From NCBI GenBank assembly GCA_964035015.1, contig OZ035998.1, positions 52,404,447-52,468,446 on the forward strand: a stretch of DNA of 64,000 nt, in the 5' to 3' direction. Position numbers and translations under genes: made by a program. Positions within the stretch are counted from its first letter, which is position 1, and every line of letters starts with the position of its first letter. The DNA comes from Corallium rubrum (Eukaryota > Cnidaria > Anthozoa > Scleralcyonacea > Coralliidae). Below the pieces are notes generated by a model. It worked only from the letters and a program-made list of their open reading frames with translations, was not told the origin of the DNA and ran no database searches. Of the stretch, positions 1 through 64,000 are shown one piece after another.

Positions 1-112
1 TATATGCGCGTGCATATGTACGTGCATTCGTGAGTGCGCGCGTGCATGCGTACATACGTACATACAATACATGCGTATAAACGATTTCTTTCATCATAAG
101 ATATGACAAGTT

Positions 113-361
113 ATATAAATAAGTTTTGTGGAAACACCGCGTAAAATATTTCTTTGCTAAGCTTTCGACCTGTTGACTCAGGCCTTCATCAGAGCAATGA
201 CAACAAGTTGTTGGCTCACGTCATTTATAAACTTTTTTTGTCATTGCTCTGATGAAGGCCTGAGTCAACAGGCCGAAAGCTTAGCAAAGAAATATTTTAC
301 GTGGTGTTTCCACAAAACTTATTTATATTACTTTATCGCCATGAAAACGTTCAAAGAATTA
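113..361. mobile_element. Foldback (inverted-repeat) element with 10-12 bp target duplication
   Basis: Two long arms are near-perfect reverse complements: the left runs from TAAGTTTTGTGGAAACACC into AGGCCTTCATCAGAGCAATG, and the right reads the same backwards up to about 327. The flanks repeat ATATGACAAGTT at about 101-112 and 362-373, which looks like a target-site duplication. A shorter relative lies at 11396-11500. The small open frame inside is palindromic sequence and not a gene. The superfamily is unknown. Confidence 0.7.
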
Positions 362-373
362 ATATGACAAGTT

Positions 374-881
374 GCTGGATAGAAAACTGCATTACGTAAA
401 GTTACCAAATAATTATAAACAAATAAATATTGTGCAGAGACGTAGTTATGCAACTTGTCACCAAAACTTTACATAAATCTATCAAAAACCGAGAATTTTG
501 ACGAATTTATCGACTGACTTAAAATTTTTACTTTTTGATGTGTATTTGCTTTCGTTCTTCTTTTGTTTTGTATCCATATTACTTGTCTTTTATTTTATGT
601 TTTAAATTTAAAACGAAAGAAAATAATTAAAAGTGATTGATTTGACTTTATATAGAATAATAAAACAGTAATTGATTTGACTTTATATAGAATAATAAAA
701 CAGAACAAATTAAAGCAATGAAACTGTCTCCAGATAAGGTAAAAGATTTTTTATTTTCTCAGTCTTCTTTATGTATTTCTAATATAAATATACTAACATA
801 GCCATTTAAATATAGCGTGACAAAACTCTTATTTACTATAGTGAATGGTAGTGTTGAGTAATTTGGAATTTTTTAAAACAT
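374..881. other. AT-rich stretch, no gene recognised
   Basis: It holds a short direct duplication of about 36 bp at roughly 638-703 (TTGATTTGACTTTATATAG twice). A weak exon-like string ends at 739 before GTAAAA. I could not tie it to a gene. Confidence 0.4.
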
Positions 882-1162
882 AGTCAATCGAGATACGGTC
901 TGGAAACTCAGCTAAAGTCTTTGGTCTATCTTTTTGTTCGCCTTTATGCATTTTTGTGCACGGTGCACGGTCACTGAACACATTGTATTTTAGTATAATG
1001 AATGTTTCAGTTCAATCACTCAACCGTGCTATTTAAATATTAATAAACCTAAAACAAAGGATGTGCACGGTGTAAGGTACGGTTCAACATAAAATCCCAG
1101 CTCATTATAGGCGCTTTGAAGTTTGCCGAGTTTCCAGACCATATCTCGATTGACTATGTTTA
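882..1162. mobile_element. MITE with ~30 bp terminal inverted repeats
   Basis: The left end CATAGTCAATCGAGATACGG continues into TCTGGAAACTC and is mirrored at 1130-1160. The flanks share TTTAAAA, consistent with a 7-8 bp target duplication such as hAT elements make. No coding sequence was seen. The interior holds short inverted GTGCACGGT-type motifs. Confidence 0.65.
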
Positions 1163-1364
1163 AAAGAAATGTCTAAACTATGGAAGGCATTGCAAAGTAC
1201 TAAGGAAAAACCCTCATTCTTCCCACGAACATCGAACTGCAACCTTGTGAGAACTACAGACAACTGAGTTCAGTATTTGGGTCAAGGTGGAATGCCGAGA
1301 TTATTTCAGGTGCAGTTTGACTTCGGGTATTTAGGGACGCCAAAACGATAAAAGGAGCAAGAGA

Positions 1365-1384
1365 GGGGGGGGGGGGGGGGGGGG
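1365..1384 (+). repeat. Uninterrupted run of 20 G
   Basis: A homopolymer G tract follows an A/G-rich lead and is followed by AGGGGCAGG. It could fold as a G-quadruplex or be a place of assembly length error. Similar runs occur near 9474 (C), 20238 and 35061. Confidence 0.9.
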
Positions 1385-1464
1385 AGGGGCAGGAACTTGC
1401 CAAAAGACAATTCCAGTCTTTCATGGACCCAGACGAAAGTAGTTATGTACAGTTGAATGCTTTA

Positions 1465-1630
1465 TTAGGTTTTTCTTAGTATACGAATGTTCGAAACGTA
1501 CGGTTTGACTCGTTTCCAGATATAAATATCGTAACGACTTCGGTCGGCCATCTGAGCTAGCACTCGGGAGGTTGTGGGTTCGAGTCCCGTCTGGAGCTCA
1601 GAGTTTTTCTGAATGTAACAACAGTTTATA
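1465..1630 (+). mobile_element. tRNA-derived SINE fragment
   Basis: GGTTGTGGGTTCGAGTCCCG is a tRNA-type B box, followed by TCTGGAGCTCAGAG. The same sequence in a longer form lies at 5150-5330, where the A-box part is also kept. Here the A-box segment has been lost by an internal deletion. The flanking CGTACGGTTTGACTCGTTTCC is shared with the 5.2-kb copy. Confidence 0.6.
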
Positions 1631-2269
1631 TGCGATAAAATATACGTCATTGAAAGTATTTAACAACTTGGTTTTTTTTAAATTTAATGGGCATTTTAAC
1701 CCTCATTGCTACCCCGAGCAAAAGGCAAGAGGAGCAACCGCTTCTCCTGCCCCCTTCTCCTATTTCTGGGTCTCTGTGGGTAATAATCTCGGTCACTTGA
1801 GCTTCAGATTAGTAGTTGGAGTGTTTGATTAGTTCTCACAAGGTTACTGGTTCAATCCTCGCTTAGAGACTCAGAATTTTCCCTCAGTACTTAGAGCTTG
1901 ATTAGAATACCGAACACTTATACTATTGCACCAAACTGAAAACTACTTGAAGACAGAGTAATAGAAAATGAACAATTTTATATTTTGATAGAAACATGGT
2001 TGAGTATAGGCTGCCAAAATTATCGCGCTGGGACTAATTCTAAAATTTTTCATGCAGCAAATTCTTCAGCATTATCGATGACATGCTAATACGCAGCGGT
2101 GACTGGATTACTTTCATTTTTGAAGTAGAGTAAAACTAAAATGAGAAAGATTGAGTTTATGCGACGCTTTTATTCTGGTTTATTTTTAGCAATGATATAT
2201 TAAGTGGTTTTTATCGCCACTGTTAGTTTGCTTGTTCATTAACTTTGGGGTTTTTTAAATCTTTTTTAG

Positions 2270-2346
2270 GAATATCTTATCATCGGATCAAACACTAGAT
2301 TGGCCAAGCTACATTTAGTTCGTTGTGATAGTTATATCAGCAAAAG
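2270..2346 (+). CDS. Candidate exon: C-terminal part of a netrin-like (NTR/C345C) module
   Basis: Seen: after CTTTTTTAG a 77-nt open stretch begins in phase 0 with EYLIIGSNT, continues LHLVRCDSYISK and ends in phase 2 at AG|GTATCG. Known: NTR/C345C modules carry a conserved E/Y-Y-L-I/L-x-G strand, then a hydrophobic strand and S-(Y/F)-(I/V). Inference: this is the second half of such a module, and its phase fits the candidate exon at 4191-4240 exactly (AG+G = Arg). That joins it to the TSR gene downstream. The upstream part of the module and the signal peptide were not found. The donor GTATCG is not strong, so this could still be a chance match. Confidence 0.42.
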
Positions 2347-2479
2347 GTATCGACTCAATTTAGTTTCAAAAACGTTCATTTTTTTATAGCTGCCTAGACT
2401 TGACTTGACTTGCCTTGTTTTGCCTTGCAACTTAGTTACACCATTTCTGTTACACGGGGGAAACGGGAATAACGAATGG

Positions 2480-3035
2480 TACAATAAGGAAAAGAAGCTA
2501 GGACCCGAGGAACGAGTAGGAGGGGAAAGGAACGGGAGGGGTGGAAAACTTGTGTCTCAAGTGCGACGGGAGGAACGAAAAGGACAAGAGAAACGGAAAA
2601 GATGGATGAACGAGGAGGATATGATGTAAAAACGAGGACAGGGAAGACGGGAAGAAAGAGAGAGATGAGAAGGAAAGATAGGGATAGAAAGGAGGTACGA
2701 GAAACACAAGGGAAGGGAAACAAAGGAAGCTACGAGACATGGAAGAATGGAAGAAACGAGAGAGATAAGGAAGGAAGGAAAGAAAGATATGGGATAGAAG
2801 GTACGAGAAAGACAAAGGGAAGGGAAACAAAGGAAGCTACGAGACATGGAAGAATGGAAGAAACGAGAGAGATAAGAAGGAAGGAAGGAAAGATGGGATA
2901 GAAGGAGGTACGAGAAAGACAAAGGGAAGGGAAATAAAGGAAACTACGAGAGAAGACGGAAAGAACGAGACGGTCAAGAGGGAGGAAGAGGGACAGGGAG
3001 GACGGAACAACAACAACAACAACAATAACAGTAGC

Positions 3036-3133
<98 letters not shown>

Positions 3134-3240
3134 GGAAAGGAAAGACGAAGGAGACAGGAAAGTTAGGAAGAACGAGTAGGAAGAAGAATGAGAGGAACGA
3201 GAGACTGGAAAGAAATAGGATAGAACAGATGGGTTAACAA
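2480..3240 (+). repeat. Purine-rich tract with ~126-bp direct repeats and (CAA)n
   Basis: For about 700 bp the plus strand is nearly all A and G. A unit of about 126 bp (GAGAAACACAAGGGAAGGGA ...) is repeated at roughly 2697 and 2810, with a third partial copy near 2910. A (CAA)n array runs from about 3006 to 3133, first impure and then perfect. Long poly-Leu or Lys/Arg/Glu open frames here come from composition alone. Confidence 0.85.
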
Positions 3241-4190
3241 GAGGGACACGAAACATGGGAGGAACGCAAAAAACAGCAAGTACAAAACTAACCCCATATT
3301 CATCTTTATCATATTTTAAAACATCAATGGTCATTTCATTAGAGAAAATGGACTTTTATGAATTCAATCTGTTGCGTTTGCGTCCATTTTGTTCTCAGAC
3401 AATCATTGACAAAATTCTTGAAACAAAGCTAACATGAAATGGTTTCATGTCCCCCCTTCCCCCCATGGAACTCAAAACGTGTGCAATTTGCACCCAGTCA
3501 CCTGCCATTACATTTAAATGTTCAGAGTATCAACATTGAAAAGGGGGGACGGGGGGATAGCAATTTATGCAAAAAAGAGGCTTAGCAATTAACATGGCAT
3601 GATTCACCCGAGTCGTTTCAACTAATTTTGTCAATGATTGTAGATCAGAAGGACGATAATGGGGGAACAAGAAGAAGATAGGTAGAACTAATAGAAAATG
3701 TACAACATCAGTTGAATATTTTTATTGAACTGCTGTTTTATTTGCCAGTTCTTGTCTAAATGCCCAAGACGCGCTTTGTGGTTGGAGTACAATAGAAGAA
3801 AAATGCAAACCTTGGAATAAACGGTTGGTAGCCATTTTTTATTTCTTTGTTTGACATGCGCACAGTGAAACAAAATATTTAAAAACATTGATTTGGTATC
3901 TATAGATATTTGAAACTTTTGCAAGAACAATTATATAATTACTATAATTATGTAATGATACATGTACAATTTCTGCAAAAAAACAAAACAATATAACGTC
4001 ATTTTTTGGAATTATTGAAGTAATATATCGTACACGGTTATGATTTTACATTCTGTTTTTTTATATGAGTTGTTAATGAATAAGTTAGAAACGTCTATTA
4101 ATGCTGAATTTTGACTAGGCGTAAAATATCACGCACTTAAATACACATTTTTTTCATTGTTTTTTAATTGTTCTATTGTGTTTATTGTAG

Positions 4191-4240
4191 GAACAAGACA
4201 AATTGGGAACAAAACATAACGTCTTGTCCACAACGTGAAG
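4191..4240 (+). CDS. Candidate exon linking the NTR-like module to the TSR exons
   Basis: Seen: TTTATTGTAG precedes a 50-nt open stretch that enters in phase 2 and leaves in phase 1 at GAAG|GTAGAA. It encodes NKTNWEQNITSCPQRE, with two N-glycosylation sequons (NKT, NIT) and a Cys. Known: the last helix of NTR/C345C modules carries a conserved Trp and ends near a Cys. Inference: the Trp and Cys fit that position, and the entry and exit phases match the exons on both sides (2346 and 5411). A 50-nt exon is small and open by chance fairly often, so confidence is moderate. Confidence 0.42.
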
Positions 4241-4257
4241 GTAGAAAACGCAGAATT

Positions 4258-4689
4258 TTTCCTAACTGAAAGAACTTGAAGATTTTTTAATGATTTTCCT
4301 AACTGAAAGAACTTGAATATTTTTTAATGATTTTCCTAACTGGAAGAACTTGAATATTTTTTAATGATTTTCCTAACTGGAAGAACTTGAATATTTTTTA
4401 ATGATTTTCCTAACTGGAAGAACTTGAATATTTTTTAATGATTTTCCTAACTGGAAGAACTTGAATATTTTTTAATGATTTTCCTAACTGGAAGAACTTG
4501 AATATTTTTTAATGATTTTCCTAACTGGAAGAACTTGAATATTTTTTAATGATTTTCCTAACTGGAAGAACTTGAATATTTTTTAATGATTTTCCTAACT
4601 GGAAGAACTTGAATATTTTTTAATGATTTTCCTAACTGGAAGAACTTGAATATTTTTTAATGATTTTCCTAACTGGAAGAACTTGAATG
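4258..4689 (+). repeat. 37-bp minisatellite, about 11.7 copies
   Basis: The unit is TTTCCTAACTGGAAGAACTT followed by GAATATTTTTTAATGAT. The first two copies differ (CTGAAAG for CTGGAAG; the first also GAAGAT for GAATAT), and the others are almost identical. It lies in the intron just after the candidate exon at 4191-4240. Such uniform copies suggest recent expansion. Confidence 0.95.
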
Positions 4690-4939
4690 AGTTTTTATAA
4701 GAGATGTATTTATAGGATATAATATGAGGAATTTCTAACTTGTAACTTAATTATTTTCTACGTTAGTTTACTGTTCTCAGCTCGAAGTTGTTAAATTTTT
4801 AGGAAAAACTTCTGTAACTTTACCAACTTTAAGCTGAAAACAATTTACAGACGTAAAAAATAATTTAACTGTTATTGTTATACCTATTTATTACTTGTAA
4901 TTTATTTATTTATATTTATTTTAATGGTCGAGCGTTTGT

Positions 4940-5330
4940 AACATGAGCCTCTGGCTTGGGAGAATGGCAACCACTCCCTACGTCCATCGACAATAAATGT
5001 TGTATCGTATTGTATTGTATAGTATTGTATTGTATTGTATTGTATTGTATTGTATTGTATTGTATTGTATTGTGTTGTATTGTATTGTATTGTATTGTAT
5101 TGTATTGTATGAACTGACACAATGCGACTTGTAGCCCAACAAGTACTTGTAACACACGTACGGATTGACTTGTTCCCAGGCGTATAAATAACGTAACATT
5201 TAACCTTGGTCTACCATCTGAGTTGCAGTGGCTCAATGGTGAGAGCTTCCAGCTGGCATTTGGAAGGTTGTGGGTTCGAGTCTCGTCTGGAGCTCACAGT
5301 TTTCTGAAGTAACTGTCACCCTCGTTAAAT
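4940..5330 (+). mobile_element. tRNA-derived SINE with (TTGTA)n array
   Basis: CAGTGGCTCAATGGTGAGAG (A box) and GGTTGTGGGTTCGAGTCTCG (B box) at 5226-5285 form a tRNA-like head, followed by TCTGGAGCTCACAG. Before it, 5000-5110 is a pentamer array of TTGTA/TGTAT. Before that lies a SINE-tail motif (CATGAGCCTCTGGCTTGGG) that recurs at 8767 behind the 5S-derived SINE. I read this as one SINE tail with microsatellite, then a second SINE head. It is on the plus strand within an intron. Confidence 0.65.
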
Positions 5331-5410
5331 AAAGTTATTATATTAGCTTGCCCAGCAAAAACAACTGAAAGTTTAAATTATTTTCTGTTGTCCATTTAAA
5401 TTTATTGCAG

Positions 5411-5551
5411 CGGAGTGGTCTGAGTGGTCGCCTTGGAGTGAGTGCCAACGGAATGATGGGAACTTATGTATATGTCGTAGCCGAACATGTGTAAATGCCC
5501 GTATGTTTTACAAATGCCACGGAGCAGACATTGAACTCAAGAACTGCACAG
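5411..5551 (+). CDS. TSR exon 1 of a transmembrane TSR-domain protein
   Basis: Seen: TTTATTGCAG acceptor, 141 nt, phase 1-1, donor G|GTTGGA. It encodes EWSEWSPWSEC, then a basic/Cys-rich stretch with CRSRTC and a final CTG-like end (six Cys in total). Known: W-x-x-W-x-x-W-S-x-C followed by R-x-R-x-C is the hallmark of thrombospondin type-1 repeats, where Trp and Arg side chains stack and the Trp residues are often C-mannosylated. Inference: this is one complete extracellular TSR module coded by a single symmetric exon, as expected of shuffled modules. It is the clearest part of the gene. Confidence 0.88.
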
Positions 5552-5639
5552 GTTGGATTTATCGTCCATACAGTTTGTAATGTTTAAATAATTGCTAACC
5601 AACATTAAATGCATCAAATTCTGTAGTCGGGTGATAAAT

Positions 5640-5822
5640 ATTATTGCCCAGCGGATAACTTTTAACAAACGCGAATACATTGAGAGAAAGCTAAATATTT
5701 TAATGAAAACTAACGTTTCGTCATTTCACGAGTAACATCATCAGAGTGATAAAGATTTACATGGGCATGGGCATTTATCTGCTGGGCAATAATATTTATT
5801 ACCCAACTAGGTTTTCGGCCTG
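5640..5822. mobile_element. Foldback MITE in intron
   Basis: AATATTATTGCCCAGC at the left is mirrored by GCTGGGCAATAATATTTATT near 5780-5803. The interior carries CGTTTCGTCATTTCACGAG. It is non-coding. An open frame on the minus strand spans it but has no recognisable domain. From 5941 to 6024 follows an impure (GTT)n/(GCT)n tract. Confidence 0.6.
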
Positions 5823-6256
5823 GTACCTCCATCGCATCAAATTCTGACTGTATATTTGATGAACATTGTCTTTTGACTCTACCCACTTTGAATAGCAATT
5901 CCTACTTACGGGTAATGCGTAATTTGATTTTGAATAAGCTGTTGTTGTTTGTGGTGTTGCTGTTGTTGTTGTTGCTGCTGTCGTTGCTGCTGTTGTTGTT
6001 GTTGTTGTTGCTGTTGCTGTTGTTAATATAGAAAGTATTTATAGAAAGTATTTACCCTCGTTATTATACTTGCCCACGGCGCGCTGTTTTGTTGTTCGGT
6101 TTGTTAACCTCAGGAAAATACATTCCTGCATGTACAGTTGTAAAGTAATCAATACATTTTATATATTATAATTTATTACTTTGGCTAATTTCTAAACGCA
6201 TATATACGTTTGAAAATCGTAAGTAAATAAATAAGTATAGTTTTTTTTTATTATAG

Positions 6257-6466
6257 TTGATGTACGAACATTAAGAGATAAGAAACAATGGTGGCAGGAT
6301 GGTGTAGTTCATGGTGGCTGGTCAGGATGGTCACAATGGTCAAACTGTCTTCGTGGATATCAAAATAGATCACGAACATGTTCAAAACCATCTCCGAGCA
6401 ATGGAGGAGTAAACTGCACGAGTAGTGACGTGGAATATCGGTTATGTGAACCCACGAGATTTAATG
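6257..6466 (+). CDS. TSR exon 2 of the same protein
   Basis: Seen: ATTATAG acceptor, 210 nt, phase 1-1, strong donor G|GTAAG. After a 20-residue lead (DVRTLRDKK...) it encodes GGWSGWSQWSNC, then NRSRTCSKPSPSNGG, VNCTSS and YRLCEP. Known: W-x-x-W-x-x-W-x-x-C, R-S-R-T-C, C near N-C-T and a last C give the normal six-Cys or five-Cys TSR framework. Inference: a full TSR module with N-glycosylation sequons at NRS and NCT. A minus-strand open frame over the same bases is a shadow. Confidence 0.9.
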
Positions 6467-7452
6467 GTAAGATTCTTATAATAATATTGTAATACAATAA
6501 CCTGGTTTTGGCGCATTTTTGTATTGGTTGTTGCCCATAATTTGGTATAGAAGACCAAGGCATGGATTAATTCAGATCACGTCAACTGAATTGTTTTTGT
6601 CTGGATTAATTCAAGTATATGCCCCCGTATCAGTTAGCAGTCTATAGTATTGCTTTGTTATTTAAAAACCCCGCTAAATTAAGCAAGAAATAGTTCAAGC
6701 TAACTGTTTGGCGTCCTATACGTACGGTACTTTAAATTGACCCTTTGTCATTTTCCATGTCCCCAATTTCCGTGAGAGTTTTAATTTTTATTTGTATAAA
6801 ACAAAGAGTTTTTATGTTTTGTGCCTGTTTAGTTTACATGCACAGACAACGTACATTCTACTACAATAGTTTCATAATTACATTTTTTGTATTAAATTGA
6901 TTTAAGGTATTATAAGCGTAGACATGCAGAAGGAGATCATTATTAGACTCGGAAGAGTTTGTCGAGAATGGTCACCGATCACGAAGCCTAGATACAATTT
7001 GCTTGTCTTAATGTTTTATTGAATAATTTGAAGGAGTTGATGGAAGATTTTATGACTATATAAGTGAGACAACTACAGTACATAAGCTTCCATTCAGTTA
7101 TAGATTACAACGAAATACTGACGTTTGGATCGGAATCCTCAACTTGAGACTTCAGTATTTTGTTATCAAACCTGTTAACCTGTTTTTTTGTTCTCGGCAG
7201 TTTGCCACCTTTCACTTTGCCCTATCTAAATAACTCGGTACCTATATACGTAGCACTCTTTACTAACTCACACTATACTTTTTACTGACAGCAATATAGC
7301 TCTGACAGCGTCAAAATTTCTATTTGTTTTAGCTTTATTACTGTTAAAAAGTTATTCATGCTTTTGCTATTTTTGTGAACATATTCTTGGGTATTGACGT
7401 ATAGCAAAGCTAACGTCAAGTTGTGTGACAATATTTGTTTATTCCTGGACAG

Positions 7453-7620
7453 ATACGACATCGTATTTATGGACAAGCTGGAATAGAGTCAATAGTTCAG
7501 AAAGGAAAGCCATCAGATATAAAATATCATGTACATCTAAAGCTGTTGTGATGAAGGGCTTACGAATAAACGTAATAATGAATGAAACAGTCAATTGTAC
7601 TGATGAATATATCTGCATTG
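7453..7620 (+). CDS. TSR-like exon 3 (divergent)
   Basis: Seen: acceptor TGGACAG, 168 nt, phase 1-1, donor G|GTAAGA. It encodes SYLWTSWNRVNSSERKAIRY followed by KISC, VNCTDEYIC. Known: a TSR keeps a W-x-x-W ladder followed by basic residues and Cys. Here only W-x-x-W-N-R and three Cys remain, so it is a decayed or reshaped TSR. The acceptor has a fair pyrimidine tract. Exon symmetry and its place between clear TSR exons support it. The long open frame on the opposite strand is not needed. Confidence 0.72.
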
Positions 7621-8527
7621 GTAAGAACAATTAATATTCTAACTTATTATATACTTATTATATAACATAGAGTGTTTTATTGATTTTTCCGCCACTAATA
7701 AAAGTGATAATCTCACATGTGCGATTATTTATGGTAATCGCACATTGACTATTATCGCTGAATCAGCATTATGAGAGGATGACTTTTTAAAAGAAAATAT
7801 TTAAAAATGTACATAGTAAGTAATCATTCGGGAGGGGTAGGAGGGGAGGTGACTTAGCTTATTAGCGTCTTTATTTTACAGACCATGCAAGTAGATTTTA
7901 CCGATTAATTTACCGCTAAGGGTTTTTCTTGAAACGGTTCTGTTTTACCTCTTGATATTTTTTTTAAACTAAGAGAATTTAATACAGTAATAATATGAAA
8001 AATCTGACTGTCCCAGACCAGATTTACTGGACGAAAATTAATAAGTAAAACTGAATAAACGTATTTTCGTTGTTTATGTTTGTAGCTGAAAGTTATGCAG
8101 TTAATTAGTTCGGGTTTTGCTGCTTGTGACTAGCTCTCGACGTTGGAATAAAATTAAAAAACTTGGGCCATTTAATAAAAACTTTATTAACCTCGCTTGG
8201 TCGGTCTTTACGGCAAAATTATTTCGCCTTTGGTTTTCCCTACGAAAAACCGCAGGCAGGATATACTTCTCGGTCAATATTTATTTTATTACTTAGTTTA
8301 TTTAAGGTGGCTTGATGGGAAAAAGTTATGAAAAATTATATTTTCCCCACTAAAACGTTTTTGCAGTGTACATTTGTGTCCCATTCTAGTTCCTTGCATA
8401 GCCCTAGTGTCAGTGCTGATAATTGAAAAGTTTTACACTTGCCGCATTTGGTGTATCTGGACAAATCACATTTATTGTAATATGCAGATTTAATGCAAAT
8501 TAGGATTTCTGAACTCAATAGGGAAGC

Positions 8528-8840
8528 ACGGGTGGTGTGTGCTGTTAGGGCGCTGCCTCTCACCGCTGTAGTTAAGCCCAGTTGGACGGGGTTAGTACTT
8601 GGATGGGTGACCGTCTGGGAATAATCCCGTTCTCGAACTTGAATTTCACGTGAGTAGAGTTTAGTTGGTCTCTCCTGTGCTTCGAGGGTTTTTCGCAGGG
8701 TTCTGCGGTTTTCCTCCCTCCGTAAAATCAACACTTAGGTCTTAGCTTATGTCGTGCACTTTAATCATGAGCCTCTGGCTCGGATGATTGGGCAACCACA
8801 TCCTGTGTTTAACGACGTTAAATAAACCATTACTCAATTA
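8528..8840 (+). mobile_element. 5S rRNA-derived SINE
   Basis: GTAGTTAAGCCCAGTTGGAC and GGTTAGTACTTGGATGGGTG, then ACCGTCTGGGAATAA, match the 3' half of animal 5S rRNA, including its internal promoter boxes. They are followed by a non-rRNA body (GGGTTTTTCGCAGGGTTCTG, CGGTTTTCCTCCCTCCGTAA) and a tail ending near TTAAATAAACCATTACTC. A 5S head with such a body is the structure of SINE3-type retroposons. It is not a working 5S gene: the 5' half is poor and the 3' end runs on. Confidence 0.75.
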
Positions 8841-9073
8841 CTCAATAGAACAGACATTTCTCCCCTCCTGAAAACTGTGCACTGTCTAATACTTTTCAAG
8901 AGTAACACCAGGACCGTGCAAGGAACTAGAACGGAGCACGAATCTACATTGTGAAACGTTTTAGAGGGAAAATGTGATTGTTTATAGATTTGCCCTATCG
9001 AGCCGTCTTAAAAACACACGACACGTAAATTAATATTTTAATAAGCTGACACTGATTTTTACTTTTACTTTAG

Positions 9074-9301
9074 ATCCACCTGCGAAAAGTGTGAATCCTT
9101 TTATTAGCAACTGGGGTTCTTGGCGATCGTGCGATGACACCACTGAGAAAGTTCGCACGCGACAACGATGCGTTGAAGATCTTTCAAAGCAATGGTCATG
9201 CAAGCAGCACGATGTTCAAAGAACAAAACGTGTTCAAGCTATTACAACTACTACAGCTACTACAAGTTTTACTACAAGTAGTATTACAACTACTACATCA
9301 G
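9074..9301 (+). CDS. TSR-like exon 4 with Thr-rich stalk
   Basis: Seen: acceptor TTACTTTAG, 228 nt, phase 1-1, donor G|GTATGT. It encodes NPFISNWGSWRSCDDTTEKV, then RTRQRC and WSCKQH, then about 30 residues rich in Thr and Ser (ITTTTATTSFTTSS...). Known: W-x-x-W-x-x-C and R-T-R-x-R-C are TSR motifs. The Thr/Ser stretch resembles a mucin-type O-glycosylated spacer. Inference: a short TSR joined to a stalk that holds the modules away from the membrane. Frame was fixed by phase; a second overlapping frame with Leu-rich product is a shadow. Confidence 0.85.
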
Positions 9302-9473
9302 GTATGTATAATTATGAATGTAGTTGGATTGTTAACTTCTATACATTTAATGAGAATGTGCGTAAAGTAGCAATTAGTTCATTTATATAGTAGGTTGTTT
9401 GGGTATGAGAGTGTGCCTGGAAATTCTGATTTCCTTCCATGCGGGACGGATTTCGGGGAGGTGGATGGGGTAA

Positions 9474-9491
9474 CCCCCCCCCCCCCCCCCC
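9474..9491 (+). repeat. Run of about 18 C
   Basis: A homopolymer C tract follows GGATGGGGTAA. It is intronic and likely polymorphic. Confidence 0.85.
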
Positions 9492-9902
9492 TATTTGAGC
9501 TAGAAAAGAATAGAGCAGTTATAGTTGATTGTGAATTGTACAAGTAATAATAATAAATAAAGTACAAGTAATCCAAATATGTAACTTTTTCCGCCGCTAA
9601 GTGCTCAAATGTTGCGCTCAAAATGCTGGAAATGCCATTTCAGACACTCATTGACACCAAGGCATGCTTTTGAATCCTAGATTCGCATCTGCCTTCAATC
9701 TTCTAATCAACATGTTCTGTACTCATTGTTCGAGTACTTTTAAGTATTCGTAAACTTACATTTAAGTAAGTCATAAACTCTGAGGACCAATTGTATAGAA
9801 ACAGTGATTTAGTTTAAACAAGATTTAATTGTCATTAACCAATACATAAAGCACTGAGCCTGAGCATACTTCTTACATATTGTTTAATTTTTTATTAACA
9901 TA

Positions 9903-10866
9903 AGCCCTGTTTACACGCCAAAATGTAAGCGGGATCTGAACCACATCTGACTTTAAGCGGGCTTAAAATGTCTGTGTAAACAGATCGGCGTAAATTAATC
10001 GCGATTAGTTTGCACCACCTCAATGAGGTGGATTAAACTTGGCCGTGTAAACGCAACTGTTATTAATACGATAAAATGCATCTTTTGCCCTACTGTACAA
10101 GCTTCCATCTCGCTATTCTTTGTTCCCTGGTTTCTTTCTTTCTTTCTTTCTTTTAGCTATTACTCTTTCTCGTGCACCAATGTCTTCCATTGTTCTTTGA
10201 CGCACGCTACCCATACGAAGCTTCCAAAACCAAAAATATAGCTCGTCCGCCATGTTGAATAATGGTGTACGTGTTTTAGTAGAGAGCTTAAGCATACAGG
10301 CGTTTTAGAGCCACGGACGGCGATTGAATTCAATAGCATTTTGCATTCAAAACAATGATAATGAGCAATTTAAAATTCCAAGAGCAAAGAGAACGCCGTC
10401 GTCGTTCTACAGAAGACGCCATTGAGAGCATTTTAACGTTCTTGAGACGACGGGAACTTCTAGAACGTTGAGGCCTGTCATCGTTGTTTTACAACAATGA
10501 GACATGCTTTTAAAGTAGACTGAAACTTGTATTTTGAGGGGGATAATTTTTTTACATTACAACATAAAATAAAGGATCTGTATTTTTATAAAAAGATGAA
10601 ATTTATGCTTATGAGATAACAGCCTAGATATGTGATTATTCATAGCCTTTGTTTTGGGAAAAAAAGTCTTTTCAAAGAATACGCGGTTCAGTAGTTCTGT
10701 ATTGTATTCCTGCTCTTCCGGTCACCGTCCGTGTCTCAAAAACGCCTAGTATGCTTAAGCTCTCTAGTAAGGGATTATTAAATGACCGTGTAAACGCATC
10801 AAGGTGGCGCATTTTAAGCACGCTTAACTTAAGCGTGCTTAAATTTTGGCCGCGTAAACACGGCTA
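9903..10866. mobile_element. MITE-like element, ~0.96 kb, GTTTACACG termini
   Basis: The left end AGCCCTGTTTACACGCCAAA and the right end GGCCGCGTAAACACGGCT are imperfect inverted repeats. Further TTAAGC/GCTTAA palindromes lie next to each end. The flanking AT/TA context would allow a 2-3 bp target duplication, but it is not clear. It is non-coding, and the interior has no transposase. Confidence 0.5.
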
Positions 10867-10927
10867 TAGTCAGTATTTTCGCAAGACACTCTTATTATCG
10901 TAAACAACGGTTAAGCGGCGTTTCTGC

Positions 10928-11099
10928 AATAGATCGTTTTCATCTGACGTCACGGCGGCCATATTGGTGTACCAAAACAATGACATGGCGGCCATATCGG
11001 TGTACGGTATGGGAATTAGCTCTTTCTTATTCAAATATTTCGTCTTGTTTCACCACCCCAATGGGGCCACCGATCACGTGAGTGAAAACGATCTATTGA
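10928..11099. mobile_element. Short MITE, CAATAGATCGTTTTCA termini
   Basis: CAATAGATCGTTTTCATC at 10928 is mirrored by GTGAAAACGATCTATTG at 11083-11099. Two GGCGGCCATAT(T/C)GGTGTAC repeats lie inside. The element is non-coding and ends just before the acceptor of the next TSR exon. Confidence 0.75.
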
Positions 11100-11137
11100 C
11101 TTTATATAAAAGTTGATTTTTTTGTTTAATTATATAG

Positions 11138-11302
11138 AGCCCACTGTCACAAAAGTGTCTTATTTACCTGAGTGGTCTCAATGGTCGTCGTGTGTCTGTA
11201 AGCACAATGTTAGTTTAAGTGACAGTTCATATGGTATTCAACACAGAAATATCCAACGAGAAGAACGGGTTGATACTGAGTATAGGATATGCCCATGTAA
11301 AG
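11138..11302 (+). CDS. TSR-like exon 5
   Basis: Seen: acceptor AATTATATAG, 165 nt, phase 1-1, donor G|GTGAGA. It encodes YLPEWSQWSSCVCKH, then a stretch with QHRNIQREER and YRICPCK. Known: W-S-x-W-S-S-C followed by basic residues and a closing C-P-C suits a TSR, although the R-x-R-x-C strand lacks its Cys. Inference: a module with fewer disulphides. Continuing the frame past the donor runs into non-conserved residues, which supports the splice. Confidence 0.82.
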
Positions 11303-11395
11303 GTGAGATCTACATAATATTTGTGGACACTCAGAAGGCACCATATTTGGTTATATTAATAATCGTAACAAAACAAATTTATTAATTCTTTGAAA

Positions 11396-11500
11396 GTTTT
11401 CATGGCGATAAATAGATAAGTTTTGTGGAAACACCATGTAGAATATTTATTAGAAAATAAATATTTTACGTGGTGTTTCCACAAAACTTATCTATAAAAC
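11396..11500. mobile_element. Short foldback element, relative of 113-361
   Basis: GATAAGTTTTGTGGAAACACC at 11415 is mirrored by GGTGTTTCCACAAAACTTATC ending near 11496. The outer ATGGCGATAAA is also shared with the first copy. It is a deleted family member. Confidence 0.8.
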
Positions 11501-11665
11501 AAATTTATACTAAAGTAAAATAGTTTGAACCAAGGAGTACATTAGTGACATGTTTGTAAAGGTTGCTCGTCCAGGTATAGTGTACTAGTGTAGTCTTGGG
11601 AAAGACCTAGTGGTGGTGCTTGTGGTAGTGGTAGTAGTGTAGTAATTTCAAAAGAAATGTGGGCC

Positions 11666-11804
11666 AGGTAACCACTAATTTCATTCTCGGTCATCAGGGC
11701 TAAATCCCCTGATGACGATTGCAGTTTTACTCATAGCCAATAAAAATGGGCGAAAGGTTCAACCAATAGGAAAGCAGAAGTCTTTAGTGGTTACCTGGCC
11801 CATA
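11666..11804. mobile_element. MITE with GGGCCAGGTAACCACTA termini
   Basis: GGGCCAGGTAACCACTAA near 11666 is mirrored by TTAGTGGTTACCTGGCCC ending at about 11803. The interior has CATCAGGG/CCCTGATG. It is non-coding. Confidence 0.75.
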
Positions 11805-11838
11805 TTCTTTGATTGAGGCCGTCGAAACATCAGTCACC

Positions 11839-11953
<115 letters not shown>

Positions 11954-12152
11954 GACCTTTTTAAGCGCATGCAACTTGCACAAATATTCAGTATTTTGCC
12001 TCGCAAGGATTTTGTTGACTTGCAAAATGAATCTAACTCTATGAATCAAGCTCAGCAAAATGTTAGCGTAACACATTATCATGCATGAATATATAAAAAA
12101 TATAAAACTCAACACTAGTAAAAACGCGAAATGTTTGGTTTGAACAATGCAG

Positions 12153-12170
12153 GTTCGTTTGCGTCCAATG
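12153..12170 (+). CDS. Candidate 18-nt microexon, phase 1-1
   Basis: Seen: ACAATGCAG|GTTCGTTTGCGTCCAATG|GTAAGT. Both splice sites are near consensus, and the 18-nt segment is open in phase 1 (completing a codon, then S-F-A-S-N and one base). That is the phase needed between 11302 and 13954. Inference: an alternative microexon adding six residues to the juxtamembrane region. No pyrimidine-rich tract precedes it, so it may be chance. Confidence 0.35.
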
Positions 12171-12497
12171 GTAAGTGTTAGTGTGTAAATAACATAATTA
12201 TGAAGAAATTAGTGTTCAGTTCTGTAAAATAAATTACTAAAAAATTATTATGGTAAAATTATAATTGTTCGTTGGTCTCATTTAAAGTCATTTGAACAAT
12301 AGAATAGTATTGAAAAGTAGTTATTGTAATAATAACTGTTTGACCTTGTTCAGTTTATTAATTTTGTATCAAATCGTAATACTAATAATTATGTACTAAT
12401 CGTAATGATATCTACTATAATTTAACTTAATTTAAACTAATTTTTGCAATCCGCGTTTTAGACGGCGGTGACTAACAATTAATAATTGAGGTAATTT

Positions 12498-13771
12498 GTA
12501 AACTAAATTATAAACTAAACTATGAACTAAACTATAAACTAAACTAAACTATGAACTAAACTATAAACTAAACTATAAACTAAACTATAAACTAAACTAT
12601 AAACTAAACTATAAACTAAACTATAAACTAAACTATAAACTAAACTAAACTATAAACTAAACTATAAACTATAAACTATAAACTAAACTATAAACTAAAC
12701 TATAAACTAAACTATGAACTAAACTCTAATCTAAACTATAAACTAAACTATAAACTAAACTATAAACTAAACTATAAACTAAACTATGAACTAAACTCTA
12801 ATCTAAACTATAAACTAAACTATAAACTAAACTATAAACTAAACTATAAACTAAACTACAATCTAAACTATAAACTAAACTGTAAACTAAACTATAAACT
12901 AAACTAAACTATAAACTAAACTATAAACTAAACTATAAACTAAACTATAAACTATAAACTAAACTATAAACTAAACTATAAACTAAACTATAAACTAAAC
13001 TATAAACTAAACTATAAACTAAACTATAAACTAAACTATAAACTAAACTATAAACTAAACTATAAACTAAACTATAAACTAAACTATAAACTAAACTATA
13101 AACTAAACTATAAACTAAACTATAAACTAAACTATAAACTAAACTATAAACTAAACTATAAACTAAACTATAAACTAAACTATAAACTAAACTATGAACT
13201 AAACTCTAATCTAAACTATAAACTAAACTATAAACTAAGCTATAAACTAAACTACAATCTAAACTGTAAACTAAACTATAAACTAAACTAAACTATAAAC
13301 TAAACTATAAACTAAACTATAAACTAAACTATAAACTATAAACTAAACTATAAACTAAACTATAAACTAAACTATAAACTAAACTATAAACTAAACTATA
13401 AACTAAACTATAAACTAAACTATAAACTAAACTATAAACTAAACTATAAACTAAACTATAAACTAAACTATAAACTAAACTATAAACTAAACTATAAACT
13501 AAACTATAAACTAAACTATAAACTAAACTATAAACTAAACTATAAACTAAACTATAAACTAAACTATAAACTAAACTGTAAACTTAGCTATAGACTAAAC
13601 TAAACTAAACTATAAACTAAACTAAACTATGAACTAAACTGTTAACTAAAGTATAAATTAAACCATATAAAGCAAAACGATAAACTCAAATATCAACTAA
13701 ATTTAAATTGAATTAAATCAAATCAAATCAAATCAAATCAAATCAAATCAAATCAAATCAAATCAAATCAA
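12498..13771 (+). repeat. 12-bp minisatellite (~1.16 kb) followed by (AAATC)n
   Basis: About 95 copies of CTATAAACTAAA run from 12498 to about 13660. Variant units (TATGAACT, TCTAATCT, TACAATCT, TGTAAACT) recur in the same order, showing that blocks of many units were duplicated. From 13714 to 13771 a perfect pentamer array of AATCA follows. It is intronic, immediately upstream of the last exon of the TSR gene. Confidence 0.95.
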
Positions 13772-13953
13772 AGAATCATTTTAGTTTTAACATCTAACGA
13801 CAACTTGTACAGCTAGAACTAACAAAACTTAAAAAATGCTTTGCATTATGATTTTGATCGAGAAATAACTTGAGATAAATCGAGATAAATGCTTTACTTA
13901 CGACAGCAATTGTAATCATTCACTAATCAAAGTACGTGTAATCAATTTTTTAG

Positions 13954-14237
13954 TGATACATGAGCCGCAGGTGACGACTACACATAATCCAAATACAAAC
14001 GACGTTGAAGCAAAAAAGTCGATTAAAGACTCTGACATTAATGGATTCTCACTTACAATAGTTATCATCATAGTCGGCGTTTGTTGTCTTGTGTGTATAA
14101 TTGTTACTGCCCTAGTACTCGTTTTTTGTCGCCCAGATAAATGGAGAAGGAAAAAGGTAACAAACAATAACCGCACAGAAATCACTGCAGACGACGTCCA
14201 TCCACAAGCAAATGGAACGGTGCCGACTCGTGTTTGA
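13954..14237 (+). CDS. Last exon of the TSR gene: transmembrane helix and cytoplasmic tail
   Basis: Seen: acceptor ATTTTTTAG, phase 1 entry, stop TGA at 14235-14237. It encodes a short polar stretch, then a long hydrophobic helix starting GFSLTIVIIIVG and ending LVLVFC, then RPDKWRRKK and a polar tail of about 26 residues ending PTRV. Known: a single helix followed by Arg/Lys is a stop-transfer signal for a type I membrane protein. The C-terminal T-R-V also resembles a class I PDZ-binding end (S/T-x-V). Joining all listed exons of this gene gives 446 codons plus stop without a frame break. The start of the protein is not in the part I can read. Confidence 0.85.
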
Positions 14238-14456
14238 TGCCGAGTAAAGCAATGGTAGAGCGAGCATGGAAAGCAAATATATAATAATCTGGAGCAAACT
14301 AATGCATACCAGTGATAAAAAGACAAAATCTCACAGAAAGACACACTGCAGTATATAATCTGACTGGTTGAAATAACCAATTTGAATTGGTGGTCCTGAG
14401 ATTCATTCAAGTATTAAATACTTCAAAGTTTTGCGGATTGTATAATAACTATTCTA

Positions 14457-14605
14457 TTAGTACTTCATGAGGAAAATTGAAAAGAAATTAAGTTTTAATC
14501 ACTGTCTGTGTAGCGTGGTACAGAACTGATTAATAAAACATCAGTTCTGTATCAAATTCTCTTACAAACACTGATTAAACCTTAATTTCTTTTCAATTTT
14601 CCTTT
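14457..14605. mobile_element. Foldback element in or after the 3' UTR
   Basis: GAGGAAAATTGAAAAGAAATT and AATTTCTTTTCAATTTTCC are reverse complements around ACAGAACTGATTAATAAAAC. A related element lies at 59130-59330. The inner AATAAA at 14532 could serve as a polyadenylation signal for the TSR gene, as could GAATAAAG at 14662. Confidence 0.7.
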
Positions 14606-15399
14606 GGAATTATTAAATGTTTTAGAAGTTATTTACAAAATTCGTGTCCGTTCTGTATCGGAATAAAGACTTCGCCTCGTGTCTGTATACCCAATAAATA
14701 ACTCAACGGTCACTCATTTTGTAAATAGTAGATATTTTATTTTTTCCCAACAAACCGGTTTATGGTTTTGATCAAAATTTTGTGAAATGAATCATGAGGA
14801 AACCAGTCAGTTCAGTTTAGAGTGCAGGAATGCCAGCATATATAGAGCTGTATCAGTTGTTTTTTCTATTTTATTTAATCCCTTCCAATTTTTGGAGATG
14901 AGAATAAATCAAACAGCGTCTTTTTAACACTGTGAACTATTTTGCTCCCAGCTGTCTTTGTGAGGCAAACCTACGTGAAAGATTTAAAAAAGTAGGAAAC
15001 TAAGAACGATAGTAGCAAAACACTTTTTATTTACTAATCTCTGTACATATACTTTTACTAAAATAATTAATATTATATAAAGTGTATAGTTTATAAATAT
15101 GTTTGTATATCAGAAAACCATCTGTTAATCGAACTATAAATTATTTTTAGTTTTTACATTTGTCTTGTATAACTATATGATATACTGCCAATTAAATTAG
15201 CAAATATAAAACCAGCTACAACATTCTTTTTTTCATGTTGTCTGTTTCTTTTTCTTCTAAGATCTTTAATTTTCGGATTCGTAACCAATGGAAAATGTCA
15301 GATAAAAACAGATTTTGTCATTGATTTATTGGGTCCTTCAAAATTTTGTCGATCGTACGGATGGTATCGTGCTGTTTATAGGAAGTCTTTCATTCGTCT

Positions 15400-15690
15400 A
15401 CGCAACAACATAATATTCGTGTGTTGGTTAGTTTTTATAGCCTAGAACCGCGCGTTATACGAAGGAAGAAGATAATATAATAATAATATGTTATAATGTT
15501 GAGCTGTTGCGTAGTTTTTTAAAGAATGAGGCAACAACATAATATTCGTGTGTTGGTTACTTTTTATAGGACCGCGCGTTAAACGAAGCAAGAAGATAAT
15601 GTAATAATATTATATTCTGTTGCGTAGTTTTCTAAAGAACGAAGCAACAACATAATATTCGTCTACGCAACAACAACATAATATTGGTGT
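15400..15690 (+). repeat. ~135-bp direct repeats (GCAACAACATAATATTCGTG)
   Basis: GCAACAACATAATATTCGTGTG with a downstream CCGCGCGTTA(T/A)ACGAAG occurs twice, about 130 bp apart. Partial further copies lie at 15644 and 15666. The block ends right before the exon-like stretch at 15700. No gene is visible in it. Confidence 0.75.
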
Positions 15691-15699
15691 GTTGCTTCG

Positions 15700-15933
15700 A
15701 CTTCGAATCCTATTCCCTCAAGTACTGGTCGTCAAGACAAACGATCAGATCGAAACGAGTACTACGCTAGAAGAGATGCCTCTAGAGTGTGCTTACTTGA
15801 TACTTTAGAGAGATGGAAAACGGCAGCAAACTTAGAAAATAATCTAAAGAACGACAAGGAAGTTGTGAAAATGCTACTCGATTTAAGCTTATACGCTGCT
15901 GATAAATCCTCAAGGGGCAAAGAATCAACTGTG
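15700..15933 (+). CDS. Exon-like stretch of unknown gene, part 1
   Basis: Seen: an open frame from after a stop at 15679 to GTG|GTAAGC at 15933-15934, leaving in phase 0. The product is mixed and charged, not repeat-like: DRNEYYARRDASRVCLLDTL, ERWKTAANLENN, KNDKEVVKMLLDLSLYAAD, KSSRGKEST. It looks helical. I do not recognise the family. The start is uncertain; the 5' splice partner or ATG was not found. Its donor phase fits the next stretch at 17810. It may be the remains of a gene or part of a transposon. Confidence 0.4.
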
Positions 15934-16199
15934 GTAAGCATTTAATAACTCAGATACGAAAACGTTTGCTTATCTAAGTACTTTTCATGTTATTTGTATG
16001 TTCTAATACGAAACTTTTTACGACATTTTCAACCATGTGGAAACCCAGACGGTGACGACACATCAAACGGAAAGTCCTGCTAATTTACGGGAAATTTCCA
16101 AGATTTTTTGTGTTTTATTTTCAGGACTCAGATTGATAACAGCAGTTCCTTAACTGCTGAAGTGTCCATCTTGTATAAATATTCGCATTATTATTTGTA

Positions 16200-17083
16200 T
16201 TACCGTATTTCCTTGAATAAACGCCTCCCTCGAATAAACGCTGCCCTCGAATAAACGCCGCAGGAGAAACAAAAAATATTATAAGCCGCCCTTGAATAAA
16301 CGCCGCACTTTTTCTCATCGATGCGGCGTTTATTTGAAGCATATATATATTTAAAGACATATAAACTTTATCTTTTTGGCAACCTCGTCCCCAGGGCATT
16401 TTGCCTCCACGTTTGGGAGGTCGGCGAAAATGGCCCTGGCATCGGCTGGTCGATTCTATAATCGGATTGGCCGGTTTAAAAACTTGATTAATTCAGATAC
16501 AGTGTAATTTATTCATCAAAATATGAATTGCAATAAATCCACTCTGCGAAGTTCATCCAAAGAATTGTAACGATAGCTTTGGTTAAAGTCAAGAACAACA
16601 TTAGATATATGTTTCTTCCCAACATTTAAATGTATCCTGGATAATCGTGGGGAGTATCATGATGAATAATGCTAGCCAGTTCCATTTATGATAAAGGTTC
16701 ACATGAGTGATTCGGCAGAGCGTTAAATATTTCTTATTTATTATTCATGTATACGTATTATACAAAAACGAAACACAAAGACCGCATAAATTTTCTTGCC
16801 AAAACACCCCAAAATTCTGGGTGTCACGTGACCAGCCGATGCCAGGGCCATTTTCGCCGACTCCCAACGTGGAGGCAAAATGCCCTGGGGACGAGGTTGT
16901 CTTTTTGGGATAAGTGTTAAAATTGGTTATGAATTTGAATTAAACAATAAATTCACAGTTGATGTTACAAAATTTACAATAAACGCCGCCCTTGAATAAA
17001 CGCCGCCCTCGAATAGACGCCGCACCCGCAATGCGGAAAATTTAATATACGCCGCGGCGTTTATTCAAGGAAATACGGTATAC
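16200..17083. mobile_element. MITE with CCGTATTTCCTTGAATAAAC termini, split by a nested element
   Basis: The left end TACCGTATTTCCTTGAATAA and right end TTATTCAAGGAAATACGGTA are inverted. Each end carries several GAATAAACGCCGCCCTC-type repeats. A TA flanks each end, so the target may be TA. The element is cut by the 520-bp element at 16380-16899, so its own length was about 0.36 kb. Confidence 0.8.
16380..16899. mobile_element. MULE-like non-autonomous element, 520 bp, 9-bp target duplication
   Basis: The left end CAACCTCGTCCCCAGGGC is mirrored at the right end by GCCCTGGGGACGAGGTTG, with homology continuing inwards for about 75 bp. TCTTTTTGG is duplicated at 16371-16379 and 16900-16908. Known: a 9-bp duplication with long inverted ends is typical of Mutator-like elements. 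A second member of the same family, also with a 9-bp duplication, lies at 53136-54061. Confidence 0.85.
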
Positions 17084-17156
17084 TATTGATTGCTTGACTG
17101 GGGGTATTTCTGCTTCCTTCCTTCCTCCCTGCTTTAAATTCCAATGGTATATCTCT

Positions 17157-17617
17157 GTATTGTATTGTATTGTATTGTATTGTATTGTATTGTATTGTAT
17201 TGTATTGTATTGTAATGACAATGACGTTAATTTTCAGGTTTAGTTGATCTAAAGAACCCGATCAAAAAGTATTTATTTTCCGCCTCATGTAAATACCTGC
17301 AATGGAGTAATTAAGCTCCCTTGATGAGCTCCCTCTTTGAGTTCCCATTGCGCATGTATGTCAGTTGCTTGGTTACAATCTCGAACCCAGTCCAAATCAG
17401 AGCAGAAAACAAAACAAAACAAAACAAAACCAAACCACAAAATAAAACAAAACGAAACGAAACGCAACACAACACAACACAACACAATACAACATGACAC
17501 ACGACACACGACACACGACACACGACACAACACACAACACAACACAACACAACACAACACAACACAACACAACACAACACAACACAACACAACACAACAC
17601 AACACAACACAACACAA
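17157..17617 (+). repeat. Pentamer arrays (TTGTA)n, (AAAAC)n and (AACAC)n
   Basis: 17157-17212 is TGTAT repeats. 17400-17460 is an AAAAC-type array that shades into AACGA, and 17463-17617 is mostly AACAC with an inner ACACG block. Frames reading His-Asn-Thr or Cys-Val-Leu repeats across this region are artefacts. Confidence 0.95.
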
Positions 17618-17809
17618 ACACAAAAACCGGTTAAACGGGTTACTTCGTCCTAAATCTTGGACGGAGATGGACGAAGGTAAACACGTATACAGCAAAGCCT
17701 TCTTTTCTTCTTCTCTCTCAGCGAAGAAATAAGGAAAAGAACACTCTGCTCGCAGGATAACTTTTAATTTTCCAGAAAATAAAATTTTTTTTTTTTTAGT
17801 TCTGCTCAG

Positions 17810-17875
17810 GTTCGGATAAAAGCGTATGATCCTGTAAGAACGTTTGCTGAGGAGATCGATCAAGGTCTGCTATGG
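17810..17875 (+). CDS. Exon-like stretch of unknown gene, part 2
   Basis: Seen: a T-rich tract and TCTGCTCAG acceptor, then 66 open bases in phase 0-0, then TGG|GTAAGG. It encodes VRIKAYDPVRTFAEEIDQGL and LW. Phase and style fit the stretch ending at 15933, so the two may be neighbouring exons. I found no third exon before the galaxin-like gene at 18.87 kb. The family is not recognised. Confidence 0.4.
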
Positions 17876-18149
17876 GTAAGGTTTCGGCATCAGGATTAAG
17901 TCAGTATATCTAATATTCCATTAGCAACATGCATAGAAATTGGATTACTATAACTTCACTCTTTCCGGAGAAATATTGTTTGAGGAACTATAAAGCAGAC
18001 GTAACTCTTCCTTGATGTTAACGACAAGACCAGCTGAGTCTGGATCTAACCGGAAAAAATAAAAACGTGTTTGATAATGTATGTCCGCCTTGCGGTGGAT
18101 GAGCATGCACATTCCAGGATCAGTGTCTGAAATATTAGTAATCCTCTTT

Positions 18150-18263
18150 AAATTAAGTATAACACAATTTGTGAGTTACACCATGTTAAATAAATAAAAA
18201 TAATATAAGAAATCAAATAAAAACATGGTGTAACCCACAAATTAATTGTGTTATATTTAACCA
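18150..18263. mobile_element. Short foldback MITE
   Basis: AAGTATAACACAATTTGTGAG and TTACACCATGTT are mirrored by CATGGTGTAACCCACAAATT and AATTGTGTTATATTT. The loop is AT-rich. No coding capacity. Confidence 0.8.
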
Positions 18264-18599
18264 TTCTATTGTTGCATGTATTTTTGGAAAAATGAACAAT
18301 GCTCTTTTGTCACTCATGTATGGTGTTTAGACACTGACGTAACTCTATATATAAGCTGATCAAATTGTCAATTGACAGTAGTCAATCTATTGTGCATGTA
18401 TATATGTTTTGTTGACCGCGTTATAATGTCCTTCTCCCCTTAAACTTGCCCCAGCAACTGACCTGCCTAGGTTAAAGTAGACAAAAGTAGAGCAGACTCA
18501 TTAGTAGAGGATCACTATGGTACTATACATTATGGTATATTATTCAAACACTGACAAACCTCAAAACTACGTCACTTGAACTGCCTAACAAACCACAAA

Positions 18600-18705
18600 T
18601 AGGATTATAATAAAAGCCGGTATAGCGTGCTGCGTAGGCAGTGTAGAAACAACAATCGAAATATAGTAAGGTTAGATATACTGCCGAAACAGAGAACGCA
18701 GGAGT
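18600..18705. mobile_element. Fragment of the TAGATATACTGCCGAAACAG repeat family
   Basis: AAGGTTAGATATACTGCCGA and GTGCTGCGTAGGCAGTGTAGAA also occur at and next to the foldback element at 42148-42305. Here only one arm is present. It lies about 160 bp upstream of the galaxin-like start codon. Confidence 0.6.
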
Positions 18706-18867
18706 CTGAACAAATAGGATTGGTGATTTCGATGACAGATTGCGTGATCTAGAACAAGGATGTTTTCTACATAAAACTGACTCGATTGAGAAGGTAGATC
18801 TCAGTATATTCATTGCATCAAAGCACCCAGTCCTTTCTGACAACACTGGTTAATACCATTCTCTGAA

Positions 18868-19930
18868 ATGAAGCGCTTGTTTATCTGCGTGTGTTTTTTT
18901 GTATTGTACACAGGTTAGTACAATTATGATGTTATCTTATAGCCATTGTATGTTAAAATAAAGCAGTTATTTCATTTCGACATTTGCCATTTATTTAGCA
19001 AATCCTGCCGTTGTACTTAACACGGAAGCAAAGTCGACGATTCATCGCTCTGTGTTTGGTGTGAGAAAAACGCGAAGTGTAGGAGCTGGGGCAATGTATT
19101 GTTGTGATGACACCATGTACAATTCAAGTATCCATATTTGTTGTGATGATAAGCTTCTGTCTCGGCGTCCTGGTCAGAACCAGGTTTGCTGTGACGACAA
19201 GAGTTTTGATGCTATGAACAATATTTGCTGTGATGGTAAGATCCTTAGTCGAGGAAATGGTAAAAATTCTTGCTGTGATGACCGGAACTATAACGCCAAT
19301 ACTCATGTTTGCTGTAAAGATAAGATACTCGCTACAGCTGGTGGGAAAACATCTTGTTGTGATGACAAAAATTACAATCCTACTTTCGACATTTGTTGCG
19401 ATAAGAAGATTCTAAATTTAGGATCAGGACCGTCGTCTTGCTGTGGTGATCGGCTGTTCAATCCATCTTCCAAAGTTTGTTGCGATGGTAAAATTCGGAA
19501 TGTGGTAGGTGGGAAAACGTCTTGTTGTGGTGACAAAACATATAATCCCACTTTCAATATTTGTTGTGATAAGAAAATTCAGAGTTTAGGAACTGGACTT
19601 CGCTCTTGCTGTGGTGACAAAACGTACAATCCCACCACCCATGTTTGTTGTGATGACGATATCTCACGTATAGGAGCTGGGAAAACTGCGTGCTGTGACG
19701 AAGATAACTACAATCCAAATACTCATGTATGCTGTGATGACGACATCTTACGCATAGGAGCTGATAAAAAGACGGCTTGCTGTGACGAAGACAACTACAA
19801 TCCAACGACCCATGTTTGTTGCGATGAACACATCATGATAATAGGAGCTGGGAAAACTGCCTGCTGTGATGACAAGAACTACAACCCCACTACCCATGTA
19901 TGTTGTGATGATAAGATTCGAAGTGTGTGA
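18868..19930 (+). CDS. Galaxin-like secreted protein A (two exons, 325 aa)
   Basis: Exons: 18868-18913 and 18999-19930, phase 1 intron of 85 bp (ACAG|GTTAGT ... TTTAG|CAAAT). Exon 1 encodes a signal peptide, MKRLFICVCFFVLYT, and the Ala at the junction is a likely cleavage site. The mature part has a short basic lead (VRKTRS) and then 20 Cys-Cys pairs in 10 units of the form CC-D/G-D-K-x-Y-N-P-T-x-H-V-CC-D-x-K-I. Known: di-cysteine repeats of this kind define galaxin, an extracellular protein of coral skeletal organic matrix. The many Asp residues next to CC pairs would suit calcium or mineral contact, which is inference. The protein ends RSV-stop right after a unit, so it seems complete. The antisense frames are shadows. 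Confidence 0.9.
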
Positions 19931-21599
19931 GTGTATAACTAACGTTTTGATTGTTTTAAATAAGTTCCTTCGTGTCGTTCAGTACATTTTTAAATAGTAA
20001 AATACTAAAATAGATTGACAAAGCAACAAAATAGATCGACAAAGATGTTACTAGTACTAGCAGTTCCCAACTTTGTAATTCAATATTCATTGATAAATTT
20101 AGTAAAAGATTGATAAACTTGTTGTGATAAAATAGTTTTGTCTTCGTTTAATTAACAAAAAAAATCTCCTCCATCACAATGCCAATTCTGGAGATCCCTC
20201 CCTAACTCGTACGAATGCAGTCATCAATTTAATAGGAGGGGGGGGGGGGGGGGGGGGGGCTTTTGCAGGGGCAGCGGGAGATATGATGTTGCAGACCTTG
20301 CATGGAGAAAAAATGAAACAGTGAATAGTTTAATTCACGAGATTCCTCTGGTAGTATGGTCGGACAATGTCAATTTCCTCGTCGGATTACTGTATTAGCG
20401 TATAAGCTAGGCGGTGAATTCATTATTGGTTGGCCGGTTGGAACTTTTGTTGAGGTTAGTTTATAAAGATAATCTCACTTTGTGGTTAAAGAAAAAACGT
20501 TTTATTTGCTAGAGATCTGCCATACTGGGAGGTTAAACAAAACGTTGTGGGTTTTTTTTTTCCAAGGGGAACGGTAGGTGTGGGTCTTTACTATATATAC
20601 TATATAAACTGTCAGGCAATAATTTTGTCAAGTCTCTAATATCAAAAACATGACCAAAGTAGTCAGACTATAGATCTTTTTAATAAGTACATCACACTTT
20701 ATTTTTTGCACTTGCATGACGTCAAACTCAGCATGTTGAATTTATTGTAAAAATTACAAACGCCAAAAACAAAAAAACGAAATTGAAAAAAATTCAAAAG
20801 CCAAAGTTTGACGTCAAATGCGGAAAATTACGTATTATGCAGGTCTGACTAGAAAGATTGTCAGCCTGGTAAAAACGGCCAAAATCGGCCAAAAATTTAA
20901 GGCTAACCTCTTTACTTTTTACCGATTTTGGCCATGGTCGTTAACCAGAGGCCCATGTATTAAATGAAGCAAAATAATGTTGGGCTCACTATTAGCCTTT
21001 TTGGGGGCTTACAAATATTTTTCGCGAACCAGGCTGGGGCCCAAAATTTCTTTAAACAAAACAAACCTTTATCGATAGCAAGAATCATGACCTTGCAAGT
21101 TGCGGAGTCATTTGTCGATGATTGATGTCAGAAGAGGTTTCACTAAATTGTACGTCAGCAACAGATCTTCTGAATTTCTGCCGGATTAGTTACTGACCAA
21201 TGACGTCCAAAGCAGACGACGATTCTTCTCAGGAAGTATATCTGCGCAAACCCACCACTGTGAGAATCATGTCAAGATCTTGTGTGATCTTGGAAAATCT
21301 TGTAAGATCTTAAGAAAAATCTTATAAGACTTTAGCGATATCTTATAAGATAATTAAAGAGAAAGTACACGTTCTCTGACCTTAATAATTTTTTATCATG
21401 ACTCATCATGACTCACAAAAACTGTGGTAGATCACACTCACAAATTTACTATAAGTCCCGTTAAAAATACTTAACCAGTTTATCAGCAATATCCCCTGTC
21501 TCCGAAATGTTTTTGTGCAAAACTTTGTCGGAAATATATAGAATTTAACGGCTAACTGCTGGAAGATATATCCAAATGGCCAATAATACGGCTACCGCG
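19931..21599. other. Non-coding spacer with G run and small palindromes
   Basis: A G run of about 22 lies at 20238-20259. GGCCAAAATCGGCCAAAAAT near 20878 is faced by ACCGATTTTGGCC at 20919. TGACGTCAAACTC near 20718 faces TTTGACGTCAAATG near 20808. Around 21270-21350 are AAGATCTTGT/ATCTTATAAGAT repeats. No gene was recognised. Confidence 0.5.
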
Positions 21600-22760
21600 G
21601 ATCTAAATACCACTGTATGTAGGTACGGAGAAAAGGCTATTTGAACTGACATGAGCGCAAATATCAAATTGCATTATTTACGCTATTTACTTGGCCTCCG
21701 GTCAAACGTGGTCATATTTAAAGTAAATCAATCGTCTGAAGGTTTGTGCCATTTGGGAAACTTGCACAGTTAGATAGAGCGTTAAATTCTGTACAACATA
21801 TGTGAATTAGAACAAATCGTATAGAATAGCAACGGAGAAAAATATATCAGTTGAACTGAGATGAGCGCAAGTATCAAATTGCATTATACGGCTATTTACT
21901 TGGCGTACGGTCGAACGCGGTCATATTTAAAGTAAATCAATCGTCTGTAGGTTTGTGCCATTTGGGAAACTTGTACGGTTAGATAGAGCATTAAATTCTG
22001 TACAATATATGTGAATTAGAGAACATGGTATAGAATAACAACGGCGAAAAGTCTATTTGAACTGACATGAGCGCAAATATCAAATTGCATTATTTACGCT
22101 ATTTACTTGGCCTCCGGTCAAACGTGGTCATATTTAAAGTAAATCAATCGTCTGAAGGTTTGTGCCATTTGGGAAACTTGCACAGTTAGATAGAGCGTTA
22201 AATTCTGTACAACATATGTGAATTAGAACAAATCGTATAGAATAGCAACGGAGAAAAATATATCAGTTGAACTGAGATGAGCGCAAGTATCAAATTGCAT
22301 TATACGGCTATTTACTTGGCGTACGGTCAAACGCGGTCATATTTAAAGTAAATCAATCGTCTGTAGGTTTGTGCCATTTGGGAAACTTGCACGGTTAGAT
22401 AAAGCGTTAAATTCTGTACAACATATGTGAATTAAAACAAATCGTATTAGAATAGCAACGGAGAAAAATATATTTGAACTGAGATGAGCGCAAATATCGA
22501 ATTGCATTATTACACTATTTACTTGGCGTACGGTCGAACGCGGTCATATTTAAAGTAAATCAATCGTCTGTAGGTTTGTGCCATTTGGGAAACTTGTACG
22601 ATTAGATAGAGCGTTAAATTCTGTACAACATATGTGAATTAGAACAAATCGTATAGAATAGCAACGGAGAAAAATCTATTTGAACTGAGATGAGCGCAAA
22701 TATCAAATTGATTTATTATGCTATCACTTGGCGTACGATCAGACGCAATCATTTTAAAGT
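21600..22760 (+). repeat. ~206-210 bp satellite, about 5.5 units in dimeric order
   Basis: The motif ATGAGCGCAA starts at 21651, 21861, 22067, 22277, 22484 and 22690. Units at 21651 and 22067 are one subtype (GACATGAGCGCAAATATC) and those at 21861 and 22277 another (GAGATGAGCGCAAGTATC), so the array is ordered A-B-A-B-B'. A related partial array lies at 34740-35045. Both arrays are followed by (AC)n. Confidence 0.9.
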
Positions 22761-22889
22761 ATCCCTGAATCATACCACTCCAGTCATACAGCATTGCAAT
22801 TGACTTTCTTCGAAAATAATGTTGTTCTTCGTCTCGCTCCTTAGTTCATACAACACGGCGAGGAAATATAAACAGTCACACTACTGCAC

Positions 22890-22933
22890 ATATTACAGGT
22901 CAGCGGTTACACCAAAAAGTTAACCCACGCCGG

Positions 22934-22978
<45 letters not shown>

Positions 22979-23000
22979 CACGATAGCAATATATCTGCGC
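22890..23000 (+). repeat. (AC)n with conserved flanks
   Basis: The dinucleotide array at 22936-22977 sits between AGGTCAGCGGTTACACCAAA and AACACGATAGCAATATATCT. The same two flanks surround the (AC)n at 35483-35566, so the microsatellite is part of a dispersed repeat. Confidence 0.85.
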
Positions 23001-23139
23001 GTTGCGCAGATACAAAAACTTTCCTGTGCGTTCTTGTCTGAAACAATTTTCCTCTACATGAAGTAGAGCCATCGTATGCTGACCGTTGCAAGTGATTTCC
23101 CCCTCGTTCATATCCGTGCATCAAAATCTCGTACACTTT

Positions 23140-23335
23140 GCCGAAAAATCCGCCAATCCAAAAAATACCAAAAATCCATGAGAAATCTTAAAAATCCATA
23201 AAATCCTTGGAAAATCCATAATTATTTTCACAAGAAATCCGGGAAAATCCGGAAGAAAATCCCTAAAAATCCGAAAGTTAATCCAATGCGAAAATCCAAA
23301 GATTTTTCAAAGTTCAAAAATGTCGTACACTTTTT
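23140..23335. repeat. AAAATCC-rich repeat block
   Basis: Short words such as AAAATCC, AAAATCCAT and AAATCCGG recur at irregular spacing. The opposite-strand version (GGATTTTTATGGATTTT) lies inside the right end of the hAT-like element at 46200-46320, so this may be a sub-terminal part of a related element. Confidence 0.6.
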
Positions 23336-23574
23336 AGGGAGTGATTTTGCCCTGATTGTGAATAGTGAAATAGTCTGGCGTTAGCCAGGAGAAAATACTA
23401 AAAGCAAATTCGAGTAGGAACTGGAAAGAGTTAAGCCAAAATTTTAATTCCACATTTTTTTATCAATGTACCAACTATATCCTCTACGCTCTTTCGTTAA
23501 AAAGCACGGAGAATATACCACTAAATTAAATAGAAAATAGAAGACGCCATATATAGAGTTCACTGGTTTTTCCC

Positions 23575-23695
23575 CTTGCTGCGCCGGTGGGGGACTGGGA
23601 ACGAGTTTCTCGGCGTTTCCGCGCAGTTGGGGCCTGAGAACGAGTTTTTCGGCGTTTCCGCGCGGTTGGGGGCCTGGGAACAACATCGTTGCTAC
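23575..23695 (+). repeat. Two and a half copies of a ~44-bp GC-rich repeat
   Basis: GAACGAGTTT(C/T)TCGGCGTTTCCGCGC followed by AGTTGGGGCCTG is repeated in tandem. It is open on the minus strand but short, with no domain. Confidence 0.7.
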
Positions 23696-23734
23696 AAAAG
23701 TTAAAATTATAAGCATACTACCAAAAAGATAAGG

Positions 23735-23880
23735 TAGGTAATTTGTGCATGGCTTCTTTGTCGATATCAAATGAATAGTCGAGTCTTACTTAGTCTTCAC
23801 TGTCTGCTAGTTGTCGCTACGGCTAGCGAATTCACTCATGCGCAAACGTTTGGCAGCGGTGTTCATTCTTGTATACATGG
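23735..23880 (-). other. Left edge of duplicon copy 1
   Basis: TTTGTGCATGGCTTCTTTGTC and CATGCGCAAACGTTTGG are shared, in the same order, with 46430-46590 and with 51995-52615. There they lie downstream of galaxin-like genes C and D. This places the segment as the matching flank of gene B, separated from it by inserted elements. Confidence 0.65.
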
Positions 23881-24389
23881 ATCGAATACGTCTGAGTATT
23901 TTAATTTACCACCACCAGATCTGGAAGAGTATTTTGTTTGAAAGAATATAAACAACAACATAGCATAACAACAGTTTCTATATAACAGTTTATGAACTTT
24001 TTAAACAATTATGCATGAACACTTTAGCTTTACCTGACAATGACAACAATAATTTAAACAGTTTGACTAATTTGTGCTCATTGTATACATGTTTCTGACT
24101 TCAGTAAATTGCCAATGGCTAGTTTATTTCTTAATATAGTTTTCTCAAGTAAAGCCATCAGAATAGCATTTTTGCCGTTCTTGTATTCTAGAACATCAAC
24201 CAATTCCTGCGCGGTAATGTAATGTTTTATTTACCCATCTTAGGCATATAGAATTACAATGGATTTACATAAGAATATAGGAAATTACAAATATATATAG
24301 ACAAATATTAGAATTTTACAAAAATTGATAGGATGCTAATAAGGTAGTTAGTTTAAAAACATCAGCTGTATAAAGCTTTATAAAATAAG

Positions 24390-24745
24390 GTGCCCTCTAC
24401 GCACGCTCTGATTGACTGGGCTCCATGCATTTATAAGAGAACATAGATCATGAATGACGTAAAGTGGCGTAGAATGGCGTCAGCTGGCCGGAAAAGACCG
24501 CCAAATTCTAAAACTACCTCACTTTTAGTTTGATTTTTCTTATTATTATTTTATAAAACAAATAAAACATACCACTCCTGTGCATATGTACTCTTATAAA
24601 GGTACGTTTGACGTCATTTGAACACGAAAGAAGTGTAAAGGCACTCGGCTATCGCCTCGTGCCTCTACTCAACTTCTTTCGTGTTCAAATGACGTCAAAC
24701 GTGCCTTTATAAGAGTACATATGCACGGAGCTTTATGTTTTATTT
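24390..24745. mobile_element. Foldback element, GTACTCTTATAAAGG family (copy 1)
   Basis: GCATATGTACTCTTATAAAG and GTACGTTTGACGTCATTTGA at 24582 are mirrored by TTCAAATGACGTCAAACGTG and CCTTTATAAGAGTACATATG around 24690. The left flank TCTACGCACGCTCTGATTG recurs at 60700, where a full second copy lies. A third partial copy is at 62395-62470. Confidence 0.8.
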
Positions 24746-24835
24746 GTTAAATAAAAGAATCTATAAAAGTCTATATAGGCTGCAATAAAACTGAGGAAAC
24801 CTTCTGGAAAAAGGCGCGATTTTTCAGACGCCATT

Positions 24836-26907
24836 TACAAAAGAAGGCTTTTACAGCCGATTATTTTTAGTCCCAAAAAAGGACGCCACCATGCGCCCCG
24901 TTATAGATGTGAGCGCGCTGAATTGCTTTGTCGAAAATGCTTATTTTCAAATGGAGCACCTATCAACAATAAAATCGCTCCTGAAACAGGGTCACTTCAT
25001 GACCAAACCTGAGAGATGTCTACCTTTCAGTTGCCATTCATCACCAATCCCAAAAATGTCTGCGCTTCTTTTGGAAAAACAAGCCCTACCAGTTCAGGTC
25101 ACTTCCTTTCGTATATACCTAGACGACATGCTTATCATTGTATCGACCTTTCAAGAGACTCAGCACAGTCAGCAGTTCACGCTAATAACTGATGAACCTG
25201 CTGAAGTCCCTGGGCTTTGTTTTAAACATAGGAGAAATCAATACTCACCCCTATACTCAGGAAGTCACCTTTCTGGGTTTCACAATCAACTCAATCTCCA
25301 TGATTATGAGCTTACCGCTAGAAAAGATGAACAAGCTCCTGACTGTGCCACCAATTACGGTCGGGTACGAAAGTTAAACCGCAGGACGATACGTATGATT
25401 CTAGTAGGCCTGGCGGGCTCCCCTACACTTTCGTCATTTACAAGCTCTCTTAATCCAAGGTCTCAACCAGACACAGCACAACTACGAAACCGAGGACAAC
25501 TCAACAGCAGTTGCCTACATCAATCACAAAGGGGGGACACACTCATCAGAGCTCGTAGATCTGACACACCGGAGAATAGTTTAGTGGACCAAGAGCTAGT
25601 CCAGGGTATTTTCATTTGAGACGATACAGACTGGATGATAGACCGATAATCATCCGGCCTTTTCTGACCAACTGTGTCACGGATCTTTTTGGCACTCGTC
25701 TTACACGGCGGCTGACAACATATATCAGCTGGAGACCAGATCCCAATGCTCTCCACTCAGACGCTTTCAGCATGAACTGGAAAAATCTGGCGGGCTGCGC
25801 CTTTCCCCGTTTCAACTTAATTCCTTTAGTTTTGAACAACCAAACAGAAGGCCTTTCTACACAAGTTGCCAATCTTCTCATTGCAGCCACTCGTAGCTCC
25901 ACACACAAAACTTACGAATCAAGCTGGACGCTGGTGCAGCTGGTGTGCTGCAAGGGAAATTGATCCTCTTTCAAATCCGCTCCGTTCTAGCTGAGGTCCT
26001 TCACGATGGTTTGCAGTATCGAACCATTAATGTGTTGCGCTCAGCGTTATCTTCTACTCATCCTAAAATTGATGGATTTGCCGTACGGCAACACCCGTAT
26101 GTTGTAAAACTGATGAAAGGAATCCTAAATAACCGTCCTCCCAAACCTCGATACACTTATACCTGGGATGTTCATTTAGTAAACATATGAGAAAAATGGG
26201 CGTTGACTCTTCACTTTCGTTAAAACAATTGTCCCTTAAGCTAGCAACATTGTCGCCATTACTTGCCCAAAACGCGTCTCATCCTTGTCAAGTCTAGACT
26301 AGCGCTATTATAAACTGTTGCCAGGAGGCCAAGTTTTTACTTTAACAGTAGCAACTAAAACAACATGCCCAGCAATTGCATGCCCAGATGAAACTGTCGA
26401 AGCCTTCTTTACTCGATTCCCAGAAGACACTAAGTCCACGTCCACACTATACGTTTTCCTAGCGTTTTCATATTGTTTCAGGTAATGAAACCACTAATGT
26501 TTTCTGCTCTCCTGAGGACCGAGAACAATATAAAATGAAAACGCATACGTGCGTGTGGACGTGGTCTATAAGTTATGCCCAGTCGATTGCTTCAATACAT
26601 ATACCTGTCATCTACTTCACATCTTCGCAGTGCATCTCAGGGGAAATCCCATAATTTGTTGTTACATACCACTGCTTCGTTGGCACGTTGGATTCGTGTT
26701 TTTCTTACTGAAGCAGGAACTGACACTTCAGTCTTTAGGCCTAAGACACACTTAGTTCGAGGAGCAGCTACTTCGGATGCTGCGAATGCATTTGTCTCAG
26801 TTCAAGAAATATTAAAGATGGCCGACAGGTCCAATGCATCTACCTTTCAACAACTTTATTATAAACCAGTGCTTGCCTCTAATTTTGGACGTGCAGTCCT
26901 TTCTTAA
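24836..26907 (+). pseudogene. Decayed DIRS-type retrotransposon (RT, RNase H remnant, tyrosine recombinase)
   Basis: Seen in order with frame changes: an RT start reading GFYSRLFLVPKKDATMRPVI, the RT active-site box YLDDMLII at about 25111-25134, a later RT piece in another frame (TFLGFTINS), an RNase H-region motif AYINHKGGTHSSEL near 25511, then TINVLRSALSSTHP and RPPKPRYTYTWDVH, then RWIRVFLTEAGTDTS with HLVRGAATSD and LYYKPVL. Known: RT followed by a lambda-type tyrosine recombinase, with no DDE integrase, defines DIRS elements. The part between FMTK and YLDD is deleted and the recombinase is split by an insertion at 26433-26567. It is dead; I found no split repeats around it. Confidence 0.85.
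26433..26567. mobile_element. 135-bp foldback MITE inside the DIRS recombinase
   Basis: CCACGTCCACAC begins the element and GTGTGGACGTGG ends it, with ATTGTTTC/AACAATAT homology inwards. It interrupts the recombinase between its two conserved parts, so it is younger than the DIRS insertion. The flanks (ACTAAGT, CTATAAGT) may be a worn 8-bp target duplication. Confidence 0.75.
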
Positions 26908-27089
26908 AACTATAATTGCTTGTTAAGGTTCTCTACTTGAGTTTTGTATGATATATACAATTAGTTCTTGTTGTAAACTAGCTAAATGGTTTATCTAAAC
27001 TAATAAACATTAGTTTTTCAATTTCATAATTATATGTTGATATAGGTAGTGTTGAACTCTACCACTTGTAGTCTCATATATTTCGACCG

Positions 27090-27200
27090 GAGTTCATGAA
27101 ATATAATGGAATTATATGACATAATGCATTATATGATATAATGAATTATATGACATAATGCATTATATCATATAATGCATTATATGACATAAATTAACTT
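27090..27200. repeat. AT-rich tandem palindromes
   Basis: ATTATATGACATAATGCATT and close variants are repeated about five times, and each is nearly self-complementary. This can extrude as a cruciform. No gene. Confidence 0.8.
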
Positions 27201-27287
27201 TGTCATAAACGTTTATTTGAAACAATTACTGTTGTGCAAATGAGTATTATCACATTATGTCGATCATATAATAAGAATACACAATAC

Positions 27288-27960
27288 TTATTTTTCACAT
27301 GCCTTGGTTTCCTTTGTTCTTTTAGGGAATATATTCAATAGCCCCTGTACATTAACTGCATGTCTGAAAAGCTGGTGGCGGTTTTTGATTGTAACAGGGG
27401 AGTGCGGGGCTGAAAACAATGACTGATAACAATGGCAAAATAATAGATTAATATTCCCCTCTAATATTTCCCTCTAATATCCCCTTCTAATATTCCCCTC
27501 TAACATTCCTCGCTATAATATTCCCCTCTAATAAACATCAAGCACACTTAAACAATACACACTTTAATGAGCGTTATAACACGTTTCAACACCTCACATT
27601 TTAAATACAACTGAGCAATTGCTCAATACCCAATACCGCTAAACTTATTTTGTGTTATAAAAATCTCTTCGTCCGACTCACTCACGTCTTCCACGTATAA
27701 CTGTCTTTACCAAGTTCTGCCATATTCAACAAAACGTACGAACACAACGATTTACAATTCAAATTTAACACTTGAGAATCCCACTGGGTACCTTCGTACT
27801 TTGTTCTATTATTTCATCGCGTTCCTATATACGCATTACAAAACATCCACTGAACAAAAGCATTCTTTTCTATTGTGATTCCTATCAACCTCGCCCATGT
27901 GAAAAATAAGTACGTTATTCTGAGGCCCCTTGGGGATATGTGTTTATTCACCTCGGGCTT
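27288..27960. mobile_element. Inverted-repeat element with ACTTATTTTTCACATG termini
   Basis: ACTTATTTTTCACATGCC at 27288 is mirrored by CATGTGAAAAATAAGTAC at 27896. Inside are repeats of TAATATTCCCCTC. A second copy with the same ends and interior lies at about 58773-59085. No transposase. Confidence 0.65.
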
Positions 27961-27964
27961 CGCC

Positions 27965-28366
27965 TTCTGTGAATAAATCACATCTCCCTTCGTGGCCTCA
28001 AAATAACCTAGACTTATTATTCTTTAATAAAATGGTAAAACTAAAAAAATTATATGAAACAATATTTTTTGTTAGAGAATTATTTCAAACAATAAAAGTT
28101 AGCATTAATTTCATTATTTGACATAAAACCTGTTATATCAAATAATTATTGATATAATAAACAAATATAATTTCCGGACATTTGACACCCCATATATAGC
28201 TATATACTACACCCCTATTCACCCCAACAGACGTTATTCGATGCTATAAATTTATAATAATATGCATATTTGTTACTTTTGTGGTACACTTTTTCAACTT
28301 TTCCATGCATTTCATTTTTACCCAAAGAGCTTGTCACTGACAGTCGTGTGATAAACAGGCAAATAG
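27965..28366. other. Downstream flank of galaxin-like gene B
   Basis: From about 28190 the sequence matches the 3' flanks of genes C and D (ACAGACGTTATTCGATGCTA, CTTTTCCATGCATTTCATTT). Nearer 27965 it is AT-rich with no recognised gene. No clear AATAAA on the minus strand stands close to the stop. Confidence 0.5.
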
Positions 28367-29668
28367 TTATACCTCAAGAATCTTACCATCACAACAAACA
28401 TGAGACTGTGGATCATAGATTTCGTCGCCACAGCAAGAAGTATTGTTTCCATGATCTTTTATACTCAGAATTTTATCAACACAACAAACATGAGTTTTTG
28501 CACTGTAATTCATGTCACCACAACACAACGTCTGTCCACCAAACATACTCAGAACTTTCCCACCGCAGCAAAGGTGAGTTGTGGCATCATAGTTCTTATT
28601 CAAACAGCAAGAATTACCGCCGCCATGTTCATGTAAACTGATAATTGTATGATCACAGCAAACATGTGTTGTGTTATCATAGTTGGTACTGCCACAACAA
28701 GCCGTGCGTCCTGTAGCTGTGCTCAGTAAGTTATCAACACAGCAAACATGAGATTGAGGATTGAAGTTCTTGTCATCACAACACGCTGTATATACACCAT
28801 TTTTTCTCAGAATAGAACCACCACAACAAACGTGAGTCAGCGCATTATAGGCCACGTCATTACAGCAAGTTGTGCGTCCTTCTACTATTCTGAGAATCTT
28901 TTCATCACAGCAAACATGGGTGTTTGAATTGTAGTTATCTTGAACACAACAAGAGGTAGCCCCAGCTCCTATTGGTCGAATTTTCTCATCACAGCAAACG
29001 TGAGTTTTGGCATTATAGTTCATTGCACCACAACAAGAATTGCCACCATTTTCAATACTCAAAATTTTTCCAGCACAGCAAACATAGTACTTGGGATTAT
29101 AGACTTCGGTGCCACAACAAGCATTAGGTCCAGGTCTTCGTCTCCAAATTTGATCTTCACAGCAAATGTTGATTTTTGAATCATAGTTGTTGTCACCACA
29201 ACAAGAATTCAGACTACCATGTCGTGGAAGAATTTTATCTTTACAACAAATAAACAAGTTGGGTAGATAAAAGTTTCTATCACCACAGCAAGATCTGCGC
29301 TCGGGATCTGGAATAGGTTCAGGTTTTATCACGATAGCATTTGCTAAAAAATAAAGAATTATATACGAATAATTTAGTCCAGCAAGAGAGAAGACCACTC
29401 TGGTCCACATTGTTGTATGTGAAGGATTTTCTTCAAGCTATTGAAAAACATATATACTCTGATCTCCAAGCGAAAGTCAAACACACACGTACGATCCTCG
29501 CTTAAGGAAACTTACATTTTTTTCAGGTAAAATACCTCGCAGAATATACCTTCAAAACAATGAATTATAAATACTGAGTGAAAATACACCATATGCTGTA
29601 TGCTGTATGTCTGACTAACCTGTGAAGAATACGACAAACCACACGGCATAAACCAACAGATAATTCAT
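28367..29668 (-). CDS. Galaxin-like secreted protein B (two exons, 341 aa)
   Basis: Exons on the minus strand: 29668-29620 and 29343-28367, phase 1 intron of 276 bp. Exon 1 encodes a signal peptide, MNYLLVYAVWFVVFFT. The acceptor is TTTTTTAG|CAAATGCT. The mature protein starts near ANAIVIKPEPIPDPERR and carries 22 Cys-Cys pairs in 11 units, ending DGKILEV. Known: galaxin-type di-cysteine repeats of the coral skeletal matrix. I chose the split start because the signal exon is conserved at all three loci. A longer single-exon frame from 29410 reads through the intron only in this copy. The gene is convergent with protein A at 18.9 kb. Upstream it is bounded by the satellite at 30.01 kb. Confidence 0.9.
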
Positions 29669-30010
29669 TTCAGGGAGTGGTATAATTCCGACCAGTGTTA
29701 TGCCTGTAGCGGTATAAATTAGCGAGGTGCAAGAACGGTGGTGACAGTCCTGTGTCATTCGCGTACTGAGCTATACTCACTTTTTAGCTAGCAATAAATA
29801 GCGAAAGGAGAAACTGTTAATATTTGTATATGCCCGGCAATAATCATACCATAATGCGAGATTGACAAAGATCCTTTTTTCTACCTCCTTGACATTATAT
29901 TAAACTCAGTAACTTCACTTTGAGTACTCCATCACTACAAGTTTGGTTCGCAAGCAAATTTTAAAGTGCATCAAAAGAGTATCAAGCTTGTCTATGTGAA
30001 TGAGCTGTCA
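29669..30010 (-). promoter_or_regulatory. Conserved 5' flank of galaxin-like gene B
   Basis: About 340 bp upstream of the start codon match the flanks of genes C (48823-49170) and D (55958-56310). Shared words include CTGTGTCATTCGCGTACTGA and CATACCATAATGCGAGATTG (plus-strand reading). Homology stops at CTGTCAAAAAT, where the satellite begins. A core promoter was not identified; no clean TATA box stands in the right orientation. Confidence 0.5.
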
Positions 30011-33000
30011 AAAATTGTGGGCAGCACCGTAGTACGCCATTTAGCAACACTCATATAGCGAGTACTGGGCAGCACCGTAGTACGCCATTTCGCAACACCC
30101 ATATAGCTAGTAGTGGGCAGCACCGTAGTATGCAATTTCGCAACACCCATATAGCGAGTAGTGGGCAGCACCGTGATACGCAATTTCGCAACACCCATAT
30201 AGCGAGTAGTGGGCAGCACCGTAGTACGCAATTTCGCAACACCCATATAGCGAGTAGTGGGCAGCACCGTAGTACGCAATTTCGCAACACCCATATAGCG
30301 AGTAGTGGGCAGCACCGTAGTACGCAATTTCGCAACACCCATATAGCGAGTAGTGGGCAGCACCGTAGTACGCAATTTCGCAAAACCTATATAGCGAGTA
30401 GTGGGCAGCACCGTAGTACGCAATTTCGCAACACCCATATAGCGAGTAGTGGGCAGCACCGTAGTACGCCATTTAGCAACACTCATATACCGAGTAGTGG
30501 GCAGCACCGTAGTACGCCATTTTTAGCAACACTCATAGCGAGTAGTGGGCAGCACCGTAGTACGCTATTTCGCAAAACTCATATAGCGAGTAGTGGGCAG
30601 CACCGTAGCAACACTCATATAGCGAGTAGTGGGCAGCACCGTAGTACGCCATTTAGCAACACTCATAGCGAGTAGTGGGCAGCACCGTAGTACGCCATTT
30701 AGCAACACTCATAGCGAGTAGTGGGCAGCACCGTAGTACGCCATTTTCAGCAACACTCATAGCGAGTAGTGGGCAGCACCGTAGCAACACTCATATAGCG
30801 AGTAGTGGGCAGCACCGTAGTACGCCATTTTTAGCAACACTCATAGCGAGTAGTGGGCAGCACCGTAGTACGCCATTTAGCAACACTCATAGCGAGTAGT
30901 GGGCACCACCGTAATACGCCATTTAGCAACACTCATATAGCGAGTAGTGGGCAGCACCGTAGTACACCATTTCGCAACACTCATAGCGAGTAGTGGGCAG
31001 CACCGTAGAACACCATTTCGCAACACTCATAGCGAGTAGTGGGCAGCACCGTAGTACCCCATTTAGCAACACTCATAGCGAGTAGTGGGCAGCACCGTAG
31101 TACACCATTTCGCAACACTCATAGCGAGTAGTGGGCAGCACCGTAGTACCCCATTTAGCAACACTCATATAGCGAGTAGTGGGCAGCACCGTAGTACCCC
31201 ATTTTTAGCAACACTCATAGCGAGTAGTGCATGGGCAACACTGTAGTACGCCATTTAGCAACACTCATAGCGAGTAGTGGGCAGCACCGTAGTACGCCAT
31301 TTAGCAACACTCATAGCGAGTAGTGCATGGGCAGCACCGTAGTACGCCATTTAGCAACACTCATATAGCGAGTAGTGGGCAGCACCGTAGTACGCCATTT
31401 AGCAGCACTCATAGCGAGTAGTGGGCAGCACCGTAGTACGCCATTTAGCAACACTCATAGCGAGTAGTGCATGGGCAGCACCGTAGTACGCCATTTAGCA
31501 ACACTCATAGCGAGTAGTGCATGGGCAGCACCGTAGTACGCCATTTAGCAACACTCATATAGCGAGTAGTGGGCAGCACCGTAGTACGCCATTTAGCAAC
31601 ACTCATAGCGAGTAGTGGGCAGCACCGTAGTACGCCATTTTTAGCAACACTCATATAGCGAGTAGTGGGCAGCACCGTAGTACGCCATTTAGCAACACTC
31701 ATAGCGAGTAGTGGGCAGCACCGTAGTACGCCATTTTTAGCAACACTCATATAGCGAGTAGTGGGCAGCACCGTAGTACGCCATTTAGCAACACTCATAT
31801 AGCGAGTAGTGGGTAGCACCGTAGTACGCCATTTAGCAACACTCATAGCGAGTAGTGGGCAGCACCGTAGTACGCCATTTAGCAGCACTCATAGCGAGTA
31901 GTGGCCAGCACCGTAGTACGCCATTTAGCAACACTCATAGCAAGTAGTGGGCAGCACCGTAGTACGCCATTTAGCAACACTCATAGCGAGTAGTGGCCAG
32001 CACCGTAGTACGCCATTTAGCAACACTCATAGCAAGTAGTGGGCAGCACCGTGGTACGCCATTTAGCAACACTCATAGCGAGTAGTGGGTAGCACCGTAG
32101 TACGCCATTTAGCAACACTCATATAGCGAGTAGTGGGCAGCACCGTAGTACGCCATTTAGCAACACTCATAGCGAGTAGTGGGCAGCACCGTAGTACGCT
32201 ATTTCGCAACACTCATAGCGAGTAGTGGGTAGCACCGTAGTACGCTATTTCGCAACACTCATAGCGAGTAGTGGGTAGCACCGTAGTACGCCATTTAGCA
32301 ACACTCATAGCGAGTAGTGGGCAGCACCGTAGTACGCCATTTAGCAACACTCATAGCGAGTAGTGGGTAGCACCGTAGTACGCCATTTAGCAACACTCAT
32401 AGCGAGTAGTGGGCAGCACCGTAGTACGCCATTTAGCAACACTCATAGCGAGTAGTGGGTAGCACCGTAGTACGCCATTTAGCAACACTCATATAGCGAG
32501 TAGTGGGCAGCACCGTAGTACACCATTTCGCAACACTCATAGCGAGTAGTGGGCAGCACCGTAGTACACCATTTCGCAACACTCATAGCGAGTAGTGGGC
32601 AGCACCGTAGTACACCATTTCGCAACACTCATAGCGAGTAGTGGGCAGCACCGTAGTACACCATTTCGCAACACTCATAGGGAGTAGTGGGCAGCACCGT
32701 AGTACGCCATTTTTAGCAACACTCATATAGCGAGTAGTGGGCAGCACCGTAGTACGCCATTTAGCAACACTCATAGCGAGTAGTGGGCAGCACCGTAGTA
32801 CGCCATTTAGCAACACTCATAGCAAGTAGTGGGCAGCACCGTGGTACGCCATTTAGCAACACTCATAGCGAGTAGTGGGTAGTACCGTAGTACGCCATTT
32901 AGCAACACTCATATAGCGAGTAGTGGGCAGCACCGTAGTACGCCACTTAGCAGCACTCATAGCGAGTAGTGGGCAGCACCGTAGTACGCCATTTAGCAGC

Positions 33001-34620
33001 ACTCATAGCGAGTAGTGGGCAGCACCGTGGTACGCCATTTAGCAACACTCATAGCGAGTAGTGGGTAGCACCGTAGTACGCCATTTAGCAACACTCATAT
33101 AGCGAGTAGTGGGCAGCACCGTAGTACACCATTTCGCAACACTCATAGCGAGTAGTGGGCAGCACCGTAGTACACCATTTCGCAACACTCATAGGGAGTA
33201 GTGGGCAGCACCGTAGTACGCCATTTTTAGCAACACTCATAGCGAGTAGTGGGCAGCACCGTAGTACGCTATTTCGCAACACTCATATAGCGAGTAGTGG
33301 GAAGCACCGTAGTACGCCATTTAGCAACACTCATAGCGAGTAGTGGGCAGCACCGTAGTACGCCATTTAGCAACACTCATAGCGAGTAGTGGGCAGCACC
33401 GTAGTACGCCATTTAGCAACACTCATAGCGAGTAGTGGGCAGCACCGTAGTACGCCATTTAGCAACACTCATAGCGAGTAGTGGGCAGCACCGTAGTACG
33501 CCATTTAGCAACACTCATATAGCGAGTAATGGGCAGCACCGTAGTACCCCATTTTTAGCAACACTCATAGCGAGTAGTGCATGGGCAACACCGTAGTACG
33601 CCATTTAGCAACTATAGTGCATGGGCAGCACCATAGTACGCCATTTAGCAACACTCATATAGCGAGTAGTGGGCAGCACCGTAGTACGCCATTTTCAGCA
33701 ACACTCATAACGAGTAGTGCATGGGCAGCACCGTAGTACGCCATTTTCAGCAACACTCATAACGAGTAGTGCATGGGCAGCACCATAGTACGCCATTTAG
33801 CAACACTCATAGCGAGTAGTGGGCAGCACCGTAGTACGCCATTTAGCAACACTCACAGCGAGTAGTGGGAAGCACCGTAGTATGCCATTTAGCAACACTC
33901 ATATAGCGAGTAGTGTGCAGCACCGTATTACGCCATTTAGCAACACTCATAGCGAGTAGTGGGCAGCAGCGTAGTACGCCATTTAGCAACACTCATAGCG
34001 AGTAGTGGGCAGCACCGTAGTATGCCATTTAGCAACACTCATATAGCGAGTAGTGTGCAGCACCGTAATACGCCATTTAGCAACACTCATAGCGAGTAGT
34101 GGGCAGCACCGTAGTACGCCATTTAGCAACAGTCATATAGCGAGTAGTGGGCGGCACCGTAGTACGCCATTTAGCAACACTCATAGCGAGTAGTAGGCAG
34201 CACCGTAGTACGCCATTTTTAGCAACGCTCATAGCGAGTAGTGGGCAGCACCGTGAGTACGCCATTTAGCAACACTCATAGCGAGTAGTGGGCAGCAGCG
34301 TAGTACGCCATTTAGCAACACTCATATAGCGAGTACTGGGCAGCAACGTAGTACGCCATTTAGCAACACTCATATAGCGAGTAGTGGGCAGCGCCGTAGT
34401 TCGCCATTAGCAACACTCATAGCGAGTAGTGGGCAGCACCGTAGTACGCCATTTTGCAACACTCATATAGCGTGTAGTGTGCAGCACCGTAATACGCCAT
34501 TTAGCAACACTCATATAGCGAGTAGTGGGCAGCACCGTAGTACGCCATTTAGCAACACTCATAGCGAGTATTGGGCAGCACCGTAGTATGCCATTTTTTG
34601 CAAAAGCACTCATACTGGCA
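30011..34620 (+). repeat. 46/48-bp satellite, about 99 units (4.6 kb)
   Basis: The unit is GTGGGCAGCACCGTAGTACG followed by CCATTTAGCAACACTCATAG and CGAGTA. A 48-bp form carries ATAGCG doubled as TATAGCG, and others add CATG or TT. The first ~0.4 kb is nearly pure 48-bp units with CGCAATTTCGCAACACCC. Further on, 46-bp units dominate, in mixed blocks. Because 48 is divisible by three, several frames on both strands stay open for 100-180 codons. These are not genes: no start context, conserved domain or exon signal supports them. Confidence 0.97.
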
Positions 34621-35075
34621 TTGCACTAAGCAAAAGCACTCATACTTACCTTACATATACATACTTGGGGTATTGGGATATATCTTCACTGCAGTTGAGC
34701 CACCATAGGTTGGCGCCAGCAAATACCGCGTGTTTAAAGTATACACCTGGCGCTGAATCGTCTGTAGGTTTGTGCCATTCACGAAACTTCTACAGGTAGA
34801 TAGAGCGTTAAATTCTGTACAACATTTGTGAAACATGGTATAGAAAAGCAATGGAAGGCTATTTGAACTGACATGAGCGCAAGTATCAAATTGCATTATT
34901 ACGCTATTTACTTGACATGCGGTCAAACGCGGTCATATTTAAAGTAAATCTCTGAATCGACAGTAGGTTTGTGCCATTTCGAAAACTTGCATAGGGCGTT
35001 AAATTCTGTACAACGTATGTGCATTAGAACAAATCGCATAGGCGCACGGGCACAAATTAATGGGGGGGGGGGGGG
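34621..35075 (+). repeat. Dispersed copies of the ~208-bp satellite
   Basis: ATTTGAACTGACATGAGCGC at 34862, GTCATATTTAAAGTAAATC and GTAGGTTTGTGCCATT match the array at 21.6-22.7 kb. About one and a half units are present. A G run of 15 follows at 35061-35075. Confidence 0.85.
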
Positions 35076-35439
35076 GCACCAACTCACATCCTCGTTTGAC
35101 CGGGGCATTACTGTTTGCCCGACTGAAACGGAAATTGCCCGACTTTTGATATAAAAAAAATACTAAGTGCCTGTTATTCAATATACTTTTTCTCCTACAA
35201 TACACAGATATAAAATTGTTTTGATTACTTTTCCTTATTTTCATCCTAATGTGAATTTGAAAAAATCGTATAGAATAGAACCCTGAAAATCGTAGTATTT
35301 TAATCCAAAACTTTGTCGCTTCGGAGGACTTCGTGATATGGCGGACGAAATATTGTAAACACGATCGGATTAAAAATACTTGACACCAAAACAATTCTGA
35401 GCTTTGATTGGCCCTGATGTAATCGTCGCGCATTGGTTA

Positions 35440-35491
35440 TAGTTACACACTACAGGTCAGTGGTTACACAAAAAAACTAACCCACATACAT

Positions 35492-35567
<76 letters not shown>

Positions 35568-35600
35568 CACGATAGTAATATATCTGCTGCGCTTGTTGTT
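35440..35600 (+). repeat. (AC)n with the same flanks as 22.9 kb
   Basis: CACACTACAGGTCAGTGGTT precedes and AACACGATAGTAATATATCT follows the array at 35483-35566. Order and flanks repeat the arrangement after the satellite at 21.6-22.9 kb. This copy is then cut by a fragment of the TTTCTACACTGCCTACG repeat. Confidence 0.9.
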
Positions 35601-35820
35601 TCTACACTGCCTACGCTTTTTTTTAAACGATTAGGAATATTGCCGTTTCCAGCGGCGCCCTTCAATTCTTCACTGATCAGAATCCTACTCTTGAGATCCT
35701 TGAGATATATCCACAATTAAAACACTGCCAGAGTCTAGACAGATGGAACGTCCGTGACCGTGAACAATTCGTTATCTTAATTTGAATATTACGACTAAAA
35801 ATCAATATTACGACTAAAAA

Positions 35821-36030
35821 TCTCTATTAAATAGATCAAACCTGCACCTCAACAAAAATGGTGATAGAGTTTTAGGAAAGGCATTCTGTGAATATTTAAG
35901 GTCACTAAGACTAGCTTCTAGTAATCCTGCTCCAAATGAGCATTTTTTATGGTTACGCCCAAGTCCCTCAGGCGAAAGGAGGGAGTGGATGAAGTATCTA
36001 GAACATGTGTCACGCGTGACCAGGTTGTAG
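35821..36030 (+). pseudogene. LINE ORF1 remnant, SGNH/esterase-like end
   Basis: Seen: an open frame of 69 codons ending at TAG 36028-36030, starting SLLNRSNLHLNKNGDRVLGK. It overlaps the beginning of the endonuclease frame at 35949. Known: SGNH hydrolase domains close with a D-x-x-H-L-N-x-x-G helix, and some CR1-group LINEs carry such an esterase in ORF1. Inference: the H-L-N-x-x-G block is that end. It is truncated at its 5' side. Confidence 0.5.
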
Positions 36031-38452
36031 ATAGTTATTCTGATTTTTCTGAAACAGTTGTGAGTAGCGATTTTTGCAAAAACCTTAATTCTATTCCCAA
36101 CCAACGAGGTTTTAAAATGGCTTTTCTGAATATTGTTAGTTTACCAAAGAAATTTGATGAAGTAAATTTCTCAATGTCTAACAAGCTCCTTGATGTTATG
36201 GCCTTTAATGAAACCAGGCTTGATCCCTCAATACCAAATAGCATGATTCACATTGATGGGTATGATATTGTTAGAAAAGATAGATCAAGGAGAGGGGGTG
36301 GTGTTTGTATTTACCTGCATAGCTCCATTAATTACCATATCAGGCATGATCTTGTGCCATCTGAATTAGAGGCTGTTTGCATCGAAATTATTAAACCGCA
36401 TAATCAGCCTTTTTTTATTGTTTCAGTGTATAAACCCCCTGGGGCTTCATCTGATTTTTTTACCCTTTTTGAAAGCTTAATTCAAGCTACTGATGATGAA
36501 AACAAAGAAGTAATCATTCTTGGCGATCTTAATTGTGACTTACTAAAGACAAATTCTGACCAAGCAACTAAGACATTGAAATCACTATATGAAATGTATC
36601 AACTATCACAATTGATTAGTGAAGCTACATGAGTAACTATGACCACTGCTAGTCTTCTTGATCATATTGTTACCAGAAAAAATTTGCAACTCTGGTGTTA
36701 TTCATACAGGTATCAGTGATCACAGTCTGATATTTGCAATTAGAAAAATTAATATCAATGACTAAAAAGCACCAGAGAAACATTATTGAAATTAGAAATA
36801 TGAAAAATTTCCAAGAAGAACAATTTCTTTCTGACCTAGGAAATCAACCCTGGGAGTATGTTTATAACTTTTTTGCTGATGATCCCAATAGTATGTGGGA
36901 CATTTGGAAGCAATTATTTCTAGAGATTTTGAACAAACATGCACCCTTACAAAGCAAAAAGATAAAGTCAAATAGAATCCTATAATCAATTATATGATTA
37001 CTTAACCGAAAATGAACTACTTTCTGAAAACCAGTTTGGTTTTAGAAAATTCCATTCCACTGCAACTGCATTATTAGATTGTACAAACAGTTGGTATGTA
37101 AACATGGATAGAAAGTTGTTTAATTTGGTAGTATTCATAGATTTAAAAAAAGCCTTTGATACAGTGGATCACCAAATGTTACTTAAAAAACTAGAACTGT
37201 ACGGAATCAAAGGGAATGCCTTTTTACTATTGAAATCATATCTATCTGACCGAAACCAAAAATGTCGAGTAAATGGATTTGTTTCATCTGAGCACAGGAT
37301 TAAATGTGGTGTTCCTCAGGGCCCAATCTTAGGGCCATTGTTCTTTTTGTTATATATAAATGATTTGCCACAGTGCTTAAATGAAACGAAATCCCGATTA
37401 TTTGCTGATGACACAAATTTAACAGCCTCAGGTGAGATGATAAGTGATGTTGAAGTTAAAATGAACTCAGATTTAGAAAACCTCAGAAAATGGTTAATAG
37501 CCAACAAACTTAGTCTAAATGTTGCAAAAACTGAATTTATGTTGATTGGATCAAAGCCAATGATAGGTAAAGCCTCAGATTTCCAGATTAAAGTAAATAT
37601 AAATAATAACCCAATTAAAAAAGTTTTGGAATGCAAAACTCTAGGAGTAACTGTTGACCAACATTTGTCCTGGAAAAAAAATACTGAAAATCTCTGCAAA
37701 AAAAATCACATCAGGGTTAAGTGCTCTCCGTCGTCTGAGGGCATTTGTCGACAGAGACTCGCTTCTTTCCGTCTACAATGCAATTATTCAACCCTACTTT
37801 ATCTACTGTTGTGAAGTATGGAATGTTTTTGGCGAAACGCTGTCAACACGTCTGCAAAAACTTCATAACAGAGCTGCTAGAATTATTACATATACGAGCA
37901 ATGAAGTCGATCACAAAATTGTGTTAAGTGAATTGGGATGGCAACCACTCCAAACACAAAGAATAAAAGCCAAGGCTAAGATTATGTTTAAAATTTTAAA
38001 TAATATGGGACCAAAGAGTCTCACAAACCTTTTTAGTTACAAAAAGGAGATGTCAAGTTACGAGACATCTCATCTACCGTTTGTTTGCCGCAACCACGCA
38101 CAAACAGCATGAAAAAGAGTTTCATGTTTGATGGAGCATCCATATGGAATTCTTTGCCCAAAGAAATTAGGGAAAGCAAATCTCTGTCGATCTTTGAACG
38201 CAAAATCGCTACTCATGACATGAAGTAATGTGTATGTAAATAAAGTATGTAAATAATTAAATTATATTACTATATTACCTAGATACTTTACTGACATTTT
38301 TAACTACTTAAACTTCTATTTTTTACTATTGCTATATTCTATACTTTTTATTTCTCTTTATTGTTGTACACGCCCTTCGTGGAAACCAGCTTTTGTTGAC
38401 GTCGTTAGCGTGTTTAAATAAAATTTTCTATCTATCTACCTATCTATCTAAC
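35949..38452 (+). pseudogene. CR1/L2-like LINE ORF2, internally deleted and frameshifted
   Basis: Seen: an AP endonuclease from about 36111 (MAFLNIVSL, GGVCIYL, VSVYKPPG, GDLNCDL) to a stop at 36630, continued in another frame by SGVIHTGISDHSLIF. After a deletion at about 36980 comes reverse transcriptase: NQFGFRKFHSTATA, FIDLKKAFDTVDH, GVPQGPILGPLFF, LFADDTNL. After a frame change near 37680 comes a C-terminal part (IIQPYFIYCCEVWN, SIWNSLPKEIRES) to 38228. Known: APE then RT with F-A-D-D and no RNase H suits the Jockey/CR1/L2 group. The 3' end is a short TCTA microsatellite at 38424-38452. It is dead. Confidence 0.88.
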
Positions 38453-38470
38453 AAAGTAGCAAGGTGAGAC

Positions 38471-39708
38471 AAGGGAGCACGCCAAACTGACCTGTGTTTC
38501 TTCTTCTTTGTTCGGAGTTCCTTCATTTACATTTTCATTTATATTTTTAAAAGGTAACCCGAGGCCGGCCCACATTATTCTACGGAACGGAACGGAACGG
38601 AACGGAACGGAACTTGTCGTCGCATTATTTTACGGAACGGAACGGAACGACACTTTCTTTGTCGGAGTTTGTCGGAGTGCATATAACTGCCAGTAATGAT
38701 AATTCAATGATACTGCAAGATATCTATTAAATAAAGAAACTTTATACAAATAAAAAAAATACAACTGCAAATAGCCAAAACGTCTATAAAACAGTGTTTA
38801 GAACTATCTGTCGACCAACCTCGTACCCAGGATCTTAACTCCGAGAAGAAAATGCCGACCGGAAAAATGACACTTTAGCTATTTATAGCAATAAGAACTA
38901 AAAATAGATTAACAGCGTGGGAAAAGGACTGGAACAGAAAAAACTGTTTTTTAGACAAAAAACACAACAAACGTTTACATTTTTTATCAGTTAACATTTT
39001 TTTATCATGTCAAATAAATTCATTAACCGCTTTTCTTTCTTAGATACCAACAAGCTACTTTCTAACATTCTTTTAACCGTGAATAAATTATATTGTCACC
39101 AATGTCACCTCCCCCGTTACAATTTTCCAGCCAATTTATATTAGATGGCGTTTTATGGTCATTTTTCGAAACCAAAATAAAAATTTTTAGTGACTCTTTT
39201 GAAAAGAAAATATTGTGCATAAGATGTCTGTTGTATATTAACATGTCATCAGTAGAGCGGATTTGCCACCCAGCAAAGTTATCCAATTACTAAACGGGGG
39301 GCATGTATATTAGTCTATTCATAACCATACTAATACTACGTACAATTACGTATAAGATAATCAGAGTTATCTCTTGGAAATTCAACTCAACTGAACTTTA
39401 AAATAAACAGATTCCTGAGCGTTACAGCATCAAATTACATTGCAAACATTAACAGCGTTCCGTTCCGTTCCGTAAAATAATGCAATGACAAGTTCCGTTC
39501 CGTTCCGTTCCGTTCCGTAGAATAATGTGGACCCCCGAGGCCCTTCCTTCCGACCGTTATTTAATTTTCAGGGTTTCTTTGGCCGTAGCCCGCGCCTGCG
39601 ATACGCTAATGATATATACCGCATTATTCAAAATGGAGGAATAATTTATAAACGAAGGAACTCCGAACAAAGAAGAAGAAACACAGGTCAGTCTGGCGTG
39701 TTCCCTTG
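38471..39708. mobile_element. Inverted-repeat element, 1.24 kb, 8-bp target duplication, GGAAC arrays
   Basis: AAGGGAGCACGCCAAACTGA is mirrored by TCAGTCTGGCGTGTTCCCTT, and GGTGAGAC is duplicated at 38463-38470 and 39709-39716. A second inverted pair is nested inside: CACATTATTCTACGGAACGG with GGAAC repeats at 38570-38650, and CCGTTCCGTAGAATAATGTG at 39455-39531. Ends and duplication suit a hAT-like element. No transposase was found. Confidence 0.8.
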
Positions 39709-39859
39709 GGTGAGACAGCTATCCCCAGCCCGCGACTATTGTTACTCCAAGTAAAGTCATACAAGGATGAAACTTTTATACAATGCCGTCAGTACACCAT
39801 GAACTCTTCTCAACTCTTCTTAAAATTAGACTGAATTTTTCTTATCCAACGCACCGCTT

Positions 39860-40260
39860 ACTCGTCACTCGACTCAAAACCAACATACTGCGAATTATCT
39901 TCTCATTTGGAGTTAGATTCAGCTCCATTCATTCCAGATCAAATTTAACTAATTATTAAGAGCATTTTTAACTCCATCAGACCAGGAGTTAAATTTAACT
40001 CCATTAAGGCATTATGCAGGAGTTAAAACAACTCCTGGAGCAGAATAAATGTGGGTCAAAATAACTCCACTAATCTTACTCTAATGTTGGAGTTACTTCA
40101 ACTCCCTCGAAGTTAAAATAACTCGACATGGACTAAAATGAAAGGTAACTATTCACTGGTGGAGTTAAATTAACTCCGTTATTGGAGTCAAAATAACTCT
40201 GAAATTTTTACTCCACCAAAAGGAGTTATTTTTACTCCCTTCATGGAGTTAAAATAATGC
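39860..40260. repeat. GGAGTTA/TAACTCC palindrome cluster (copy 1)
   Basis: About 20 words of GGAGTTA or TAACTCC alternate in orientation every 10-40 bp, for example GGAGTTAAATTTAACTCC. The same kind of cluster lies at 50160-50430. The matching place in the third duplicon (about 56560) lacks it, so it behaves as an inserted element. No gene. Confidence 0.8.
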
Positions 40261-40439
40261 ACTATTTTCCTTTCACACATGGCTTTCCCAGGCTTTTCCC
40301 CTTGACGAGTAAAATCGTCTGCCGCCGTTAGACAGAGTAAAAAGATAAAGTTTTTCGACAACAACGATGTGCATGAAAGGGATATACGTCGTGGGTAATG
40401 ACTCATTACAGTTTTTACCGTCAAAATTAATTTCTAGCC

Positions 40440-40975
40440 TCAAGGCTTTCTTGCTTGGCGGCGTATGGGTGCAAGAATTAACCTGGCAGAAAGCAAAGAC
40501 GAAGCGCACAAAGAAAAAAACTTATGGTGCAAAAAAAGTTAACAAAAGAAGTTTCCAAATGCTATTACTGCACGCAAAAGATTGTGGTTAAGTGTTTGGG
40601 TACCAGTCTGGTCTTGTTAAACACATTGTCTGCGAGTGCATATAAACATTGAACAATTTATAATGTATAAAATTTGAGGATACTTCCAGTATAGTTTTTC
40701 CTGCTGAGCATCCGTCCCGTGGGCCTGCATAGGACGTCTTTCGAGCTTGCTGTTACAATCGTCAGTCATTGTACGTTTTGTCAGCATTCGTCAACAACAA
40801 CGAACACATTTGTCTGATTAAGTTTTATTGTTTTACGTTTCTAAGAGATTTAGATTTTTCAACTTGTTCTCAACTCTCTTCCATCGAGTGGTGTCTCCCT
40901 GTGACATGCAGGTAAAATTGTCTGGCGTTATATACCCATGCATACATACATATATATATATATATAGTTAAATAC
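40440..40975. other. Duplicon block shared with 56560-57040
   Basis: GGGTGCAAGAATTAACCTG, GGTACCAGTCTGGTCTTGTT and TGAGCATCCGTCCCGTGGGC are found in the same order at both places. No conserved open frame spans both copies, so I treat it as non-coding duplicated flank. Confidence 0.7.
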
Positions 40976-40981
40976 ATCAGT

Positions 40982-41640
40982 CAGGGGCGGATTTAGCGTA
41001 AGTCAAACGAGTCACGCGACTGATGTAATTTTTTTTGCGAGCATAAAAAATTCCGACTCTACCTCCAGCAGACGCTGTAAAAATGGCGCAATCACAACAT
41101 TTAACGCCCGCTTATCAGGCTATGTTTCGTCGAAAGTTCGCCCGCGCGGGGTCTTTTTCCGGGAGCGCCGGAGAGATTCAGTGGCTGCAACTGGATGTGA
41201 CGTCATTTGACTAACTTGCCATGGATTTGACTAAATTTGGCTTGAATATGATTGGCTAATGCGGGATGCTAATGAATTCTGTCTTATCTTGACTAATGTG
41301 CCTATCGGAGACTTGGCGTGGATGAATTCATTATCTTCACAGAAGACAGAAGTCTGTCACTTTGATCCTCGCTTTGACTTCGCCTTCGGTAAGCGTTTTC
41401 GAACGAGTATCATCTGCTCTTCAGAACAACGGCGATCGTTTGCTGCAACGAATCAATGATGATATATCATCTAGATTGAGCAGCCAGCATGCAGATGGTT
41501 TCTTCTGTGGAGCATTTAATAGACGCGATTGGAAGCATTTCGAGCTTCCCAATTTTGGCGCGGAGTCATTTATTCCCCCACTACTGTAAGGTAAGACAGG
41601 TAAGTTAAGGTCGTCTTCTTTCATTTCAAAGCTACAGTCT
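40982..41640 (+). other. Possible hAT-type end and short open frames, unassigned
   Basis: CAGGGGCGGATTTAGCG at 40984 resembles the start of many hAT elements, but no matching right end was found. A 44-codon frame begins at ATG 41084 (MAQSQHLTPAYQ). A second frame at 41362-41589 reads RLLQRINDDISSRLS and FNRRDWKHFELPNFG, which looks coding in style but matches nothing I know. It may be a transposon remnant or a captured exon. Confidence 0.3.
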
Positions 41641-42147
41641 AGTGTCGAATATATTTGTTTTGTCCCTTGCCAGGAGCTTTTATATGAATTTGAAACTCAA
41701 AGGATCAATTGATCCTTAAGCCCAGGTTTAGTTCAACGTTAAATTGGATCTTTCTTTTCATGATATGGAAATGAATATCTTGCTCTGATGAGATATATAC
41801 GGCGTGTTCGTGAACTATGATCTCAGGTTGTCCGTAGATGACATATAATTTTATTAAATTAATCTTTGAGACAATGAATAATTAATTGCAAGGGTGTTCG
41901 CTCCTGTCTCGTATAGCTAACTAATATAATTTTAGTTACCTTTGTAAATATATAATTCAGTATAATTTTCTCAATAAAGTTTAAGAAACATCGGCCAATT
42001 TGGACAAAATATTTTGCAATAATTATAAAATGTGGCATTAAAATATGTTTTGAAAGTTTCAAAATTTTGCTCAAATGTGCTGTCAGATCGTGGGAAATGC
42101 CATTTTAAAGACCCCATTTCAAAAATTTCCCGGGGGGGGGGGCATTT

Positions 42148-42305
42148 ACTAAGGTTAGATATACTGCCGAAACAGAGAACGTAGGAGTCTAACGTTTCGA
42201 GCGAAGGCCCTTCGTCAGCGGAGAGACACGTTTCTCTCTGACGAAGGGCCTTCGCTCGAAACGTTAGACTCCTACGTTCCCTGTTTCGGCAGTATATCTG
42301 ACCTT
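42148..42305. mobile_element. Foldback element with TAGATATACTGCCGAAACAG arms
   Basis: The left arm (AAGGTTAGATATACTGCCGA ... CGAAGGCCCTTCGTCAG) is mirrored almost perfectly to 42305. The loop is about 20 bp. TTGCTTCTACACTGCCTACG follows, as at 18.63 kb and 35.6 kb. It is non-coding. Confidence 0.85.
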
Positions 42306-42823
42306 ACCATATTTTGATTGTTGCTTCTACACTGCCTACGCAGCACGCTTACTTTTATTACTCTACAAAGAACACCACTGCCTTGCGCCTGCGCACGACC
42401 CTCAAAAAAGAGCGGGAAAATACTGAAATATTTGGACTAGTCCGAGAGTCCCACACAAAAGTTAAAATAGGTACGCAATTCGTACATGCGTCTACGTTTA
42501 GGGCTACAGTGTACATTGTTTGCAATCACGTGACGTGCAATAGGACGCCATCTTGGTTGACTTCCGTTAATTTCTAATGCCCTTGCTAAAACAAGCATGA
42601 TGGCGACTCGTGTGTCAACAGTGTTTGCCGTGTTTGCCAAGCAAAAAATCAACCAATATGATGGTGACGTCATGTACAACAATCTATTCATATAATCTTA
42701 TTTTTCTCATGAGAGATATCATTTAATAAAAACAACTACATGTAATTGCGATGAGACATCACTGACTACTACCTGTATAGTAATTAAGTAAATCCACATT
42801 ACATGCACCAGGAGGAAAATTGA

Positions 42824-43134
42824 GTGCAGTTAATCCATAGATAATGGAAGGGGAACTGGATAGGAAACTTACGAAACCGGAAACGATGTTTGCACAACTT
42901 GCTATGGTAATTCTACGCTTATAAGCGGGAAATGCAGCTAACGGGGGGTCCCACATGGCTAAAATCAGACACTGCTGAACTTAAGTGATATTACACTTTT
43001 GTCTAATTTCAGCAATAGGTGCATTAGCTGCTTATAAGTGTGTAATTACCATAGCAAGTTGTGCAAACAACGTTTCCGGTTCTTTAACCTCGTTTGAAGT
43101 TTCCTATCCAGTTCCCCTTCCATTATCTATGGTT
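42824..43134. mobile_element. MITE with TAGATAATGGAAGGGGAACT termini (copy 1)
   Basis: CATAGATAATGGAAGGGGAA and TTCCCCTTCCATTATCTATG are inverted ends about 310 bp apart. GTTAATC flanks both sides as a 7-9 bp duplication. A second, inverted copy lies at 51643-51930. Confidence 0.85.
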
Positions 43135-43564
43135 AATCCAATCATGTGAATGGGCCTTTGGTTGAAATAATCATCAAAGACACTGACAGGCAGTGTAAAT
43201 GTGTAATTAATATAACAGAGGACATAGCAATATACCAAATCAGGAAATAGCTAATTTAATCTGCTAAAATACATATTAAGAACTTTTCAGAATGTTTGTT
43301 GATATTTGACTAGTTTGGCATGAGAATTTTCTACTATGTGTATACACATGCAGAAATGATACTGTCATAATAAGTTACATACTGGTTATATCTTGTCTGC
43401 ATATGATCATTGCAGTCAACAACAGCTAAAACTGACACAGATTGTTTGCCTTGACTAAAACTGGCAGATTTTTGACCTTCGTCAATTTTTTCCTCAATGT
43501 ATTTACTTTCCTCAGTAATAATGCAACATATAACAGACATTTGGTGGGCGTTCGTCAAACTCAG

Positions 43565-43680
43565 TTACTCAGAAAAGATTTCTGAGCCCCAGACAGGGCT
43601 GGAACCTGCAACCTTCTAATGACCAGTTAGACGCTCTAACCATTGAGCCACTGAGGCTCAGATGGAGAGCTAAGGTTGTA
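43565..43680 (-). mobile_element. tRNA-derived SINE, minus strand
   Basis: On the minus strand AGTGGCTCAATGGTTAGAGC (A box) and GGTTGCAGGTTCCAGCCCTG (B box) are followed by TCTGGGGCTCAGAAATC. This is the same family as 1465-1630 and 5220-5330. Confidence 0.7.
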
Positions 43681-44024
43681 TATTCATAGTCATATATACG
43701 TGCTCGTAAGTGGTAGCGTTTGCATATGAGCTTTAGTTAAAGTGATCTGATGAGTTGTACGTGTACGTATACATGTAGTGTATGTGGTACATTTACGAGC
43801 TTAAACGTACTACATGTATACGCACAACTAATCATATACAATATAACATACTACACATGCTTCACTTAATAATTTGTTAAGTTTGTTTAGTTTGAGTTAT
43901 GTGATATTAATTCACTACACAGATAACGACTGATCAGAATGTCACCACTAACACATTGGTCCCTGTGCAACAACTGTCATAAGCTATTATGTCAGTCAAT
44001 GTTTCTGAAAACAGAACTCAGAAG

Positions 44025-44507
44025 TAGTTGCATTTTTTGCAACTGGTCCTGGTTTGGTCTTAAAATGTATATATTCTACACTCGAATTTTCCTTCACCCA
44101 AAATCCTTAGAACATGCTATGTAATCGAGTGAAATGCCCAATATCACTTATAATATACCCAATTCTCTCCTGGCATTACCACCTTATATATACAGAACTC
44201 GCGATCAAGCTCTCGGCAACGGCCTCCGTGGCTCAGTGGTCAGAGCATTGCACTAGTATCGCAAGGTCGTGGGTTCAATTCCTGCCGGAAGGCCTGTGTA
44301 GTTGCATTTTTCGCAACTGGTCCCGGTTTGGTCTTAAAATGTATATATTCTACACTCGAATTTTCCTTCACCCAAAATCGTTAGAACATGCCATGTAATC
44401 GAGTGAAATGCCCAATATCACTTATAATATACCCAATTCTCTCCTGGCATTACCAACCTTATTATATATACAGAACTCGCGATCAAGCTCTCGGTAACAC
44501 CCTCCGT
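44025..44507 (+). mobile_element. tRNA-derived SINE in tandem (array 1)
   Basis: A ~200-bp body (GTTTGGTCTTAAAATGTATA ... CTCGCGATCAAGCTCTCGG) is present twice. Between the two, at 44221-44294, lies a tRNA-like head: GGCCTCCGTGGCTCAGTGGT ... GGTCGTGGGTTCAATTCCTG ... GGAAGGCC. The head folds into a cloverleaf of sorts, but its anticodon stem has a mismatch and the copies vary in the loop, so it is not a functional tRNA gene. A second array lies at 51170-51640. Confidence 0.75.
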
Positions 44508-46342
44508 CAAGGGGCAAATCACTCGCTAAAAAGTGTACGAGACTTTCGGACTTTCAAAAATCCGGGTATTTTCTCATTGCACTTTCGAACATTTGTGATT
44601 TTTTTGCGATCTTTTGCGGACTTTTTGTGAAAACTGTTAACGATATTTTCCCATTGTTTTTCATGTTCTGGTCGGGCTATATGAGTGAAACTGGGAATGA
44701 ATATAAGCCCAGGAGGCGAATGGGAGAACTAGAAATTGGGCCATTACATATTTAGGATAACAACAGTCAACAGTAAAAAAACATGCAAAATCCCGATAAT
44801 AAAAGTTGGTAATACCCCAATCCAAAATTTAAATAGCTTTGCAGCCTGTCGCCGTTAACTCAAAATTAATATTCTACGCCTACTTGATTAATTATATTTA
44901 CATTTCATCCAGGTGGTTGCACTGCGACCGCAAAGCATGACGGTTATTTTAGTAAATTTAAGCAACTGCAGTTCATATGCATTTGGCCACGGCCGAGTAA
45001 ACAACTCTGTCAAGCTGTTTTTGACAAGATCCTGGATAAAATACAATAGCTGAGAATGCTCCATTGTGATATAAATTGTATTTTGTAAATTATATATGAC
45101 TTGTGTTTTGGAAAATAAAAGTAAAAGTAAATCATAAGGTTCAGGTATTTGGATCCTGGCTATGAATTACCATCCTTGGTGTATTGTGTTGGTGAATAGT
45201 GGTGGAAAATGGTTAATAGTTTGAGGTTTCAGGTGTTAGGGATTGAGATTATGGAGGTTAGGTTTTATGAAGTGGATTTTAAGTTTTAAACTTTATGGGG
45301 TGGGTAGCATAATTTATTTTAATTTTTTATTTTAATTATAATTTATTTTAATTTATAAAATAAATCCTTCTGGAGAAGTCAAATATGTTTTTGTTGTGGT
45401 AGGGAGTCCAAATGTGGGAATCCACTTACTTGTGCTGGTGATTGTGATTAATGTCATGGGTTAGGGTTTGATTTTATGAAATGGTTTTAAGTATTGGGGT
45501 GGGGGGTGGGGGGTGGGGGGTTAGTGTTATAATTTATTTTTAATTTCTAAAGTAAATCTCTTCTGAAGAGGTGAATTCTGTTTCTGTTGGAGTAAGGAGT
45601 CCAGAATTGGGGATGCTCTGACTTGTGTTTCCTTGAGATTGGAGTACGTAGATTGACGCTGATGTCTAGTAGAATTTAGCACCGGTGGCGATGAGGCGAG
45701 CTCCAATGATACGAGTTTGTTGAGTGATTCGTAAAGATTTGTGAGAGTTTCCGTATCAAAGGGAGAAAATTTTGGGGAGCAATTGCATAACCCGGGTGCG
45801 GAAAAAGAGAAATGCCACGGACGAGATAAATGCATAAGTCCGCTATCTCGACCGAGTCCCTGTTCTGAAAAAAACATCCGAGTTTTGAAAAAAACAAGGA
45901 GCCATGCTATCGTCAGGTTGCAAGCATGGCCGGGAAGGCACGTTTCTAACCCGCTAGCAGGTCCTGGAACGACGTGCCCGCATATAATAAAAAGAGGAGG
46001 GCCGCAAAAGAAGGCCCAAAGATGGTGGATATAGAATGCCGCGAAAACGCGAGAATCCATGTTTCCACATGGTCAAGACCAAGCAACCTTCGTTGTCATG
46101 TACATAAAATACTTCATGATGAAATTACATGAAGTACATAACGAATTTGTAGAAGAAAGTGCAGATTTCCTTCGGATTGTTTTTGGATTTTGATTAATTC
46201 AGTAAGATTTTGTGAATTTTAATAGATTTTGAAAGGATTTTTATGGATTTTTATGGATTTTCATGGATTTTCAGGACTTTTTGCGGATTTTTGCGGACTT
46301 TTCGTCACAGTGTGCGAGATTTTTGGAGTGATTTGCCCCTCG
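44508..46342. mobile_element. hAT-like non-autonomous element, 1,835 bp, 8-bp target duplication
   Basis: CAAGGGGCAAATCACTC at the left is mirrored by GAGTGATTTGCCCCTCG at the right. CCCTCCGT is duplicated at 44500-44507 and 46343-46350. The target is the tRNA-like head of a SINE. Both ends carry words such as GCGGACTTTT and GGATTTTCATGGATTTTC. A minus-strand frame of 177 codons at 45527-46060 has no domain I recognise. No intact transposase. Confidence 0.85.
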
Positions 46343-47520
46343 CCCTCCGTGGTCAGAGCATTGTACTAGAAACGCAAGGTCGTGGGTTCAATTCCTGCCG
46401 GAAGGCCTATGTAGTATAAAATATAATTTGTGCATGGCTTCTTTGTCAATATTGTAACATATTCTGAAATTCCCCCTTCGTAATTTTCATGCCACTTTTT
46501 TTAAACACAAATGAAGTCGAGTCTTACGGCTACTTCCCACTTCTCTTCCAGTGTTTACGCTAGCAAATTCACGCATGCGCAAACGTTTGGTGTTGCTATA
46601 CAAAGTCTTCACAATCCATGGTACGAGGCTGCAGTGAATTTTGAAAGCAGTTTTCTTGGGCAGCCACTGCCCAGGGAAAGCTGGTCCTGGGTACTCCGAC
46701 TGGGTGTTGCATAATATGGCATATATAGACCAAATTAGGAGTGGGCGCTAAATTTGGACGAGGGCGATTATTTAAAAGAACGAAAAAAATTAAAGTTTTT
46801 TTAAAATGGCCCGAAAAGAAATAAAACAAATTTTCTAGAAAGTAAAATATATCAACTGCACAAACTTCATTTACCATTTCACAAATAATTATCATTGCAA
46901 CAATGATTATATCGTACATATTCTTTATACGTTGTTCTATAGTTTGCTTATGATCCTTCTGTGGATTACAAATTAATTATATTATTATTATTTTTATATC
47001 ATGATGGTTATTTGGGGTGTCCAATGCAGACAAATTATACCACACACGTTTTCCGTGACACTTGGAATATTGAGCAAACACTGAACAGTATCGTATCTTT
47101 GGAATGCAAATTGCTGAATTATATTTGTTGTTTTTCTTTGAGTTGACATTAAATGATAAACACAAATCAACTTTTGTTTACGATGCACGAGCAAGTATTT
47201 GTCATCATAATTAAGTTTTCAACACTGACACTTGGGCTTCGAATTGGGACGTTGCGCAGTTTCATTCAAAACTTGTGTGGTTATAATTTTGTCCTTAATT
47301 TCGGTCGCCATATATTTCTCAGTTAGATATTGAGGACCGCAAGCTAACTATATATAGCTAACGTACTACACCCTATTCACCTCAACAGACGTTATTCGAT
47401 GCTATAAATTTATAATAACATATGTGTTACTTTTGTGGTATACTTTTTCAACTTTTCCATGCATTTCATTTTTACCCAAAGAGCTTGTCACTGACAGTCG
47501 TGTGATAAACAGGCAAATAG
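46343..47520 (-). other. Downstream flank of galaxin-like gene C
   Basis: It starts with the rest of the split SINE head, then TTTGTGCATGGCTTCTTTGT. Most of it matches the flank of gene D at 51.98-54.67 kb, apart from the elements inserted there. Several short frames are shared by both copies but are not conserved as proteins in any recognisable way. No gene is called. Confidence 0.55.
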
Positions 47521-48822
47521 TTATACCTCAAGAATCTTACCATCACAACAAACATGAGACTGTGGATCATAGATTTCGTCGCCACAGCAAGAAGTATTGT
47601 TTCCATGATCTTTTATACTCAGAATTTTATCAACACAACAAACATGAGTTTTTGCACTGTAATTCATGTCACCACAACACAACGTCTGTCCACCAAACAT
47701 ACTCAGAACTTTCCCACCGCAGCAAAGGTGAGTTGTGGCATCATAGTTCTTATTCAAACAACAAGAATTACCGCCGCCATGTTCATATAAACTGATAATT
47801 GTATGATCACAGCAAACATGTGTTGTGTTATCATAGTTGGTACTGCCACAACAAGCCGTGCGTCCTGTAGCTGTGCTCAGTAAGTTATCAACACAGCAAA
47901 CATGATATTGAGGATTGAAGTTTTTGTCATCACAACACGCTGTATGTACACCATCTTTTCTCAGAATAGAACCACCACAACAAACGTGAGTCAGCGCATT
48001 ATAGGCCACGTCATTACAGCAAGTTGTGCGTCCTCCTACTATTCTGAGAATCTTTTCATCACAGCAAACATGGGTGTTTGAATTGTAGTTATCTTGAACA
48101 CAACAAGAGGTAGCCCCAGCTCCTATTGGTCGAATTTTCTCATCACAGCAAACGTGAGTTTTGGCATTATAGTTCATTGCACCACAACAAGAATTGCGAC
48201 CATTTTCAATACTCAAAATTTCTCCATCACAGCAAACATAGTACTTGGGATTATAGACTTCGGGGCCACAACAAGCATTAGGTCCATGTCTTCGTCTCCA
48301 AATTTCATCTTCACAGCAAATGTTGATTTTTGAATCATAGTTGTTGTCACCACAACAAGAATTCAGACTACCATGTCGTGCAAGAATTTTATCTTCACAA
48401 CAAATGAATAAGTTGGGTAGATAAAAGTTTCTATCACCACAGCAAGATCTGCGCTCAGGATCTGGAATAGGTTCAGGTTTTATCACGATAGCATTTGCTA
48501 AAGAAATAAAGAATTATATATGAATAATTTAGCCCAGCAAGAGAGAAGACCACTCTGGTCCACATTGTTGTATGTGAAGGATTTTCTTCAAGCTATTGAA
48601 AAACATATATATATACTCTGATATCCAAGCGAAAGTCAAACACACACATATACGATCCTCGCTTAAGGAAATTTACATTTTTTTCAGGTAAAATACCTCG
48701 CAGAATATATCTTCAAAACAATGAATCATAAATACTCAGTGAAAATACACCATATGCTGTATGTCTGACTAACCTGTGAAGAATACGACAAACCACACGG
48801 CATAAACCAACAGATAATTCAT
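47521..48822 (-). CDS. Galaxin-like secreted protein C (two exons, 341 aa)
   Basis: Exons on the minus strand: 48822-48774 and 48497-47521, phase 1 intron of 276 bp. The signal exon is identical in protein to that of gene B. The mature part has the same 22 Cys-Cys pairs in 11 units and the same end, DGKILEV. Differences from B are single residues between the CC pairs, such as FICCEDK for FICCKDK, LARHG for LPRHG, and QYHVCC for QSHVCC. No Cys is lost. Both splice sites are intact and there is no stop in frame, so it looks functional. Here the intron cannot be read through in frame because of one extra base before the acceptor. Confidence 0.9.
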
Positions 48823-49170
48823 TTCAGGGAGTGGTATAATTCCGACCAGTGTTATGCCTGTGGGTATAAATTAGCGAGATACAAGAACGGTGGTGACAGT
48901 CCTGTGTCATTCGCGTACTGAGCTATACTCACTTTTTAGCTAGCAATAAATAGCGAAAGGAGAAACTGTCAATTATTTGTAATATACGCCCTGCAATAAC
49001 CATACCATAATGCGAGATTGACAAAGAACCTTTTTTCTACCTCCTTGACATTATATTAAACTCAGTTATCTAACTTTGAGTACTCCATCTCTACAAGTTT
49101 GGTTTGCAGGCAAATTTTAAAGTGCATAAAAAGAATATTAAGCTTGTCGCATGTGAATGAGCTCTCAAAA
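48823..49170 (-). promoter_or_regulatory. Conserved 5' flank of galaxin-like gene C
   Basis: It matches the flanks of B and D over about 340 bp and, against D, runs on past the point where the satellite cuts copy B (GAGCTCTCAAAAATGATAAA). The last bases before the ATG (CACTCCCTGAAATG on the minus strand) resemble those of gene A. Confidence 0.5.
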
Positions 49171-49855
49171 ATGATAAAAAATGGCTCTTTCGTATCTCAC
49201 ATTCAAGTCCTTGAGATATTTAGATTGTTTTTAAGTGAAATGAGATAACCAAAGAACAAATAAGGACATTATTATTAGCTCATGTATTTTAATTTTCCCC
49301 TTTTCAAGTTTGTTTTTCTGAGTTCTGAGCCGCTATATTGAGCCTTCGTTAAACATATGACGTGATTATAAGTTTGTTTAACCAAATTATTGGCCGAGCT
49401 GGAATAATAGACATGCACTTCCCGAATTTGCTTCAGTAAGCTCGAACAACGACTTGAAATCGAAGTTAAATCGAGGAACAATAAATGCATTACGATCTCA
49501 TTGCCTATCTCGACTTGGAGTCATTGTTTCGTGGGCATTGAAGCGAATTTGGGTAGTGTCCATTTGTTTTTCTAATAACGACTCCTTTTTTGTTGCTCAC
49601 ATTCAAAATACATGGGAGTGGTTAGACGAGGCGAGCAGTTAGGCTGGTTAACCAAATTTTAATTAGAAACCCAGTCACAAAAAACAAATACTAAATTTAA
49701 TTTAGATGCAAACTAACGTAACCGGTCGATTCAATTCTCCTCTTGTTGCCAAAATTCGAAAAATTAAATTGACTCGATCTGGCACAGTTGACCAGAGCTC
49801 ATGTAAATATAACACCTGCATAATTTCACAGTTTTTTCCCATACAGGCATGCATG

Positions 49856-49893
<38 letters not shown>

Positions 49894-50155
49894 ACAAGTT
49901 CTGTTTCATTCGAGTATTTCTCTTAAAAGAAAAAGGTTTGATGGTTTCAGTATACCACAAGACTAAGATTCAATATATTGTTTTGTTTCTTTGCTGTTGG
50001 TTGTGGTTGCTTCAATTTCGTATATTACGCTTGTGGCGTAAAAGTATATTGGGCACTTTGTGACTTTAGTGCAGGGGAATTTACTCTTGTTTGCGGTTTC
50101 CCTTATATAATTCGTATTTGAAAAGCGGAACAGCTCTAGTTTATATATATGACTG
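49171..50155. other. Duplicon flank, no gene recognised
   Basis: The stretch matches parts of 56310-56560 (CACTTTGTGACTTT, ATTTGAAAAGCGGAACA), with extra sequence present only here. An (AT)n tract lies at 49859-49889. Short frames have no domains. Confidence 0.5.
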
Positions 50156-50159
50156 CCCA

Positions 50160-50430
50160 CACTGTTATTAAATTTCAAAGAGTTAATTTGACTCTAAAAG
50201 TGGAGTTAAAAAAAAGGTACAGAATAACTCCTTTTCTGGAGTTATTTTTTACTCCAACATTTTCACTCCATTTTCGCAGTAAGCATAACTCCAAAATGGA
50301 GTAACAATAACTCCTATAGGAGTAGATAGTACTCCAGAATTGGAGTACAAATAGCAATAATTTGACTCCAGAACCGGAGTAAAAAGTAAATACACCAGAT
50401 AACTCCTTTTGTGGAGTTAAATATTTATTT
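50160..50430. repeat. GGAGTTA/TAACTCC palindrome cluster (copy 2)
   Basis: Words such as TAACTCCTTTTCTGGAGTTA and ACTCCAGAATTGGAGT follow one another in both orientations for 270 bp, as at 39860-40260. Confidence 0.8.
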
Positions 50431-51169
50431 ACACTGGTAGACAAATTTCACAAATGAATACAAACACCAACTGCATGAAAGCGTTTTATTCGATAGACTA
50501 TATGGTTTGCCCTTGTCTTACATATCATATAAAGTTTGTCATTTACCCAGCCAATATGTATATTCAGAAAATATTAATCGCATACAGTGAATATATATGC
50601 ATTTGTAAGAAAAGTTCTCTTCAGGAACGTTCTCGTCACCACTCATCGTAGGACACTTATAACTTATAAGTTCTGAAATTTTCGCGCGATCGAGATCTTG
50701 GTTCCCTACCAATGATCTATTTAATTATAGAACATATATATTTCTGGAGTTGTCGTAGGCGTACTCGAACTCTCGAAGGATGAACTCCTTATTGTGAATA
50801 TTTATATAATAACAATAACCAACAATTCACAATTGACAATTGACACGAATCTTCGAAGAAAAGCATTTATCGTTCAATTCTTTAGTCTTTAGTTTATGGT
50901 TGATACTCCCCCCAATCCTTTGAAGTGTCAAGTTATGCAAATTGAATAACTTCAGTGCGAATAATCCCGCGTAATCGTCGTTGTGTCTGAACTTGATGAG
51001 TTATTCAACAACGAAACAAGTATAGCCTTCCTTTGTGGAGTTTTAATCTGGAGGAACTATTAGTGTGAAGGCTTCTGTTGATAAGGCTGCCGTTGTCTCG
51101 TTCGCAATGCGGTCCTCGTTGTGTATCCGAGTTATTCAGCGATATATAAAACAAATGTAAAGGTCTTAA
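50431..51169. other. AT-rich spacer, no gene recognised
   Basis: Nothing clear on either strand. A short inverted repeat CAACAATTCACAATTGACAATTG lies near 50820. Confidence 0.4.
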
Positions 51170-51640
51170 AGGTCTTAAAATGTATATATTCTGCACTCGA
51201 ATTTTCTTTCACCCAAAATCCTTAGAACACGCCATGTAATCGAGTGAAATGCCCAATATCACTTATAATAAACCCAATTCTCTCCTGGCATTACCACCTT
51301 ATTATATATACAGAACTCGCGATCAAGCTCTCGGCAACGGCCTCCGTGGCTCAGTGGTCAGAGCATTGCACTAGAATCGCAAGGTCGTGGGTTCAATTCC
51401 TGCCGGAAGGCCTGTGTAGTTGCATTTTTCGTAACTGGTCCCGGTTTGGTCTTAAAATGTATATATTCTACACTTGAATTTTCCTTCACCGAAAATCCTT
51501 AGAACATGCTATGTAATCGAGTGAAATGCCCAATATCACTTATAATATACCCAATTCTCTCCTGGCAATTACCACATTATATATACAGAACTTGCGATCA
51601 AGCTATCGGCAACACCCTCCGTGGCTCAGTGGTCAGAGCA
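51170..51640 (+). mobile_element. tRNA-derived SINE in tandem (array 2)
   Basis: It has the same body and head as array 1: a tRNA-like head at 51339-51412 and a second, cut head at 51616-51645 whose rest lies at 51932-51981. The cut is caused by the MITE at 51643-51930. Confidence 0.75.
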
Positions 51641-51642
51641 TA

Positions 51643-51930
51643 GATAATGGAAGGGGAACTGGATAGGAAACTTCAAACGAGGTTAAAGAACCGGAAACGT
51701 TGTTTGCACAACTTGCTATGGTAATTACACACTTAAAAGCAGCTAATGCACCTATTGCTGAAATTAGACAAAAGTGTAATATCACTTAAGTTCAGCAGTG
51801 TCTGATTTTAGCCATGTGGGACCACCTGTTAGGTGCCCGCTTATAAGTGTATAATTACCATAGCAAGTTGTGCAAACATCGTTTCCGGTTTCGTAAGTTT
51901 CCTATCCAGTTCCCCTTCCATTATCTACGG
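51643..51930. mobile_element. MITE with TAGATAATGGAAGGGGAACT termini (copy 2), in a SINE head
   Basis: The ends match the element at 42824-43134, but the interior is in opposite orientation. GGTCAGAGC stands on both sides (at about 51634 and 51932) as the target duplication. This dates it after the SINE. Confidence 0.85.
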
Positions 51931-52093
51931 TCAGAGCATTGTTCGCAAGGTCGGTGGGTTCCATTCCTGCCGGAAGGCCTGTGTAGTATAAAATATAATT
52001 TGTGCATGGCTTCTTTGTCAATTTTGTAACATATCCTGAAATTTCCCCCTAATTTTCATGCCACTTTTTTAAACACAAATGAATAGTCGAGTC

Positions 52094-52485
52094 TTAAGGT
52101 GGATTTCCATTCAGTGCTTTTTGTCGCGCGATCGACGATTTGCGACCGCTTTCTTTTGTCTTGTGGGCTCTGGACTGGATCCGTTCCACCCGAGGGCTCA
52201 TGAGACAAAGAAAGCGATCGCAAAAAGTCGCTCGCTCGACAAAAAAAGCTGAATGGAAATCCGCCTTTAAGGCGGTTTTCCACTAGGCGAAAAATGTCGC
52301 GCGAAGCGACATTTTCTTTTGTCTCGCAAGCTCTCGAGTGGAACTAATTAGCCAAGACAAAAGAAAAATGTCGAGTCGGTCGACAAATGTCGCCTAGTGG
52401 AAAACCGCCTTTAAGCTGGATTTCCATTCGGTGCATTTTGTCGCGCGATCGACTTTTTGCGATCGCTTTCTTTTGAATTGTGGGT
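52094..52485. mobile_element. Row of short inverted-repeat elements (GGATTTCCATTC and GGTTTTCCACTAGGCG families)
   Basis: First AAGGTGGATTTCCATTCAGT to GAATGGAAATCCGCCTT (52096-52268), then AAGGCGGTTTTCCACTAGGC to GCCTAGTGGAAAACCGCCTT (52268-52411), then a third left arm (GCTGGATTTCCATTCGGTGC). TAA at the junctions suggests a TAA/TTAA target. The second family recurs at 59352-59502. The stretch is absent from duplicon copy 2. Confidence 0.8.
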
Positions 52486-53043
52486 TATCAAGCGGAACGC
52501 ATTTCATTAGCTTTGGTTGAATACACACATTTTCATAACCACCTTTACGGCTGCTTCCCACTTCTCTTCCAATGTTTACGCTAGCAAATTCACGCATGCG
52601 CAAACGTTTGGCAGTGGTGTTGCTATATAAAGTCTTCACAATCCATGGTTCGAGGCTGCAGTGAATTTTGAAAGCAGTTTTCTTGGGCAGCCATGCCCAG
52701 GGAAAGCTGGTCCTGGGTACTCTGACTGGGTGTTGCATAATATGGTATAAATAGACCAAATTAGGAGTGGGCGCTAAATTTGGACAAGGGCGTTTATTTA
52801 AAAGAACGGAAGAAACTAAAGTTTTTTTAAAATGGCCCAAAAAGAAATAAAACAAACTTCCTAGAAAGTAAAATAAATCAACTGCACAAACTTCATTTAC
52901 CATTTCACAAATAATTATCATTGCAACAATGATTATATCGTACATATTCTTTATACTTTGTTCTATAGTTTGCTTATGCATGATCCTTCTTTGCATTACA
53001 AATTAATTATATTATTATTATTTTTATATCATGATGGTTATTG

Positions 53044-54163
53044 AAGCCTGGTTTTCATATGTCGCCGATCGTCGGCGATTTGTGATTTAGATGCATGTTA
53101 AAATGGGAAGTGCAGCAGCATGTTAAGTAATAAAGCAACCTCGTCCCCAGGGCCATTTGTGGGGGCTGGGACAAGATGGCGGCCAAGAACAAATGGCCCT
53201 GGCACAGGCTGAGCTATCACCACATTTGATTGGTTGAGATAACTTTGGATGTTTTAGGTATTCTGATTGGTGGAAACAAGGCGGGCGGCAGGCTAACTCG
53301 CGGGCATTTGCTTTTTGGGCTCAAAGTATATTCAGAATTGCCGGCTGTTAAAAAACAACTTCGAAATGAATGAAAATGTGAGGAAAGCTTTCGAAACACC
53401 CGTGAAAACATCGGAAGAATATGTAATGATGGGTCGTGTCGCCTCTGTGCCCTGGCTGCCATACAACGAAGTCCATGGGACGGCAATTCAGTGTGTTTTC
53501 TAAATCGGGCGAACGAAAGACTTGGTGAACAAAGTCAAAAAGTATTTTGGCTGCGAAAGGAAAGTACACCACAGGGCAGAATTTACATGTTTGGCCATGA
53601 AGAAGCAGGCTTTTTTCAAACAAGAGTTCTCGACGAAACGAAGCCTAAATGTTTTTCAAAACGCTGAATTGAATCCACCGAAAACTTACGAAAACAAGGC
53701 GGCCCGGCCAGACAACGGCAATCCAGTTTCTTGCGAATTTGGTACAACGGTGAAGCAAATGATAAATAATAAGGATTTACAGATATTTATTAAAAGTGTA
53801 TTTATTTTAATAATTCGACAATGTATTTGGAAATGATGTTTTGATTGTTTTCAGTTTGGGTCAGTCAAGCTGAACCAAATATTCAGAAAATAATTGAGCC
53901 TGACTAGGCGCGATAAACTTCGTGAAGCCTGGGCCGAGTCAAAAATGAGTCAAAATATGACTCATTTTTTGCAGCCTGTGCCAGGGCCATTTGTTCCCGC
54001 CATTTTGTTTTTGGCCGCCATCTTGGCCCAGCCCCCACAAATGGCCCTGGGGACGAGGTTGGTAATAAAGAACAATGCAGAAAAGCAGTGCTTTTATTCT
54101 TTTACTTAACATGCATCTAAATCATGGGTCGGCGACGATCGGCGACATATGAAAACCAGGCTT
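53044..54163. mobile_element. Inverted-repeat element absent from the sister duplicon, with a nested MULE-like element
   Basis: AAGCCTGGTTTTCATATGTC is mirrored by GACATATGAAAACCAGGCTT. In duplicon copy 2 the same place (around 47015) reads straight through GGTTATTTGGGGTGTCCAAT, so the insertion came after the duplication. The 926-bp element at 53136-54061 sits inside it. Confidence 0.85.
53136..54061. mobile_element. MULE-like non-autonomous element, 926 bp, 9-bp target duplication
   Basis: CAACCTCGTCCCCAGGGCCA is mirrored by TGGCCCTGGGGACGAGGTTG, with homology inwards over AAGATGGCGGCC. GTAATAAAG is duplicated at 53127-53135 and 54062-54070. The interior carries two consecutive plus-strand frames (53315-53503; 53522-53836) separated by one stop, reading NENVRKAFETPVKTSEEYVM and MINNKDLQIFIK among others. 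These do not resemble a MULE transposase. They may be captured host sequence, which I cannot show. Confidence 0.85.
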
Positions 54164-54669
54164 TACGGTGTCCAATGCAGACAAATTATACCACACACGT
54201 TTTCCGTGACACTTGGAATATTGAGCAAACACTGAACAGTATCGTATCTTTGGAATGCAAATTGCTGAATTATATTTGTTGTTTTTCTTTGAGTTGACAT
54301 TAAATGATAAACACAAATCAACTTTTGTTTACGATGCACGAGCAAGTATTTGTCATCATAATTAAGTTTTCAACACTGACACTTGGGCTTCGAATTGGGA
54401 CGTTGCCAGTTTCAATCAAAATTTGTGTGGTTATTATTTTGTTCTTAATTTCGGTTGCCGTATATTTCTCAGTTAGATATTGAGGACCGCAAGCTAACTA
54501 TATATAGCTAACGTGCTACACCCTATTCACCTCAACAGACGGTTATTCGATGCTATAAATTTATAATAACATATGTTACTCTTGTGGTACACTTTTTCAA
54601 CTTTTCCATGCATTTCATTTTTACACGAAGAGCTTCTCACTGACGTTCTTATGATAAACACGCAAATAG

Positions 54670-55957
54670 TTATACCTCAAGAATGTTACCATCACAACAA
54701 ACATGAGACTTTGGATCATAGATTTCGACCCCACAGCAAGAAGTATTGTTTCCATGATTTTTTATACTCAGAATTTTATCACGACAACAAACATGAGTTT
54801 TTGCACTGTAATTCATGTCACCACAACACAACGTCTGTCCACCAAGCATACTCAGAACTTTCCCGCCGCAGCAAAGGTGAGTTGTGGCATCATAGTTCTT
54901 ATTCAAACAGCAAGAATTACCACCCCAATGTTCGTATAAATTGATAATTGTATGATCACAGCAAACATGTGTTGTGTTATCATAGTTGGTACTGCCACAA
55001 CAAGCTGTGCGTCCTGTAGCTGTGCTCAGTAAGTTATCAACACAGCAAACATGATATTGAGGATTGAAGTTCTTGTCATCACAACACGCTGTATGTACAC
55101 CATTTTTTCTCAGAATAGAACCACCACAACAAACGTGAGTCAGCGCATTATAGGCCACGTCATTACAGCAAGTTGTGCGTCCTCCTACTATTCTGAGAAT
55201 CTTTTCATTACAGCAAACATGGGTGTTTGAATTGTAGTTATCTTGAACACAACAAGAGGTAGCCCCAGCTCCTATTGGTCGAATTTCTTCATCACAGCAA
55301 ACGTGAGTTTTGGCATTATAGTTCATTGCACCACAACAAGAATTGCGACCATTTTCAATGGTCAAAATTTCTCCAGCACAGCAAACATAGTACTTGGGAT
55401 TATAGACTTCGGTGCCACAACAAGCATTATGTCCATGTCTTCGTCTCCGAATTTGATCTTCACAGCAAATGTTGATTTCTGAATCATAGTTGTTGTTACC
55501 ACAACAAGAATTCAGACTACCATGTCGTGGAAGAATTTTATCTTGACAACAAATAAACAAGTTGGGTAGATAAAAGTTTCTGTTACCACAGCAAGATCTG
55601 CGCTCAGGATCTGGAATAGGTTCAAGTTTTATCACGATAGCATTTGCTAAAAAAATAAAGAGTTATTATGAATAATTTAGTCCAGCAGGAGAGAAGACCA
55701 CTCTGGTCCACATTGTTGTATGTGAAGGACTTTCTGCTATTGAAAAACATATACTCTGATCTCCAAGCGAAAGTCAAACACACACGTACGATCCTCGCCT
55801 AGGAAACTTACATTTTTCGCAGGTAAAATACCTCGCAGAATATATCTTCAAAACAATGAATTATAAATACTCAGTGAAAATACACCATATGCTGTATGTC
55901 TGACTAACCTGTGAAGAATACAAGAAACCGCACGGCATAAACCAACAGATAATTCAT
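54670..55957 (-). CDS. Galaxin-like secreted protein D (two exons, 341 aa)
   Basis: Exons on the minus strand: 55957-55909 and 55646-54670, phase 1 intron of 262 bp. The signal peptide differs slightly from B and C (AVRFLVFF for AVWFVVFF), which puts one Arg in the hydrophobic core. The mature part again has 22 Cys-Cys pairs in 11 units, ending DGNILEV. It carries more replacements than C does relative to B (CCGNRN, CCGNNN, HWGGN, MLGGQ), so D is the most diverged of the three. Splice sites and frame are intact. In this copy the intron contains a stop in the read-through frame. Confidence 0.9.
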
Positions 55958-56310
55958 TTCAGGGAGTGGTATAATTCACCAGTGTTATGCCTGTAGGGTA
56001 TAAATTAGCGAGATGCAAGAACGCCGGTGACAGTCCTGTGTCATTCGCGTACTGAGCTATACTCACTTTTTAGCTAGCATAAATATAGCGAAAGGAGAAA
56101 CTGTCAATTATTTGTATACGCCCTGCAATAACCATACCATAATGCGAGATTGACAAAGAACCTTTTTTCTACCTCCTTGACATTATATTAAACTCGTTAC
56201 TTCACTTTGAGTCCTCTCATCACTACAAGTTTGGTTTGCAGGCAAATTTTAAAGTGCATCAAAAGAATATTAAAGCTTGTCGCATGTGAATGAGCTGTCA
56301 AAAATGATAA
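55958..56310 (-). promoter_or_regulatory. Conserved 5' flank of galaxin-like gene D
   Basis: It matches the flanks of B and C, including AGCTATACTCACTTTTTAGC and CATACCATAATGCGAGATTG in plus-strand reading. Homology with copy C continues to about 56400. Confidence 0.5.
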
Positions 56311-57045
56311 AAAAATTACTCTTTCATTATCTCACATTCAAGTCCTTGAGATATTTAGACTGTTTTTAAGTGAAATGATTATTAGCTCATGTACTTTTTT
56401 TCCCTTTTCAAGTTTGTTTGTTTTTCTGAATTTGTGGTTGCTCACATTCAAAATACATGGGAATGGTCACTTTGTGACTTTGGTAGAAGATGCATTTACT
56501 CTTTCTTGTTCGCGGTTTGCCATTATATAATTAGTATTTGAGAAGCGGAACAACTCCGTGCTATGGGTGCAAGAATTAACCTGACAGAAAGCAAAGACGA
56601 AGCGCACAAAGAAAAGATTGCACGTAAAAGATTGTGGTTAAATGTACAAGTCGCCATCTTTTTCGGTACGGTCAATTGGGTACCAGTCTGGTCTTGTTAA
56701 ACACATTGTCTACGAGTTGCATATAAACATTGAACAATTTATAATGTATAAAATTTGAGGATACTTCCAGTATAGTTTTTCTTGCTGAGCATCCGTCCCG
56801 TGGGCCTGCATAGGACGTCTTTCGAGCTAGCTGTTACAATCGTCAGTCATCGTACGTTTTGTCAGCATTCGTCAATAACAACGAACACATTTATCTGATT
56901 AAGTTTTATTGTTTTGCGTTTCTAAGAGATTTAGATTTTTCAACTTGTTCTCAATTCTCTTCCATCGGGTGGAGTCTCCCTGTGACATGCAGGTAAAATT
57001 GTCTGGCGTTATACCCATACGCATAGTTAAATACATGAGACTCGA
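56311..57045. other. Right end of duplicon copy 3
   Basis: The sequence matches 50050-50140 and then 40450-40975 without the GGAGTTA cluster. No gene was seen. Homology ends near the CATAGTTAAATACATGAG at 57021-57038. Confidence 0.6.
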
Positions 57046-57616
57046 TGCACGATAATTGATAATTATGATGTCAAATAATAATAATAATAAAAACACTTTG
57101 TTAGAAAATCAACTTTATTAAAAATAATTAGGTAATATACGTTTGCATGTTTACGTTATTTGACAAAATTTGATTTATTAGAATGCATGTTATTTGGGAA
57201 TAGAACTGAGTCGTCGTAAAATGCCCTTACATCAGACTGATTACATAAGATGGGTCGGTCTGGTCAACCAGGCATGTTGTTGTGTAGCTATACAAAAAAA
57301 CATTCCTAATAAATCCTAATTCATGTATGCCCATCATTTTCTAGATTAGCGTTTGTAGTGAAGATAGGCTTTCGTGAAGTACTTGGGTTTAGGCGTACAT
57401 GAAGTACTCGTGCCTTCCTGTTCGAGTAATTTATTTTTCTAATATAAGTGGGGGCGTCGTGGGGTACTTAAGAATTAACCAGAATGGTTCCTTGTTCTCC
57501 CTTGTACGAAGTTTGGCGCTTCGTTTACATTTTGGGTCACGTGACACTACACGTGGAATTCATCACCCAAAAGGTGAATTAAATTAACACTAATTTAAAA
57601 ATGTAATTTTCTTTGA
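57046..57616. other. Spacer, no gene recognised
   Basis: An (AAT)n tract lies at 57073-57090. No domain or splice-bounded frame was seen on either strand. Confidence 0.4.
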
Positions 57617-57912
57617 GAGGTGGGTTCCAATTACCCTTTCCGACCTACGCAGGCTTCGGGGTAAAGTGGGCTCTGCCAACAAAATCGATATTTCTTTTTG
57701 AGCATGCGTGAACGGTTGCCAAGATACTATTTTGGGCCCAGGCTCCAACGCGTCACTTCCTATTTTCCTGCTTACGCGTGTTCGTAAACTAGAACTTGTT
57801 TGACCAGTTTAAAACCTCACTGACTCACCCCAAACTTGGGGCGAAGATCCAGTTTGTTGGCAGAGCCCACTTTCCCCCGAAGCTTGCGTAGGTCGGGTAG
57901 GGTAGGTTCCAA
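57617..57912. mobile_element. Foldback element with TTCCAATTACCCTTTCCGAC arms
   Basis: The left arm GACCTACGCAGGCTTCGGGG, then AAAGTGGGCTCTGCCAACA, is mirrored by TGTTGGCAGAGCCCACTTTC and CGAAGCTTGCGTAGGTCGGG. The arms exceed 55 bp. Non-coding. Confidence 0.8.
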
Positions 57913-58161
57913 TAAGTTAGGACGAAAGAACGCCAGAGGGACGGAGTTGTCTTGTGTTTGGCTGCCCGGATTGTTTCCTTTTCGAGAAACATAAACCGGC
58001 ATAAACATTACTAGCCACGTCCCACTTCCTTTTGACCTTAATTCCAGATTATTTGATTTAGACTGAATTATTCACTACATTAATCTAACACAGTATGCAT
58101 GTGTTTGTACAGATCTGATTTCAGCTATTAAAATCATTGTATCGTGCATGCAGTATACATT

Positions 58162-58303
58162 CTATTTCTTTTGATAAAGCTGTGCTTTCATTGATTCTAT
58201 TTTAGACAAAAGTGTTCTGTTTGTTCCACATCGTCCAAGCAAGCTGTTTAAGGCTTCTTCATTCTTTTGGTTAAAAGCAACAACTGCGGCTTTCTCGATA
58301 TTG
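58162..58303 (-). CDS. VPS16: VPS16 last coding exon (C-terminus)
   Basis: Seen on the minus strand: acceptor TTTTTATAAAG, phase 2 entry, then NIEKAAVVAFNQKNEEALNS, LLGRCGTN, LLSKIESMKAQLYQKK and stop TAG at 58164-58162. Known: the animal VPS16 C-terminus reads V-G-D-x-x-x-A-A-x-x-A, then a helix with E-x-E-L, a C, and a Lys/Gln-rich end. VPS16 is a core subunit of HOPS and CORVET tethers and binds VPS33A for fusion at late endosomes and lysosomes. With the exon at 61132-61235 it aligns to the end of VPS16 without a gap, by my recall. An opposite-strand frame here is a shadow. Confidence 0.82.
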
Positions 58304-58772
58304 CTTTATAAAAACAGAAAAAAGAAATCCTATCAAAAAAACCACCGATAAAGATAAACCTAAAATGACAAAGCTGAAAACCCTGGAAGTTGTGGAGCTG
58401 CGGAAGCTGTTAACTCCAGAAACTGTTGAGTGTTGACATCGTACTAGTTGTTAACCGTTCTATGTTAATAATTCAAATATACATACAATGCCAATAGATA
58501 CGTGTATGCATTGTATGCCTATTTTTATGTCAAATATAAAATTTTTCATTTTAATCTGCTCAAAATCTAACATAACATGTTGATTTTTCCAACTCTAGCT
58601 CTTCTTCTTTTGTTTATATCTAATATAATAATATCTAAAATGTATATTGCACAACGTGCCATTAGGATCAAATGCTCCTTACAAAAATAGAAAGAAATTT
58701 AAAAAATACTAATTATAGTACTGCTATTCTCCTGACACAGAGAACGCTTGCCCTGCAGGCTAGAATTATATA

Positions 58773-59085
58773 TAATTATTTTTCACATGCCTCGGTTTCC
58801 TTTGTTCTTTTTGGAGAATATATTCAATAGCCCCTGGCAAAACAATAGATTAATATTCCCCCCTAAGGCTCTAATATTCCCCTCTACCATTCCTCGCTAT
58901 AATATTCTCCTCTAATATTCCCTTCTAAGGCTCTAATATTCCCCTCTACCATTCCTCACTATAATATTCTCCTCTAATCTTCCCGTCTAATATCCCCGCA
59001 CCACTCCTTATCTTATGAAATCCTGTCAATCTCGCCATGTGAAAAATAAGTACGTTATTTTCAGGCCCCTCGGGGATACGCTACC
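58773..59085. mobile_element. Second copy of the ACTTATTTTTCACATG element
   Basis: ATTTTTCACATGCCTCGG at 58779 is mirrored by CCATGTGAAAAATAAGTAC at 59034. The interior has repeated CTAATATTCCCCTCTACCAT. Same family as 27288-27960. Confidence 0.7.
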
Positions 59086-59129
59086 AGAGTACCTTACTCA
59101 AGATAGTTGAATGCGAAGTGCCTGTACAC

Positions 59130-59330
59130 TTGCTACAGAACTGATATCAGTGTCTGTAAATGTGATACAGAACTGATATCAGTTCTATAAATGTGAAACA
59201 GAACTGATGTTTTATTAAACAGTTCTGTATCACATTTACAGACACTGATACCAGTTCTGTACCGGGATAAACAGACATTGATTAAACCTTAATTTCTTTT
59301 GAATTTTCCTCATGAATTATTAATGAGTTA
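59130..59330. mobile_element. Foldback element, ACAGAACTGAT family
   Basis: TGATATCAGTGTCTGTAAAT and AACAGAACTGATG are mirrored by ATTTACAGACACTGATACC and similar. The right end ACCTTAATTTCTTTTGAATT is shared with 14457-14605. Confidence 0.7.
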
Positions 59331-59351
59331 CAGACTGCAAAGCTTGCTTAA

Positions 59352-59502
59352 AGCCGGTTTTCCACTAGGCGATTTTTTTCGCGCGAAGCGACTTTCTTTT
59401 ATTCGAATTCAATAGATTTCAGATTAGTTCCAGCTCAGAGCTCATGAGACAAAAGAAAAAGTCGCTTCGCACGAAAGAAGTCGCCTAGTGGAAAACCGGC
59501 TT
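59352..59502. mobile_element. MITE, GGTTTTCCACTAGGCG family, TAA target
   Basis: AGCCGGTTTTCCACTAGGCG is mirrored by CGCCTAGTGGAAAACCGGCT and flanked by TAA on both sides. A 3-bp TAA duplication is typical of PIF/Harbinger-type elements. The sister is at 52268-52411. Confidence 0.8.
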
Positions 59503-59989
59503 AAGAGATCAGTCTTAATACTACTTTTCAAAATATGCCAAAAAATGTGCACAATGCTACCAGTATTGCTTGGTGGGCTGTTTCGAAGTTTTTGTGTGCA
59601 GCATATAGCTAAATGTTCTCTTAGTCAGAGTAGATAGTTGTTTAAGTAATATTCAAAACATGAGCAGGGGTATTTTGTCACATCTAAAACACGGGGCGAT
59701 GTAAACTAGGAGAATTTTTTCATCAGTTATATATATAAAACCACGGACATGATACTCATATCCTAATAAATTCTTAATGATTTTGGAACCATAGTTATAA
59801 TAGAAAATAAAGTTGGTTTGGAAAGCTCGAGGTCTTTGTTTTACGTTTTTGTTCACCTTCACATGGAACTATGTGCAGTTTCATATATACACTTACAGTG
59901 AGTCAATGACTTATTAAACACATTGTATTTTTGTACAATAAAGCCGAATCAACCAATAAAAATGTTTGATTTGCGCACTTTCAACATAA

Positions 59990-60394
59990 GGCCCCGTTGA
60001 CACTATACCGGATAGCTTTTGTGCCGGTACGAAAACCATATCGGATAGGCCTTCTGTTCACACACAAAACGCCTGCTCCAGCACAATTTCTGTGCCGGCA
60101 CGCCGCTGCGCCGCTCCGATCTCGAAAGAGGTACATCTTGTATCGGATAGCTTTTTGTGCCGTTCCAGCTCCAGTGTGAACGGAGTTCGAAATCGTTCCG
60201 GAAGTAAATTAATAGAATAGAGCGTGGTGATTGGTTGTATCGTCAGGTTTTCGTGCCGGCACAAAAGCTTTCCGGTATAGTGTGAACGGGGCTTGCTTCG
60301 GCACAATATCGTGCCGATCGAATTTGTTTACACTATACTCAGGATATTTTTTGTGCCGGCACGAAAACCTATCCGGTATAGTGTGAACGGGGCC
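59990..60394. mobile_element. Harbinger-like MITE, GGCCCCGTT termini, TAA duplication
   Basis: GGCCCCGTTGACACTATACC is mirrored by GGTATAGTGTGAACGGGGCC, with TAA immediately outside both ends. The interior repeats TTTGTGCCGGCACGAAAACC in both orientations. The frames within are repeat artefacts. Confidence 0.85.
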
Positions 60395-60689
60395 TAATTT
60401 GCTACATGTTTTAAAGTTCACAGGTAATAACCTTCCAAACCAAGTTTAACAGACGTTTGGTGGACGTCTGTTACATTATACACCAAGCTCGCAAACGCAC
60501 CACAGCAATACTCGTACATACGTACAACTTATCAAACCAAGTTTACTCCATTAACAATGGTTTACTTGAGGAAACTTTAAAGTAATTTATACATCGATTC
60601 ACGCAAATCTATAATATATTTCCAAGTTCACTCACCCAAAATCTAACAAAAATTTCATGTACCCATCTCTATTATTATATAAAATAATA

Positions 60690-61065
60690 TAAAGGTGTCC
60701 TCTACGCACGCTCTGATTGGCTGGGTCCGTGCATTTACAAGAGTATGAAGATCATGAATGACGTAAAATGGCGTGTAGTGCATGGCGTCGGATGCAGCGT
60801 CACCTGGCGGGGAAATCTAGCGAACTTTCAAAACTATCCCACTTTTAGCTTGTTTTTTTCTTCTTATTATTTTATAAAACAAATAAAACATACCGCTCCT
60901 GTGCATATGTACTCTTATAAAGGTACGTTTGACGTCATTTGAACACGAAAGAAGTGTAAAGGCCTCGGCGATCCCCTCGTGCCTCTACTCAACTTCGTTC
61001 GTGTTCACATGACGCCAAACGAACCTTTATAAGAGTACATATGCAACGAGCTAATTATGTTTTAT
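60690..61065. mobile_element. Foldback element, GTACTCTTATAAAGG family (copy 2)
   Basis: It matches 24390-24745 over its length: TCTACGCACGCTCTGATTGG, TGTACTCTTATAAAGGTACG and the mirrored arm ending AAGAGTACATATGCAACGAG. Confidence 0.85.
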
Positions 61066-61131
61066 TTGTTAAATATAACTATTTTTGTGTTATATAATAA
61101 CTGGAATATAATAAAATTTTTGTTTACTTAC

Positions 61132-61235
61132 CCAACTCGAATATAACAAGTAATTCTATCCTCGGCTGGAACACGAGCAATATATTTTTCAGCTTCTTCG
61201 ATATTGTTAAATTCAAAACAAGCTTCAAAAAAGGG
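61132..61235 (-). CDS. VPS16: VPS16 penultimate coding exon
   Basis: Seen on the minus strand: acceptor CTTTTATTCAG, 104 nt from phase 0 to phase 2, donor GG|GTAAG. It encodes PFFEACFEFNNIEEAEKYIA, then RVPAEDRITCYIRV. Known: VPS16 proteins have P-F-V-E-x-C or E-A-C, then a helical hairpin with E-A-x-K-Y and R-V, just before V-G-D. The split Gly codon is completed by the exon at 58303. The exon that should precede it (ending near S-P-I-G-Y) was not found up to the window end, so it probably lies outside. Confidence 0.82.
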
Positions 61236-61239
61236 CTGA

Positions 61240-64000
61240 ATAAAAGATAAAAACACTTCAAGAGTGAGCTATTACGTGGAAATCTTAAAGTGTTAATCTA
61301 AACTTCTAAAGCGATGTTGGGTTTAGTCAAAAACGTCACCTAATTTGACAAAAAATAGTTAAACTGCATGATGAACGATGGCTGAATGCTAAAGTATATC
61401 GCGTTTTATTCTGATAAAGGGGTCAGTAAAAAACGACAGTATTTCGTTGCTAGAAATCTCAGCAATTTTCAACCTTTTCACTTTGCTCTATCCAAAACAC
61501 TGCCCTACGCAGCACTCTACTTTATTATTATTATTTAATAAGCACTTTAAATCCTGCCGCCAGCAAAACACTTTATTCTTGCTGACTATGAAAGAATTCG
61601 TTTACAAACTAACCTGACATTTATTGTTAAGTTGAAAGATAACCGTTAGGTAACCCTTTATTATAGTTGAAATTATTGTAGCGATTTTATCTAGAAGAAT
61701 ATGTATATTTTTTCTCCCTTTTTAACTACGTGAATGCATATATTTTCTCATTAAACTAAATCAACTCTTTCGAGAAGAGAGAAATCTTTTAGAGGCTGAC
61801 CAGGGGCTAACTAGAAAACCTTACGTTAACTTAGCTATAGCTCTAGGCACTTTTCCATTTATACTTCGTAATTAGTTGTGCCTCTCCATATGTAATCTCT
61901 CATCCAATTATAAAAATTTACAAAAAAAAGTGTGAATAAATTAATTGTATTGCATTTATAATAAAACCGAAGTATTTATGTTAAACTTTCCATAGTTGGA
62001 TATAGGCTGGTTTAGTAAGTACATAGGTATACTTGAGACATTCAAAGTGAGGGCTAAAATTTTTACTGCTGTGGTTAAATGGCAAGCACTCAACCACTAT
62101 AAAACGTTATCGAATAATGGAATGCAGCAACTGATAATGGAATGTAAATAGCAAGAAAACTTTGGGAGGAAAACAAACTTTAAGGGGACTGATAGTCATA
62201 AGATTAGGAAAAAATGGGTTACTTGTATGATTATTAATTTTTTAAAATTAATGATAACAGTTATTTTTTTAAACTGTTAAAAACATAAAGTTAAAACAAT
62301 TGTCACAAATACTAACGCAATAAAAGAGTGCCGCAGTATATACAAGGTATAAAAAAAGCTGCTAGATTCTCTACTTTCCCATAGTCCATAGTTCTTTCGT
62401 GTTCAAATGACGTCAAACGTGCCTTTATAAGAGTACATATGCACGGAGCTTTATGTTTTATTTGTTAAAACTAAAACAAAGACGACGATGTGGGATGGAT
62501 CATTAACATAGCATCATATCAAAAACAAAATTCTTTCTGTCGGCTCATGAGATCTGGATCGCTATTATATCTTCAAAGATAAAACCGAACGATATTTTGC
62601 CAGTATATACCATATTTGAAATTTAGCTAAATTTAGAATCTGAATAAGAAACGTTTGCAGGCAAAGCTTTTTATTGAATAAATCAGTCTCAACATCCAGT
62701 TCATCCGGCACCCAGACTTCCCCCCTTTCGCACTCCCCTTTCTTTCCCAGTTCTCTCTCCTCCTTCCCACCATCAAGCTTTTTCAAACAATAACAAATTT
62801 TATTTTTAAAAAAAACACTTAAAGGAGTAATTAAAACTGAGCACATGTAGCAATCGCTTTATTTTCGTAAACAGATGTTGTTCCATTTTGGAAAGAATGC
62901 TCACAGCTCTTAACTGAAATTCTCACATATTTGTATGTGGTGTTTTATTATCTGGAAATACACCTATATAAACTCCCACGCTACATTTTAATATTTTCAG
63001 TCCAATACTTTTGATTCAAACGAAACTATACAATACACCAAAGTTTAAAAAAAAATCTAAAACGTTTTCTAATAAATTGAAGATGATTAACTCTTTATAG
63101 CCCAAGACCTTCCCATATGCTGAATAAAATCGTCTGGCGTTAGCCAGAATAAAATTCTTAAAGTGGCCAATGGACTATTAAGGGTTAAAGGAAATCAGAG
63201 AACAACATTCACGACAAAATGAACACAAAAAGCTATAAAGCACAATGGATCATTTGTAATACGCGACTACGTCAAAAGACTGGAACAGACCTAGACCACA
63301 GTAGCAAGTGCATGCATGCATTCAAAGGACTGGAACTAACTCATCAAGCAAAAAATGGGGAAGAGCTTGAACTGACGAGATGTTTTGCAACAAAATACTG
63401 AGATGTTTCGAGCCCTTCACAATGATTTACTCTAATGAAGAGCTCATGCACGCTTGTCAATAACATTGTTGCTATAAATATCGCAAGTTTACCATAGTTT
63501 TGCTTTGCTATATCAAAACACTGCCTAAGCATCACTCTACTATCTTGTGGGATGAAACTGAAGTTCAATAGACGATTGGTAAAAGGCCTTCTTGGTTTCA
63601 AAAATATCATAGAATAATTTATAGTTATACTCAAGATAGATTTGTGGATCTGTACATCACGTTTATTTCTTTATTATAATTCTAATTTAATTTCCAGTTC
63701 TTAAAAACACATAAAGATGTCTCAATGTAAATATACAGTAAATATAATTCAATTAAAAAATTAATAAAAATTAATAAAATGAGTTAGGAATAAAATATAT
63801 TTTAAGAGTTTTTTTAAAAGCAGATGTTATTTTATTTAGCTTTAAGATTAGAATGTTTCACCAGCTTAGAGCGCGCTGATGAAAAATATTTATCACAGGT
63901 GGATCGGCTGGTCTTTGTCGAAAGTCGTTTAAGAAATTTGCTAGAAAAAAAGAATATAAAATAGGCTGTTAAACCTTTTGAAACTTTGAGGCACTTCATA
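61240..64000. other. Probable VPS16 intron or spacer, no gene recognised
   Basis: The stretch is AT-rich. A partial GTACTCTTATAAAGG-family arm lies at 62395-62470, and fragments of the ACACTGCC..GCA.CACTCTAC repeat at 61495-61525 and 63515-63542. A minus-strand frame of 93 codons at 62565-62846 has no domain. No splice-bounded coding stretch could be supported. Confidence 0.45.

Follow-up and report, generated by a model that had tools for sequence, protein, structure and literature searches.

Tandem triplication of predicted galaxin-related genes in an octocoral genome

Introduction

Galaxin sensu stricto, as defined in PMC6824150, is a clade of stony corals to which the skeletal galaxins belong, and it is set apart by an RXRR endoprotease site. 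As described in PMC2726143, Galaxea galaxin and Amgalaxin are secreted proteins of high Cys content with di-Cys repeats of about 30 residues, and Amgalaxin is 338 aa long. Proteins of galaxin-like type are also known from animals without skeletons, according to section 11 of PMC12419799, and the AlphaFold models presented in the same source suggest that galaxins form a chain of disulfide-linked hairpins. In red coral, the axial skeleton and sclerites are reported to contain two galaxin-like proteins, one of which has 10 double di-Cys motifs and the other 11 (PMC7853314), in a study whose title argues that octocoral skeleton formation evolved independently. Neighbouring duplicated genes for di-Cys secreted proteins have been described in A. 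millepora, where galaxin and galaxin-like genes are adjacent, and in Sycon, where calcarin genes are sequential (PMC12419799); calcarins of one orthogroup are given in section 11 of that source as 25-36% identical. More generally, tandem duplicates are reported to make up 29.9% and 32.6% of the genes in two reef corals, and gene conversion is called rare in corals in the same report (PMC10236652).

Here we describe three neighbouring genes, B, C and D, together with a diverged paralogue, A, in a window of 64,000 nucleotides, the whole stretch of DNA analysed. The predicted proteins B-D are like galaxin sensu stricto in length, di-Cys repeats and Cys content and may, like it, be secreted, but unlike it they lack the propeptide RXRR motif and have an octocoral host. 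That host type is shared with the galaxin-like proteins of the red-coral axis and sclerites, whose 10 and 11 double motifs fit the 20 CC of A and the 22 CC of B-D, a likeness in counts. As neighbouring duplicated genes they also resemble the A. millepora pair and the Sycon calcarins, but they are far closer to one another than calcarins of one orthogroup, exon 2 of B and D being 96% and 93% identical to that of C, respectively. As a tandem duplication of genes, B-D are of an ordinary kind, the same as those counted in the two reef corals; in contrast to the rarity reported there for gene conversion, one exchange between B and C is indicated here.

Results

Gene models and the duplicated core

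The models of B, C and D (Table 1) agree in all the features that an initial annotation of this DNA had given as shared, namely a first exon read as a signal exon, the intron position, a length of 341 aa and 22 Cys-Cys pairs. Exon 1 is 49 nt long in all three genes, exon 2 is equal in length, and a phase-1 GT-AG intron at the identical position measures 276, 276 and 262 bp in B, C and D, respectively. No stop or frameshift was found in the three reading frames, in agreement with the claim that all three genes are intact, and no single Cys was found in B-D, every Cys belonging to a CC pair. These pairs lie 11-15 residues apart in B-D and 11-14 residues apart in A, the regular di-Cys spacing of the Galaxin_repeat family. 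Gene A has the same intron phase as B-D, and its exon 2 is 43% identical to that of C. At the hydrophobic N-terminus, mean hydropathy over 11 residues peaks at 2.69 in B and C, a figure taken from the hydropathy profile only, and the net charge of the mature chain is -4 in B, -9 in C and -2 in D.

Table 1. Positions of the duplicated units, flanking features and genes in the window
Feature	Position	Strand	Details
Core duplicated unit, copy B	28192..30015		Self-alignment; 46-bp satellite array starts at 30017
Core duplicated unit, copy C	47350..49172		Self-alignment and genome search
Core duplicated unit, copy D	54500..56305		Self-alignment and genome search
C 3'-side flank shared with D	46351..47349		D counterpart 51929-54499 carries additional inserts; dispersed repeat at 46424-46590
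Insert with terminal inverted repeats in D 3' flank	53043..54163		1.1 kb; 76% over 194 columns; C has an empty site at about 47012
Distal upstream block, copy B	40464..40955		Matches D 56562-57036; now 10.4 kb from B core
Distal upstream block, copy D	56562..57036		Contains a dispersed-element piece of roughly 60 bp at 56619-56678
46-bp satellite, about 98 copies	30017..34596		Directly upstream of B core; TRF
Gene B	28367..29668	-	Exon 1 29668-29620, intron, exon 2 29343-28367; 341 aa, 22 CC; PF24748 E=4.7e-96
Gene C	47521..48822	-	Exon 1 48822-48774, exon 2 48497-47521; 341 aa, 22 CC; PF24748 E=5.2e-96
Gene D	54670..55957	-	Exon 1 55957-55909, exon 2 55646-54670; 341 aa, 22 CC; PF24748 E=7.1e-96
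Gene A	18868..19930	+	Exon 1 18868-18913, exon 2 18999-19930; 325 aa, 20 CC; PF24748 E=1.9e-103

Self-alignment of the window, which serves as the dotplot-type check that had been proposed, aligned the copies at E = 0, excluding chance, and recovered a core of about 1.8 kb common to B, C and D, together with flanks shared by C and D and a distal block shared by B and D. The core is 3-5% diverged, with pairwise differences of 54/1810 (BC), 94/1800 (BD) and 75/1801 (CD); the BD count depends on the alignment, the three-way alignment giving 80/1798 (14/208 plus 66/1590). Searching the 474-Mb assembly with a 2.3-kb DNA query over the C unit (27 of 27 candidates scored) turned up long matches at three places, all of them in the window: the query is matched in full by D, over its positions 335-2157 by B, and by C, from which it was taken. 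The three genes are neighbouring homologues that point the same way and have noncoding flank in common, which identifies a tandem duplication. Other relatives exist in the assembly, as one protein query returned 36 matching stretches on seven contigs. One contig, C13, clusters further large CC-rich genes.

The triplication is real, but it is smaller and messier than first described. Of the three-fold tandem segmental duplication that had been claimed, the three intact tandem copies with their core of about 1.8 kb stand, but the 33-kb span is not one segment repeated three times. The description of the expansion as recent is loosely supported, because a divergence of 3-5% is not very recent and because exchange may have reset the similarity of B and C.

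Flanking sequence, repeats and inserts

C and D have collinear flanks, at about 46.4-47.35 kb and 51.9-54.5 kb on one side of the core and at 49.17-49.32 kb and 56.31-56.43 kb on the other, respectively. The 10.4 kb between the B core and the B distal block hold the 46-bp satellite and a LINE-like reverse transcriptase. The distal block itself has long matches only at B and D among the candidates scored (40 of 1231 in the genome). An element is present at 44.0 and 51.2 kb of the window.

The sequence landmarks by which the flanks of all three copies had been matched fared unequally. CATACCATAATGCGAGATTG is found at B, C and D, as claimed. GGGTGCAAGAATTAACC, said to mark a block at all copies, occurs in the window only at 40467 and 56565 and is absent near C even at 4 mismatches, and the block is common to B and D only. 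The TTTGTGCATGGCTTC edge had been taken for a shared flank, but the motif sits in the dispersed repeat of the C 3'-side flank (Table 1), for which scoring 40 of 1824 first-look candidates gave at least 44 matching stretches; two of these are the query and D, and the rest match at 77-95%. The shared block of B starts at 28192. We rejected the site at 23742 as a duplicated left edge of B, since it lies in a dispersed repeat and alignments to C and D give short islands only; this site of TTTGTGCATGGCTTC is best read as a separate insertion. For the GGAGTTA cluster, described as shared but missing in the third copy, the stated absence around D holds for the exact motif, but the cluster at C lies in another dispersed repeat with at least 48 other stretches at 70-96% (genome search, 40 of 191 candidates scored), and the B cluster matches that of C weakly, at 67% and in inverted orientation.

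Host and family placement

The label of skeletal-matrix type given to the locus would point to a stony coral, but the assembly carries mitochondrial DNA of octocoral type. A contig of 97,394 bp (C129), separate from the contig of the window, is a rearranged mitochondrial concatemer with repeat offsets of about 18.9 kb. It carries cox1, nad, cob and other genes, with mutS beside cox1 (names given by eye from translations, those of cox1 and mutS being confirmed by Pfam), and its MutS homologue matches PF00488 (E=2e-29), PF05192 (4e-13) and PF01624 (3e-5). A tRNA scan of four loci, run with the bacterial code, gave a single tRNA-Met. Figueroa and Baco describe mutS as confined to octocorals, and the four mitochondrial genomes that they give are 18.7-19.0 kb long and have a single tRNA (PMC4316637). 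Because mutS is an octocoral-only gene and is present in a mitochondrial contig of the same assembly, we take the genome to be that of an octocoral, and a stony-coral reading of the locus was rejected on the same ground; a tube anemone had been considered before. Two further searches bore little on the host: one for fluorescent proteins gave one exon-sized match (42.6 bits, above its cut-off) that says little by itself, and one of the PDB with the cox1 protein did not discriminate.

All four predicted proteins (A-D) match the Pfam family Galaxin_repeat (PF24748), at 317.6-342.1 bits against a curated cut-off of 28. The IGFL family (PF14653) also exceeds its cut-off of 25 in all four, at 27.6-61.8 bits, but far more weakly than PF24748 and on the same Cys-rich stretches. 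No PDB sequence match was found for C at E<=1. None of A, B, C and D carries the RXRR propeptide motif of galaxin sensu stricto: B and C have no such site, the RRRR that D has at residues 83-86 falls within the repeats, and A has RKTR at residue 38. The criterion is that of Conci and co-workers. Because RXRR is absent outside the repeats in B-D and A has only RKTR, we classify A-D as galaxin-related proteins. Galaxin sensu stricto is also a scleractinian-only clade, which the octocoral mitochondrial DNA of the assembly speaks against for A-D.

The locus had been labelled as skeletal-matrix-type, and one reading would be that B-D are a true skeletal-matrix galaxin that was recently expanded in tandem, raising dosage for biomineralisation. 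That the proteins fall in the galaxin-repeat family, that A. millepora has neighbouring galaxin genes, and that the red-coral axis and sclerite proteins match A and B-D in their numbers of di-Cys motifs is all in agreement with this. However, the host is an octocoral and not a stony coral, as judged by its mitochondrial mutS, the propeptide RXRR is absent in A-D, the RRRR of D being within the repeats, and skeleton-less animals have galaxin-like proteins too. In addition, upstream contexts differ among the copies, and equal dosage is therefore not implied. We consider this reading doubtful, and the skeletal-matrix label is not established. The fit of 20 and 22 CC in A and B-D to the 10 and 11 double di-Cys motifs of the red-coral skeletal proteins is an observation that offers a lead to a possible link with those proteins, rather than a test of it.

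Probable exchange between copies

The nearest neighbour of C switches along the core. In the first 216 columns of the alignment, upstream of the genes, C is nearest to D (BC 20/209, BD 14/208, CD 8/210), and beyond column 216 it is nearest to B (BC 34/1601, BD 66/1590, CD 69/1591). Across this breakpoint, which was located by scanning, the change is significant for BC (p=7e-7) and not for BD (p=0.11) or CD (p=0.86), and for BC it is also seen at noncoding sites alone (20/209 vs 16/575, p=1.7e-4). The maximum chi-squared test gave p=1e-4 for B vs D sites and 0.008 for C vs D sites, and no signal for B vs C sites (p=0.72). A run of 17 polymorphic sites is identical in B and C (p=1e-4 for the whole alignment, 0.0013 within columns 216 onward), and the same test was negative for BD (p=0.65) and CD (p=0.08). 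Selection alone is not expected to alter BC only, and we therefore infer an exchange between B and C by conversion or crossing-over, in either direction, as these comparisons indicate. Our literature search pairing galaxin with gene conversion found no report.

The switch of nearest neighbour and the long identical run in B and C would also be consistent with an old duplication in which ongoing concerted evolution keeps the gene-bearing core alike in all three copies. The BD distal block at first appeared to support a core homogenised relative to its flanks (60/474 vs 94/1800 in the core, p=9e-8), but this was rejected, as the excess is due to a replaced patch of 67 columns with 39/67 differences, which includes a piece of dispersed repeat. 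We left the patch out of the count once its position was known from the genome search. The remainder of the block, at 21/407, equals the noncoding core at 41/772 (p=1.0). Divergence between C and D is even along the core and is 9/121 just outside it (p=0.10 vs core); higher C/D divergence at 50050-50136 (17/87) and towards the end of the long alignment of the two, in its last windows, coincides with ragged alignment and was not used. Gene conversion has, moreover, been reported as not common in coral tandem arrays (PMC10236652). Concerted evolution of all three copies is thus improbable as an account of their likeness.

Selection on the copies

The coding sequence has been spared changes that the surrounding sequence has accumulated. 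Indel runs number 23 over 815 noncoding columns and none over 1026 coding columns (p=6e-9). None of the 44 Cys is changed among 32 variable residues (hypergeometric 0.0095), and in neutral simulation the probability of no Cys or stop hit is 0.086 for BC, 0.005 for BD and 0.0035 for CD. The pairwise Ka/Ks comparison that had been proposed gave NG86 dN/dS values of 0.67 (BC), 0.71 (BD) and 0.50 (CD), maximum-likelihood values of about 1.22, 0.70 and 0.48, respectively, and YN00 values of about 1.07 (BD) and 0.64 (CD), pairwise values being method-dependent and spanning about 0.5 to 1.2. On a three-branch tree, leaving out one three-state codon site, 33 nonsynonymous and 14 synonymous changes give a dN/dS of 0.78 (p=0.40 vs neutrality), and positive selection on B, C and D is not supported by this test. 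The reading frames are under selection, with both the frame and the disulfide pattern kept. Other residues drift near neutrality, with no significant constraint beyond the frame and the Cys. A dN/dS near 1 could suggest that the copies are drifting to pseudogenes, with function limited to one of them, but the absence of coding indels against the 23 noncoding runs and the absence of any Cys or stop hit, at the neutral probabilities given above, make this very unlikely.

Finally, an assembly duplication is not favoured, and although the assembly does contain repeat errors, contig C129 being a concatemer, a single locus made to look like three by misjoined repeats or by haplotypes left uncollapsed is very unlikely, as the window has no Ns, the copies are 3-5% diverged and differ by insertions specific to single copies and by a block in B and D only, and an outer flank probe (8001-9500) has a full-length match to itself only among the candidates scored (40 of 3896), with most of its other matches falling on about 330 bp of its interior, a repeated stretch that has 95-98% copies in other places.

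Discussion

Taken together, these data are in our judgement probably best explained by an octocoral galaxin-related gene that was twice duplicated in tandem, had its flanks broken up and underwent exchange between B and C, and that is predicted to encode a secreted structural matrix protein. A single secreted galaxin-related gene would have given rise to the intact genes B, C and D by two duplications, probably through unequal recombination between repeats. Transposable elements and the satellite array would then have disrupted the flanks, and the gene-bearing stretch of B and C would later have been exchanged by conversion or crossing-over. A predicted signal peptide would export each protein, and by analogy with the AlphaFold models of galaxins presented in PMC12419799, the 11 double Cys-Cys units would fold as a chain of disulfide-linked hairpins. 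Such a protein may have a structural role in the extracellular matrix, possibly that of sclerites or axis.

A bolder version, to which we give little credence, is that B-D are the octocoral counterpart of a red-coral sclerite and axis galaxin that was triplicated in this lineage, where recurrent gene conversion has kept the copies similar, with selection holding the disulfide frame alone while surface charge diverges.

The twice-duplicated galaxin-related gene that we prefer extends to an octocoral the tandem expansion of the galaxin family that PMC12419799 describes in a stony coral and a calcareous sponge. The indicated exchange between B and C would be a small counter-example to the rarity of gene conversion in coral gene arrays. 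With a cysteine frame that has been kept and other positions that are nearly neutral, the three copies provide a clean set for asking what galaxin-type proteins need to function.

Repeats around the galaxin-like genes and related loci

The three tandem galaxin-like genes, B, C and D, differ in their surroundings. The duplicated core of B ends directly where a 46-bp satellite begins, approximately 350 bp upstream of the B start codon, and it is because this satellite adjoins the end of the core that the upstream region of B is unlike that of C and D. An element with direct repeats precedes both C and D, and its two copies differ at 18 of 449 positions in the stretches compared. Elsewhere in the window lie a young dispersed element, with dozens of copies at 95-98% identity among the matches listed, and a degraded LINE-like element, whose broken frames match endonuclease and reverse transcriptase.

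Coordinates of repeats, elements and galaxin-type open reading frames
Feature	Location	Description
Dispersed element	window 8517-8850	~330 bp
TAAACTAAACTA-type array	window 12499-13701	12-bp unit, 1.2 kb, ~99 copies
Satellite	window 30017-34596	46-bp unit, ~98 copies
LINE-like element	window 35940-38112	
Element before C	window 44024-44507	~200-bp direct repeats
Element before D	window 51171-51641	~200-bp direct repeats
Five large galaxin-type ORFs, rich in Cys-Cys (CC) pairs	contig C13, 7.10-7.64 Mb	602-673 aa, 42-45 CC

Other contigs of the assembly

Contig C129 (97 kb) is an octocoral mitochondrial genome, carrying mutS, in the form of a rearranged concatemer with both intact and broken copies of cox1. 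Its cob-cox2 junction resembles one reported for Anthomastus (PMC4316637). Besides the genes of the window, the galaxin-type family has a further local cluster on contig C13.
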